NCBI GenBank assembly: GCA_964017185.1
Contig: OZ024869.1
Span: forward strand, 61,530,761-61,594,760
Source of the DNA: Rugalucina vietnamica
Taxonomy: Eukaryota > Mollusca > Bivalvia > Lucinida > Lucinidae
Reading direction: 5' to 3'
Length of the DNA: 64,000 nucleotides
The notes beneath the pieces were generated by a model. That model had not been told where the DNA came from. It was given only the letters and a program-made list of their open reading frames with translations, and searched no databases. Below, piece by piece: positions 1-64,000 of this stretch (positions within the stretch are counted from its first letter, which is position 1; each line of letters begins with the position of its first letter). Position numbers and translations under genes: made by a program.

Positions 1-487
1 TTTTCAGAATCATTAATATTCAGTCCTACTGCCCATTTCCTGCAAGATTTTCACTTTAAATGACATTTTAAAAGTTTTCCCCATTCAAATGCATTGGCGA
101 CCTATGTTGACCTTGCCGTAACATAGGTCAAGGTCATCACAGGGTCATGATTTATATACACATTGTAGTGCTTGAGCCATCGTTGCTTCATGCCAAGTTT
201 CATTGAAATCAGTCCACTGGTTCTGGAGAAGAAGATTTTTGAAGGATTTTTACCATATATGGGCATGGCGGCCATCTTGGTCATGTGACCTGGATTTCTT
301 ATATACACATTAGTTCCCCCTTCCTATAGATGCTTCATATAAAATTTGGCTTTGGTTGGCCAAACGGTTTCAGAGAAGAAGATCTTTGAAATTGTGGACG
401 GACGGACGACAAACGACGGACGACGGACGGACGCCGGATCATGGCCATCCTATAAGCTCACCTTGTGAGCCTAACGGCTCAGGTGAG
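1..487 (+). mobile_element. PL1 element, right part, cut by window edge
   Basis: One PL1 core unit (YY1-like CCATCTTGG beside TCATGTGACC), then a GGACGGAC/GGACGAC microsatellite (395-435), then the right-end hairpin from GCTCACCTTGTGAGCC to GGCTCAGGTGAGCT ending at 487. It has the same right end as the complete copies described below. Confidence 0.8.
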
Positions 488-1160
488 CTAGCAAGGTGAT
501 GATGTACATTTCAAGGCTGATACAGGAAATGTCAATTTCATCTTTTTGACAACTAGTTAAGAGATGCTTGAAACATCTGGATTGCTAAGCTGCTATTTGC
601 CTGATTTTAAAATGTATGTACCAGGAAATCAATATGTTGCATAATCAACGCCTTTATGGCCGACCATAATGCAAATTTTCGTAAAAACCAATTTAAGTGA
701 CATAATTTGAATATTCATCGGTCTATTTGACAATGGCCTCAAATATATTATACATAGATGTGCATGTATGCAAGAATTATGTGTTCAATAAAAATGCAAA
801 CAGTATACACTTAATTGAGACTGCACTTTGCACAGCCTGCCCAATGTGGCTAAAATATCATATTCTTTATTTGATATGCAACTTGTACACACGCTGCTGA
901 TTTGCGAGTCATAGGTTTTGCAACAAGACAAACGTTCTTGTTGAAATGTTTACCTGTTCCATCTGCTTTATAAATATATGATATATATTATACATGTTCT
1001 TTAAATGGCATCTTGGCGAATTCATTGACTTTTTTTAAGAGTATATATAAGTGTTCTTCTGTATAACCATTAAACAGAAACCTTGCTAACGCCATATTTT
1101 TGATTTCTCTACAGACATTTTTGGATTCAAGGAAACCTTGCATTATATCCATAACCTGTA
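488..1160. other. Intergenic or distal intron sequence
   Basis: AT-rich sequence with no open frame, exon-like splice pair, tRNA-like box or repeat that I recognise. Confidence 0.5.
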
Positions 1161-1460
1161 CATCAGGAAAACATGTCCCGTGAAATGTATACCCCCTAAA
1201 ACCCCACTTTTATATAGAAAAAGTGGGGATCACAGCGGTATGCATATTTTTCTTATTTCTGACCCAAAACATAGATTGTGGGTACTTGTTAGAACCGCCT
1301 CGGTGAGGCAGTTCTGATGTGTACCCACAATCTATGTTTTGAGGGAAAATATTAAAAATATCAAAAATTTTCCAATGAAATTTTCAATTCTTAAAGCCAA
1401 AACAAAATCTGTTAAAAGCATGGGCAAGTTTTCTTAATGATTTGTGGCATGTTACAGTGC
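1161..1460 (+). repeat. Palindromic MITE-like repeat, copy 1
   Basis: Begins CATCAGGAAAACATGTCC. It holds a small hairpin (CCCCACTTTT / AAAAAGTGGGG, about 1202-1228), then arms at 1244-1284 and 1321-1360 built on CATAGATTGTGGGTAC and its complement, with GAACCGCCTCG/GAGGCAGTTC in the loop. Related copies are at 1551-1790 and 12744-13028. It encodes nothing. Confidence 0.7.
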
Positions 1461-1550
1461 TCTTACTGCTAGTACCTTTCCAACTAGAAACAACATGTTC
1501 GTATCTTCATCCAACAGAGGCATCAGAGTACTGTGAAAAACAAAATCAAC

Positions 1551-1790
1551 ATCAGGAAAACATGTTCATTTAATGCATACCCCCTTATACCCCACTTTTA
1601 TATAGCAAAACTGGGTTATGCAGGGGTATATCTATTAGCAAGGCGGTTCTACTGTGTACCCATAATCTATATTTTGAGCCAAAATAAGAAAAATATCAAG
1701 ATTTTTCTGATGAAATTTTCATTTTTGCAACTGAAAAAAAAATCTTACATTGCATGGGCAAGTTTTCATAATGATAATTGTTGGGGTTTG
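1551..1790 (+). repeat. Palindromic MITE-like repeat, degenerate copy 2
   Basis: Same start (ATCAGGAAAACATGTTC), ATACCCCC and CCCCACTTTTATATAG blocks, but the left palindrome arm is deleted. Only AAGGCGGTTCT and the right arm (GTACCCATAATCTATATTTTG) remain. The open frame across it (1533-1934) is a chance reading of the repeat. Confidence 0.65.
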
Positions 1791-2841
1791 TACCCAGTGA
1801 AGACTCCTCATATAAAGCCACCCAATATGGCTACTGGTCGGAAGTTTTCAAAGCACTTTGTATTTGATGTAACTGCAGCTGGTACAGTGCCAATGGAATG
1901 CCTGATTACTGCAAATTCAGAAATTTTAGTGTGATTTTTATTTCGTGAATTTTCTATTTCCAAATTATTAGCCAGTTCTTGAATTCACGAATGAGTGTCC
2001 ATGTATTCTATAAAGTTTATAGTGACTTTTTATTAGCGAGAACTTTGAGTTCACGAGGCAACCAATTCGTGAATATTAGCGAAAATCAAGTTCTTGAAAA
2101 TATTTCCGGAGCTACAGTATTCAAATGAATCAATGCACAATTAAGAACAACTTCAAGACATCATTTTAATATTTTTACAAGAATTGATCCAAAAATACTA
2201 GCACTTGCTTTAGAACTCCATTCTGAAAAATTATTTTTTAGCCTTTTTTTAACTGAATAAATATTGATTATGGTCAAAAGTATCTTTTGTTGTATTAAAA
2301 ATGAAACCATGAGTCAATTTTAACTACGAGAAATGTTTACCCATTATTGCTGTCCCTTTCCTGTGTTTCAACAGCTGATTTCAGATTCCTGGAATCCCAG
2401 AGTTTAAGTTCTCTTTGACGACCCTGTAATCATAATATAGGCCATAATGAGACACCAGGAAAACATGTCCGTGTAATGAATACCCCCTTAAACCTACCAC
2501 AATAAATGTTTTTATATAATAAAATTATACTTTAAGAATTGACACTCTTAAATGTTGCACCAGACATATGTAACCATGGTCCACAACCCACAGGGCATAG
2601 TATGGATACTTTTTTTTACTTTTTGTAACCTGTTATAGCATCCCCACAGGGGGTGGGAACTTTGCTCAAAGACATATCCCACAGGGTATGCATCCTAACT
2701 TTGAAACCCTGTCAGTCTGTAACTTCAACCACAGTGTCAGAAAGTTATTGCCACACTTAAGCAATGCTTATCCTGCACCCATATCTATAGATGTGTGTAA
2801 GTATGGATGGTATTGTTACCATTACTGGTGCATAATATAGG
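1791..2841. other. Non-coding stretch with a repeat scrap
   Basis: No gene recognised. A third, short fragment of the CAGGAAAACATGTCC repeat lies at about 2455-2495. The rest is AT-rich single-copy-looking DNA. Confidence 0.45.
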
Positions 2842-2953
2842 GATCAAAAATGATTTTCCATTCATTAACTTTTGCTAGGTCCCGAGGGGAGTGTTTTCAA
2901 CACTTCCCGAGGGACCTAGCGAATGTTAATGAATGACAAAATCATTTTTGATC
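2842..2953. repeat. 112-bp imperfect palindrome
   Basis: Arms begin GATCAAAAATGATTTT and end AAAATCATTTTTGATC. Further paired blocks are ATTCATTAAC/GTTAATGAAT, GCTAGGTCCC/GGGACCTAGC and GTGTT/AACAC around a central TTC. It looks like a foldback or MITE remnant and could extrude a hairpin. Confidence 0.7.
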
Positions 2954-3331
2954 GCTATTATTGCATAGTTCTGCAGAAACGAATGAAATAAGGTTCAGAA
3001 ATGAAAGAAATATGGTGCACTATATTTCACAGCCTCATCACATTTTCATATGCGTAAAAGATTTCGTTTTTATGCTCGTTCCGGGCGGACAGTTTCTCAT
3101 TACTAGCATGTGTTTTGTGTGGCGCCCGGTAACGAGCATAAGTAAAAGCCATGTATTAACACCACATGCGCGCGTGAATTGCAATATTAATGCATAGCTT
3201 TCTCTTCATTAATAAACGGCTGTTAATATCGTGTGACACGTGTATTTATGCAATAATGAAGAAATAATCATACAAAATCATCTTCAATGTGAGATAAACT
3301 TGTGTAACCCTGTGACTGGAACCTGCCTTAC
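2954..3331. other. Intron 7 side of exon 7, no feature
   Basis: Sequence following the exon 7 donor (minus strand). No repeat or second exon recognised. It includes CpG-bearing text around 3060-3180 that I cannot assign. Confidence 0.4.
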
Positions 3332-3418
3332 ACTGTCAAAGCCAGTAGAAATGAGATAATCCTGATCTCCCAACCATACCACTCTGGAGTCACGGTTATT
3401 CTGATGGCCAGCACATTC
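3332..3418 (-). CDS. CORO7: Coronin-7-like, exon 7 (last in window)
   Basis: 87 nt, 29 codons, phase 0 at both ends. It encodes HQNNRDSRVVWLGDQDYL followed by ISTGFDS. Coronin-7 has H-[EQ]-x-[SN]-RDSR-[LV]-x-W-[LM]-G and a [VI]-STGF strand here. The acceptor is TTTCCACAG and the donor is AGT|GTAAGG at 3331. The remaining exons (end of this propeller, linker, second propeller, C-terminal tail) must lie left of base 1; I found none between 1 and 3331. Confidence 0.87.
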
Positions 3419-3588
3419 CTGTGGAAATATACAACAAAAAATGCAATTACTCTATTTATTTAGCAAACTTGCCCAAATTAAGCGACCACCAAGGACTGTT
3501 CTGAACACTTCTGTGCACACTTCTAAGCCAGCATGTCTGAATATTACATTGTGTTAACACCGAGATTGATAGCTGTACCATCATATAA

Positions 3589-4512
3589 CCAGAGGACCAT
3601 TTGGTCCTGTAATGTAAACGCTCACCTGAGATCTGCTGCATATACCAATAAACATGTTTATATTATGGTATTTAACCCCAGTGCAGGGGCAGATGAAGCC
3701 CTTGGGCCATTTTCTTTTTTCAGAATAATCAATATTCTGTCCATTTGCCAATTTCCTGCTGGTTTCCCCTTCAAATGGCATTTTAACAGTTTTCCCCATT
3801 CAAATGCATAGGCAACCCATGTTGACCTTGCCATAAACTGGGTCAAGGTCATCACAGGGTCATGATTTATACATACATTGTAGTACTTTAGCCATCAATG
3901 CTTCACACCAAGTTTCTTTGAAATCAGTCAATTGCTTTCAGAGAAGAAGATTTTTGAAGGGTTTTTACCACATATGGGCATGGCGGCCATCTTGGTCATG
4001 TGACCTAGATTATTTATATACACATTGGTTCACCCATCCTATAGATGCTTCACATAAAATTTGGTTTTAATTGGCCAAGGGGTTTCAGAGGAGATGTTTG
4101 AATAGCATGGTAATATACATGTATATTGCCCCAGGGTGGGGGCATATGAGCTCTTGGGTCTATTCTTTTTTCAGAATCATTAATATTCAGTCCTACTACC
4201 CATTTCTTGCAAGACTTTCACCTCAATTCAAATGCATTGGCAACCTTGGTCACCACAGGGTCATGGTTTATATATACATTGTAGTATTTTAGCCATCGTT
4301 GCTTCATGCCAAGTTTCTTTGACATCGGTCCACCTGACCGGTTCCGGAGAAGAAGATTTTTGAAGGGATTTTACCATATATGGGCATGGCTGCCATCTTG
4401 GTCATGTGACCTAGATTATTTATATACACATTAATTTCCCTATTCTATAGATGCTTCACATAAAATTTAGCTTTGATTGGCTAAGCGGTTTCAAAGGAGA
4501 AAATGTTTGAAT
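3589..4512 (+). mobile_element. PL1 element, left part
   Basis: Starts CCAGAGGACC, with the left hairpin AGGACC-(N3)-GGTCCT, and then CGCTCACCTGAG, the subterminal repeat that pairs with CTCAGGTGAGC at PL1 right ends. It carries about one and a half core units, with NR half-sites TGACCTTGCC/GGTCAAGGTCA and the CCATCTTGG-TCATGTGACC block. It lacks a right end and abuts a second left end at about 4513. Confidence 0.75.
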
Positions 4513-4935
4513 ACAAGAAGACCAATGGTCCTGTAAACGCTCACCTGAGAACAGGGATATGCAACCTAAGCTGACCTTGTCATAAAATAGGTCAAAGCCA
4601 TCCCAGGATCATGATTTATACAAACTTTGTAGAGCTGTATTCATTGATGCTTCAGGCCAAGTTTCAAAATCATAGGTCTTCCGGTTCTGAAGAAGATTTA
4701 TAATGGTTTTTACTATTCATAGCTATGGCGGCCATCTTGGTTATGTGACCTGGACCATATTAACTTTCACTCCCCTTTCCTAAAGATGCTCCATTTACTG
4801 TTTGGCTTTGATTGTCCAAGCGGTTTCAGAGAAAGAGATGTTTGAATATTATTGTCATATACATGTATATAGCCCAGGGGCAGGAGCAGACAACCCCTGA
4901 GGACAATTTTTTTCATAACCATAAATCTTCTGTCC
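4513..4935 (+). mobile_element. Diverged PL1 left fragment
   Basis: GACCAATGGTCCTG and CGCTCACCTGAG are followed by one core unit of the diverged subtype also seen at 13851-15529 (TTTATAGCCATGGCGGCC, GATGCTCCAC). It is truncated at its right where PL3 core repeats begin. Confidence 0.65.
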
Positions 4936-6159
4936 ATTTACGTGATACTTACTCATAATGTGAAAGAAATATGATCATATACCCATTCAGTGTTGAGATA
5001 TAAAGCAAAATCACTGAACCATGGAATTAGGTCATAGTGACCTATAAGTATGTTTGCGTTAAAGGTCTGGTCAAACTCATTCATAATCAGAAAGAAGTAT
5101 GAAAAAATACCAACTGAGTGTCGAGATAAAAGGCAAAATCACTGAACCATGAAATTAGGTCACAGTGACCCAGGAATACTTTACGGTCAAAGGTCTTGTC
5201 ATACTCATACATATCGTGAAAGAAGTTCAAAGATCGTGTCATACTCAAACATATCGTGAAAGAAGTATGTTCATATACCAATTGAGTGCCGAGATATAAA
5301 GGAAAATCACTGAACCATGAAATTAGGTCATACTGACCTAGGACTACTTTAGGGTCAAAGGTCTTGTCATACGCAAACATAGTGTGAAAGAAGTTTGTTC
5401 ATAAACTACTTGAGTGCCGAGATATAAGGCAAAGTCACTGAACCTTGAAATTAAGTCACAGTGACCTATAAGTATACTGGGGTCAAAGGTCTGGTCATAC
5501 TCACTCATAATCTGAAAAAAGTATGAAAATATACTAATTGAGTGTCAAGATATCAGGCAAAATCACTGAACCGTGAAATTAGGTCACAGTGACCTAGGAC
5601 TTCTTCAGGGTCAAAGGTCTTGTCATATGCAAACATACTTTGAAAGAAGTTTGTTCATAAACCATTTGAGTACCGAGATATAAGGCAAAATCACTAAACC
5701 ATGAAATTAGGTCACAGTGACCTATAAGTATATTGGGGTCAAAGGTCTGGTCATACTCACTCATAATCTGAAAAAAATATGAAAATATACTAATTGAGTA
5801 TCAAGATATAAGGCAAAATCACTGAACCGTGCAATTAGGTCACAGTTACCTAGACCTACTTCAGGGTCAAAGGTCTTGTCATACGCAAACATACTTTGAA
5901 AGAAGTTTGTTCATAAACCATTTAAGTACCGAGATATAAGGCAAAATCACTGAACCATGAAATTAGGTCACAGTGACCTATAAGTATAATGGGGTCAAAG
6001 GTCTGGTCATACTCACTAATAATCTCAAAAAAAAGTATGAAAATATACTAACTGAGTGTCAAGATATAAGGCAAAATAACTGAACCGTGAAATAAGGTCA
6101 CAGTGACCTATAAGTATATTGGGGTCAAAGGCCTGGTCGTACTCACTCATAATCTGAAA

Positions 6160-8150
6160 CCAGAGGACCAATGGTCCTGTAAACGCTCACCTGAGTCTGC
6201 TGCATATACCAGTAAACATGTTTGAATATTATGGTATTTAACCCCAGTGCAGGGGCAGATGAAGCCCTTGGGTCGTTTTCTTTTTTCAGAATAATCAATA
6301 TTCTGTCCATTTGCCAATTTCTTGCGGGCTTTTCCCTTCATATGACATTTTAACAGTTTTTCCGATCCAAATGCATGGGCAACCCATGTTGACCTTGCCA
6401 TAAACTTGGTCAAGGTCATCACAGGGTCATGATTTATATATACATTGTAGTACTATAGCCATGGATGCTTCACGCCAAGTTTCATTGAAGTCAATCTATT
6501 GGTTTCAGAGAAGAAGATATTTGAAGGGTTCTTACCATATATGGGCATGGCGGCCATCTTGGTCATGTGACCTAGATTATTAATATATACATTGGTTCCC
6601 CCATCCTATAGATGCTTCACATAAAATTTGGCTTCAATTGGCCAAGTGGTTTTAGAGGAGAAGATGTTTGAATATTATGGTAATATACATGTATAATGCC
6701 CCGGGGTGTGGGCATATGAGTCCTTAGGTCCATTTTTTTTTTCAGAATCATTAATATTTAGTCCTACTACCCATTGCCTGCAAGATTTTCACCTCAAATG
6801 ACTTTTTAAAAGTTTTCCCCATTCCAATGCATTGGCGACCTATGTTGACCTTGTCCTAAAATAGGTCAAGGTCACCACAGGGTCATGATTTATATATACA
6901 TTGTAGTACTTCAGCCATTGGTGCTTCATGCCAAGTTTCTTTGAAATCGGTCCACCAGATTCGGAGAAGAAGATTTTTGAAAGGTTTTTACCTTATATGG
7001 GCATGGCAGCCATCTTGGTCATGTAAACTAGATAATTTATATATACATTAATTCCCCCATTCCATAGATGCTTCACATAAAATTTGGCTTTGATTCGCCA
7101 AGCGGTTTCAGAGGAGAAGATGTTTGAATATTATGGTAATATACATGTATATTGTCCCGGGGTGGGGGCAGATGAGCCCCTGGGGTCCATTTTTTTCAGA
7201 ATCATTAATATTCAGTCCTACTGCCCATTTCCTGCAAGACTTTCACTTTAAATGACATTTTAAAAGTTTTCCCAATTCAAATGCATTGGCGACCTATGTT
7301 GACCTTGCCGTAAAAAAAAGGTCAAGGTCATCACAGGGTCATGATTTATATATACATTGTAGCACTTGAGCCATCGATACTTCATGCCAAGTTTCCTTGA
7401 AATCGATCCACCGGTTCTGGAGAAGAAGATTTTTGAAGGGTTTTTACCATATATGGGCATTGCGGCCATCTTGGTCATGTGACCTGGATTATTTATATAC
7501 ACATTGATTACCCCTTCCTATTGATGCTTCACATAAAATTTGGCTTTGATTGGCCAACCGGTTTCAGAGGAGATGATGTTTGAATATTATGGTAATATAC
7601 ATGTATATTGCCCCAGGGTGGGGGCATATGAGCCCCTGGGGTCCAATTTTTTTCAGAATCATTAATATTCTCTCCTACTGCCCATTTCCTGCAAGACTTT
7701 CACTTTAAATGACATTTTAAAAGTTTTCCCCATTAAAATGCATTGGCGACCTATGTTGACCTTGCTGTAAAATAGGTCAAGGTCATCACAGGGTCATGAT
7801 TTATATATACATTGTAGTGCTTGAGCCATCAATGCTTCATGCCAAGTTTTGTTGAAATCAGTCCACCGGTTCTGGAGAAGAAGATTTTTGAAGGGTTTTT
7901 ACCATATATGGGCATGGCGGCCATCTTGGTCATGTGACCTGGATTTCTTATATACACATTGGTTCCCCCTTCCTATAGATGCTTCATATAAAATTTGGCT
8001 TTGGTTGGCCAAGCGGTTTCAGAGAAGAAGATCTTTGAAATTGTGGACGGACGACGGACGGAAGACGGACGGACGACGGACGGACGGACGCCGGATCATG
8101 GCCATCCTATAAGCTCACCTTGTGAGCCTAACGGCTCAGGTGGGTGAGCT
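6160..8150 (+). mobile_element. PL1 element, complete, nested in PL3
   Basis: Complete copy: left CCAGAGGACC hairpin, CGCTCACCTGAG, four core units of about 455 bp, GGACGGAC microsatellite (8045-8095), and right hairpin to GAGCT at 8150 with a small GGTG duplication. Flanking PL3 text (CATAATCTGAAA / AAAAAGTAAG) joins back to the uninterrupted consensus if the terminal AA belongs to the element, so there is no visible target duplication. It is closely related to the copy at 45911-47897. Confidence 0.85.
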
Positions 8151-8834
8151 AAAAAGTAAGAAAATATACTGATTGAGTGTCAAGATATAAGGCAAAATCA
8201 CTGAACCATGGAAAGTAGGTCAACTGACCCTTACCGTCATGACACACAAGTCAGTGTCACAAAGTCAAAAGATGAATGACCAACCATCTTCCTAAGAAAT
8301 AAAAAGAAATAAAAAGAAAAAAAAAATTCGGGGAGTTCTAGATTTTGACCTCTAGCCCCGCACCCCTGACTCCGACCCAGAGGTCCAATGTCATGGAACC
8401 TAAAGTGTATGAAGTATGAATGCTTTATGATAAGTTGTTGTCAAGATATGGACCCCTTGTAAAAGTTACACAGCAGTACATCTATTTTCTACAGTGTTCT
8501 AGTTTTTAACCTCCAGCCCCACCCCCCAGGCATGGACCCAGAGATCCGATGCCATGAAATGAAACTCAACCCTACAGGGTACCTATGGTCTGAGTATGAA
8601 AGCCCTCTGATTAAAAGTTTTCAAGATATAGACTTCTAGAATACTATATCACAGAAAAGCCATTATTATTAATGGTGTTCTAGATTTTAACCTCTAGCCC
8701 CACCCCCTGGCATGGACCCAGGGATCTGATGCCATGGAATGAAAGCTGACCCTACAGGGTGTCAATGGCCTAAGTAGCAATGCTTTCTGATGAGTGGTTG
8801 TCAAGATATGGACTTCTAGAAAACTTTAACACAA

Positions 8835-10361
8835 CCAGAGGACCAATGGTCCTGTAAACGCTCACCTGAGATCAGCTGCATATACCAATAAACATGTTTG
8901 AATATTATGGTATTTAACTCCAGTGCAGGGGCAGATAAGCCCTTGGGCCATTTTCTTTTTTCAGAATCTTCAATATTCTGTCCATTTGCCAATTTCCTGT
9001 TGGCTTTTTCCTTCAAATGACATTTTAACAGTTTTCCCAATTCAGATGCACAGGCAACCCATGATGACCTTGCCATAAACTTGGTCAAGGTCATCACAGG
9101 GTCATGATTTATATATACATTGGAGTACTTTAGCCATCGATGCCTCACGCCAAGTTTCCTTGAAATCAGTCTATTGGTTTCAGAGAAGATGATTTTTGAT
9201 GGGTTTTTACCATATATGGGCATGGCGGCCATCTTGGTCAGGTGACCTAGATTATTTATATACACATTGATTCCCCCATTCTATAGATGCTTCACTTAAA
9301 ATTTGGCTTTGTTTGGCCAAGCGGTTTCAGAGGAGAAGACGTTTGAATATTATGGAAGTATATTGCCCCGGGGTGGGGGCACATGAGCCCCTGGGGTCCA
9401 ATTTTTTTCAGAATCATTAATATCCAGTCCTACTGCCCATTTCCTGCAAGACTTTCACTTTAAATGACATTTTAAAAGTTTTCCCCATTCAAATGCATTG
9501 GTGACCTATGTTGACCTTCCCGTAAAATAGGTCAAGGTCATCACAGGGTCATGATTTATATACACATTGTAGTGCTTGAGCCATCAATGCTTCGTGCCAA
9601 GTTTCGTTGAAATCGGTCAACCGGTTCTGGAGAAGAAGATTTTTGAACGGTTTTTACCATATATGGGCATGGCGGCCATCTTGGTCATGTGACCTGGATT
9701 TTTTATATACATATTTGTTACCCCTTCCTATTGATGCTTCACATAAAATTTCGCTTTGATTGGCCAAGCGGTTTCAGAGGAGAAGATGTTTGAATATTAT
9801 GGAGATATACATGTATATTGCCCCGGGGTGGGGGCGGATGAGCCCCTGGTGCCCAATTTTTTTCAGAATCATTAATATTCAGTCCTACTGCTCATTTTCT
9901 GCAAGATTTTTCCTTTAAATGACAATTTAACAATTTTTCCCATTCAAATGCATTCGCGACCTATGTTGACCTTGCCGTAAAATAGGTCAAGGTCATCATA
10001 GGGTCATGATTTATATACACATTGTAGTGCTTGAGCCATTAATGCTTCATGCCAAGTTTGGTTGAAATCGGTCCAGTGGTTCCGGAGAAGAAGATTTTTG
10101 AAGGGTTTTTACCATATATGGGCATGGCGGCCATCTTGGTCATGTGACCTGGATTATTTATATATACATTGGTTCCCCCTTCCCATAGATGCTTCATGTA
10201 AAATTTGGCTTTGATTGGCCAAGCGGTTTCAGAGGAGAAGATCTTTGAAAATGGTGGACGACGGACGACGGACGGACGGACGACGGACGGACGGACGGAC
10301 GGACGACGGAGCATGGGTATACTATAAGCTCACCTTGTGAGCCTGACGGCTCAGGTGAGCT
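8835..10361 (+). mobile_element. PL1 element, complete, nested in PL3
   Basis: Complete copy with three core units. It is nearly identical to 18051-19789, including odd variants such as AGATAAGCCC and GATGCACAGGC, so both derive from a recent common source. The microsatellite is at 10252-10312 and the right end is ...CTCAGGTGAGCT. Its insertion point is the A run of PL3 text AACTTTAACACAA. Confidence 0.85.
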
Positions 10362-10624
10362 AAAAATTGCCATTTTTGAAGGTGTTCTAGATTTTAACCT
10401 CCAGCCCCTCCCCCTGGCCTGGACCCAGGGGCCCGATGCCATGGAATAAAAGCTAACTCTACAGGGTGTCTATGGTCCAAGTATGAATGCTTTCTGATGA
10501 GTGGTTGTCAAGATATGGACTTCTAGAAAACTTTAACGCAAGTGTGACACGCACGCGCACAGGAACGGGAACGTGGACGACCGGGGTGACTGCAATAGCT
10601 CTATGCACTTCATGTAGTCAAGCT

Positions 10625-12037
10625 AATGATAGATATGATAATGGTTTATAATTATGTGATAAGATACAGAAAGAATTAGACTTTCTTGGGGTTCAAATCT
10701 TGATGAGAACTTTCAATATTAGAGAAAAATCACAGAACAATGAAGGGGGTATACCTACAGAAACGTTTATTGCTCAGCAACCAAAAGCCATAGAGAGCAG
10801 AAATTGGTATGAAATAATTGCTATGACAACATTCCAAAACCATGAAATAAGATATATAAATAATCAGACTTTCGTGATGTTCGAATACTGATGAAATCTT
10901 ATAATATTAGAGAAAAATCACAGCAAATGGAGGGGGTATACCTACAGAAATGTTTATATCTCAGCAACTAAAAGCAATAGAGAGCAGAAATTGGTATCAA
11001 ATGATTGCTACGACAATATTCTACAACCATATAATAAGGTATACAAACAAGCTGATTTCTTGTTTCTCAAATATTTAAGAAAACTTAAGATATAGGAGAA
11101 AAAACACTGGCAAAAGAAGGGGGTATACTAATAAAATTGTTACTATCTCAGTGACCGAAAGCTCTAGACAGCTGAAATAGGTATCAAATAATTGCTATAA
11201 TGATGTTCTATAAACTGTGATAAGACACATAAATAATCTGACTTTCTTGATGAGAACTTTAAATATTAGATAATAATCTCAGAAAAATACCAACGGAAAC
11301 GTATATATCTCTGCAACCAAAAATGATAGAGAGCTGAAATTGGTATCAAAAGATTGCAATGACAAAATTCTATAACCATGTGATAAGATATATAAACAAT
11401 CTTACTTTCTTGTTTCTCAAATATTTATGGAAACTTCAGATAAAGGCAAACAAAGGGGGTATACCAATAAAACTGCTAATATCTCAGTGACCAAAAGCTC
11501 TAGAGAACTGAAATTGGTATCAAATGATTGCTAGGATAATATTTTATAACCATGTTGTAAGGCACACAAACAATCTGACTATTTTGTTTTTCGAATATTG
11601 ATAACAACTTTAAATATTAGTGAAAAAACACAGAAAAGTGGATGGAGTATACCAACAAAATGTTTTATAACTTAGCAACCAAACGTCCTAGAGAGCTGAA
11701 ATTGATATCAAATGATTGTTATGATAATGTTCTATAAACTTGTGATAAGATAAATGAATAGTTCGACTTTCTTGTTGTTTGAATATTGATGAAAACTTAA
11801 AACATTTGATAAAAATCACAAAAATAAAGGGGGTATACCAACGGAAATGTTAATATCTCAGCAACCGTAAGTCCTAAAAATCTGAAATTGGTATCAAATG
11901 ATTGTTATGACAATTGTGTATAACCATATAATAATATATATGACCAAGCTGACTATACCATTGCAAAAATTTAAGAAAAAAACTTAAGATATAAGAGAAA
12001 AAAACAGACAAATGCAGGGGACTATACCAATAAAATT
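10625..12037. repeat. Tandem array, about 190-bp unit
   Basis: Roughly seven diverged units with recurring GGGGGTATACC, ATCTCAGCAACCAAAAG and GAAATTGGTATCAAATGATT. It resumes at 13348-13410 beyond the foldback element, so that element inserted into it. It probably is the core of another pearl-like element whose ends I could not find. It encodes no protein. Confidence 0.7.
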
Positions 12038-12554
12038 GGTAATGTATAATTTAGGGACTTTTCTTGAGGGACCAAGGGACCAGGGACCTGGTCCCTCAAG
12101 GACCAAGGGCTATAATTTAGGGACTAGGTAATAGAGGGACCAAATACAAAATATGTGCATTTATGGCATTTCTTATTTGCAATGAGCTATAGTGTGGACC
12201 AAAATCAGCCTGCGCCAATCCCTGAGGGGGTTTTGCCTCTATTCCCTATACTGGGCTGATTTATTTTGGATAAATAGCATAAATCATACAGTAGCAATAG
12301 AGACGCTGTCTATTGGAGGCAATAAACATATGTCAGTTGGTGATTTACTTTTACAATATACAAGAATATGACATGGTAGTTTGCAGAAGGTACAAAAATA
12401 TTATTGCAGAAACTAATACATGTACTGTGTAAGCTAGTAAAAATAGAATTCTTAGAATTCTATATTTTTTCTTTCTTTAATTTCATTTTTTCCAAGGTAT
12501 TCCTTCTTTTAAAATGCATCTTATGTATAATTTTATATTTTTCATTTTATTTTT

Positions 12555-12555
<1 letters not shown>

Positions 12556-12601
<46 letters not shown>
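12556..12601 (+). repeat. (CT)n microsatellite
   Basis: About 23 uninterrupted CT dinucleotides inside the foldback element. It produces serine/leucine pseudo-reading frames. Confidence 0.95.
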
Positions 12602-12605
<4 letters not shown>

Positions 12606-12743
12606 TTTTCCTTCTAAAATAACACTGCATAAACCACTTGTAAATAGAATTTTATATATTTTTCATTTCATTTTTCTTTCTCTCCATCATGTTTTTTCCT
12701 TCTTTTTGTTTCTTATTTCTTCCAATTTATTTTAATTTTCTTT

Positions 12744-13028
12744 CATCAGGAAAACATGTCCGTGAAATATATACCCCCTTAAACCCCATTTTTATATAGC
12801 AAAACTGGGGTATGCAGGGGTATACCTATTTTTCTTATTTTTGCTCAAAAACATAGATTGTGGGTACTCGTTAGAACCGCCTCGCCGAGGCGGTTCTAAC
12901 ATGTACCCACAATCTATGTTTTGAGCAAAAATAAGAAAAATATCAAACTTTTTCCATTGAAAATTTTCATCATATACAACCAAAACTTTTTCTGTATGTT
13001 GCATGGGTGTGTTTTCATAATGCTTGTT
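12744..13028 (+). repeat. Palindromic MITE-like repeat, best copy 3
   Basis: Starts CATCAGGAAAACATGTCC. The arms 12827-12884 and 12886-12942 are nearly perfectly complementary (58 nt each side), centred on GCCTCGCCGAGGC. The outer arm is TATTTTTCTTATTTTTGCTC and the inner arms are CATAGATTGTGGGTAC and GTTAGAACCGCC. It is nested in the foldback element. Confidence 0.8.
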
Positions 13029-13347
13029 AATTTCTCTCTTTCTTTGGTTTTCCCTACAGGCGTATCTTACTATACACTTTAATGGTTAAATTATTAAAGT
13101 AGATACAAAATCAATGAAATAAATAAATCAGCCTAGAGACAAACCTCCCTTAGGGACTGGCACAGGCTGATTTGGTCCACGCAATAGCCTATTGCAAATA
13201 AGATGCATACAGATATGCCATTATATACAAATGTTTTGTATTTGGTCCCTCTGTTACCTGGTCCCTAAATTATAGTCCTTGGTCATTTAGGGACCAGATC
13301 CCTGGTCCCTTGGTCCCTCAAGAAAAGTCCCTAAATTATACATTACC

Positions 13348-13850
13348 ATATCTCAGCAACCAAAAGCTGTAGAGATCGAGCTGAAATTGGTATCAAATGA
13401 TTGCTACGATCATATTTGATACAAAATTGATACAAAAAGTACCTAAAAGAACTTTATTCCCATCAGAATACCACTGACACTGATGTTTATACAGGCAATT
13501 GTAAAAGGGCATGAAAATAAGCATTTTTCGCACTGAAGTGACCTTTGACCTCAGTTTGCATTACTTTGTTGTAACAATTGTAACTGATTACACCATACAA
13601 ATGTATTAGATGTAATTTGTTTTTTGTTTTGTTTTTTTTTTTAAATGAAACTATTTCATAAGATACTGCTATAATGTTGAAATATCTTAAATTTTGCACT
13701 TAGTTGACCTTTGACCTATTTTTGGGACTCTGGGGCATTTTCAGACTTGGCATCCACCCTAGCGTGTATTGTTACACATTAAGGTACACATTGGGCATGG
13801 ATGCCAAAATGTACTCAAAAATGCCAACAGAAAAATATACGGGGGCTTGG
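13348..13850. other. Array remnant and short duplicated block with DR1 motifs
   Basis: The first 60 bp resume the 190-bp array. From about 13430 to 13740, two diverged blocks each contain TGACCTTTGACCT (13539-13551 and 13705-13717), the reverse complement of an ideal AGGTCA direct repeat with one-base spacer. No open frame. Confidence 0.5.
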
Positions 13851-15739
13851 GAGGCCAACTAAATGGGCAAAGATCATCCCGTATTTATATAAACTTTGTA
13901 GAGCTCCATACCCTGATGCTTCATGCCAATTTTCAAAATCATAGGCCTTCCGGTTCTGGAGAAGAAGAGGTTTTTGCTATTTATAGCCATGGCGGCCATC
14001 TTGGTCATGTGACCTGGATCATTTATATAAATTTTTGTTCCCCCTTCCTAAGGGTGCTCCACGTGAAGTTTGGCTTTGATTGGCCAAGCTGTTTCAGAGA
14101 AGAAGAATTTTGAATATTACCATTATATACATGTATTTAGCCCAGGGGCAGGGGAAGCAACCCCTAGCCATATTTTTCATAAACATAAATATTCCGCCCA
14201 TTTGCTCATTCCCAGCAAGTTTTCTGCAATAAAATGACATTTTACTAAATTTCCCCATTCAAATGCATTGGTGACCTAAGTTGACCTTGCTGTAAAATAA
14301 GTCAAGGTCATCCTAGGGTCATGATTTATATAAACTTTGTAGAGCTCCTCTCCCTGATGCTTCATGCAAAGTTTCAAAATCATAGTCCTTCTGATTCTGG
14401 AGAAGAAGATTTTTAAAGGTTTTTGCTATTTATAGCCATGGCGAACATCTTGGTCATGTGACCTTGACCATTGATATAAACTTTCATTCCCCCTTCCTAA
14501 GGATGCTCCACATGAAGTTTGGCTTTGATTGGCCAAGCTGTTTCAGAGAAGAAGAATTTTGAATATTACCATTATATTCATGTATTTAGCCCTGGGGCAG
14601 GGGCAGCAGCCCCTAGAGGCCATTTTTAATAAACATAAATATTCTGCCCATTTGCTCATTCCCAGCAAGTTTTCTACAATAAAATGACATTTTGCCACTT
14701 TTCCCCATTCAAATGCATTGGCGACCTAAGTTGACGTCGCTGTAAAATAAGTCAAGGTCATCCAGTGTCATGATTTATATAAATTTTGTAGAGCTCCTCA
14801 CCCTGATGCTTCATGCAAAGATTCAAAATCATAGGCCTTCTGGTTCTGGAGAAGAAGATTTTTAAAGGTTTTTGCTATTTATTTATAGCCATGGCGGCCA
14901 TCTTGGTCATGTGACCTGGACCATTGATATTAACTTTCATTCCCCCTTCCTATGGATGCTCCACATGAAGTTTGGCTTTGATTGACTAAGCCGTTTCAGA
15001 GAAAAAGATCTTTGAATATTACGGTAGTATACATGTATATTGCCCCGGGGTTGGGGCAGACCTGCCCCTGGGTTTTTTTTCAGAATCATAAATCTTCAGT
15101 CCATTTGCCCATTTGCATAAAGTTTTTCCCCTCAAATGACTTTTGACAATATTCCCCATTCAAATGCATGGACGACCTATGTTGACCTTGCCGTAAAATA
15201 CGTCAAGGTCATCCCAGGGTCATGATTTATATAAACTTTGTGGAGCTCCTCTCCCTAATGCTCCATGCGAAGTTTCAAAATCATAGGCCTTCTGGTTCTG
15301 GAGAAGAAGATTTTTTAAAGGTTTTTGCTATTTATAGCCATGGCGGCCATCTTGGTCATGTGACCTAGACCATTGATATAAACTTTCATTCCCCCTTCCT
15401 AAGGATGCTCCACATGAAGTTTGGCTTTGATTGGCCAAGCTGTTTCAGAGAAGAAGAATTTTGAATATTACCATTATATACATGTATATGGGGCAGGGGC
15501 AGCAACCCCTAGAGGCCATTTTTAACATACAGTCAAGGGACATAATTATTCGCCAGTCTAATACAAAATGGCTACTTGGGTAGTTTACCTTGTTACTTTA
15601 ACTGAGTCTAGCTATTTATAGAAATGGCCAATCAATACCTAATTAGCATATTTGTGTACACAAAACATATTTTGATGACATCACACAAAGTTTTTTGGTA
15701 GTCTGCTTCAAATGTAAACATTGTTGACAGAAAAAGAAG

Positions 15740-15874
15740 ATGGGTAAAAAAAGTAAAGAATTAGGGGGTGATGTTAGGCAAATGATCATAGAAAGCTACA
15801 GAAGCAATAAAAATATATCAGAATTGTCAAGAATATTTGGGATACCTAGGAGAACAGTTGGATCAATGATAAAA
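15740..15874 (+). pseudogene. Tc1-like transposase, N-terminal piece
   Basis: 45 codons from ATG: DVRQMIIESYRSNKNISELS then RIFGIPRRTVGSMIK, the first paired-like helix-turn-helix DNA-binding domain of Tc1 transposases (the [ILV]-x-[EK]-[IL]-[AS]-x-x-[FL]-G-I-[PS] pattern). The frame is broken by PL1 at 15875. The continuation at 17685 restores K-K...GSVENRSGRGRKR when the insert and its terminal AA are removed. Confidence 0.9.
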
Positions 15875-17682
15875 CCAGAGGACCAATGGTCCTGTAAACG
15901 CTCACCTGAGTCTGCTGCATATACCAATAAACATGTTTGAATATTATGGTATTTAACCCCAGTGCAGGGGCAGATGAAGCCCTTGGGCCGTTTTCTTTTT
16001 TCAGACTAATCAATATTCTGTCCATGGATGCTTCATGCCAAGTTTCATTAAAATCAATCTATTGGTTTCAGAGAAGAAGATATTTGAAGGGTTTTTACCA
16101 TATATGGGCATGGTGGCCATCTTGGTCATGTGACTTAGATTATTAACATACACATTGGTTCCCCCATCCTATAGATGCTCCACATAAAATTTGGCTTCAA
16201 TTGGCCAAGTGGTTTTAGAGGAGTGGATGTTTGAATATTATGGTAATATACATGTATATTGCCCCGGGGTGTGGACATATGAGTCCATTTTTTTTCAGAA
16301 TCATTAATATTTAGTCCTACTACCCATTTCCTGCAAGATTTTCACCTCAAATGACTTTTTAAAAGTTTTCCACATTCCAATGCATTGGCGACCTTAGAAT
16401 GTTGACCTTGTCGTAAAATAGGTCAAGGTCACCACAGGGTCATGATTTATATATACATTGTTGTACTTCAGCCATTGGTGCTTCATACCAAGTTTCTTTG
16501 AAATCGGTCCTCAAAATTCGGAGAAGAAGATTTTTGAAGGGTTTTTACCATATATGGGCATGGCAGCCATCTTGGTTATGTGAACTAGATAATTTATATA
16601 TACATTAATTCCCCCATTCCATAGATGTTTCACATACAATTTGGCTTTGATTCGCCAAGCGGTTTCAGAGGAGAAGATGTTTGAATATTATGGTAATATA
16701 CATGTATATTGCCCCGGGGTGGGGGCAGATGAGCCCCTGGGGTCCAATTTTTTCAGAATCATTAATATTCAGTCCTACTGCCCATTTCCTGCAAGACTTT
16801 CACTTTAAATGACATTTTAAAAGTTTTCCCTATTCAAATGCATTGGCGACCTATGTTGCCCTTGCCGTGAAATAAGTCAAGGTCATCACAGGGTCATGAT
16901 TTATATATACATTGTAGTGCTTGAGCCATCGGTGCTTCATGCCAAGTTTCTTTGAAATCGATCCACCTGTTCTGGAGAAGAAGATTTTTGAAGGGTTTTT
17001 AACATATATGGGCATGGTGACCTGGATTATTTATATACACATTGATTACCCCTTCCTATTGATGCTTCACATAAAATTTGGCTTTGATTGGCCAAGCGGT
17101 TTCAGAGGAGATGATGTTTGAATATTATGGTAATATACATGTATATTGCCCGGGGGTGGGGGCATATGAGCCCCTGGGGTCCAATTTTTTTCAGAATCAT
17201 TAATATTCAGTCCTACTGCTCATTTTCTGCAAGATTTTTCCTTTAAATTACAATTTAACAATTTTTCCCATTCAAATGCAAAGGCGACCTATGTTGACCT
17301 TGCCGTAAAATAGGTCAAGGTCACCGCAAGGTCATGATTTATATACACATTGTAGTACTTGAGTCATCGATGCTTCATGCCAAATTTGGTTGAAATCGGT
17401 CCAGTGGTTCCGGAGAAGAAGATTTTTGAAGGGTTTTTACCATATATGGGCATGGCGGCCATCTTGGTCATGTGACCTGGATTATTTATATACACATTGG
17501 TTCCCCCTTCCCATAGATGCTTCATGTAAAATTTGGCTTTGATTGGCCAAGCTGTTTCAGAGAAGAAGATCTTTGAAAATGGTGGACGACGGACGGACGG
17601 ACGGACGACGGACGGACGGACGGACGACGGAGCATGGGTATACTATAAGCTCACCTTGTGAGCCTGACGGCTCAGGTGAGCT
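15875..17682 (+). mobile_element. PL1 element inside Tc1 transposase (first insertion)
   Basis: Complete ends (CCAGAGGACC ... GGTGAGCT) and a GGACGGAC/GGACGAC microsatellite at 17584-17632. It has an internal deletion after the first half unit (text jumps from CAATATTCTGTCCATGG to GATGCTTCATG at about 16025). It targets an A run (ATAAAA). The host frame is restored if the two A's after GAGCT are counted as element sequence. Confidence 0.9.
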
Positions 17683-17684
17683 AA

Positions 17685-18050
17685 AAATGTCATGATTTTG
17701 GCTCTGTAGAAAACAGGAGTGGGAGGGGTAGGAAGAGACTATTCAGTGACAGGGACACTACTCAGCTTTCTCGGGTTGTAAAACAAAACAGGAGAAGACC
17801 ACTTCAGGATATAACTACCATCATTAATGAGGGCAAGGACCATACTTTCTGTACAAAAACTGTTCAGAGAAAATTAAATGAACTAGGCTACAAGCGGCGG
17901 GTGGCAAAGAAGCAGGTTGTTTTAAGAGAAGTGAACAAGAAAAAGCGGGTTGCCTGGGCCAAGGAGAGAAAAAACTGGTCAGTTGATGCACAATGTAGAA
18001 AGTGGATATTTAGTGATGAAAGCCAAATAGTGATAGGAAAGAATAACAAA
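17685..18050 (+). pseudogene. Tc1-like transposase, central piece
   Basis: 122 codons exactly in frame with the flanking pieces. It contains GSVENRSGRGRKR, the GRPR-type AT-hook-like linker that ends the first half of the DNA-binding region. The second HTH region follows (TKTVQRKLNELGYKRRVAKK), then WAKERKNWSVD and KWIFSDES, which carries the first catalytic aspartate. PL1 interrupts again at 18051, inside GKNNK. Confidence 0.9.
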
Positions 18051-19789
18051 CCAGAGGACCAATGGTCCTGTAAACGCTCACCTGAGATCAGCTGCATATA
18101 CCAATAAACATGTTTGAATATTGTGGTATTTAACTCCAGTGCAGGGGCAGATAAGCCCTTGGGCCATTTTCTTTTTTCAGAATCTTCAATATTCTGTCCA
18201 TTTACCAATTTCCTGTTGGCTTTTTCCTTCAAATGACATTTTAACAGTTTTCCCAATTCAGATGCACAGGCAACCCATGTTGACCTTGCCATAAACTTGG
18301 TCAAGGTCATCACAGGGTCATGATTTATATATACATTGGAGTACTTTAGCCATCAATGCCTCACGCCAAGTTTCCTTGAAATCAGTCTATTGGTTTCAGA
18401 GAAGATGATTTTTGAAGAGTTTTTACCATATATGGGCATGGCGGCCATCTTGGTCATGTGACCTAGATTATTTATATACATATTGATTCCCCCATTCTAT
18501 AGATGCTTCACTTAAAATTTGGCTTTGTTTGGCCATGCGGTTTCAGAGGAGAAGACGTTTGAATATTATGGAAATATACATGTATATTGCCCCGGGGTGG
18601 GGGCACATGAGCCCCTGGGGTCCAATTTTTTTCAGAATCATTAATATCCAGTCCTACTGCCCATTTCCTGCAAGACTTTTACTTTAAATGACATTTTAAA
18701 AGTTTTCCCCATTCAAATGCATTGGTGACCTATGTTGACCTTCCCGTAAAATAGGTCAAGGTCATCACAGGGTCATGATTTATATACACATTGTAGTGCT
18801 TGAGCCATTGATGCTTCGTGCCAAGTTTCGTTTTTTCAGAATCATTAATATCCAGTCCTACTGCCCATTTCCTGCAAGACTTTTACTTTAAATGACATTT
18901 TAAAAGTTTTCCCCATTCAAATGCATTGGTGACCTATGTTGACCTTCCCGTAAAATAGGTCAAGGTCATCACAGGGTCATGATTTATATACACATTGTAG
19001 TGCTTGAGCCATTGATGCTTCGTGCCAAGTTTCGTTGAAATCGGTCAACCGGTTCTGGAGAAGAAGATTTTTGAACGGTTTTTACCATATATGGGCATGG
19101 CGGCCATCTTGGTCATGTGACCTGGATTTTTTATATACATATTTGTTACCCCTTCCTATTGATGCTTCACATAAAATTTCGCTTTGATTGGCCAAGCGGT
19201 TTCAGAGGAGAAGATGTTTGAATATTATGGAGATATACATGTATATTGCCCCGGGGTGGGGGCGGATGAGCCCCTGGTGCCCAATTTTTTTCAGAATCAT
19301 TAATATTCAGTCCTACTGCTCATTTTCTGCAAGATTTTTCCTTTAAATGACAATTTAACAATTTTTCCCATTCAAATGCATTCGCGACCTATGTTGACCT
19401 TGCCGTAAAATAGGTCAAGGTCATCATAGGGTCATGATTTATATATACATTGTAGTGCTTGAGCCATTAATGCTTCATGCCAAGTTTGGTTGAAATCGGT
19501 CCAGTGGTTCCGGAGAAGAAGATTTTTGAAGGGTTTTTACCATATATGGGCATGGCGGCCATCTTGGTCATGTGACCTGGATTATTTATATATACATTGG
19601 TTCCCCCTTCCCATAGATGCTTCATGTAAAATTTGGCTTTGATTGGCCAAGCGGTTTCAGAGGAGAAGATCTTTGAAAATGGTGGACGACGGACGGACGG
19701 ACGACGGACGGACGACGGACGGACGGACGGACGACGGAGCATGGGTATACTATAAGCTCACCTTGTGAGCCTGACGGCTCAGGTGAGCT
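18051..19789 (+). mobile_element. PL1 element inside Tc1 transposase (second insertion)
   Basis: Complete copy, sister of 8835-10361. It differs by a 204-bp internal direct duplication (about 18629-18832 repeated from 18833), whose junction is the abrupt AGTTTCG-TTTTTTCAG at about 18830. The microsatellite is at 19683-19735. The target A run is AACAAA. Confidence 0.9.
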
Positions 19790-19791
19790 AA

Positions 19792-20322
19792 ATATATATC
19801 TGGAGAAAGGACTCTGAAGTGAACAACCCCCATGTAATCAGTAAAGCTCCTAGGGGTAGGGTGAGTTTAATGGTCTGGGGATGCATATGCTATGCAGGTG
19901 TTGGAACTTAAACACATGTGGACGGTAATATAAATGCCCTGAAATATATAAACATTATTGATAATAACCTGTGGCCAGTAATTGCCCGTCATTTCCCCGA
20001 TGGAAACTATACCTTCATGGATGACAATGCCCCTGTACATAGAGCCCATGTTGTAGATGAATACTGGGAAAATAATGATATCAATCACACAGAATGGCCT
20101 GCACAGTCCCCTGACTTAAATCCAATAGAAAATATCTGGCTGAAACTCAAAAGAGACATAGAACCACAAGCTGTGAACATTCACACCAAAAATGACCTGT
20201 TAGCTGCCGTGCGCCATAGCTGGGAAAACATCGAGCCAGCTTATGTTCAAGGCCTCTACAGCACAATACCAGCTAGATTAAAGAAAGTAATAAGAATGAA
20301 GGGCAATTTGACCAAATATTGA
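19792..20322 (+). pseudogene. Tc1-like transposase, C-terminal piece
   Basis: 176 codons plus stop: IYIWRKDSEV, VWGCICYAG, the second catalytic Asp in FMDDNAPVHRA, and the catalytic Glu in QSPDLNPIENIW. Thirty-four residues separate the last two, the DD34E spacing of Tc1. One nonsense codon (TAA, 19909-19911) lies before HVDGNIN. With it, the total would be 343 codons, a full-length transposase. The two PL1 insertions plus this stop make it non-functional. Confidence 0.92.
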
Positions 20323-21343
20323 GGTAAGGTGTTCATTATTTACTAAGAAATGCTTATTGAAAGTTTGCCTTAATTTTTTCTGTTTTTGGTGGCCATATTG
20401 AAAGTGGCGAATAATTATGTCCCTTGACTGTAAATATTCTGTCCATTTGCTCATTCCCAGCAAGTTTTCTGCAATAAAATGACATTTTGCCACTTTTCCC
20501 CATTCAAATGCATTGGTGACCTAAGTTGACCTTGCTGTAAAATAAGTCACGGTCGTCCAAGGGTCATGATTTATATAAACTTTGTAGAGCTCCTCTCCCT
20601 GATGCTTCATGCGAAGTTTCAAAATCATAGGCCTTCTGGTTCTGGAGAAGAAGATTTTTAAAGGTTTTTGCTATTTAAAGCCATGGCGGCCATCTTGGTC
20701 ATGTGACCTGGACCATTGATATAAACTTTCATTCCCCTTTTCTAAGGATGCTCCGCATGATGTTTGGCTTTGATTGGCCCAGCGGTATCAGAGAAGAAGA
20801 TCTTTGAATATTACGGTAATATACATGTGTACTGCCCAGGGGTTGGGGCAGACCTGCCCCTGGGATCCTTTTTTTTTTTCAGAATCATAAATCTTCAGTC
20901 CATTTGCCCATTTGCATAAAGTTTTTTCCCTCCTATGATATTTTGACAATTTTCCCCATTCAAATGCATGGGCGACCTATGTTGACCTTGCCGTAAAATA
21001 GGTCAAGGTCATCCAAGGGTCATGATTTATATAAACTTTGTAGAGCTTCTCACCCTGATACTTCATGCCAAGTTTCAAAATCGTAGGCCTTCTGGTTCTG
21101 GAGAAGATTTTTAAAGGTTTTTACTATTTATAGCCATGGCGGCCATCTTGGTCAAGTGACCTGGACCATTTATATAAACTTTCGTTCCCCCTTCCTTAGG
21201 ATGCTCCACATGAAGTTTGGCTTTGATTGGCCAACAGTTTCAGAGGAGAAGATCTTTGAAATTGTGGACAGAAGACGACGGACGGACGATGGAGCATGGC
21301 CATCCTATAAGCTCACCTTGTGAGCCTTAGGCTCAGGTGAGCT

Positions 21344-22664
<1,321 letters not shown>

Positions 22665-22666
22665 AT

Positions 22667-24414
22667 GAGCCGCCACATGGGAAAACCGACAATCTGCGTA
22701 GGCAATAAGAGCTGTCGCAGGACAGCGTAGCTCGCCTGACTTGTACTTTGTCACTAAACTTATCAAAATCTATGACCCATGACCTTGACCTCAAGGTGGC
22801 TCAGGTGGGTTGTGATGGTACAGCATAAAATTTCAGACCAATATCCACAAACATGCAAAGTTTTAACTTGATCCATCAACATAGAGATATATAGATCTTT
22901 AACCCAAAACTTTAACCAAAAATTTCTAAGGCCATGACCTTGACCTCAAGTTGACCCAGGGTGGGTCATAATGGTACAGCATAAAACTTCAGACCAATAT
23001 CTACCAACACGCGAAGTATCAACTTGATCCATCTACATGTTCAAGAGACTTCTAAAAACTTTAACCGAAAACATTAACAAAAAAATTCTAAGTCTGTGAC
23101 CTTGACCTCAAGGTCACTCAGGGTGGGTCATGATGGTACTGCATAAAACTTCAGACCAATATCTACCAACATGCAAAGTATCGACTTGATCCATCAACAC
23201 ATTCAAGAGATATAGACTTCTAAAAACTTTAATGAAAAAGTCACTAGAGCATGAAATATAGGTCAAGGTCACTAGATCAATGTGGGTGCAGAGTCGGGAC
23301 ATCAAGGAGAAGCCATATGCAAGGTTTGATGGTTGTAGGCTTTATAGTTGATGAGATATTAAGGGTTGGCTTAAAAAATGACAAAGTCACTGGAGCATGA
23401 AATATAGGTCAAGGTCAGTAGATCAATGTGGGTGCCGAGTCGGGACATCGAGGAGAAGCCATATGCAAGGTTTGATGGTTGTAGGCTTTATAGTTGATGA
23501 GATATTAAGGGTTGGTGTCAAAAATGACAAAGTCACTAGAGCACGAAATATAGGTCAAGGTCACTAGGTGAATGTGGGTGCTGAGTCAGGACATCAAGGA
23601 GAAGTCATATGCAAGGTTTGATGGTTGTAGGCTTTATAGTTGATGAGATATTAAGAGTTGGCTTCAAAAATGACAAAGTCCCTAGAGCACGAAATATAGG
23701 TCAAGGTCACTAGATCAACGTAAGTGCAAAGTCGGGACATCGAGGAGAAGCCATATCCAAGGTTTGATGGTTGTAGGCTTTATAGTTGATGAGATATTTA
23801 GGGTTGGCTTAAAAAATGACAAAGTCACTGGAGCATGAAATATAGGTCAAGGTCAGTAGGTCAATGTGGGTGCCGAGTCGGGACATCGAGGAGAAGCCTT
23901 ATGTAAGGTTTGACAGTTCTAGGCTTTACAGTTGATGAGAAACTAACACAGCATCTGAGCATTGTACAAAGGTGTCCTAGATATTGACCTCTAGCCCCAC
24001 CCCCAGGCATGACCCCACAAGTTCCTTCACACTAAATCACAGAGGACCCTCATATGTAGCAATGTTCCAAATATGAATGATTTCTGGTCAGTGACTATCA
24101 AGATATAACAATTTTAAAAACTTTAACCGAAAGTGTGACGCGGACGCGGACGTAAACGTACACGTAAACGTAAACGGAGATGACCGGGGTTACTACAATA
24201 GCTCTATGCACTTCGTGCAGGCGAGCTAAAAATAAAGGCGCAGATCAGCTGCAAAGCTGATCAGCGCCTTTGAATTTGATACTCGGATAGTACAGTTCCT
24301 CTTCTACTTAAATCAGAAATTTCAAGATTCTAGCTTTTTTCTGTGACTGTACAGGTCGGTTTATGTCGGACCTGGTCAGAAACCATGTTGTTGGTTTTTC
24401 CCACGAGGCGGCTC
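22667..24414. mobile_element. GAGCC-ended MITE interrupted by PL2
   Basis: Left end GAGCCGCCACATGGGAAAAC, right end ...CCACGAGGCGGCTC, flanked by AAAT on both sides (22663-22666, 24415-24418). Without the PL2 insert (22706-24227) it is about 226 bp, like copies at 24508, 28784 and 38942. The interior holds a CAGATCAGCTGCAAAGCTGATCAGCGC hairpin region, written here only to locate it near 24240-24265. Confidence 0.8.
22706..24227 (+). mobile_element. PL2 element, complete
   Basis: Left hairpin GCTGTC-GCAG-GACAGC, then AGCTCGCCTG, which is complementary to CAGGCGAGCT at the right end. There are two successive tandem blocks: about 155-bp units with TGACCTTGACCTCAAGG (22780-23220), and five units of about 150 bp with GGGACATCGAGGAGAAGCC (23220-23940). 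The CTAGCCCCACCCCC module shared with PL3/PL5 follows, then a GTAAAC/GGACGC microsatellite (24135-24178), and hairpin TGCAC-TTC-GTGCA. Confidence 0.85.
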
Positions 24415-24507
24415 AAATAATGATGGTCTTTCTCAACAACCACTGTGCGGCCACAGCATAATCTAGATGTTCACCTAGGAGTCTAAGACTCAGCTGAGCT
24501 AAAATAT

Positions 24508-24724
24508 GAGCCTGTGCGTGAGAAAACCAACAATTTGGATTTCCGACCAGGTCTGACACAAACCGGACTGTACAGTCACAGAAGATGGTTAGAGGCAGGA
24601 AATTTTGGATTTATAAAGTAGAGGAATTGTACTATCCGTGTAGCGAAAACAAAGGTAACCACAAACCTGATCTGAGCCTTTGTTTTCGCCAATGCAGATT
24701 GGTGGTTTTCCAATGTGGCGGCTC
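24508..24724. mobile_element. GAGCC-ended MITE copy
   Basis: Starts GAGCCTGTGCGTGAGAAAAC and ends ...CAATGTGGCGGCTC. It is inverted relative to the first copy and similar inside (GTAGCGAAAACAAAGG). The flanking ATAT/AATT does not match perfectly. Confidence 0.7.
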
Positions 24725-24921
24725 AATTATGGATCCTCTTCAATACTGATACACATTCCATAATATGGAAAAGTTCATGGTCATAGCTCTGATGGTTCTT
24801 GACCAAGCGTACATGCAGGAAGGCATGCTGGGAAAGACATAAATGCATCTTTTCTTGTTGGACTAATATAATGCCCTTTCTTGTAAGAAGTAAAACAGTA
24901 TCATGAGGATTATTGCTTGTA

Positions 24922-25938
24922 CGTAGGCTGTCCGGAAAGTTTTGAGACTGTGTCTATATCTCAATAACTTTTCAAGAGAATCAGTTGTAATTTTACACAG
25001 GTATATGACATTATATCATAAGTTATTGCTGAAAATTTCAGCATATTTGCTCAGCGGGAACATATTGATATAATCATTTTAATACGAGCATGTTGCTACT
25101 CTCGGAGCACTTTGACGTCAATAACGTCGCGCCCGTTATGATTTTACAAGAAAGACCTGGCTGATCGGGTGCATTTTAAAGTGGCTCTCAAGGTCATCGG
25201 GCACCAACGCTTGATAGTTTCAAGTTTATTTGATTATTCTGAGGGCAACAATACAAAATATATCAGGAAAACACATTCGTTTTCATTTGGCTACCTCCAA
25301 ACTCTTTTGCGCCGATTTTAAATGGGGTTTCGCTTTTCGCACGCATCGAACGGCCTGTAGCCCTTCCTCTTATCACCGATTTCCTGACAAAAACTTTTCG
25401 AAAAAGCGAAAAATTAATGATCTTGCATAGCCTGGACTTTGTTCAACCAACAGTGAGAAATTTTGATTAGATTTGTGAACTCATTACGGCAGGAACACTG
25501 TATGATAAAAAAGCGCTGCTTCATCCGATGCGGCGACGTCGAGTTTCTTGCCAACATTTTGATCGACACATACACTTCTGTTAGCTTTTGCAAAGTTGAT
25601 AACCGTCGAAAGACCATGGAATTTTGCGAACACATTAAACAAATGATGGCGTGATACCATGCAAATTGTTGCTGTATTTAAAAGCCATATGGCCAATTTG
25701 TGGGCAATTGTTTTCTTGTCTCCAGGTTTTAGACAACACAAAATTCAAAGTGCTCCGAGAAGCGCCACATCGGTTGCCTTGGAGACCAATATTTCCAAGT
25801 GTATGTAGGTTTTGATTCAAATTTTCCCATATATTATTCAGGAAGGCCTTTTCTTTAAACTCATATATCTTAATTTGTATAGCATAAAATATTTTTTAAG
25901 ATATCGGCACAGTCCTAAAACTTTCCGGACAACCCTCG
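24922..25938. mobile_element. Mariner-type element, degenerate
   Basis: Ends CGTAGGCTGTCCGGAAAGTT and, inverted, CGAGGGTTGTCCGGAAAGTT, flanked by TA on both sides (24920-24921, 25939-25940). TIRs are about 31 bp. The 1.0-kb interior has overlapping short open frames on both strands (25230-25820) but I cannot identify a DDE/D transposase, so it is either decayed or non-autonomous. Confidence 0.8.
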
Positions 25939-25940
25939 TA

Positions 25941-26502
25941 ATTTCAGACTACATTTGACCTGAGCATTAATATGGTCAACCCAGGTCACAATTTGAACAA
26001 ATTAAGATGGTATAAGTGTTCATTCCTACATTAAAAGTTTTGCCAAAACTAGTCCATCAATTCAGATACCTAAAGCCTTACTTACCGTGTTTGGCAAAAG
26101 ATGGCCAGGAGGTTTCTTAGAAAACCAAGTTTCCAATTTAATGTGTAAATAACCCTTGGCCAAGGTCAAGAAATGGGATTGGCCAAGAACAATCACATAC
26201 TTTCATTTACTCAATCAAGACATCGCACAATGATGTACAGTGTTATAATGTAAATGTCTTAAATTGTCATGTTATGTGACTTGAGAGAAACGAAGTGTAT
26301 GTTGATTCATTTAATATACTGACTTTTAGCTCATCTTCAGCAAGAGAATCATTTCACCAAGTCGAATCCCCTAGTAAAGTATTGTTGTTTTGGTATAGCA
26401 CTTGCAAAGTTTTCAGATTCAGATTCAGTTACCTCTACACAAACCTTGGCTTTGATGGAGATCTTTGATTGCCAGGTGGGGAGAAGAGCTTTTATATTTG
26501 AC
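25941..26502. other. Intron 5 sequence, no feature
   Basis: No exon, repeat or RNA gene recognised. It resembles single-copy intron with TGACCTTGGCC-like scraps near 26155-26175. Confidence 0.4.
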
Positions 26503-28650
26503 AAGTAGCCCAGGGGCAACGATCGCTCACCTGAGAGTCAACAAGTACAGTCACTGGACAAAGTAATTGGGGTTTTTACCATATATGGGTATGGTGGCCA
26601 TCTTGGTCATGTGACCTTGAAACCCTACTTACATCAGCAGAAGAGCTCTTGTCTGGATTGTGTATCCTCTTTTCTGCCATTTTGGTTCACGTGAAAAAAT
26701 CGTCTAACAAGGTCAGGGTCCTATAATGACCCCGGGGTGGGGCCATATTTGACCCCAGGGGCAAGATTGGCAGGATTTATGTACAGCTCAATATGACAAT
26801 GTTGTATATCAAATATACAAGCTTTGTGTCATGCTGTTGCAGAGAAGATTTTTTCATATATTTCCATTATAAGTCTATGGTAGATAATGACATGCCTGGG
26901 GCATGGCCTGTATGGACCACAGGGGCACCGTTGGCAGCATTTATAAAGGAGAGGATTATACATTGGTCAACACAACATATGAAAGCTCTGGCCCATATGG
27001 TTTCGGAGAAGATTTTTTTATGTTTTTCCCTTGACGCCCCCGGGGCGGGGCCCGTATGGACACCAGGGGCACGGTTGGCAGGATTTATAAAGAGGACCAC
27101 TTTACATTGCTAAAAACAAAATATGAAAGCTTTGGGCCTTGTGGTTTTGGAGAAGAAGATTTTTTAAAGTTTTTCCCGTGACGCCCCCGGGGCGGGGCCC
27201 GTATGGACCCCAGGGGCACGGTTGGCAGGATTTATAAAGAGGAACACTATACATTGCTACAAACAAAATATGAAAGCTCTGGGCCTTGTGGTTTTGGAGA
27301 AGAAGATTTTTTTATGTTTTTCCCATGACGCCCCAGGGGCGGGGCCCATATAGACCCCAGGGGCACGGTTGGCAGGATTTATAAAGAGGACCATTATACA
27401 TTGCTACTGACAAAATATGAAAGCTCTGGGCCTTGTGGTTTCGGAGAAGAAGATTTTTTTATGTTTTTCCCAATGTAAGTCTATGGGAGCTAATGACCCC
27501 CGGGGCCGGGCCATTTTTGACCCCAGGGGCATGATTGGCAGGATTTATATATAGGACCACTACACATTGCTACATACAAAATATGAAAGCTTTGGGCCTT
27601 GTGGTTTTGGAGAAGAAGATTTTTTTATGTTTTTCCTAATGACCCCCGGGGCGGGGCCCGTATGGACCCCAGGGGCACAGTAGGCAGGATTTATAAAGAG
27701 GACCATTATACATTGCTACACACAAAATATGAAAGCTCTGGGCCTTATGATTTCGGAGAAGATTTTTTAAAGTTTTTCCCATGACGCCCCCGGGGCGGGG
27801 CCCGTATGGACCCCAGGGGCACAGTTGGCAGGATTTATAAAGAGGACCATTATATATTGCTACAAACAAAATATGAAAGCTCTGAGCCTTGTGGTTTTGG
27901 AGAAGAAGATTTTTTTATGTTTTACCCATGACCCCCCCCCCCCCCCCCCCCAGGGCGGGGCCTGTATGAACCCCAGGGGCACGGTTGGCAGGATTTATAA
28001 AGAGGACCACTATACATTGCTACTGACAAAATATGAAAGCTCTGGGCCTTGTGGTTTCGGAGAAGAAGATTTTTTATCTTTTTCCCTTGTAAGACTATGG
28101 GAGCTAATGACCCCCGGGGCGGGGCCATTTTTGACCCCAGGAGCATGATTGGCAGGATTTATAAAACAAACCACTACACATTGCTACATACAAAATATGA
28201 AGGCTCTGGGCCATGTGGTTTCGGAGAAGAAGATTTTTTTTATGTTTTGCCCCATCACGCCCCCGGGGCGGGGCCTGTATGGACCCCAGGGGCACGGTTG
28301 GCAGGATTTATAAAGAGGACCACTATACATTGCTACACACAAAATATGAAAGGTCTGGGACTTGTGGTTTCGGAGAAGAAGATTTTTTTATGTTTTTCCC
28401 ATTGTAAGTCTATGGGAGCTATCTGTTGCCATGGAAACCAGAGTTCCAATCCGACCTGGCCCAAAACCTAATGCAACCATTCCCCCTCCTCAATGATGCT
28501 TTAGATAAAATTTGATTAAGATCGGCCATGTTGTCTTAGAGATATTTGAGTTTGAAAATGTGAACGGACGGACGCACGCACGCACGGACGGACGCCGGCT
28601 CGACTACTGTACTATAAGCTCACCTTGTGAGCCTTCGGCTCAGGTGAGCT
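26503..28650 (+). mobile_element. PL1-ended element with a different GC-rich core (PL1b)
   Basis: The left end TAGCCCAGGGGCAACGATCG runs into CTCACCTGAGAGTC. The right end is the standard PL1 hairpin at 28614-28650 after an ACGGACGC microsatellite (28563-28595). The core is about eleven GC-rich units of about 152 bp (CCCCGGGGCGGGGCC, GGCAGGATTTATAAAGAGG, GGAGAAGAAGATTTTTT), unlike ordinary PL1. A C17 homopolymer lies at about 27932-27951. The overlapping open frames on both strands are only repeat translation. Confidence 0.8.
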
Positions 28651-28783
28651 AAAAATGGTAGATGATGGGTGGTTTGATATCTATCATTTGCTATGTACAC
28701 TATAAGCTCCTCTGACATTCCTTTAGCTTCGGTGAGTTAATCATCTATAGAAATGAGATTATCTACCAAAATTAACTATATAT

Positions 28784-29017
28784 GAGCCACCTCGTGAGAA
28801 AACCAACAATGTGGTTTCCGAACAGGTCTGACACAAACCGACCTGTACAGTCACAGAAGCAGGTTAGAAGCTTGAAATTTCAGATTTACGAAGAAGAGGA
28901 ATTGTACTTTCCGAGTAGCGAAAACAAAGGTGCTGATCAGCTTCGCAGTTACCGCAAAGCTAATCTGCGTCTTTGTTTTCGCATATGCAGATTGTTGGTT
29001 TTCTCATGAGGCGGCTC
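28784..29017. mobile_element. GAGCC-ended MITE, best-preserved copy
   Basis: GAGCCACCTCGTGAGAAAAC ... GTTTTCTCATGAGGCGGCTC with exact ATAT duplications at 28780-28783 and 29018-29021. It is 234 bp with terminal repeats of about 26 bp and an internal palindromic zone around GCTGATCAGC. It sits in intron 5 about 60 bp from exon 5. Confidence 0.85.
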
Positions 29018-29080
29018 ATATGTAATTGCATAAGAGTATTCACTAGTTAAGAAATGAGGTGGCTCAAATACTATGACTAC

Positions 29081-29279
29081 CTATTTTCTTTTCCCCAGCT
29101 TCAATGTCTATGACCTCTACAGCAGTATAAACTGATGATGCAAGAACATCTCTAGCTACAGGATTCCAGGTGACATTCTCTACCCGTCTGTCCTGGGCTG
29201 GCAACACTGATGTATGTTGTAACAGATCAATACTCTCAGCTGTTAGTCTCTCATGCTCAGGCAAATGCCATATCTTCAC
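29081..29279 (-). CDS. CORO7: Coronin-7-like, exon 5
   Basis: 199 nt, phase 0 in and phase 1 out. It starts VKIWHLPE, the end of the first blade, and continues through RVENVTWNPVARDVLASS and VEVIDIEAGEKKI, a second full blade with the W-N-P and D-[IV] positions of coronins. The acceptor is TTCTGTTTAG. The donor, G|GTAGTC at 29080, is weaker than the others but keeps the phase: the next exon supplies AC to make an aspartate codon. A short GAGCC-type MITE relic (29056-29065) lies 15 bp past the donor. Confidence 0.86.
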
Positions 29280-29281
29280 CT

Positions 29282-29881
29282 AAACAGAAATTACCATGAA
29301 ACCACACCAGAAAGATAAATCAAAGAACTTTTTTGGCAGGAACATAGGTACAACAAACTTTACTTTGTTGACATGCCATGCATGTGATCATTGTTCAGGC
29401 AATTTTATTTATTCATTTTTCTATTTATATTTATTCATTTATTGGGGTTTTTTTTGCATTTAGGTGGTCCCTCTGGCCAAACTGACAGCCATGGGAACTT
29501 TTCTTCAATGGCAACAGTGTTTCCCTTGTTTTTTCTGTGACTTTCAATGTTTTAATTAATTAATATTCATGAATATGCATATGAGCTTAAAAAGGCCAAT
29601 GACATCAATAAATCTGTCAAATAGTATTACCGGTATGATTATACCGATATAATAACAATGTGTCACAATGATAGTATGCATGGTTTTAACAATGTTTCTG
29701 CAATTTAAATGTTTTAATAAAATCACAGGTTGACACTGTAAGAGATAACCAAACTCCCACTCTGGTTTACATGCAGCACCACATAAAGTCCATTGCTTTA
29801 AAATGCCATTGTTAACAACAGACAGACCATTGCAAATTGAACCTAGACTCTGTGTATAAATTTCTAAGAAGAAGCCCTAAA
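29282..29881. other. Intron 4 sequence next to exon 5
   Basis: AT-rich. No gene or clear repeat. It contains ATTTATT runs near 29400-29450. Confidence 0.4.
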
Positions 29882-30078
29882 CCAGAGGGCAGGGCCAATG
29901 GTCCTATAACTACTCACCTGAGATCTAGGATTTATACCAATAAACTTGTTTGACTATTATGGCCATATACATGTATATAGGCTCTGGGCAGGGGCAGATG
30001 AACAACTGGGGTCCTTTTGCTCAGAATCATAAATATTCCTGGAAGTTTTTCCCTTCAATGATATTTTGAGTTTTCTGC
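29882..30078 (+). mobile_element. PL1 left-end fragment
   Basis: CCAGAGGGCAGGGCCAATGG and ACTCACCTGAGATC, then the start of a core unit. It is cut at the TTAA where the next element is inserted. The sequence beyond that element is PL3, so a deletion or recombination joined two families here. Confidence 0.65.
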
Positions 30079-30082
30079 TTAA

Positions 30083-30892
30083 GGGTAAACATTACAATTG
30101 TTTATGAGCACACTGTTTGCACTGTTGGCGTTTAGTATGTGCATGTAGCTTTTTGACGTCGTTTTGTTTTGATTTCTCAATGACGTTGTAAGCTGTAGAA
30201 TCTTATTCTGTTTGTTTCTGCATAATTAAGTCCTAAATCGGGCATACATTTTGTTCATTTTTATTTTAAAAGATGTTCTGTGGAAACTGATATACCCTTA
30301 TTCGTGTATAAGGTTAATTATATGTGAAAACGGTTATTTCGCGGTTGATCACGTTTCATAAATATACGCGACGTCAGCGGAACGTTTGGCGTTAAACCGA
30401 AAAAGGCGGTAATATAAAACTTTTTTTTCTCTATATCTTCCAGCGCAATCCGGTAACCCCCACTTTGTATTTGAATTTTCAAATGGTTACAACGTTTCCT
30501 ATCTGTTGGTGTAATTTAATCAAAATCATATGCATAGTTTAGGAGATATCGCAGAATTGCCTACTTTTTCCAGATTTGAAGAGTTGGAGGGAAAGTTAAT
30601 TATGCTTGTAATCTCCTCAATTTAAGAGCAAATAGTATCAAAATGTAAGAAAATAACACACATCATGTGTTTGAGTTGTTTATGCAGTAATAACATTTAT
30701 ATTAAAACACATGTGCGCTACGAGTGCGGTTATCTAAAATGCACGGGAAACATCCAAAATGTTCTGATACCATGAAAACGAGGCCGGTGACCCCCAGCTT
30801 TTATTTTGATTTTAGTCCAAGGATACATTTATCTTGAAGCATGTGAAGTTTCATGAAAATCATATGTGGGAATTGAATAGTAATGTTTCCCT
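30083..30892. mobile_element. TTAA-flanked MITE-like element
   Basis: Flanked by TTAA (30079-30082, 30893-30896) with short inverted ends GGGTAAACATTAC and AGGGAAACATTAC. It is 810 bp with no transposase-like frame. TTAA targeting points to the piggyBac or Kolobok superfamilies. The interior contains ATGACGTT and CGACGTCAGC text, more CpG-rich than its surroundings. Confidence 0.65.
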
Positions 30893-30896
30893 TTAA

Positions 30897-31839
30897 GTAA
30901 CCTAATTTGAGTGTCAAGATATAAGGCAAAATCACTGAACCATGGAAAGTAGGTCAACCGACCCTTACCGTCATGACACACAAGTCAGTGTCACAAAGTC
31001 AAAAGATGAATGACCAACCATCCTCCTAAGTTGTTTCTATTAAGAAATAAAAAGAAAAAAAATCGGGGAGTTCTAGATTTTGACCTCTAGCCCCGCCCCC
31101 CTGACTCCGACCCAGAGGTCCGATGTCATGGAACCTAAAGTGTATGAAGTATGAATGCTTTATGATAAGTTGTTGTCAAGATATGCCTCCTTGTAAAAGT
31201 TACACAGCAGTACATCTATTTTTTAGTGTTCTAGTTTTTAACCTCCAGCCCCACCCCACAGGCACGGACCCAGGGGCCCGATGCCATGGAATGAAACTCA
31301 ACCCTACAGGGTACCTATGGTCCGAGTATGAAAGCCCTCTGATAAAAAGTTTTCAAGATATAGACTTCTAGAATACTATATCACAGAAAAGCCATTATTA
31401 TTAATGCTGTTCTAGATTTTAACCTCTAGCCCCACCCCCTGGCATGGACCCAGGGATCTGATGCCATGGAATGAAAGCCGACCCTACAGGGTGTCAATGG
31501 CCCAAGTATCAATGCTTTCTGATGAGTGGTTGTCAAGATATGGACTTCTAGAAAACTTTAACATAAGAATTGCCATTTTTGAAGGTGTTCTAGATTTTAA
31601 CCTCCAGCCCCACCCCCTGGCCTGGAACCAGGGGCCCGATGCCATGGAATGAAAGCTAACCCTACAGGGTATCTATGGTCCAAGTATGAATGCTTTCTGA
31701 TGAGTGGTTGTCAAGATATGGACTTCTAGAAAACTTTAACGCAAGTGTGACGCGCACGCGCACGCACATGGGAACGGGAACGGGAACGTGGACGACCGAG
31801 GTGACTGCAATAGCTCTATGCACTTCGTGCAGTCGAGCT
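30897..31839 (+). mobile_element. PL3 element, right part
   Basis: Starts inside the last core unit (GAGTGTCAAGATATAAGGC). It has the full non-tandem tail with four CCAGCCCCACCCCCTGG-type modules, a CGCACG/GGGAACG microsatellite (31748-31793) and right hairpin TGCAC-TTC-GTGCA-GTCGAGCT. Text is nearly identical to 8162-8834 and 36260-37183. Confidence 0.8.
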
Positions 31840-31849
31840 AATAAACTAG

Positions 31850-32899
31850 AAAAAGTGCCTTGAGAGGCACATATACCCCCGGCTGGTAGCCACCAAGCCC
31901 CCTTCCCTACACCCTACCTAAGCAACCCGGCACATGCTCACCCCTGACATATCTATTTTAGAGTGGTATACAGAGCTGACGTGTATACCCAATCTAGGAC
32001 ATAAGCGCGGACATTTTGGGTCAGGTCCTCAGTCCAAGATTGAAATGAAAGTAGAATGTCATTCTTAAAAAAAAAAAAAAAAAAAACTAGATCTTGACCT
32101 CAGGTCCCACCCCCACCCCATGCATGGACCAGTAGGCCTAGCCCTTATGTGGTACCTATGTTGTGTTGTAAGCATGAACACTTTCTAATACATGGTTGTC
32201 AAGATATAGACACACAGAATATTAATATTGGTAACTACTGTATTTTATGTGTCCTAGATTTTGACCTTGAGCCCCACCCCTAGAGTTTGGTGCCATGGAA
32301 TTTAATTCAACCCTAAAGGGTATCTATGATCCAAACAGGAATACATTCCTTAAGTATTTGTTAAGATATGAACTTAGAGATGAAAAAACACTATGTAAAT
32401 AGCACATTTTCAAGGTGACCTAGATTTTGACCTCTAGCCCCACCCCCGGGCATGGTCCGAAGGTCTGAACTGACAGAAACAAAACAAACCCTATAGGGTA
32501 CCTATGGTTAAAATATGAATGGTTTCTGATCATTGGTTCATGAGATATACACCACCAGTGAAACTTAAACCAAAACTTTGACCCAAAGTAAAGGTGACCT
32601 AGATTTTGACCTCTAGCCCCACCCCCGGGCATGGACCCAGGGTCCAAACTCACAGAAACAAAGCAAACCCTATAGGGTACCTATGGTTAAAATATGAATG
32701 GTTTCTGATTATTAGTTAATGAGATATACACCACCAGAGAAACTTTAACAAAAACTTTGACATAAATTCCACGAACGTTCCGGAATAGCGAACGAACTAA
32801 CGAACGAACGAACCAACCAACGAACAAACCAACGAACATACGAACGGACGAACGGAAAAGCGAAAACTATATACCCGTCGGCATAAATGCTGGGGGTAT
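31850..32899 (+). mobile_element. PL5 element, complete
   Basis: Left hairpin GTGCCT-TGAG-AGGCAC and subterminal ATACCCCCGGC pairing with GCTGGGGGTAT at the right end. The core is about four units of 175 bp built on CTAGATTTTGACCTCTAG. A CGAA/CCAA microsatellite (32771-32855) and a terminal hairpin ATACCC...CGGCAT-AA-ATGCTG...GGGTAT follow. It ends directly against the PL3 left end. Confidence 0.75.
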
Positions 32900-33852
32900 A
32901 ATAAGAGCTGTCGCAGGACAGCGCATTCGACTGCTTCTGACCTTTGTCAAACATAACGACAAACCCGACCTGTAACCCAAAGCATTCTGCTCATACTTCT
33001 TTTTGCCTTGATGCAATAAGGCAAAATCATTGAACCATGAAAGTTAACTACAACTACCTAAGACTTAAAGGCCTCACTCATATTGTGAAAGAAGTGTGTT
33101 CATATACCAACTGAGTGCCAAGATACAAGGCAAATCACTAAACCATGAAATAAGGTCACACTGACTTATAAGTATGTTAGGGTCAAAGGTCTAGTCATAC
33201 TTACTCATAATGTGAAAGAAATATGATCATATACCCATTGAGTGTTGAGATATAAAGCAAAATCAGTGAACCATGAGAAAAGGTCATTTTGACCTATAAG
33301 TATGTTTGGGTTAAAGGTCTGGTCATACACATTCATAATCAGAAAGAAGTATAAAAAAATACCAACTGAGTGTCAAGATATAAGGAAAAATCACTGACCC
33401 ATGAAATTAGGTCACAGTGACCCAGGAATACTTTATGGTCAAAGGTCTTGTCATACACAAACATATCGTAAAAAAAGTATGTTCATATACCAATTGAGTG
33501 CCGATATATAAGACAAAATCACTGAACCGTGAAATTAGGTAATAATGACCTATAAGTATTTTAGGGTCAAAAGTCTTTTCTTAAGCAAATATAGTGTGAA
33601 AGAAGTTTGTTCATAAACCAATTAAGTGCCGAGATATATGGCAAAATCACTGAACCATGCAATTAGGTCATGGTGACCTATAAGTAAGTTTGGGTTAAAG
33701 GTCTGGTCATACTTAATCATAATCTGAAAGAAGTAAGAAAAATACCAACTGAGTGTCAAGATACAAGGCAAAATAAATGAACTATGAAATTAGGTCACAG
33801 TGACCTAGGAATACTTCAGGGTCAAAAGTTTTGTCATATGCAAACATATCGT

Positions 33853-35847
33853 GACTAGAAAATGTGTTTATGAAACACTATGCCCCCAACTGGTAAGTCA
33901 CTTTCAAGATGTAAAAATGTCCAAAAAATGACTAAGTTCAAATTGTAAAAAAAGTGACAAAAATTAATCTGAGGAGTATATCCCAACCACATGCATATCT
34001 TCAAAGCATGGTCACAATGTCTGCAAAGTTTCAAAAGTATCGGTATTAAATTGTAGGAGGAGTTGCCCACACAAGGTACCCTCTATGCATTCACTAAAAT
34101 GCCCGAAAAAATGACTAAGTTCAAATTGTGAAAAAAATGACAAAAAATAATCCAAGGATTATATCCAAACCACATGCATATCTTCAGACCATGCCCATAA
34201 CACATGTAAAGTTTTAAATGAATTGGCATGAAACTGTAGGAGGAGTTGCGCACACAAGGTACCCATTGCCCATTCACTTTCATTGTCAAAATGCCCGAAA
34301 AATGGCTAAGTTCAAATTGCAATAAGAGCTGTCGCAGGACAGCGTAGCTCGCCTGACTTGTGCTATGCCACTACATCTGTTAAAATCTATGACCCATGAC
34401 CTTGACCTCAAGGTCACTCAGGTGGGTCATGATGGTACAACATAAAACTTCAGACCAATGCAAAGTATCAACTTGATCAATTTACATGTTCAAGAGATAT
34501 AGACTTATAAAAACATTAACCAAAACTTAAATACAAAACTTCCAAGTCCGTGACCCTGACCTCAAGGTCATCCAGGTGAGTTGTGATGTACAGCATAAAA
34601 CCTGAGACCAATATCGATCAACCTGCAAGTTTCAACTTTATCCATCAACATGTTCAAGAGATTTAGACTTTAACCAAAACATTTAACAGAAAATTTCTAA
34701 GTCTGTGACCTTGACCTCAAGGTCACCCAGGGTAGGTCATGATGGTACTGCATAAAACTTCAGACCAATATCTACCAACATGCAAAGTATCAACTCGATC
34801 AATCAACATGGTCAAGAGATATAGACTTACAAAAACTTAAATCAAAAACTTGAACACAAAATTTCTAAGTCTGTGACCTTGACCTCAAGGTCACCGAGAG
34901 TGGGTCATGATGGTACTGCACAAAACTTCAGACCAATATCTAGCAACATACAAAGTATCAACTCAATCCATCAATATGGTCAAGAGATATACTAGACTTA
35001 CAAAAACTTTAACCAAAAAAAAAACCACAAAATTTCTAAGTCCGTGACCTTGACCTCAAGGTCACCCAGGGTGGGTCATGATGGTACTGGGTAAAACTTC
35101 AGACCAATATCTAGCAACATGCAAAGTATCAAAACAATCCATCTATATGGTCAAGAGATATTGACTTACAAAAACTTTAACCAAAAACTTAAACACAAAA
35201 TTTCTAAGTCCGTGACCTTGACCTCAAGGTCACTCAGGGTGGGTCATGATGGTACTGCGTAAAACTTCAGACCAATATCTATCAACATGCAAAGTATAAA
35301 CTTGATCCATCAACATGGTCAAGAGATATAGACTTCTAAAAAACTTTAACCGAAAGTGTGACGCGGACGTAAACGTAAACGTAAACGCGGACGACCGAGG
35401 TGACTACAATAGCTCTATGCACTTCGTGCAGGCGAGCTAAAAAAGTGACAAAAATTAATCTGAGGATTATATCCAAACCACATGCATATCTTCAAAGCAT
35501 GGTCAAAACATCTGTAAAGTTTCAAGAGAATCGGAATAAAACTGTAGGAGGAATTGCGCACACAAGGTACCCACTATCTATTCAATTTATCAAGAATTAA
35601 GAAGGGAAATAACTCTCACAGAATGGGCCCCTAGCCCCTTGAACTTACCTAAAAGAAAAAATATGGGTCCTCTTAATTTTCATGTACAAACTACATACCA
35701 AGTTTCAAGATCCTAGCTCTAACGGTTCCTGACCAAGTGCTAAGCGTTACTCACGCATCACAGACTGACTGCACTGGACTGGACTGGACTGGATGGACTG
35801 ACCCAAACCAATATGCCCCCTCAACTTCTTCCGAAGTTGGGGGCATA
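33853..35847 (+). mobile_element. PL4 element carrying a nested PL2
   Basis: Left hairpin GTGTTT-ATG-AAACAC, then ATGCCCCCAACT, complementary to AGTTGGGGGCAT at the right end (35833-35845). Core units are about 200 bp (GTTCAAATTG, CACATGCATATCTTC, GGAGTTGC), then a GGACT microsatellite (35767-35791). PL2 interrupts at 34321-35438. The same family recurs at 57311-58187. Confidence 0.8.
34321..35438 (+). mobile_element. PL2 element, complete, nested in PL4
   Basis: Ends as in 22706-24227. The core is about six 165-bp units, each with the palindrome arms GTGACCTTGA and TCAAGGTCAC around CC (e.g. 34705-34726). The second block of the other copy is absent. The microsatellite is GTAAAC (35365-35388). 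Confidence 0.85.
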
Positions 35848-37187
35848 AAAACAGTATGTTCATATACCAGTTGAGTGCCGAGATATAAGGCAAAACCACT
35901 GAACCGTGAAATTAGGTCATAATGACCTAGGACTACTTTAGGGTCAAAGGTCTTGTTATACGCAAACAAAGTGTGAAAGAAATTTGTTCATAAACCAATT
36001 GAGTGCCGAGATATAAGGCAAAATCACTGAACTGTGAAATTAGGTCACAGTGACCTATCAGTATATTGGGGTCAAAGATCTGGTCATACTCATAATCTGA
36101 AAGAAGTATGAAAATATACTAATTGAGTGTCGAGATATAAGGCAAAATCACTGAACTGTGAAATTAGGTCATAGTGACCTATTTAGAAGTATATTGGGGT
36201 CAAAGGCCTGGTCATACTCACTAATAATCAAAAGTACGCAAACATACTAATTGAGTGTCAAGATATAAGGCAAAAGCACTGAACCATGGAAAGTAGGTCA
36301 ACAGACCCAGGTCACCTTATTGTCATGACACACAAGTCAGTGTCACAAAGTTAAAAGATGAATGACCAACCATCGTCCTCAGTTGTTACTATTAAAAATA
36401 AAAAGAAAAAGAAATTCAGAGAGTTCTAGAATTGACCTCTAGCCCCACCCCCTGACTCCAACCCAGAGGTTCGATGTCATGGAACCTAAAGTGTATGAAG
36501 TATGAATGCTTTATGATAAGTTGTTGACAAGATATGGACTCTTTGTAAAAGTAACACAGCAGTACATCCATTTTTATAGTGTTCTAGTTTTTAACCTGTA
36601 GCCCCATTGCCTAGGCATGGAAGCAGGGATCCGATGCCATGAAATGAAACTCAACCCTATGGGGTACCTATGGTCCAATTATGAAAGCCCTCTGATAAAA
36701 GGTTTTCAAGATATAGACTTCTAGAATACTATACCACAGACAAGCCATTATTATTAATGGTGTTCTAGATTTTAACCTCTAGATCCACCCCCTGACATGG
36801 ACCCAGGGATCCGATGCCATGGAATGAAAGCCGACCCTACAGGGTGTCAATGGCCCAAGTGTCAATGCTTTCTGATGAGTGTTTGTCAAGATATGGATTT
36901 CTAGAAAACTTTAACACAAGAATAGCCATTTCTGAAGGTGTTCTAAATTTTTAACCTCCAGCCCCACCCCCTGGCCTGGACCCAGGGGCCTGATGCCATG
37001 GAATGAAAGCTAACCCTACAGGGTATCTATGGTCTCCAAGTATGAATGCTTTCTGATGAGTGGTTGTCAAGATATGGACTTCTAGAAAACTTTAACGCAA
37101 GTGTGAAGCGCACCCGCATGGGAACAGGAACGTGGACAACCGGGGTGACTGCAATAGCTCTATGCACTTTGTGCAGTCAAGCTAAAA

Positions 37188-37655
37188 ATGCCCTTCTTTA
37201 GAAAATCACATTATGTGACATCATGTTACTTTCTCTTCAAATGACATTTTAATAATTTTCCCCATTCAAATGCATGGGCGACTTACATTGACCTTGCCGC
37301 AAAACAGGTCAAGGTCATCCCAGGGTCATGATTTATACAAACTTTGTAGAGCTCCTCTCCATAATGCTTCATGCCAAGTTTCAGAAATATACACCTTCCG
37401 GTTCTGGAGATGAAGATTTTTAAAGATGGTGGCCATCTTGGTCATGTGACATAGACCAGTTATATATACTTTTGTTCCCCCTTCCTAAGAATGCTCTACA
37501 TTAAGTTTAGCTTTGATTGGCATAGCAGTTTCAGAGAAAATCTTTGAAAATGTGAGTGAAGATGGCCGAAGGAAGGACAAAGGACGGACGACGACAGGCA
37601 CCGGAGCATAGGTATACTATAAGCTCAACTAGTGAGCCTTCTGCTCAGGTGAGCT
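37188..37655 (+). mobile_element. PL1 right-end fragment
   Basis: One diverged core unit, a scrambled GGACGGACGACG microsatellite (37565-37600) and right hairpin AAGCTCAACTAGTGAGCC...GCTCAGGTGAGCT. It ends 64 bp before exon 4. Confidence 0.7.
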
Positions 37656-37718
37656 AAAAAGCATTAGGCTGATTTGCCTCTTAATTGATCAGGAATGTTG
37701 CATTAGAGGATCACTCAC

Positions 37719-37789
37719 TGTTGCATCACTGGAGCATGTTGCAAGACAAACATCATCAAATGGACTAAAACTCATGTCTGTGACAAAAT
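37719..37789 (-). CDS. CORO7: Coronin-7-like, exon 4
   Basis: 71 nt, phase 1 in (GAT completed across the junction) and phase 0 out. It encodes DFVTDMSFSPFDD followed by LATCSSDAT, a typical WD40 blade core (V-x-D-x-x-[FW]-x-P-x-D-D then LA-[ST]-x-SxD). The acceptor is TTTCAG and the donor is ACA|GTGAGT. A GTG (V) start of exon 5 completes the T-V-K-[IL]-W blade end. There is no internal stop, and codon use looks host-like rather than repeat-derived. Confidence 0.87.
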
Positions 37790-37820
37790 CTGAAATGAAA
37801 GACAAAGTTTATCTCAAGAT

Positions 37821-38190
37821 ACAGTCAAACCTGTCTTGAGCAAGCAGCAAAGGGAAACATTGCCCGTCATATATTACAGGATAGAATTAACAGTTGATAT
37901 TCTCTTCAGTCTACTCATTGTGCATTCAGATTTTTACTTTATATACCCCTTCCCTGCATTTCTTGTCTGTTCCTTCTGTGTTTCTTGTCTGGCAATATCC
38001 ATTATTTTTCAAAGCTGGGAATGGACACCTTTCTCCACCAGACAAAAAAATGTTTTTTTTTTAATTACTGATGTGATTGTTAATTTAATGCATTTCCTGT
38101 CTGTTCAGCATCTGCTATTTTATCCGGTAACCTGTGACAGATCCTCTACATGTACCTAAGACATGTGCTTGCTTAAAGAGAGGTGTTCAA
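37821..38190. mobile_element. Possible MITE with ACAGTCAAACCTGTCT end
   Basis: The left text CAAACCTGTCTTGAGCAAGC and inverted right text AACACCTCTCTTTAAGCAAGC are imperfectly complementary, and both are near exon 4. The open frame across it (37836-38159) is low complexity and not recognised. A related scrap, AAATTAAGCGACCACCAAGG, occurs at 3475-3495. Confidence 0.4.
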
Positions 38191-38937
38191 AATATGAATG
38201 AGGACCATCCAACAAAATTTCAAACCCAAATAACTGCCATCTGATTCAGCCACTTGGGATTAACTCTTTGCCTATAATCGTTAATTAATATTCAATGGTA
38301 CTAATTTGTCAAAAAATATACATGAATAATTAAAGTTGTTCTGTTAAGCATTATTAAAGACATGCATGATTGCTTTTACCTAATACATGTACCATCAAAT
38401 CTCAGTACAGGTTGGATGAACAAGTTTTGCACACAGATGTTTCTATTATGACCATTATCTGGGTAGAGACAAGAAAATGAGTTGAGTAACTTATCTAATG
38501 AATCTATGTGAAGTGCAACAAGTAGCCCAAGAGGCGACAATCCCTCACCTGAGAGTCAAGAAGTACAGTCACTGGCTGGACAAAAGAAACATAGTTATGG
38601 TTTGAACATTGGCATGGTGGCCATCTTGGTCACATGACCTGGACTTTTATATGCACAGTTGGTTACCACAGAACAGAAAAATAGTGGCGTTCTTTGGAAC
38701 TTCTTAATCTTTCTATTTGAGGACAACCAATGCCCGTAATAGGCCAGACTTAAGCTGAATATCAGTGCATATTGTTTAAAATGTTTAATAATTCAGACAT
38801 TTCCCCAAATCTGAGAGCTCCTGCCTTTGTCCAGTCATGGACTTCATATTCAGCCATTTCACGTAAAATTGCCTGTCCCTAGGGTCTCCATCCCATCCAA
38901 AAACACCCTCTATATCTCCTCAAACATCATAATGCTG
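38191..38937 (+). other. Intron 3 sequence with a PL1b left-end scrap
   Basis: 38519-38640 contains AAGTAGCCCAAGAGGCGACA and CTCACCTGAGAGTC plus part of a core (GGCCATCTTGGTCACATGAC), a degraded left end of the PL1b type. The rest shows no recognised feature. Confidence 0.5.
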
Positions 38938-38941
38938 ATAT

Positions 38942-39179
38942 GAGCCGTGTCATGAGGAAACCGGAATTTCGCCTACCGTATGCAAAAAAAAGACGCAGAT
39001 CAGTTTCGTAGTAACTGCGAAGCCGATCAGCGCCCCTGTTTTCACTATACAGATAGTACTATTCCTCTTCTTCCTAAATCTGAAATTTCATGTTTCTAGC
39101 CAACTTCTGTAGCTGCACAGTTTGGTTTGTGTTGGACCTGGTCAGAAACCCCGAAGACCTTTTTTTTGCGTCGCAGCTC
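38942..39179. mobile_element. GAGCC-ended MITE copy
   Basis: GAGCCGTGTCATGAGGAAAC to ...TTTTGCGTCGCAGCTC with ATAT at 38938-38941 and 39180-39183. It has the same internal palindrome zone. Ends are more diverged than in the 28784 copy. Confidence 0.75.
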
Positions 39180-39503
39180 ATATAAAATTAGACCTGTACA
39201 CACCAGTTCTCACTAGGATTTTGAAAACAGGATTCTAAGAATCCATCACTGGAAAAAGTGATGATTATAGTTTAAATTAGCTGTTTGGGTTTGAATTTCT
39301 TTGATTTTAAGGCATCATATTCTAAAATGGACACGCTATCATTTGTGATCGAGTATCCATATAAAATCTGTGTGAAAGAATTTGAAGAATTTGTGCAGGT
39401 GGTTTTGGAATGAAACTAGACTGCACAACATATAAAAGATGAAATCATGTTGAATGGCTACCAATCACTTATGTTCACATCAGTTTGTTCTACAGACTAC
39501 TTT

Positions 39504-40190
39504 GGGTTATTTTGATGTTGTCTTTGAAAGGAAATTAGAGCCTAAAATGCCCTGTGCATCGATCAAACATGACGTTTTCTGGAGTGCTCCAAAGATTTGC
39601 TGCCAATTTCTCATTCAGAATTTCTAAAAGGCAATTGAAATTGTGATTCATTCTCTCATTCAGAGAATTTTTATGCAAATAGGCGTGGAAACGTGCAAAA
39701 AACGCAAAATCGCACCAGAAAACGATCTCTTTATTGTGTAAATTGTTACATCTCCGTTGCGAGTTTTCATACCAAAATTACGACAAACTTTTTTCTCTGC
39801 ACTGTCTTCAATTATCGCTAACAATATTTTTCAACAACATCTTATTTTCCTATCATCCCAACCTGACAATACACATCCTACGAATCAACACAAATTTGTG
39901 ATCCGTGAAAATTCACCTGTCAATCTCCATCTTGATTGTCAGCATACTGCGCTCTGATTGGCTGTTGTTCCGCGGTTGTTAATTTTCTCACCTAATTTAT
40001 GAAAAATTTTGGAATCCATGGCAGTGAATTTTAGGCATACGAAACGAAAAACATGCGTAAAAATACGCCCAGATTGGAGTTATCAAGAACTCTGGGTTAT
40101 TTTGATGTTGTCTTTGAAAGGAAATTAGAGCCTAAAATGCCCTGTGCATCGCTCAAACATGACGTTTTCTGGAGTGCTCCAAAGATTTGC
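39504..40190 (+). repeat. Pair of 97-bp direct repeats 590 bp apart
   Basis: 39504-39600 and 40094-40190 differ at one base (GCATCGATC vs GCATCGCTC). The 493 bp between are AT-rich, with CTCATTCAGAATTTC/CTCATTCAGAGAATTT repeats, and have no recognised frame. It could be a 590-bp tandem duplication fragment or very short terminal repeats of an unknown element. Confidence 0.65.
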
Positions 40191-40317
40191 AGGTAGCAAT
40201 GTTGAAATGGCCATAATTTTGTAAAACAACTGCACATCTCCACACAAATTTGCACACAAAAATCATTTTAATACCTATCACCTTTAAAAAGTTATGACCT
40301 AAATGCATGAACTTTCT

Positions 40318-41421
40318 GACTGCCCCCTGTATGTTGACCTTGCCGAAAAATAAGTCAAGGTCATCACAGGGTCATGATTTATTTACATATTGTAGTACTT
40401 TACTCATCAATGCAACATCCCAAGTTTCGTTAAAATTGGTCAACAGGTTTATGAGAAAAAGATTTTTGAAGAGTTTTTCACAAATATGGACATGGCGGCC
40501 ATCTTGGTCATGAGACCTGGATTATTTATATACACATTGGTTCCCAATTCCTAAAGATGCTTCACATAAAATTTGGCTTTGATTAGCCTAGCGGTTTCAG
40601 AGAAGATGTTTACATATTATGGTAATATTATACAATTATTGGCCTTAATGAGGTTGACATGAGGATTTATCTAACTGAAAAAGTGATATATCACAAGAAG
40701 CTGAAAAATGTATGAGAAAAACCTGTCACAGAAGAATACAAAAAACACAAAGTTTTCATGTTTTAAAGCAGTTTAACATCAGAAAATGGGACCAGCGAAC
40801 ACTATAAACTACAACAAGATCAAATGCTGTTTAGGTTGTTTTGTAACTCGTCTGTCCTTTTAACTTTTATTTTGGAATAAAAGCAAGTTAAAGATTTTCT
40901 TAAAAGCTCTGGACTTACTTTATGCTAGCTAGGGAAACAGCTGAAGTAATGAGACTGTCTATTTCTACTTTTGGCCTAGAAGCAATCATCTTATCTGACA
41001 AACTTGTTTGCAGGAGCCATTAGTAAAAAGCATTGCAAAGAAGGATGCAAGGCAAATACCCCCCCCCCCCACCAAGACGCCCACACAAATACCAACTTTC
41101 TTTCTTAGTTACTGTTAGTTTTACTGTTTGCAGTTCAAATGGAGCACCACATGTAAACCTTTTGGATGCATGTGTCACAAATGAATGCTTGATAAAAGTT
41201 GCTTGTAAATACATGTATATTCATTGTAGTACTTTTGTCATTAATGCTTCAAACAAAGTTGCATTGAAATCGGTCTTCGATTCTTGAGATTTTTGAAGGT
41301 TTTTTATGGTGGCCAACTTGGATGCTTCATATAAAATTAGACTTTGATTGGCCAAAAGCTTTCAGAGAAGATCTCGAGTACCATCCTATAAACTCCCCAT
41401 GACCTTTCGGCTCAGGTGAGC
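40318..41421 (+). mobile_element. Broken PL1 copy
   Basis: Core fragments at 40328-40625 and 41212-41375, then a worn right end (CTATAAACTCCCCATGACC, CGGCTCAGGTGAGCT) finishing at 41421. About 590 bp of unrelated sequence (40626-41211, including a C11 run at 41061) separates them. The degradation suggests an older insertion; it lies only 16 bp from exon 3. Confidence 0.6.
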
Positions 41422-41437
41422 TAACAAAAAGACTTAC

Positions 41438-41518
41438 CAGCATGAGCTTTCAGCAGTGGCAGGGCTTGTCCAGTTCTTCCAACAGTATTAAGTGGTAATA
41501 TACCAATATTGCCTCCTC
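41438..41518 (-). CDS. CORO7: Coronin-7-like, exon 3
   Basis: 81 nt, entered and left in phase 1. With the split codon from exon 2 it encodes a glycine run then NIGILPLNTVGR, matching the coronin GGG-x-[IV]-x-VLPL signature before the first histidine-containing WD blade (LLKAHA, then D from the split codon). The acceptor AG is at 41519-41520 and the donor is G|GTAAGT at 41437. A PL1 right end stops only 16 bp beyond the donor side (41421), so the intron edge is crowded by an insertion. Confidence 0.86.
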
Positions 41519-42095
41519 CTTTAACAAGTAAATATCAGATGTAAGAAATCGGCATCTGGATAACATACTGATTGACTTTAGTAATGCAACATTATGCACT
41601 GGTTATCATTTGCTTAAAGATTATTGGAGAATGCCACAGTAGGGGATATCATACATGCACTGAGCAAAACAACTAAAGTTAGAATGTAGGTGAAGGTTTC
41701 GGACATACACTCTAGTTCCTGACTCAAATCATCTTGATATAGATTCAACTCGACATCAAATTTCACAAAGTTGATGAACCGTGAAACATTGGTCAAGGAC
41801 ACCTGTTTCATTTGAAAGGTTTCATGCTTACAAAAAAAATATTTATATATATATAAGTTCTAGCACCTTGATTCAATGAGATCTTGAAAAAGTTATTCAA
41901 TATTGAAATATAGGTGAAGGACAGGTCTGCAAGTCAATGTGCATGGTTGGAGAGAATGTCAAGGATAATCATCACAATGCAGGGTTTCATGCTTTTTTTG
42001 CTAAATCTGTTTTCTCAGACATCATCACACCATTGTTGTTGACTGAACCATTAGACTTCAACTGAACCAGACTGTGAAATGTTACAGCTACATAC

Positions 42096-42195
42096 CTCCA
42101 GTATCTGTGTTGAATGCCATATAGCTACAGCTAGCAGCAATGTGGTTCCCACAGGACATCATCAGTCTGTCAACTGGCAGGTCGAGGATCGTCTC
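42096..42195 (-). CDS. CORO7: Coronin-7-like, exon 2
   Basis: 100 nt, phase 0 in and phase 1 out. It encodes a segment containing SCGNHIAASC-SYMAFNTDTG. The family has a C-x-N-H-I-x-x-SC-x-x-x-AFN-[ST]D stretch here, leading into the first beta strands of the propeller. The acceptor is GATACAG at 42196-42202 and the donor is GAG|GTATG at 42095. The split glycine codon is completed by exon 3. A 577-bp intron, the only short one, separates it from exon 3. It lies 12.5 kb from exon 1 across a heavily transposon-filled intron. Confidence 0.85.
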
Positions 42196-42196
42196 C

Positions 42197-42765
42197 TGTA
42201 TCAGTAACACGGGGCAGTGAAACATATGATATTGGACTTGGAGCAAAAATTAGTAAATAAATTATAACATACTATTTTTGTAATGTAGAATTGGCTTTTA
42301 AAATAGAATTTGTGAAGGATTTTGGAAGATTTCTGTTGTAAAACGCCAAAGAAATTTTCAAAATCTCAAGTTTCAGGCACTGAAATGAAGTTTATTGCAG
42401 TCAAAAAATCAGTTTCTATTGTATTTAGACAAATTGTAGTGTTTTGTGTAACTCAAACAGTCACTTCTTTTAACTTTGATTTAAATATAGGATGATATAG
42501 GAAATAGGAAACCTTTTATAAACCCCCCATTTGCACCAATTTCTTTACCAATGGTACCATTGGTAATTAAATTGGTAATAATGGCAAAAATGTTACCAAC
42601 CAATGGTACCATTGGAGAATCCTGAACACACACAGTGTTATTTATACACATAGTTATCAATCTCATAAAGACAATAAACCTGTTATTCGTGTATTAATGA
42701 TTTCTACCCAAAATTTTTGGCTGCAATAAGCATATTGTAGTATAGTCTTGATATTATATGGCAAA
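42197..42765. other. Intron 1 sequence with two identical short palindromes
   Basis: No gene. The perfect palindrome ACCAATGGTACCATTGGT (42547-42564) is followed 36 bp later by CCAATGGTACCATTGG (42600-42615). Confidence 0.5.
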
Positions 42766-43135
42766 TTAGAGCTGTCACAGGACACAGCGCTCGACTGCTT
42801 CTGACCTTTGTCTAACATAAGCCCAAAGCATTATGCTCATATATCTTTTTGCCTTGATACTTTAAGCCAAAATCACTGAACCATGACAGTTAACTGTAAC
42901 TACCTAAGGTTTAAAGGTCTCACTCATACTGTGAAAGAAGTATGTTCATATACCAACTGAGTGCCATGAAATAAAGTCATATATAGTCCGATTTTGACCC
43001 CTGAGCCATGACCTCCAGGACGAGTCCAATGTAATCGGTAAAGCACGTTAAAAGTTCGGTTTTACGAAAGTAGTTACCTACCTTGGTAACAGCGTATCGA
43101 TAAAAGATCTATTAATCTGCCATCAGATATATGCA

Positions 43136-43480
43136 GCAGTGGCATAGTGGATGTGATATTAGATTGCAAAGACGAAGTTCCCGGGTTCGAATCCCATTTG
43201 TCTAAATTTTCTTTTTGGTCGAAGAAAGCCATTCTTTTAAACACATTTTTGCTTTCGATGTCGATTAAGTATTATTTTATTTTGGATTATACTATTATTG
43301 CTTGTAATACATGTATTAACTATGGCCCTATCATGCAGCTTGAGCCAGAGGTACATGTACATATATTACTTTGTTAACTTTGTTAATTTTGTTTCTATTC
43401 TTCATAGTTACTTTCATTGTATTATGCTCCTCTGGGGCTTTCATGTTTTTCGAATAAACTTTAAACTTTAGAAACTTTAG
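43136..43480 (+). mobile_element. tRNA-headed SINE (plus strand)
   Basis: A-box-like TGGCATAGTGG (43140-43150) and B box GGTTCGAATCC (43184-43194), 34 bp apart as in a Pol III type-2 promoter. It is followed by a non-tRNA body ending about 43480 in AATAAACTTTAAACTTTAG repeats. The 3' boundary is approximate. The first 67 nt do not fold as a real tRNA acceptor pair, so it is a SINE, not a tRNA gene. Confidence 0.6.
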
Positions 43481-43810
43481 ATACAAATCAGCGAAACTTA
43501 GTGGCCATTTTCAGTGGCTGAATCACTGGATTCGGCCTCAGAGTCGGTCTTTCTTACGCAAAGGACAACTGGCTCCTGTCGACGGCAATGTCGATTTGCC
43601 AGTATTGCCGTTCAATACCAAGGACTTGACGCACGCAGTTCCACCCTCGGCTGCTGTTATAGACTGCATGCCTTCGTTGGCCATGTCTCTGTTTCCACTA
43701 GTAAAGTGAAGGTTTAGCCTGGCAATAAAACTAGCAGGCCTTGTTGTGAGTTGTATAATTTATAAAATAATAATATACAGAACTAATTTATAATAAAAAA
43801 AAAAAAAAGT

Positions 43811-43890
43811 GGCAACGCTGGGATTCGAACCTGCAACATTCGGGTTTCTAGGCAGGAGCCGAACGATCACAGCCATGGAGACTTGTAATG
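43811..43890 (-). mobile_element. tRNA-like SINE head (minus strand)
   Basis: On the minus strand: TGGCTGTGATCG A-box-like, CCTAGAAACCCGAATGTTGC, and B box GGTTCGAATCC (43831-43821). A T run (A's at 43794-43808 on plus) follows as a Pol III terminator. Acceptor pairing is poor, so it is a SINE or tRNA pseudogene. Confidence 0.6.
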
Positions 43891-44152
43891 GAATAGTGCT
43901 ATTATAATACACTATAAAGAAATTACAAGGAAGATGATTTACCTTAAATAATAAATGGACTAAACCTTAAAAGTACATTTACGGCTCACTGCGTGAAATT
44001 GAACTATTAAGTGTTTTAGGGTCAAAGGTCTGGTCATACTTACTCATAATGTGAAAGAAATATGACCATATGCCCACTGATTGTTGAGATATAAAGCAAA
44101 ATCACTGAACCATGAAATTAGGTCATAGTGATGTTTGACTTAAAGGTCTGGT

Positions 44153-45110
44153 CCAATTTTTTTCAGAATCATTAATATTCATTCCTACTGCCCATTTCCT
44201 GCAAGACTTTCACTTTAAATGACATTTTAAAAGTTTTCCCCATTCAAATGCATTGGCGACCTATGTTGACCTTGCTGTAAAATAGGTCAAGGTCATCACA
44301 GGGTCATGATTTATATATACATTGTAGTGCTTTTAGCCATCGATGCTTCATGCCAAGTTTCATTGAAATTGGTCTACCGGTTCCGGAGAAGAAGATTTTT
44401 GAAGGGTTTTTACCATATATGGGCATGGCGGCCATCTTGGTCATGTGACCTGGATTATTTATATATACATTGGTTACCCCTTCCTATTGATGCTTTGCAT
44501 AAAATTTAGCTTTGATTGGTCAAGCGGTTTCAGAGGAGAAGAGGTTTGAAAATTATGAAGATATACATGTATAATGCCCCAGGGTGGGGGCACATGAGCC
44601 CCTGGGGTCCAATTTTTTTCAGAATCATTAATATTCAGTCCTACTGCCCATTTCCTGCAAGACTTTCACTTTAAATGACATTCTAAAAGTTTTCCCCATT
44701 CAAATGCATTGGCGACCTATGTTGACCTTGCTGTAAAATAGGTCAAGGTCATCACAGGGTCATAATTTATATACACATTGTAGTACTTGAGCCATTGATG
44801 CTTCATGCCAAGTTTCGTTGAAATCGGTCCATCGGTTCTGGAGAAGAAGATTTTTGAAGGGTTTTTACCATATATGGGCATGGCGGCCATCTTGGTCATG
44901 TGACCTGGATTTCTTATATACACATTGGTTCCCCTTCCTATAGATGCTTCATATAAAATTTGGCTTTGATTGGCCAAGTGGTTTCAGAGGAGAAGATCTT
45001 TGAAATTGTGGACGGATGGACGACAGACGGACAACCAACACCGGACGGACGACGCCGGATCATGGCCATCCTATAAGCTCACCTTGTGAGCCTAACGGCT
45101 CAGGTGAGCT
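44153..45110 (+). mobile_element. PL1 element, left-truncated, in PL3 core
   Basis: Two core units, a microsatellite (45010-45058) and a standard right hairpin ending at 45110. It joins PL3 text on both sides. The left end is missing, starting inside a unit at CCAATTTTTTTCAG. Confidence 0.8.
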
Positions 45111-45910
45111 AATAATTCAGGGTCAAAGATCTTGTCATATGCAAACATAGTGAGAAAGAAGTATGTAGTGCCAAGATATAAGGCAAAATCACTGAACCGT
45201 GAAATTAGGTCACAGTGACCTGTAAGTATACAGGGGTCAAAAGTCTGGTCGTACCCACTCATAATCTGAAAGAAGTATGAAAATATACCAATTGAGTGTC
45301 AAGATATAAGGCAAAATCATTGAACCATGAAATTAGGTCACAGTGACCTATAAGTATAAGTATATTGGGGTCAAAGGTCTGGTCATACTCACTTATAATC
45401 TGAAAGAAGTACGAAAATATACTAATTCAGTGTCAAGATAAGGCAAAATCACTGGACCATAGAAAGTAGGTCAACACAATCTTACCGTCATGACACACAA
45501 GTCAGTGTCACAAAGTTGAAAGATGAATGACCAGCCATCTTCCTAAGATGTTTCTGTTTAGAAATAAAAAGAAAAAATATTTCAGCCAGTTCTAGATTTT
45601 GACATCTAGCCCCACCCCTCTGACTCCAACCCAGAGGTCCAATGTCATGGAACCTATAGTGTATGAAGTATGAATGTGATATGATAAGTTGTTGTCAAGA
45701 TATGGACTCTTTGTAAATGTTACACAGCAGTACATCCGTTTTTTACAGCGTTCAAGTTTTTTACTTCTAGCCACAACCCCTAGGCATGGACCCAGGGATT
45801 GGATGCCATGAAATAAAACTCAACCCTACAGGGTACCTATGGTCCGAGTATGAAAGCCCTCTTGAGAATTTCTTTTTAAGATATAGACTTCTAGAATACT
45901 ATATCACAGA

Positions 45911-47897
45911 CCAGAGGACCAATGGTCCTGTAAACGCTCACCTGAGTCTGCTGCATATACCAATAAACATGTTTGAATATTATGGTATTTAACCCCAGTG
46001 CAGGGGCAGATGAAGCCCTTGGGCCGTTTTCTTTTTTCAGAATAATCAATATTCTGTCCATTTGCCAATTTCTTGCTGGCTTTTCCCTTCAAATGACATT
46101 TTAACAGTTTTTCCCATTCAAATGCATGGGCAACCCATGTTGACCTTGCCATAAACTTGGTCAAGGTCATCACAGGGTCATGATTTATATATACATTGTA
46201 GTACTATAGCCATGGAAGCTTCACGCCAAGTTTCATTGAAGTCAATCTATTGGTTTCAGAGAAGAAGATATTTGAAGGGTTTTTACCATATATGGGCATG
46301 GCGGCCATCTTGATCATGTGACCTAGATTATTAATATATACATTGGTTCTCCCATCCTATAGATGCTTCACATAAAATTTGGCTTCAATTGACCAAGTGG
46401 TTTTAGAGGAGAAGATGTTTGAATATTTTGGTAATATACATGTATATTGCCCCGGGGTGTGGGCATATGAGCCCTTAGGTCCTTTTTTTTTTCAGAATCA
46501 TTAATATTTAGTCCTACTACCCATTTCCTGCAAGATTTTCACCTCAAATGACTTTTTAAAAACTTTCCCCATTCCAATGCATTGGCGACCTATGTTGACC
46601 TTGTCCTAAAATAGGTCAAGGTCACCACAGGGTCATAATTTATATACACATTGTAGTACTTCAGCCATTGGTGCTCCATGCCAAGTTTCTTTGAAATTGG
46701 TCCACCAGATTCGGAGAAGATTTTTTGAAGGGTTTTTACCTTATATTGGCATGGCAGCCATCTTGGTCATCCGAACTAGATAATTTATATATACATTAAT
46801 TCCCCCATTCCATAGATGCTTCATATAAAATTTGGCTTTGATTCGCCAAGCGGTTTCAGAGGAGAAGATGTTTGAATATTATGGTAATATACATGTATAT
46901 TGCCCCGGGGTGGGGGCAGATGAGCCCCTGGGGTCCATTTTTTTTCAGAATCATTAATATTCAGTCCTACTGCCCATTTCCTGCAAGACTTTCACTTTAA
47001 ATGACATTTTAAAAGTTTTCCCTATTCAAATGCATTGGCGACCTATGTTGACCTTGCCGTAAAAAAAGGTCATCACAGGGTCATGATTTATATACACATT
47101 GTAGTACTTGAGCCATTGATGCTTCATGCCAAGTTTCTTTGAAATCGATCCACCGGTTCTGGAGAAGAAGATTTTTGAAGGGTTTTTACCATATATGGGC
47201 ATTGCGGCCATCTTGGTCATGTGACCTGGATTATTTATATACACATTGATTACCCCTTCCTATTGATGCTTCACATAAAATTTGGCTTTGATTGGCCAAG
47301 CGGTTTCAGAGGAGATGATGTTTGAATATTATGGTAATATACATGTATATTGCCCCGGGGTGGGGGCATATGAGCCCCTGGGGTCCAATTTTTTTCAGAA
47401 TCATTAATATTCAGTCCTACTGCCCATTTCCTGCAAGACTTTCACTTTAAATGACATTTTAAAAGTTTTCCCCATTCAAATGCATTGGCGACCTATGTTG
47501 ACCTTGCCGTAAAATAGGTCAAGGACATCACAGGGTCATGATTTATATACACATTGTAGTGCTTGAGCCATCAATGCTTCATGCCAAGTTTCGTTGAAAT
47601 CAGTCCACCGGTTCTGGAGAAGATTTTTGAAGGGTTTTTACCATATATGGGCATGGCGGCCATCTTGGTCATAAGATCTGGATTTCTTATATACACATTG
47701 GTTCCCCCTTCCTATAGATGCTTCATATAAAATTTGGCTTTGGTTGGCCAAGCGGTTTCAGAGAAGAAGATCTTTGAAATTGTGGACGGACGGACGGACG
47801 CACGGACGACGGACATACGACGGACGGACGACGGACGGACGCCGGATCATGGCCATCCTATAAGCTCACCTTGTGAGCCTAACGGCTCAGGTGAGCT
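45911..47897 (+). mobile_element. PL1 element, complete, nested in PL3
   Basis: CCAGAGGACC...GGTGAGCT with four core units and microsatellite 47785-47846. The flank CACAGA / AAAGCC rejoins exactly to the uninterrupted PL3 text CACAGAAAAGCC (as at 8645) if the terminal AA is element-derived. This is the clearest evidence that insertion makes no target duplication. Close relative of 6160-8150. Confidence 0.88.
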
Positions 47898-48881
47898 AAA
47901 AAGCCATTATTAATGGTGTTCTAGATTTTAACTTCTAGCCCCACCCCCTGACCTGAACCCAGGGATCCGATGCCATGGAATGAAAGCCGATCCTACAGGG
48001 TATCAAAGGCTCAAGTACATGTATGAATGCTTTCTGATGAGTGGTTGTCAAGATATGGACATCTAGAAAACTATACCACAGAAAAGCCATTTTTGAAGGT
48101 GTTCTAGATTTTAACCTCCAGCCCCACCCCCTGGACTGGACCCAGGGGTCCGATGACATGGAATGAAACTTAACCCTACATGGTATCTATGGTCCAAGTA
48201 TGAATGCTTTCTCAAATTCTGATGAGTGGTTGTCCAGATATGGACTTCTAGAAAACTATACCTCAGGTCTGATGCACACGGGCACAGGAACGAAAACAGT
48301 AACGGGAACGTGGACGACCGGAGTGACTACAATAGCTCATTGACCTCATTAAACCCCCTTTTCACTAAATATATACTGTAAACCAACTTTTTTTCGTGGC
48401 TATTTATTTTCACGATTATAAAAACCGGGACATTTTCGTGGCTATTTATTTTCCCGGATCTAAATAAGTGAAAAATAATTTTCGCGATTTGCCATGCTCT
48501 GGCCCATATGAAATATGACTTTTGGCAAGTAATGTCTCGATGATTGATTAGTTTTGACCGTCTTAGGCGAGTCGGGTCATCAAAGCAAGTGAGACAATTT
48601 TCTAACAAAAGAATGCAATTATAAATGACTGGGCTCAAACACAAACAATTGTCAAACATACAAATGATTGCCATTGTTTATGAATAAAACTGCAAATAAA
48701 ACTTGAAAACCAGAGGACCATTGGTCCTGAGAACGCTCACCTGAAGCCTGATCTTGGAGCATTAAGTCATCATAAAATGACCTTGACCTTGAATAATCAC
48801 ACACCTTTATTGAAACCCAGTGATTTCTGAGAAAACCGTATATTTTGATATCTATATGACCTTGGGTCAAGGTCAAGAAAT

Positions 48882-49047
48882 GGTTGGTAGTGGTTGATTG
48901 GGGTTTAACGTCCCACCAACAGCTAAGGTCATATGGAGATGGGACTTCTGTTTATAGTCCCATCCGATGGACTGGAGAAGCCCGGGATCGAACCTGCGAC
49001 CCCTGGTTTACAAGGCGAGTGACATAACCACTGCACCACTGAGGCTT
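48882..49047 (-). mobile_element. tRNA-derived SINE with conserved body domain
   Basis: Minus strand: A box TGGTGCAGTGG, B box GGTTCGATCCC, then a body with GTTGGTGGGACGTTAAAC and CCAATCAACCA at the end. The head looks tRNA-derived. The GGGACGTTAAAC domain is widespread in mollusc SINEs, from general knowledge; I do not assign a named family. Confidence 0.75.
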
Positions 49048-51581
49048 GACCTTGACCTTAATATCACATACCTTCATTGACCCCATTGGTTGTTTGCATC
49101 TTGCAACTTTCAAGTCTCAGGCTGCAATGGTTTCCAATATATCAATTGTTTTGGCCTTTTCCCATGTAAATGCCTACTTTTCCAAAATTGACCTTGCCAT
49201 AAAATAGGTCAAGGTCATCCTAGGGTCATCATTTGAACAAAGTATGATGGACTGAAGTCCCAAATGCTACATACCAAGTTTCGTGAAAATCAGCCTGCCG
49301 GTTCTGGAGAAGAAGATTTTTGAGTGTTTTTTACCATATATGGGCATGGCGGCCATCTTGGTCATGTAACCTGGATTTAGCTATCAAACTTTCGTTCCCT
49401 ACCCATAGATGCTCCACATTAAGTTTCACTTTGATTGGCCAAGCAGTTTCAGAGAAGAAAATCTTTGAAAAGTGTGTATGGACGACAGACTGGCCAAGGT
49501 CAAGAAATGACCTTGACCTAAATTAATCATATACCTTCATCTACTCCATAAGTTGTTTGCATCTACCACTTTTCAGGTCTAAGGCTGCAATAGTTTTCAA
49601 AAAAATCCATAGTTTTCACTTTTTTCCATGTAAAAGCCATGTTTCAAAAATTGACCTTGCCGTAAAATAGGTCAAGGTCATCCTAGGGTCATCATTTGAT
49701 CAAACCATGATGGGCTGAAGTCCCAAATGCTACATACCAAGTTTGGTGAAAATCGGCCTGCCTGTTCTGGAGAAGAAGATTTTTGAGAGGTTTTTACCAT
49801 ATATGGGCATGGCGGCCATCTTGGTCATGTGACCTGGATTTCACGATCAAACTTTCCTTCCCCCTACCCATGGTTGCTCCACATTAAGTTTCACTTTGAT
49901 TGGCCAAGCCGTTTCAGAGAAGAAGATCTTTGAAAAGTGTATGGACGACAGACTGGCCAAGGTCAAGAAATGACCTTGACATAAAATAGGTCAAGGTCAT
50001 GCTAGGGTCATCATTTGATCAAACTATGATGGGCTGAAGTCCCAAATGCTACATACCAAGTTTGGTGAAAATCGGCCTGCCTGTTCTGGAGAAGAAGATT
50101 TTTAGTGGTTTTTACCATATATGGGCATGGTGGCCATCTTGGTTATGTGACCTGGATTTCACGATCAAACTTCGGTTCCTCCTACCCATGTAGGGTTCCT
50201 CCTTCCACATAAAATTTCACTTTGATTGGCCAAGCAGTTTCAGAGAAGAAAATCTTTGAAAAGTGTGTATGGACAACAGACTGGCCAAGGTCAAGAAATG
50301 ACTTTGACCTAAATTAATCACATATCTTCATCTACTCAATTAGTTGTTTGCATCTACCACTTTTCAGGTCTAAGGCTGCAATAGTTTTCAAAAAATCCAG
50401 TTTTCACTTTTTCCCATGTAAAAGCCTGTTTCCAAAATTGACCTTGCCGTAAAATATGTCAAGGTCATCCTACAGTCATCATTTGATCAAACTATGATAG
50501 GCTGGAGTCCCAAATGCTACATATCAAGTTTGTGAAAATCGGCCTGCCGGTTCTGGAGAAGATTTTTGAAGGGTTTTTACTAGGGATGTCAACGAATGTC
50601 GAAATTGGTATTCAAATATTCGCAAAGGATATTCGAATATATTCGAATATTCGAATGAGATACACATCTATGCTGAATAGACCCATTACAATGACTTACT
50701 TGGTGGTACATGTATTGAAAATATGAGGTACATGTATATGCATGGTATCCTATCTGGGCTATATCAATGGCACGGTTATGGGACGTTTCGCGCAAAAACC
50801 AGTTCCTCCCTGGGACGATTCGACCGGGACGATTTGCGCAAAAAAACGAACGGGACGGTTCGCGCAAAAAAACTGGGACGATTCGCTCAAAATCAAATTT
50901 AGAGGTCGATTCACCCATTTTTTGTAATAAATAAATTGATTGATACAATAAGTGTTTTGCTTTGCAAATGAGCATGATTCCAATCTCTCTCTAAGCTTGT
51001 GAATGTGGGAAGCGATTTCAACACTCTGCCACATTTTTCATAAACTTGTTGTGAAAGGTCGTTGTTTTCGATGCGTGAGCGAAAAACATACATGTACACG
51101 GGTAAATCCGTTTTTACTGTTACAACCTGCAAAATAAATAGTATAGGCTATTTTTATACATGTAGTTGCTAGTTTCTGTCGCATTGGGAGTTAAATTTTT
51201 AAGATTTATCTTTAGATCTAAGTATATATTTTAATTTTATTATATACTGTCTGCATGTCGACATTAAATTCATGTGAAGATGCAAAAGACCACAGCAGGT
51301 CCTGAGTTGTGATTCGTGTGTGTGGTGGGGTGGTGGGTGGGGCGAGGGGAGGCTAGGTAAGCAACACCGTGGACGCGGGAATACGGGTATGCTCATTTTT
51401 TTTTATTTTCGACTATAGGTGTGTGTGTGTGTGGGCGGGGGGGGGGTCGAACCCGCTGGGTAGCCGTGTTGTGTCTTTGAGCAAGCAAATAACATTTGAA
51501 ATGCTGACTGGGATGTGACGTAAACAAAAAATTAGTCGCCGTGATTATTGATTACTTTAATTTGACGCTAAATGTCATAAT

Positions 51582-51812
51582 GTGAGCTTTAAGTCATTGA
51601 TAATTAAATCATTGGCATCATTAAAAACAAATATTTCAGATGTTATATATCTATGTAACCGCCAAAATCAGCATTTATCAATAACTGCCCTTTTAAAACG
51701 AATAAAACACTTTTTTAGACTGGAACGATATACAGCAGTAAAGAATAAAGAGGTAGATAAATCTGAACATAAATGGCAAAAATATATAGAAATCATTCAA
51801 ACAATACCCTAA
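51582..51812 (+). pseudogene. Possible LINE ORF C-terminus
   Basis: Open stretch (no ATG needed; GTG first) with IYLCNRQNQHLSITALLKR and KNKEVDKSEHKWQKYIEI. The layout (basic helix, then ...KW-x-x-[FY]) resembles the last residues of L1/RTE-type LINE polyproteins, but the match is only a pattern impression. It is followed by a 3' UTR, AATAAA at 52429 and a 17-nt A tail ending at about 52459. Confidence 0.35.
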
Positions 51813-52459
51813 CCTATAAATGCATATATATATTATTCAGTGCCCCTGACCTTTAACACCAATACAAGATAACAGTAAATAGCTATATAAATAGTTGAAC
51901 AAGCTACTGCCATGCTTTGGAGGGTCCACAGCCAGAGATTTTTTCCTCTTTGTTATATAAAAAAAAATCAGTTATCTGATGGTGAACATTTTCCTTCTTT
52001 AAAATATAGTTACCTAATATGTTACCTACCGGTAATATTGTACACTTATACCAACATTGAATGAGTGAGTGAGACGTATGAATGTACTTTACTTCCTGTT
52101 AAATATACATATTAATGAACCATGTAGTTTGTAAGGTCCACATAGGGATGGTCCTCCCCGACCCTGTGTGTACCATTTTACGGGGAGATTAAATGGGTTA
52201 CCATAAGGTAACTGAAAAAAAAACAAAAAAACTTTTTACAAGTAATATTATGAAAAAAACAAAGTTGAAAGTTTTTGCATTAGTTTCAGGGGAAAGTTTA
52301 ACTAATTTAAACATGTTTTGTTGTTTTTTTTTTATAATTGTATTCATCCTTTAATGTTCTTGTTAGTGGTAAACATGTATTTTTATGCTCCCTGAATACT
52401 TTCATCTGTTCTCAAGTGTGATAAAAAATAAAATTTAAGGTAAAAAAAAAAAAAAAAAA
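51813..52459 (+). mobile_element. Retroposon 3' UTR with poly(A) tail
   Basis: AATAAA about 13 nt before an A17 tract marks a reverse-transcribed 3' end on the plus strand inside the MULE-like element. The upstream source is probably the LINE fragment at 51582, though an mRNA retrocopy is possible. Confidence 0.5.
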
Positions 52460-52637
52460 TTTCAGATGTTTGATGTACCCTTGGTTAAATTAGATTGTTT
52501 GGCTCATTATGGCGATGTGCGTTATCATCTTATTTTGTTTACCCGTTTGATCACAAACAACTTTAGTGGCCAATTCAAAATTAACGATGTTATAATTACT
52601 GCAATTTATTGTTGCCATAACACCCATTTTAACAAAT

Positions 52638-52639
52638 AT

Positions 52640-52694
<55 letters not shown>
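52638..52694 (+). repeat. (ATTT)n microsatellite
   Basis: About fourteen TTTA repeats; a second tract of the same motif is at 55259-55307. Confidence 0.95.
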
Positions 52695-54646
52695 TCCAGG
52701 ATTGAATTTGTGATTGAATCACAAATTACAGATAAGAAAAAATGAAAATAAGAAGAAAACAAAAACAGTTTGTGTATGATTGATGCGGTACACTCGATTG
52801 ATGCAATACGTTGGCTGAGAATAAGTGCCGTCCCGCAGACCTCACTGCAAATTCAAGAACCATATGGGATAGATACAATGTAACGCCGACAACGAGCAAG
52901 TATATACAGAGGACAATGAAGATACAAACCACTCCATTTTATTTCTAATTGTAAATGTCGTATTTATTACCTATTTTCAAATTTCAAAACAGCAAAGCAA
53001 CGACTTGTTATTTTTTATTCAGGTGCTATATTTTGTTCAATGTTTCATGGCTAGCCTTGATAAATTAACCCACATGTGGAATATCATTTAAATATTGAAT
53101 AAAAGATATTTCTTTAATAATATGGACATTTTATTCCTTCCTTTTTAAGAAAACGTTTGCATTATCACTGAAAAATACATTTGCGCGAACAGTCCCGTGG
53201 GTGAATCGTCCCTTAATTTAAGAAAAAATAAGAACAAAACATTTTTCTCAGAAAAATCAAAGATAAAAAATACATTTCCATTAAGTCCATAATTAGTTTA
53301 ACATACACATTGCATTTACTTGATTAATTTTGATAACCAAAACCTTGAAATCATTTTTTGAAAAATGCGAGAACCGTCCTGGGAGGAAACGTCCCGTTCG
53401 AAAAATATTTTTTGCGCGAACCGTCCCGGGAGGAACTGGTTTTTGCGCGAAACGTCCCGGAGCCCAATGGCACCATGTAAAAAAATCAACAAATTTTGCA
53501 CAGAAAACTAGACAATCTGGAGGTGTTTAATAATAACAAATCTCTGGGGTTCTGTCTGAGAAAGCTGAACGACACACCATTATTGTCAAGCCAAGATTAA
53601 GTTCTGCATGCATGTCATTGATATCCGCCACCAAGAATGCTTAGGGTCTATTGTAATCATGTGGCCTACATGTACTTTGTGAAACGTCTGTTGTGACTGT
53701 GTTATTCCTAAAGGATTGAGTTGTCAATCTAGCATGCCATCTAAAGTTTTCACATGACACAGCTCAAGTTGAAGGACTTTCACACCTTAAAAACATTTAT
53801 TGAAAGCAAGCAATGCTTTTTTCTCAACTTGAATCAACAAAGTGTCACTTGAATCAACAATTAGTGTCAAACTGTTAATTGAGCAATCTCATTTTGCAAG
53901 TGTGTCAAAATGTTGACCATCTTGAATTACTCAACAGACAAGCAGGATTACTGGTCATATTATTTTTCGACCTTTGGCCTTAATTTGAGTCCTCCATTAA
54001 ACTGATTCAGGACAATATTGCAGATTAGAAAATTATGTGAATATTCGAATGAATCCAGAAATCGCATTCGAATATTCGTATGAAATGCGAATACATGTAT
54101 TCGAACATTCGAATATTTGTTGACATCCCTAGTTTTTACCATATATGGGCGTGGTAGCCATCTTGGTTGTCATGTGACCAAGATACCGCGAACAAAATAT
54201 AAATGCCACTACCCAAGGAGGCTCCACATAAAATTTCAACTTGATCGGCCAAGTGGTTTCAGAGAAGAAGATCTTTGAAATTGTGGACGACGGACGACGG
54301 ACGGACGACAAAGATGGACGCCGGATCATGGCCATCCTATAAGCTCACCTTGTGAGCCTTCGGCTCAAGTGAGCTAAAAATGTTTAATGCGTTGTAACTA
54401 CATACTTAATTAATATGTTATTCAAAATTTATTTGAACTAAAATCTTCTTTTTTACCCAAAATAGTGTCAATATATGTCAACATTTTTGTGGTGATATAA
54501 TTTTTCCGCCTTGCGAAAATCGCGAAAGTAAATCGCTCGTGAAAAAAAGTTGGTTTACAGTATAAGTGGGTGGCTGACATTATTAAGTTCATATGGAGAT
54601 GCTTCTGTGTTGATGATAAAGTTAAAATAAATCTAAATGTCAATAC

Positions 54647-54709
54647 CTCTCTCTTTGGGTATCTTGGTGCTGCATTCTTGTACTTTGACACTTTGAACCG
54701 CCACGACAT
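54647..54709 (-). CDS. CORO7: Coronin-7-like, exon 1 (start codon)
   Basis: First coding exon of a coronin-7-like actin/Golgi-trafficking protein, which in animals has two tandem WD40 propellers. It gives 21 codons beginning MSWRFKVSKYKNAAPRYP, which fits the short basic leader of coronin-7 (a V-S-K-[FY] core followed by prolines and arginines). The ATG lies 3 nt inside an exon with a strong acceptor (T tract then TAG, exon edge 54712), so at least one 5' untranslated exon must lie upstream, to the right. The donor is GAG|GTATTG at 54646, phase 0. The coding parts of seven exons (54709-54647, 42195-42096, 41518-41438, 37789-37719, 29279-29081, 22462-22338, 3418-3332) join without a frame error into 242 codons. 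The phase agreement, more than any single exon, supports the gene. Assignment to coronin-7 rather than coronin-1 rests on remembered family motifs. Confidence 0.82.
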
Positions 54710-54764
54710 TTTCTACAAAAAAAAGGTGTATTTAAGGTAAAGAACCATAAAAACCGTGGCCCTC

Positions 54765-54830
54765 AAAGGTCCGTGCGTCGCGAAGGACGAAATGCCATAA
54801 TGCCAATGACGTCGTTTTCAAGATGGGGTC
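54765..54830. promoter_or_regulatory. Candidate CpG-richer promoter upstream of the coronin-like gene
   Basis: A short stretch with several CpGs in an AT-rich, CpG-poor setting. It contains a cyclic-AMP-response-type TGACGTC and a YY1-type CAAGATGG. It lies about 60-120 bp upstream of the exon holding the coronin ATG, and just before an opposite-strand ATG exon candidate at 54823. This would fit a bidirectional housekeeping promoter. It is motif-based inference only; the coronin ATG exon begins with a splice acceptor, so the true start site could be farther right. Confidence 0.3.
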
Positions 54831-54858
54831 GGCTGTAGTTGTGCGGTCCGAACACAAG
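54823..54858 (+). CDS. Possible first exon of a divergent gene (MGSAVVVRSEHK)
   Basis: Twelve codons from an ATG end at an AAG|GTAAAT consensus donor. It is on the strand opposite the coronin gene and overlaps the CpG-richer promoter candidate. The open frame runs on for 62 codons if unspliced but quickly turns AT-rich, which suggests that only the first part is exonic. I do not recognise the peptide. It is a weak call based on position, CpG content and donor quality. Confidence 0.25.
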
Positions 54859-55011
54859 GTAAATATTGACAGAAGCAAAGAAACAGATCGCTTTTATTGT
54901 GAATTTACGAACACACGCATTATAATGAGAGAGAGAGAAAAAAAAGGTCCAGAAAAAAGTAACGGCGATAGTCGAATGCCGTTTCCAATTTATGCATATT
55001 TCTTAATTTAA

Positions 55012-55260
55012 GATTACGAGCATGTGCTTTCGGATTATAGTAGGCCTATAAAACTGGTGACATAAAGACAAAAAATGCATTTATAGAATTTCCAGAAATC
55101 TGATGTAAGTTTACATTACGTACACCCATTCATTTCCGACGGCTTTGATGTGCGGGACTCGAGGATCGAACCCGTCAAAGCCTCATTATTATCATTTATT
55201 TATTCATTCTATTCATTCGCATGATAATTATTTTATTTATCAAATTTTATTTATCGCATT

Positions 55261-55291
<31 letters not shown>

Positions 55292-56150
55292 TTTGTTTAT
55301 TTATTTACTTTTAGTGATTACTTTACAAGCAATGGTTTGTACAGAAAGACAGACATTACATCGTATGAATTGCACGCTTGATGAAATGATATTTATGTGA
55401 TATTTATGTTGAATAATCAAATAAGCTTGATTGAATGCCATCTGATTACTGGTTAACCGATCAGGTATGAGCCTACCCAGGAAAAGTGATTTCAAGTCAA
55501 ACCATCCATATTGGCTTAGTTGGGTGGTTATATTTCAAGCCCTAACTTTGGCATCCTAATTTTGGGTAAAAGTCCAATAAAATGGAGGCAACGTCCCGGC
55601 ATTATCATAGCTGTTGATTGGGATGTTAAGCATCAATTCAAACAAACAAACACATTTGATTGAAATTTTTAACAGTTATTTTGTACCTCTATACATACTG
55701 TTGAACTTAGGCCGGATTTGAACCATTCGCCGTACGTGATGTGACTGTTGAAAGGTCATTCGAGTTGAAAATTACTCATTGAGTTACCAGCACACGTTAA
55801 TGATCTTATTCTAATAAACCAAATGCCAAACGTTTATGAAACACGTCCGAAATGTCAAAATGCGCCACCCTTATGACGTCAACGTCACTTACGGAAAATT
55901 AAGATTTTTAGCTTACCTGTCTTCATTCGTTGACAAATAGCGTCCAAACCAACCTGATAGTCAAGGACTTTTATTTTACTTTTTGACTCACAGTATGAAA
56001 ACGAGACAATACTTAGTTTTTAAAAAAATTCTATGGATTAGTTATCTTGTAAATGGCACTCACATGCAAAAAGCGACACGTTTGTATTACTTTCCCATTA
56101 CGTCACGTACAAATAACGGCATTTTTAGTCATTTTAGGGAAGAGATTAGC
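55012..56150. other. Upstream region with SINE scraps
   Basis: Contains a minus-strand B-box-like GGTTCGATCC (55163-55172), an (ATTT)n tract (55259-55307) and a SINE-like tail GTTGATTGGGATGTTAAGC then CAAACAAACAAACA (55611-55655). A donor-bounded minus-strand stretch at 55917 is listed separately. No gene otherwise recognised. Confidence 0.45.
55917..55970 (-). other. Possible upstream exon ending at a strong donor
   Basis: On the minus strand a 35-codon open stretch ends ...DAICQRMKT at CAG|GTAAGC (donor at 55916-55911). Its left edge is not defined. It lies upstream of the coronin ATG exon, which itself begins with an acceptor, so this could be a 5' untranslated exon or part of another gene. 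I do not recognise the peptide. Confidence 0.25.
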
Positions 56151-56189
56151 AGGAAAACCAACCTGGTAACCATGTTTTTTTATTACACG

Positions 56190-57085
56190 AATCAATAGAT
56201 ATAAATGTTTTCTCGAAAATATCAAAAGCGGGCACAAAATTGTATGGAAAATAATCAAAGGGAAATAACTCCAAAGATATGAAAGCAAGAGTAATGATTC
56301 TTGTGCATGACACATTGTCTCATCATGCTTTTAATATAAGTGTACCATGTTTCATTGAAAAATCTCTAATGGCTTTTGAGTTATAGAGCAGACACAAAAT
56401 TGTATGAAAAATAATCAAAGAGAAATAACTCCAAAGATATGCATGCAAGAGTTATGGTTCTTTAGCATGACACATCATCTCATCGTGCTTTATAAGTGTA
56501 CCAAGTTTCATTGAAATAGAGTGGACATGAAATTGTATGGAAAAATAATCAAAGGGAAATAACTCCAAAGATATGAAAGCAAGAGTTATAATTCTTGTGC
56601 ATGACACATCGTCTCATCGTGCTTTATAAGTGTACCAAGTTTCATTGAAATATCTCTTACGGTTTTGGAGTTATAGAGCGGACACAAAATTGTATGGAAA
56701 ATAATCAAAGGGAAATAACTCTTAAAATACTCAAGCCAGAGTTATGGTTCTTGTGTATGACACATCATCTGATCATGCTTAATAAGTGTACCAAGTTTTA
56801 TTGAAAAATCTTAAACGGTTCTCAAGTTATAGCGCAGACACAAAATTGTATTGAAAATAATCAAAGGGAAATAACTCCAAAAATACAAAGCTAGAGTTAA
56901 AGTTCTTGTGCATGACCATCGTCTTATCGTGGTTTACAAGTGTACCAAGTTTCATTGAAAAATCTTCAACGGTTTTCAAGTTATAGAGCAGACACGATTT
57001 GTGACTGACAGACGGACAGACAGACAGATGGACAGACAAACGCACGAGGAAAAACAATATGTCTCACGACCCTGTCAGGGGGAGA
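56190..57085 (+). mobile_element. PL6 element, left-truncated
   Basis: About five 160-bp units (ATAATCAAAGGGAAATAACT, GTGTACCAAGTTTCATTG, CATGACACATC), then a GACAGACA microsatellite (57004-57040), then hairpin TATGTCTC...GAGACATA. It has the usual architecture but the left hairpin is not seen. Confidence 0.7.
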
Positions 57086-57310
57086 CATAATTGTCGCAGG
57101 AAAACAGCGTAAAGTTAGTGCTTTATTTGGTAGGCTTTTCTTTTGTTTTAAACCTGTTCCAAATAAAGCTCCAACTTCACGCTGCTTTGCTGGGACGGCT
57201 TGTTTTGTTCCCAACAAATAATCGTACAGGGCAATTTGTTCAATCTCAAAACATTACAATGGCACATAAAACCCCTAAACTAAACGATAGTTGTAAAATC
57301 AAAATTAAAA

Positions 57311-58187
57311 ACTAGAAATAAGTGTTTGTAAAACACTATGCCCCCAACTGTATGCATGCCTCTAACCTGGCACAGTTTATATGATTCATTTATTTCATTA
57401 TTTTTCAATAAAAATCATGTAAGCAAACAGTGTAGACCTGGGCACAAATAGCAAATTTGAGGACTAACAGTGATAATAGATGCACACTTAAAAATGGAAT
57501 TAAAGTTTCACAATTCCGTAAGTCTGTCAAAATTTGACGGAAAGTCCTCAAAAGTTAATCAGGTGATCTTCTTCTCCACCCCAATCGGTATACCAAATAT
57601 GAAGGCCGTAGCTAAAACCCTTTTTGAGATATCTTGCACACAAGATTTTTCAAATTTTGTTTTCAAAGGGACATAACACAAAAAGGGGACATGACTCGGA
57701 CATGAAAAAAATTACGGGTCAACTATTTTTACATGAGGAATTTGTAAATGAAATTTCAAGACCCTAGCATTCACCGTTTAAAAGTTAAAAATTTCACCGA
57801 AAAGTGGAAAAATCAATCAAAATTTCAAAATTGCGTAATTTTGTCAAAATTTAGGGTAAAGTTCTCAAAATTTAATCAGGTGATCTACTCCTCAGCCCCA
57901 ACCAGTATACCAAATAACAAGGCTCTAGCTCAAATACTTTTTGAGATATCTTGCACACAAGATTTTCAAATTTTGTTTTCAAAGGGACATAATTCAGAAA
58001 AGGGGAATAACTCGGACATGAAAAAAAATATGGGTCAACTATTTTTTCATGAGGAATGTGAATAAGAAATTTCAAAACCCTAGCATTCACCGTTCAAAAG
58101 TTAACACACACACAGACAGACAGACACACAGACAGACAAGCCGAAAGCAATATGCCCTTCCAACTTTTTCAAAGTTGGGGGCATAAA
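57311..58187 (+). mobile_element. PL4 element, complete, different core
   Basis: Left hairpin GTGTTT-GTA-AAACAC with ATGCCCCCAACT; right CAACTTT-TTC-AAAGTTGGGGGCAT. The core is two and a bit 290-bp units (AATCAGGTGATCTTCTTCTC, GATATCTTGCACACAAGATT), followed by a CACAGACAGACA microsatellite (58104-58138). The core is unlike that of the PL4 copy at 33853. Confidence 0.78.
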
Positions 58188-58274
58188 TACTGCATTCAAA
58201 CCGGAAGTACAGCGAACGGATATGACTTCTGTTTATGAAACTTGTGAAATCAGTCAAATGGGGCATGTGCTTAC

Positions 58275-58335
58275 CTGTCATAGCCTGAGAATACATTTTT
58301 GTTTGTATTCCTTGCTGTTTTAAGGAAATTTTCAA
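58275..58335 (-). other. Possible upstream exon ending at a strong donor
   Basis: Minus-strand open stretch encoding ...QQGIQTKMYSQAMT, ending at ACAG|GTAAGC (donor at 58274-58269). It resembles the donor context at 55917. It could be a 5' exon of the coronin-like transcript or unrelated. No protein family is recognised. Confidence 0.2.
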
Positions 58336-58632
58336 AACTATCGGACAATTTTCAAAATTTTGCTACAACTTCAATTTCCCTTAAATTTAAAATGCTTTGT
58401 TGCTTTTCTGCTACTGTAATGATGCAGATCGCATGCATGTAATGAAAACTCATTGAAAATTTTCATTGGTAATCAATTTTTCACAAAAATTGCAATGTTA
58501 CACTTTTTGCCCCAAAAATTTTGCTTTATTATCCACATTTAATTGAATTTGCTGCAAAGTCAAAGATTTGATATTGGAATTAACCAAAAATAATGTTAGA
58601 AATAAAAATAATTCTACTTAATCATAAAAAAT

Positions 58633-61600
58633 AACAAAAGCAGAGTGGTGCAAGATTTTTTAATCTATATGTTTCAATGTTTCGAAACAAAAAATATATG
58701 GCCTAGAATTTTCCCCTTTTCTCTAACCTTGTTTCAATTTGTTGCGAAATGTTCGAAGCATTTCAAATTCGGACTTAGTCATTTTTGGGTCTGTTTCAAT
58801 TTGTTTCAGTTGATATACTATACTCAGTACATAAAGAAATGCAAAATGTATATTTTCTGTCATAACTTGTACATTTTTAAAGATATTAAACTATTTCAAA
58901 TTTACTGATAACGAAGAATGACATGTCTCCTACCTGCAGACTGAATTCCATATTTTTTCGAACATGGAAATATTATGTTTTTTTGGCGTCAAAAAAGAGT
59001 ACCACTTAAAAAAAGTCGCAAGAATTTGTCGTGATGAAAACTCTTTTTTACCACTTTAAAAACCTCTTATGTTCACTTTTCTTGCCTTAAAAGGATAATT
59101 CATCAGTTTATGATTGCCTTTCATAAATCAGAATTGAGTTTGTGAGTCACTAAGACTATCTTTGGCTGCTATAGTCTACAACATGAATAAGTGGCCAAAA
59201 TGCTCAAAAGGCACACTCAATCAATTTGTGTCATAATGTAAAAATTGGGCTTGGCTGAAAATGATATGGGTAAACACTTCTTTCAGAAGAATAATACTGT
59301 ATAAAACACAGCTGTATACTGTTCATAAAATGTAACGCACCTTACATTTCGATAAAGATTGGCAAAATTTGAAGAATGTGTAAAAAATTAATTCGGGAGA
59401 CTAGCAAATTGCAAATTATGTTAAATTGGCGTGGAATACTGTAGTAAAAGTTTAATGCTATCAAATTCTAAATCCTTGTCTTAACCTTGATTTTATCACC
59501 AAGAGAAACTGTTTTTTAATGAACCGGAAGTTCTGAAAAACGACCAGAATTTTCAACTGAGGGTCAGCTTTAAGAGAATCACATTAATGTTAACTTTACA
59601 TTATTTAATCGAAATAGTGACATCATTTACCGGAAAGGAGACCAAAATGGCGAATTTCGAAAGAGCTTGTTATTTTTCATAAAACACATTTTTAAGAATC
59701 ACCACATTTTTTTTTCTTTTAATGAAATTCAATCAATTTTGTGTTTTTATGATTTGCTGGACCACAATGATCATACTCAAGGCAAAATTCTATTTAATTA
59801 TTCTCTCAATTGTGTTTTTGGAGAAAAATGTTGATTTCACAAGTTTTCACCTAAAAATTGCACCCGCTTTCAAATCAAAGAGAAACACAGTTGTGAAACT
59901 CTCACATGAATGGCAAATCCTTAGAATCACTTATCCATTAGACTTTGAAAATATATTATACTTATGCGAAAAAATAAAAATCAAAACTTTGTGTTTCTTT
60001 TTGTACTGAGTACATTATAATCTATATGTTTCAATGTTTCAAAACAAAAAATATATGGCCTGGAATTTTCACCTTTTCTCTGACCTTGTTTCAATTTGTT
60101 GTGAAACGTTTCGAAACATTTCAAATTCGGACTTAGTCATGTTTGGGGATGTTTCAATTTGTTTCAGTTGATTTACTATATAATCTATATGTTTCAGTGT
60201 TTCGAAACAAAAAATATATGGCCTGGAATTTTCACCTTTTCTCTAACCTTGTTTCAATTTGTTGCAAAACGTTTCGAAACGTTTCAAATTTCGGACTCAG
60301 TCATTTTTGGCTCTGTTTCAATTTGTTTCAGTTGATTTACTATATAATCTATATGTTTCAATGTTTCGCAACAAGAAATATATGGCCTAGAATTTTCACC
60401 TTTTCTCTAACCTTGTTTCAGTTTGTTGCGAAACGTTTCGAAACGTTGAAAATTTCAGACTTAGTCATTTTTGGGTCTTGTTTCAATTTGTTTCAGTTGA
60501 TTTACTATATAATCTATATGTTTCAATGTTTCGCAACAAGAAATATATGGTCTGGAATTTTCACTTTTTCTCTGACCTTGTTTCCATTTGTTGCGAAACG
60601 TTTCGAAACATTTAAAAGTTCGGACTTAGTCATTTTTGGGTCTGTTTCAATTTGTTTCAGTCGATTTACTATATAATCTATATGTTTCAATGTTTCGAGA
60701 CAAAAAATATATGGCCTGGGATTTTCACCTTTTCTCCAACCTTGTTTCAATTTGTTGTGAAACGTTTCAAAACGTTTCAAATTTGGACTTAGTCATTTTA
60801 AGGTCTGTTTCAATTTGTTTCAGCTGATTCCCTATATAATCTATATGTTTCAATGTTTCGAAACAAAAAATATATGGCTTGGAATTTTCACCTTTTCTCT
60901 AACCTTGTTTCAATTTGTTGCGAAACGTTTCAGTCATTTTTGGGTCTGTTTCAGTTTGTTTCAGTTGATTTACTATATAATTTATATGTTTCAATGTTTC
61001 GAAACAAAAAATATATGGCCTGGGATTTTCACCTTTCTCCAACCTTGTTTCAATTTGTTGTGAAACGTTTCAAATTTGGACTTAGTCATTTTAAGGTCTG
61101 TTTCAATTTGTTTCAGCTGATTCCCTATATAATCTATATGTTTCAATGTTTCGAAACAAAAAATATATGGCTTGGAATTTTCACCTTTTCTCTAACCTTG
61201 TTTCAATTTGTTGTGAAACGTTTCGAAACGTTTCAAATTCGGACTTGGTCATTTTTGGGTCTGTTTCACTTTGTTTCAGTTGATTACTATATGATCTATA
61301 TGTTTCAACATTTCGAAACAAAAAATATATGGCCTGGAATTTTCACCTTTTCTCTAACCCTGTTTCAATTTGTTGCGAAACGTTTCGAAACGTTTCAAAG
61401 TCGGATTTAATCATTTATGGCTCTGTTTCAAATTGTTTCAGTTGATTCACTATATAATCTAAATGTTTCAATGTTTCGCAACAAAAAACATATGGCCTGG
61501 AATTTTCACCTTTTCTCTAACGTTGTTTCAATTTGTTGTGAAACGTTTCGAAACGTTTCAAATTCGGACTTGGTCATTTATGGCTCTGTTTCAACTTGTT

Positions 61601-62160
61601 TCAGCTGATCCACTATATAATCTACATGTTTCAATGTTTCGCAACAAAAAACATATGGCATGGAATTTTCAACTTTTCTCTAGCCTTGTTTCAATTTGTT
61701 GCGAAACGTTTCGAAACGTTTCAAAGTTTGGACTAAGTCATTTTGGCTCTGTTTCAAATTGTTTCAGTCGATTTACTATATAATCTATATGTTTCAATGT
61801 TTCGAAACAAAAAATATATGGCCTGGAATTTTCACCTTTTCTGAAACCTTGTTTCAATTTGTTGCAAAACGTTTCGAAATGTTTCAAAGTTTGGACTTAG
61901 TCATTTTCTGGCCAGTTTCAATTTGTTTCAATGTTTCATTGAAACAAATGGATGACCTGGGATTTTCCAACATTGTTGCACATTGTTTCGAAACATTGCA
62001 ACAATTGTTTTTGAAACGTTTCGAAACAAGTTGCAACAAAGACATAGTGTGAACTTAGTTAAATTATCTAAGTATTTTGGCCTATATAATCTATATGTTT
62101 CAATGTTTCAATGTTTCACTGAAACAAATGGATGGCCTGGGATTTCTGCGGGGTTTTTAT
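58633..62160 (+). repeat. About 164-bp tandem array rich in GAAACGTTTC palindromes
   Basis: About fourteen units: AATCTATATGTTTCAATG, TTTCGAAAC, ATATATGGCCTGG, then GCGAAACGTTTCGAAACG and GGACTTAGTCATTTTTGG. The first unit is separated from the rest by a TA-type element (58823-60010). The long open frames (e.g. 60143-60676, 60853-61410) occur because the unit length drifts around a multiple of three; they look like membrane proteins but are satellite translation. Confidence 0.85.
58823..60010. mobile_element. TA-flanked element inside the satellite
   Basis: CTCAGTACATAAAGAAATGC at the left and inverted CTCAGTACAAAAAGAAACAC at the right, flanked by TA (58821-58822, 60011-60012). 1188 bp. The 95-codon frame at 59722-60009 ends in the TIR and is not recognised. 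Probably a non-autonomous Tc1/mariner-class element. Confidence 0.75.
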
Positions 62161-62650
62161 GCAATATATGTTTAGCTATATAGAAATACATTCGAAATTA
62201 ACATTTTTGTTAATTATGACTAAGAAAACTAGTTTGATTTGATTTATCTAGCTGATGTAAACTGAATCACAGCAGACGGAGAAAAATATAATCAAATTGC
62301 AATTATTTTAATTGTGTAACTGAAATGTTTCCATACTTCATTGTTAAAATCATAGGCTGTTTATTCTTTTGGATTACCACAATTTTTTTAATATTTAGGT
62401 TACGATAATTGACATAATTTCTTTCTCATTTACGCATACGCATGACTGATTTTTACTGGTAAGTTCACAGGTAAGCCAGTTTCAGCAAAATTACAATTTT
62501 GTTAATTAAAAAGTAAAAAATTCCTGCATGTGTAATATTCTGTTTCAGTTTTGAAGCCAGTGTAATATATTTATCAACTTAAAATGTATAAATTTCTTGA
62601 CATTTTTAATATTTGGATATCGATTTCCCTGTCGTGTGGATAACGCCGCT
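62161..62650. other. No feature recognised
   Basis: AT-rich sequence between the satellite and the palindrome. No open frame or repeat found. Confidence 0.4.
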
Positions 62651-62708
62651 TATCCGCACGACGGTCGTGCCGATAAGCGGTGTTATCGGCACGACCGTCG
62701 TGCGGATA
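62651..62708. repeat. Perfect palindrome, 26-bp arms, 6-nt loop
   Basis: The left arm TATCCGCACGACGGTCGTGC plus CGATAA is exactly complementary to the right arm. The loop is GCGGTG. Each arm itself contains GCACGACGGTCGTGC, a palindrome. CpG-dense in a CpG-poor region. Confidence 0.9.
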
Positions 62709-62841
62709 GCCAGTGTCGTGTGTTTATACATGGTCAAATATTGGTCATACAGTGAAAATAGAACTGAGCGATCACAAGCATTTTGAAAACGCTTATACTT
62801 GTATTGCTATATAGTAAATAATATACAGATAGGCCAGATGT

Positions 62842-63839
62842 AGTAAAGGACACTTATTAGATTGGATATAGAGTTTTTTAACTGGAAGACAACAATATGT
62901 AACTGTTAAAGGTCGTAGTTCTGAATGGAAAGATGTACTGTCAGGCGTTCCTCAGGGGAGCGTCCTGGGCCCATTGTTATTCCTACTTTATGTGAACGAT
63001 TTCCCCAACATCATCAAGAGTATCCTGAAGTTGTTTGCCGACGATGCGAAGATTTATCAAACAACCGACAAGTGTGACATTCTTCAAAGTGATCTTCATG
63101 ACGGCAGCTCATGGGCCGACCAATGGGAGCTTAAATTTCATGTTGACAAATGTGGGGTAATGCATTATGGAAGAACAAATGAAAACACAGTTACAAAATG
63201 AATTCACGAACTTTGAAAGCTGTATCTGAAGAAAAAGACTAAGGAATAATATTCCAAGATTACCTGAAGTTTACCAAACATATCTCTACCAAAGTTCAGA
63301 AAGCAAATAGTATGCTAGGACTTATTACCAGAACATTTAACTACTTAGATAAGAATTCCTACATTAGACTTTACAAAGCAATGGTTAGGAGTCAACTGGA
63401 GTACGGCAACACTGTGTGGTATCCATATTTACGTAAAGACATTGAAAGTATTGAAGCTGTTCAGAAACGGTTTACAAGATTCATACCAGGATTGAAACAC
63501 TTGAGCTATCAGAATAGACTTAAAAATTTGAAACTACCAAGCTTAGCTCACAGGCGTAGAAGAGGTGATATGATTCAATGTTTTAAAATCATAAAAGGAC
63601 TAGATGATATTCCTTGTGATAAGTTCTTCACATTTGCTGAATCAAGAACCAGAGGACATTGTTACAAATTAATCAAACCAAGATGTGAGACCAGTTTTAG
63701 GCTCCGAAGTTTTTCTCAACGTGTTATTACAGACTGGAACAAGTTACCTTACGATGTTGTTACTGCTCAGACTCTAAAAAACAGTTTTAAAAATAGACTT
63801 GACAAATTTTGGAGCAATGAAGATATGTACAGTTACTAA
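62842..63839 (+). pseudogene. LINE reverse transcriptase (jockey/CR1-like), 3' part
   Basis: Plus-strand RT fragment: LLDWI*SFLTGRQQYVTVKG, then GVPQGSVLGPLLFLLYVNDF (RT motif 4 region), LFADDAKIY with the catalytic [FY]-x-DD, ADQWELKFHVDKCGVMHYG, then after a frameshift EEKD*GIIFQDYLKFTKHI and the thumb/C-terminal region LEYGNTVWYPYLRKDIESIE, RRRRGDMIQCFKI and FRLRSFSQRVITDWNKLPYD, with stop at 63837-63839. Defects are TAG at 62869-62871, a one-base loss near 63199, and TAA at 63240-63242. It is 5'-truncated (no endonuclease), and lacks an obvious A tail. The 3' UTR seems to run to about 63990. Confidence 0.9.
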
Positions 63840-64000
63840 GATGTGTATCTCAGAAATGAGAACTTTGTGTAACGTGCGGCCGAGCCAAGCCACAGAAACC
63901 CCGTCGGTGGAAAAGCATGCCCATCCACCAAGGGTGGTTTACTGCGCTATATACCTAACACTTACTCTAATCACAAAGTTTCGAGTTTCTAATTTGCATA

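Follow-up and report, generated by a model that had tools for sequence, protein, structure and literature searches.

Nuclear-receptor half-sites in the core repeats of Helentron-type elements of the bivalve Rugalucina vietnamica

Introduction

Why do the core repeats of different mobile elements at one bivalve locus carry the same short word, the nuclear-receptor half-site AGGTCA? The oyster genome contains many HINE core repeats, some of them akin to the classical satellite DNA of that genome (excerpts of PMC7492417). In the literature on HINE core repeats, we found no explanation of why parts of the monomers stay alike. A preliminary description of 64,000 nucleotides of R. vietnamica DNA (hereafter the window) had proposed that the repeat families PL1, PL2 and PL3 carry half-site arrangements independently and look unrelated otherwise. 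We analyzed the elements that bear these repeats, the frequency and conservation of the half-site, and the kinship of the families.

Results

The repeat arrays are cores of Helentron-type elements

The PL1, PL2, PL3, D and E arrays are the cores of non-autonomous Helentron-type elements with the HINE/pearl layout (Table 1). PL1 lies in one element type (T1). Termini common to a second type (T2) enclose or adjoin PL2, D, E and PL3. Read on the minus strand, the layout consists of a subTIR with a complementary IR, a GTCC microsatellite, the array, a second subTIR and a palindrome, and it matches the layout given in PMC4067079 and in excerpts of PMC7492417.

The T1 subTIR with its complementary IR (AGCTCACCTGAGCN{5,20}GTGAGCT) has eight exact matches in the window and none in 100 shuffles, and one copy folds with a z of -5.91. 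The other T1 end, AGGACCAATGGTCCT with CTCACCTGAG, was found at seven places, two of them degenerate; its palindrome forms a stem, and the folding is no better than that of shuffles (z -1.10, 32/200). One insertion, in a Tc1-like gene, left no target duplication: the join 18050/19792 is in frame with one stop, versus 17–20 stops in four other joins. The five paired T1 elements are flanked by runs of A on the plus strand, and their exact ends are thereby ambiguous. T1 elements thus show several features of a HINE, namely a subTIR with its IR, a second subTIR with a palindrome, and a T-rich site without duplication. The G array is related to PL1, and the other end of its element was not found in the window.

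The T2 left palindrome is present at four places and the right terminus at five, with the subTIRs paired by eye, and T2 elements likewise possess the subTIRs and palindrome of a HINE. The subTIR letters differ by one base between PL2-type and PL3-type ends, which may be two families under the 11-bp rule of PMC4067079. PL2 with D and E, and PL2 alone, were found between T2 ends; PL3 lies beside left ends and E beside right ends. Searches of the window gave no Rfam match and no tRNA.

Table 1. Elements, termini and repeat arrays in the window
Feature	Position	Strand	Remarks
T1 HINE, PL1 core	6161..8150	-	Nested in PL3 repeats
T1 HINE, PL1 core	8836..10361	-	Nested in E repeats
T1 HINE, PL1 core	15876..17682	-	First insertion into Tc1-like gene, by eye
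T1 HINE, PL1 core	18051..19791	-	Inside Tc1-like transposase gene; joined flanks form one frame save one stop
T1 HINE, PL1 core	45912..47897	-	Nested in E repeats
G array	26752..28650	-	No AGGTCA/TGACCT in 26752-28559; adjoins T1-type subTIR at 28617-28650
T2 right terminus	24191..24227	-	Others start at 10588, 31803, 35402, 37147
T2 left palindrome AGAGCTGTCGCAGGACAGCG	22708..22727	-	Others start at 32904, 34325, 42768
PL3 array	4961..6145	+	128-bp units; IR3 AGGTCAnnnTGACCT, DR1-like GGGTCAAAGGTC
PL3 array	33086..33842	+	
PL3 array	35848..36319	+	
PL3 array	45154..45481	+	
PL2 array	22765..23220	+	T2 element core
PL2 array (GTGACCTTGACCTCAAGGTCAC)	34382..35336	+	T2 element core; H repeats on both sides
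D array	23232..23946	+	146-bp units; DR0 AGGTCAAGGTCA; related to PL3
E repeats	23917..24136	+	After PL2 and D in one T2 element
E array variant	32170..32768	+	Keeps half-sites (GGTGACCTAGATTTTGACCT)

The half-site is enriched in the core repeats

Within the repeats of the window, the most frequent 6-mer is AGGTCA, with 210 occurrences in 31.1 kb versus 33 in 31.5 kb outside. The PL3 inverted repeat AGGTCACAGTGACCT had been reported at six places; all six were recovered among eight exact occurrences (5581, 5709, 5965, 6095, 33792, 36042, 45207 and 45335). The palindrome reported for PL2 at 34705-34726 was likewise borne out, formed by GTGACCTTGA at 34705 and TCAAGGTCAC at 34717. The window also holds ten exact matches of GGGTCAAAGGTCT and, on the plus strand, 29 of TTGACCTTG, 30 of GGTCAAGGTCA and 44 of TCAAGGTCA.

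The number of AGGTCA words per consensus unit was compared with the mean of 2000 dinucleotide shuffles for 11 families. The counts were 4 versus 0.18 for PL1, 3 versus 0.13 for PL2, 2 versus 0.13 for PL3 and 3 versus 0.16 for D, while the E consensus had 1 versus 0.12 (p 0.12) and the consensuses of F, G, H, I, J and K had none. Summed across the 11 families, 13 words were present against 1.28 expected, and the maximum of the 2000 shuffled sets was 6. The word is present in 5 of the 11 families and is not the top 6-mer when ranked by family count. Partial matches counted, 8 of the 28 E matches hold it. These results confirm the nuclear-receptor half-sites in the core repeats; a density no higher than in shuffles, which the preliminary description had named as evidence against it, was not found, as PL1, PL2, PL3 and D exceed their shuffles and the repeats are rich in AGGTCA.

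Geometry names other than DR1–DR5, such as DR0 and IR3, follow general usage. The half-site pairs form DR0 in PL1A, PL2 and D, IR3 and a DR1-like arrangement in PL3, and DR5 in PL1A, and by their spacing they fit geometries accepted for nuclear-receptor response elements. The direct repeat AGGTCAAGGTCA is common to D, PL1A and PL2.

The core families are related in part

Families were compared in 66 pairs per setting, with uncorrected p values. Lenient and strict gap costs disagreed, and the strict ones were preferred because the lenient ones were judged too permissive. With strict costs and the half-sites masked, PL3 matched D (p 0.004) and PL1A matched PL2 in the second module (p 0.008); the H-K pair, both without module B, also reached 0.004, so that this level is weak among 66 pairs. 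There was no match under these costs for PL1A-PL3 (p 0.30) or PL2-PL3 (p 0.58), and masked PL1A-D and PL2-D were not significant. Lenient costs gave PL1A-PL3 at p 0.017 when masked, with PL3-D and PL1A-PL2 not at p ≤ 0.02, and PL2-PL3 at p 0.017 when unmasked.

A leave-one-out profile placed a second conserved segment, module B (AAGTTTSA..GGTT..GAGATAT), in 8 of 12 families, above all 60 shuffles. The half-sites (module A) mostly precede it by 76-98 bp, and by 111-139 bp in the E variant. For PL1A, PL2 and PL3 alone the register between the half-site and module B is weak (p 0.115; an earlier version of the test gave p 0.053).

The claim that the families are otherwise unrelated and independent did not hold in view of the shared termini, the masked homology and module B. 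A shared ancestral unit that explains the motif, named beforehand as a contrary outcome, is indicated for some families: PL2, D, E and PL3 are flanked on one or both sides by termini of one kind, and the masked PL3-D and PL1A-PL2 pairs match, whereas masked PL1A-PL3 and PL2-PL3 do not. The comparisons support in parts a probable shared ancestry of PL1, PL2, PL3, D and E.

PL1 and PL3 half-sites diverge less than other positions of their units

The divergence of half-site columns was compared with that of other columns among the copies in the window, with significance from circular shifts. Half-site columns diverged by 0.038 versus 0.101 in PL1 and by 0.043 versus 0.137 in PL3, and values as low were given by 1.1% and 1.7% of shifts, respectively. 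In PL2 and D the half-site columns were lower too, without significance (21.7% and 16.4% of shifts). These tests overstate independence, because copies within arrays are homogenised. With array consensuses as units, 4.2% of shifts were as low for PL1 and 3.3% for PL3, and PL2 showed no significant constraint (57%). In PL3, deviating cells numbered 8/258 in the half-sites versus 15/62 in the IR3 spacer. Within the window, the half-sites of PL1 and of PL3 have therefore changed less than the sequence around them; divergence as fast as that of neighboring sites, the other outcome held to speak against the motif, was not seen in these two, and PL2 and D follow the same trend non-significantly. The description of the half-site as enriched and partly conserved stands.

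Could ancestry by itself produce this pattern? The half-sites would then be left over from a single ancestral monomer, and homogenisation together with recent amplification would have maintained their likeness without any bound protein. The termini held in common, the homology that persists after masking and module B agree with such a history, as do the absence of AGGTCA from the G array and from 20 of the 28 E matches (partial ones counted) and the non-significant constraint in PL2 and D. However, if homogenisation were the sole cause, half-sites should not be spared relative to the 3-bp spacer between them, nor relative to the other columns of PL1 and PL3; moreover, half-site arrangements vary by family, and four masked pairs (PL1A-PL3, PL2-PL3, PL1A-D and PL2-D) are not significant. 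We consider this explanation possible, though doubtful.

A different source of constraint would be a palindrome or hairpin selected for rolling-circle replication or array recombination, with the half-site letters incidental. Inverted half-sites do occur in PL1, PL2 and PL3, and as single-stranded DNA one PL2 stretch (z -2.25), one PL3 stretch (z -2.96) and one complete PL1 stretch (z -2.70) fold better than shuffles, stretches missing all or part of an arm (PL1, z -0.16; PL2, z -0.67) being left out. The other complete PL1 stretch, however, gains only a little over shuffles (z -0.93), and D folds no better than them (z 1.04). The variable IR3 spacer is compatible with a loop, and for DTC84 a conserved palindrome is reported close to the repeat junctions (excerpts of PMC5139131); on the other hand, D, PL1A and PL2 have a direct repeat in common, and identical letters recur, for which a hairpin has no need. 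Such selection is an improbable source of the half-sites.

Searches elsewhere

Viral contigs with TGACCTTGACCTNAAGGTCA comprised 15 loci with one DR0 each, a GC of 0.51-0.59 and alike flanks, and were assigned to one unrelated phage gene family; in viral contigs, ATGAAATTAGGTCACAGTGACCTA, the subTIR pattern and GGTCAAGGTCATCNCAGGGTCATGA gave no loci. The subTIR pattern in genome contigs matched four bacterial records, judged chance from the record titles, and TGACCTTGACCT in the text of an oyster paper was a primer table entry.

Discussion

These observations are most likely explained by a half-site module that the HINE cores inherited and that is partly under constraint. PL1, PL2, PL3, D and E may go back to a modular core monomer with modules A and B, or may have swapped pieces of it. 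We infer that a sequence-specific DNA-binding protein uses the half-sites, and the most plausible user would be an orphan nuclear receptor of the host, of a kind that binds monomer or DR0 sites. The candidate classes are NR5A/FTZ-F1, ERR, NR6A/HR4 and ROR/E75. A receptor of the germ line or early embryo could open chromatin at the element and favor its mobilisation, and each array would be a run of several receptor sites travelling with the element. As a precedent, NR5A2 binds TCAAGG(C/T)CA and SINE B1 in mouse embryos at the two-cell stage (excerpts of PMC11102866). The half-site seems unneeded for mobility, because the G array lacks AGGTCA and few E matches hold it, and the spacings, which vary by family (DR0, IR3, DR1-like and DR5), would fit no single receptor. 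Taken as a whole, modular HINE core monomers with constrained half-sites, used by a candidate host orphan receptor that aids mobilisation, are proposed here tentatively.

The half-site might instead be read by the element's own machinery, a Helentron Rep or an accessory DNA-binding protein, with no host receptor. Its presence in T1 and T2 cores and its absence from the F, H, I, J and K consensuses are consistent with this, and motifs recognised by transposase-related proteins are raised in excerpts of PMC7492417. However, the G array stands beside a T1-type end without the motif, and no Rep/helicase match was found in the 10 ORFs scanned of the 44 listed, although an autonomous partner could reside outside the window. 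We regard this as very unlikely.

The receptor reading also suggests a wider conjecture, rather unlikely as it stands: the conserved segments of bivalve HINE and satellite monomers, noted long ago, would be a two-part cis-module, an orphan-receptor site cluster (A) and a box (B). The module would persist because a receptor present in the germ line or early embryo opens the array, and a very large number of mobile receptor-site clusters would thus have been spread through bivalve genomes by these elements.

In several cores a nuclear-receptor half-site is the word that recurs most often, and in two it is among the best kept; a second shared module accompanies it. The question of why different monomers share short segments thereby becomes a directly testable question of binding. 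If receptor binding is true, the spread of these elements would be tied to receptor-driven regulation.

Mobile repeats that spread nuclear-receptor sites are described for Alu, with DR2 retinoic-acid response elements (excerpts of PMC1785376), and for SINE B1, with NR5A2 sites (excerpts of PMC11102866); those are SINEs with demonstrated receptor binding, and the present repeats are Helentron-type tandem cores with putative receptor sites. A close likeness is to the bivalve HINE/pearl elements Cg_HINE, pearl CvA, CvE, DTC84 and MgE, which in excerpts of PMC7492417 have a subTIR with a complementary IR, a GTCC-type microsatellite, core repeats, a far-end palindrome, a T-rich insertion site and two arrays in a row per element; those excerpts do not mention the half-site motif. 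The present elements differ in the unit length, as PL1 is a compound unit of ~450 bp and PL3 a unit of 128 bp versus the usual 140-180 bp (excerpts of PMC7492417), and in the three arrays (PL2, D and E) of one T2 element. By description, the BIV160/Cg170 satellites are also alike: their different monomers have two conserved segments in common (excerpts of PMC5139131 and PMC7492417), much as the monomers here have modules A and B.

Enrichment and conservation of half-sites in the core repeats

The half-site AGGTCA, a nuclear-receptor word, and a second box (module B, AAGTTTSA..GGTT..GAGATAT) reside in the cores of Helentron-type elements, and the half-sites are conserved in PL1 and PL3, two of the tandem core-repeat families. 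Repeat-family models were built from the window, and 11 consensuses were compared (PL1, PL2, PL3, D at 23232-23946, and E-K); a twelfth model, L, was a PL1 mixture and was removed prior to the counts. Against 2000 dinucleotide shuffles, AGGTCA was counted 4 times in PL1 (0.18 in the shuffled sequences), 3 times in PL2 (0.13), twice in PL3 (0.13), 3 times in D (0.16) and once in E (0.12; p 0.12), and was absent from the consensuses of F, G, H, I, J and K. The motif was enriched over the 11 families together, with a sum of 13 versus 1.28 and a maximum of 6 in 2000 shuffled sets. The motif strings of the preliminary description were located where it had placed them, and two more exact IR3 sites (inverted half-sites with a 3-bp spacer) were found at 6095 and 33792. 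AGGTCA was the top 6-mer inside the repeats of the window (210 of 31,143 positions), and occurred at 33 of 31,457 positions outside them (rank index 192 of 2065). The half-site was absent from the pure G array (26752-28559; the G model had absorbed PL1 copies) and was present, on either strand, in 8 of 28 E hits with partial hits counted, which argues against a needed role.

Divergence of motif columns was compared with that of the remaining columns among copies within the window, and significance was the fraction of circular shifts equally low. Mean divergence was 0.038 at the motif versus 0.101 elsewhere in PL1 (shifts, 0.011) and 0.043 versus 0.137 in PL3 (0.017), and the half-sites are conserved in these two families. 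The trend was similar but not significant in PL2 (0.051 versus 0.079; 0.217) and D (0.000 versus 0.051; 0.164); the E and G consensuses in this alignment have no half-site. In each of these four families the motif remained less divergent than the rest when CG, TG and CA positions were removed. With array consensuses as units, the values were 0.035 versus 0.119 for PL1 (9 arrays; shifts, 0.042), 0.000 versus 0.092 for PL3 (4 arrays; 0.033) and 0.042 versus 0.053 for PL2 (2 arrays; 0.567). Over 22 PL3 rows, deviating cells, which are not independent, numbered 8 of 258 in half-sites, 15 of 62 in the IR3 spacer and 304 of 2552 in all columns. The 12-mer CCATCTTGGTCA belongs to the most conserved of PL1. 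In PL1 units (e.g., 6549-6572), GGCGGCCATCTTGGTCATGTGACC directly adjoins inverted half-sites, a stretch that we take to resemble a YY1 site.

Relationship among the families

The families had been described as otherwise unrelated, and this was not borne out, the links being partial. When the half-sites were masked in pairwise matching (66 pairs and 1000 shuffles, p uncorrected), p was 0.001 each for PL1A-PL1B, PL1A-G, PL1B-G and PL1A-I, 0.002 for I-J, 0.004 each for PL3-D, G-F and H-K, 0.008 for PL1A-PL2 and 0.009 for D-F; no such match was seen for PL1A-PL3 (0.30), PL1A-D (0.27), PL2-PL3 (0.58) or PL2-D (0.82). The PL3/D alignment covers CAAARTCACTRRASCATGAAAT.TAGGTCA. Lenient gap costs gave conflicting outcomes for PL3-D, PL1A-PL2 and PL1A-PL3.

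Module B was searched with profiles trained without the family under test, or without its group, on segments chosen by eye. Eight of the 12 families (PL1A, G, PL2, D, PL3, F, I and J) gave a score, the better of two strands, higher than any of the 60 single-strand shuffles; 2 of 60 shuffles reached the score of PL1B and 1 of 60 that of E, and module B was not found in H and K. It occurs in cores with and without half-sites, a wider spread than that of the half-sites. Two conserved segments have been published for the BIV160/Cg170 satellites. Some half-site lies 76-98 bp from module B in the PL1A, PL1B, PL2, D, PL3 and E consensuses, and at a distance of 111-139 in an E variant. Agreement in this register gave p 0.115 with only PL1A, PL2 and PL3, 0.029 with D included, 0.0077 with E added, and 0.0015 with PL1B also added, which is not independent of PL1A; p was 0.053 with the E variant included.

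T1 and T2 are two types of HINE (non-autonomous Helentron) element, and their resemblance to pearl/HINE elements suggests a bivalve host. The T2 left palindrome AGAGCTGTCGCAGGACAGCG was found at 4 places in the window and the right terminus ATAGCTCTATGCACTTCGTGCAG..GAGCT at 5. Such ends bracket PL2+D+E at about 22.7-24.2 kb, and a PL2 array without D or E at about 34.3-35.4 kb. PL3 adjoins two of the left ends (32904 and 42768), and E adjoins three of the right ends (10588, 31803 and 37147). PL2, D, E and PL3 therefore appear to be alternative cores within a single set of related elements, despite a one-base difference in the subTIR (subterminal inverted repeat) between PL2-type and PL3-type ends. 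No intact PL3 element bounded at both ends was found within the window.

Other features observed in the window
Feature	Position	Strand	Remark
WD40 exon	22212-22526	minus	Host gene amid element-rich stretch; top solved-structure match coronin-6
Distinct terminus ATGCCCCCTCAACTTCTTCCGAAGTTGGGGGCAT after GACTG microsatellite, beside PL3 array	35813-35846		Third element type
Reverse-transcriptase fragment (RVT_1), then second ORF	62872-63839		Second ORF without Pfam match; probably a non-LTR element
Two TGACCTTTGACCT (DR1, direct repeat) sites, 166 bp apart	13539-13717		Outside modelled arrays; perhaps a decayed additional core family
K array, units of ~163 bp with GTTTCGAAAC palindromes	60017-61930		Consensus without half-sites or module B
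Single Tc1-like transposase gene	15732-20319		Apparently split by two T1 elements

Possible user of the half-sites

A DNA-binding protein would use the half-sites, and our best guess from the sequence is a host orphan receptor, because the same letters recur in differing arrangements and PL1A, PL2 and D have the direct repeat AGGTCAAGGTCA in common. A hairpin instead of a receptor site is a live rival, since one PL2 stretch (z -2.25) and one PL3 stretch (z -2.96) fold better than shuffles. Of the two complete PL1 stretches, one also does so (z -2.70) and the other gave z -0.93; D did not outfold its shuffles (z 1.04). Receptor names and site classes are general background, apart from NR5A2 and DR1-DR5. 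In PMC11102866, NR5A2 has the site TCAAGG(C/T)CA and binds SINE B1, and the classes DR1-DR5 follow PMC1785376.

Structure of T1 elements

Five T1 elements with both ends were found (starts at 6161, 8836, 15876, 18051-18052 and 45912), and three of them sit within PL3 or E repeats. The T1 at 18051-19791 interrupts a Tc1-like transposase (Pfam HTH_Tnp_Tc3_2, DDE_3); joining the flanks at 18050/19792 gave an open reading with 1 stop, versus 17-20 stops for four alternative joins. Judged by eye, the T1 at 15876-17682 appears to occupy the same gene. On the minus strand, the T1 order is AGCTCACCTGAGC and its complementary inverted repeat, a GTCC microsatellite, the PL1 array, CTCAGGTGAGC and the palindrome AGGACCATTGGTCCT, an arrangement that equals the HINE layout in PMC7492417 and PMC4067079.
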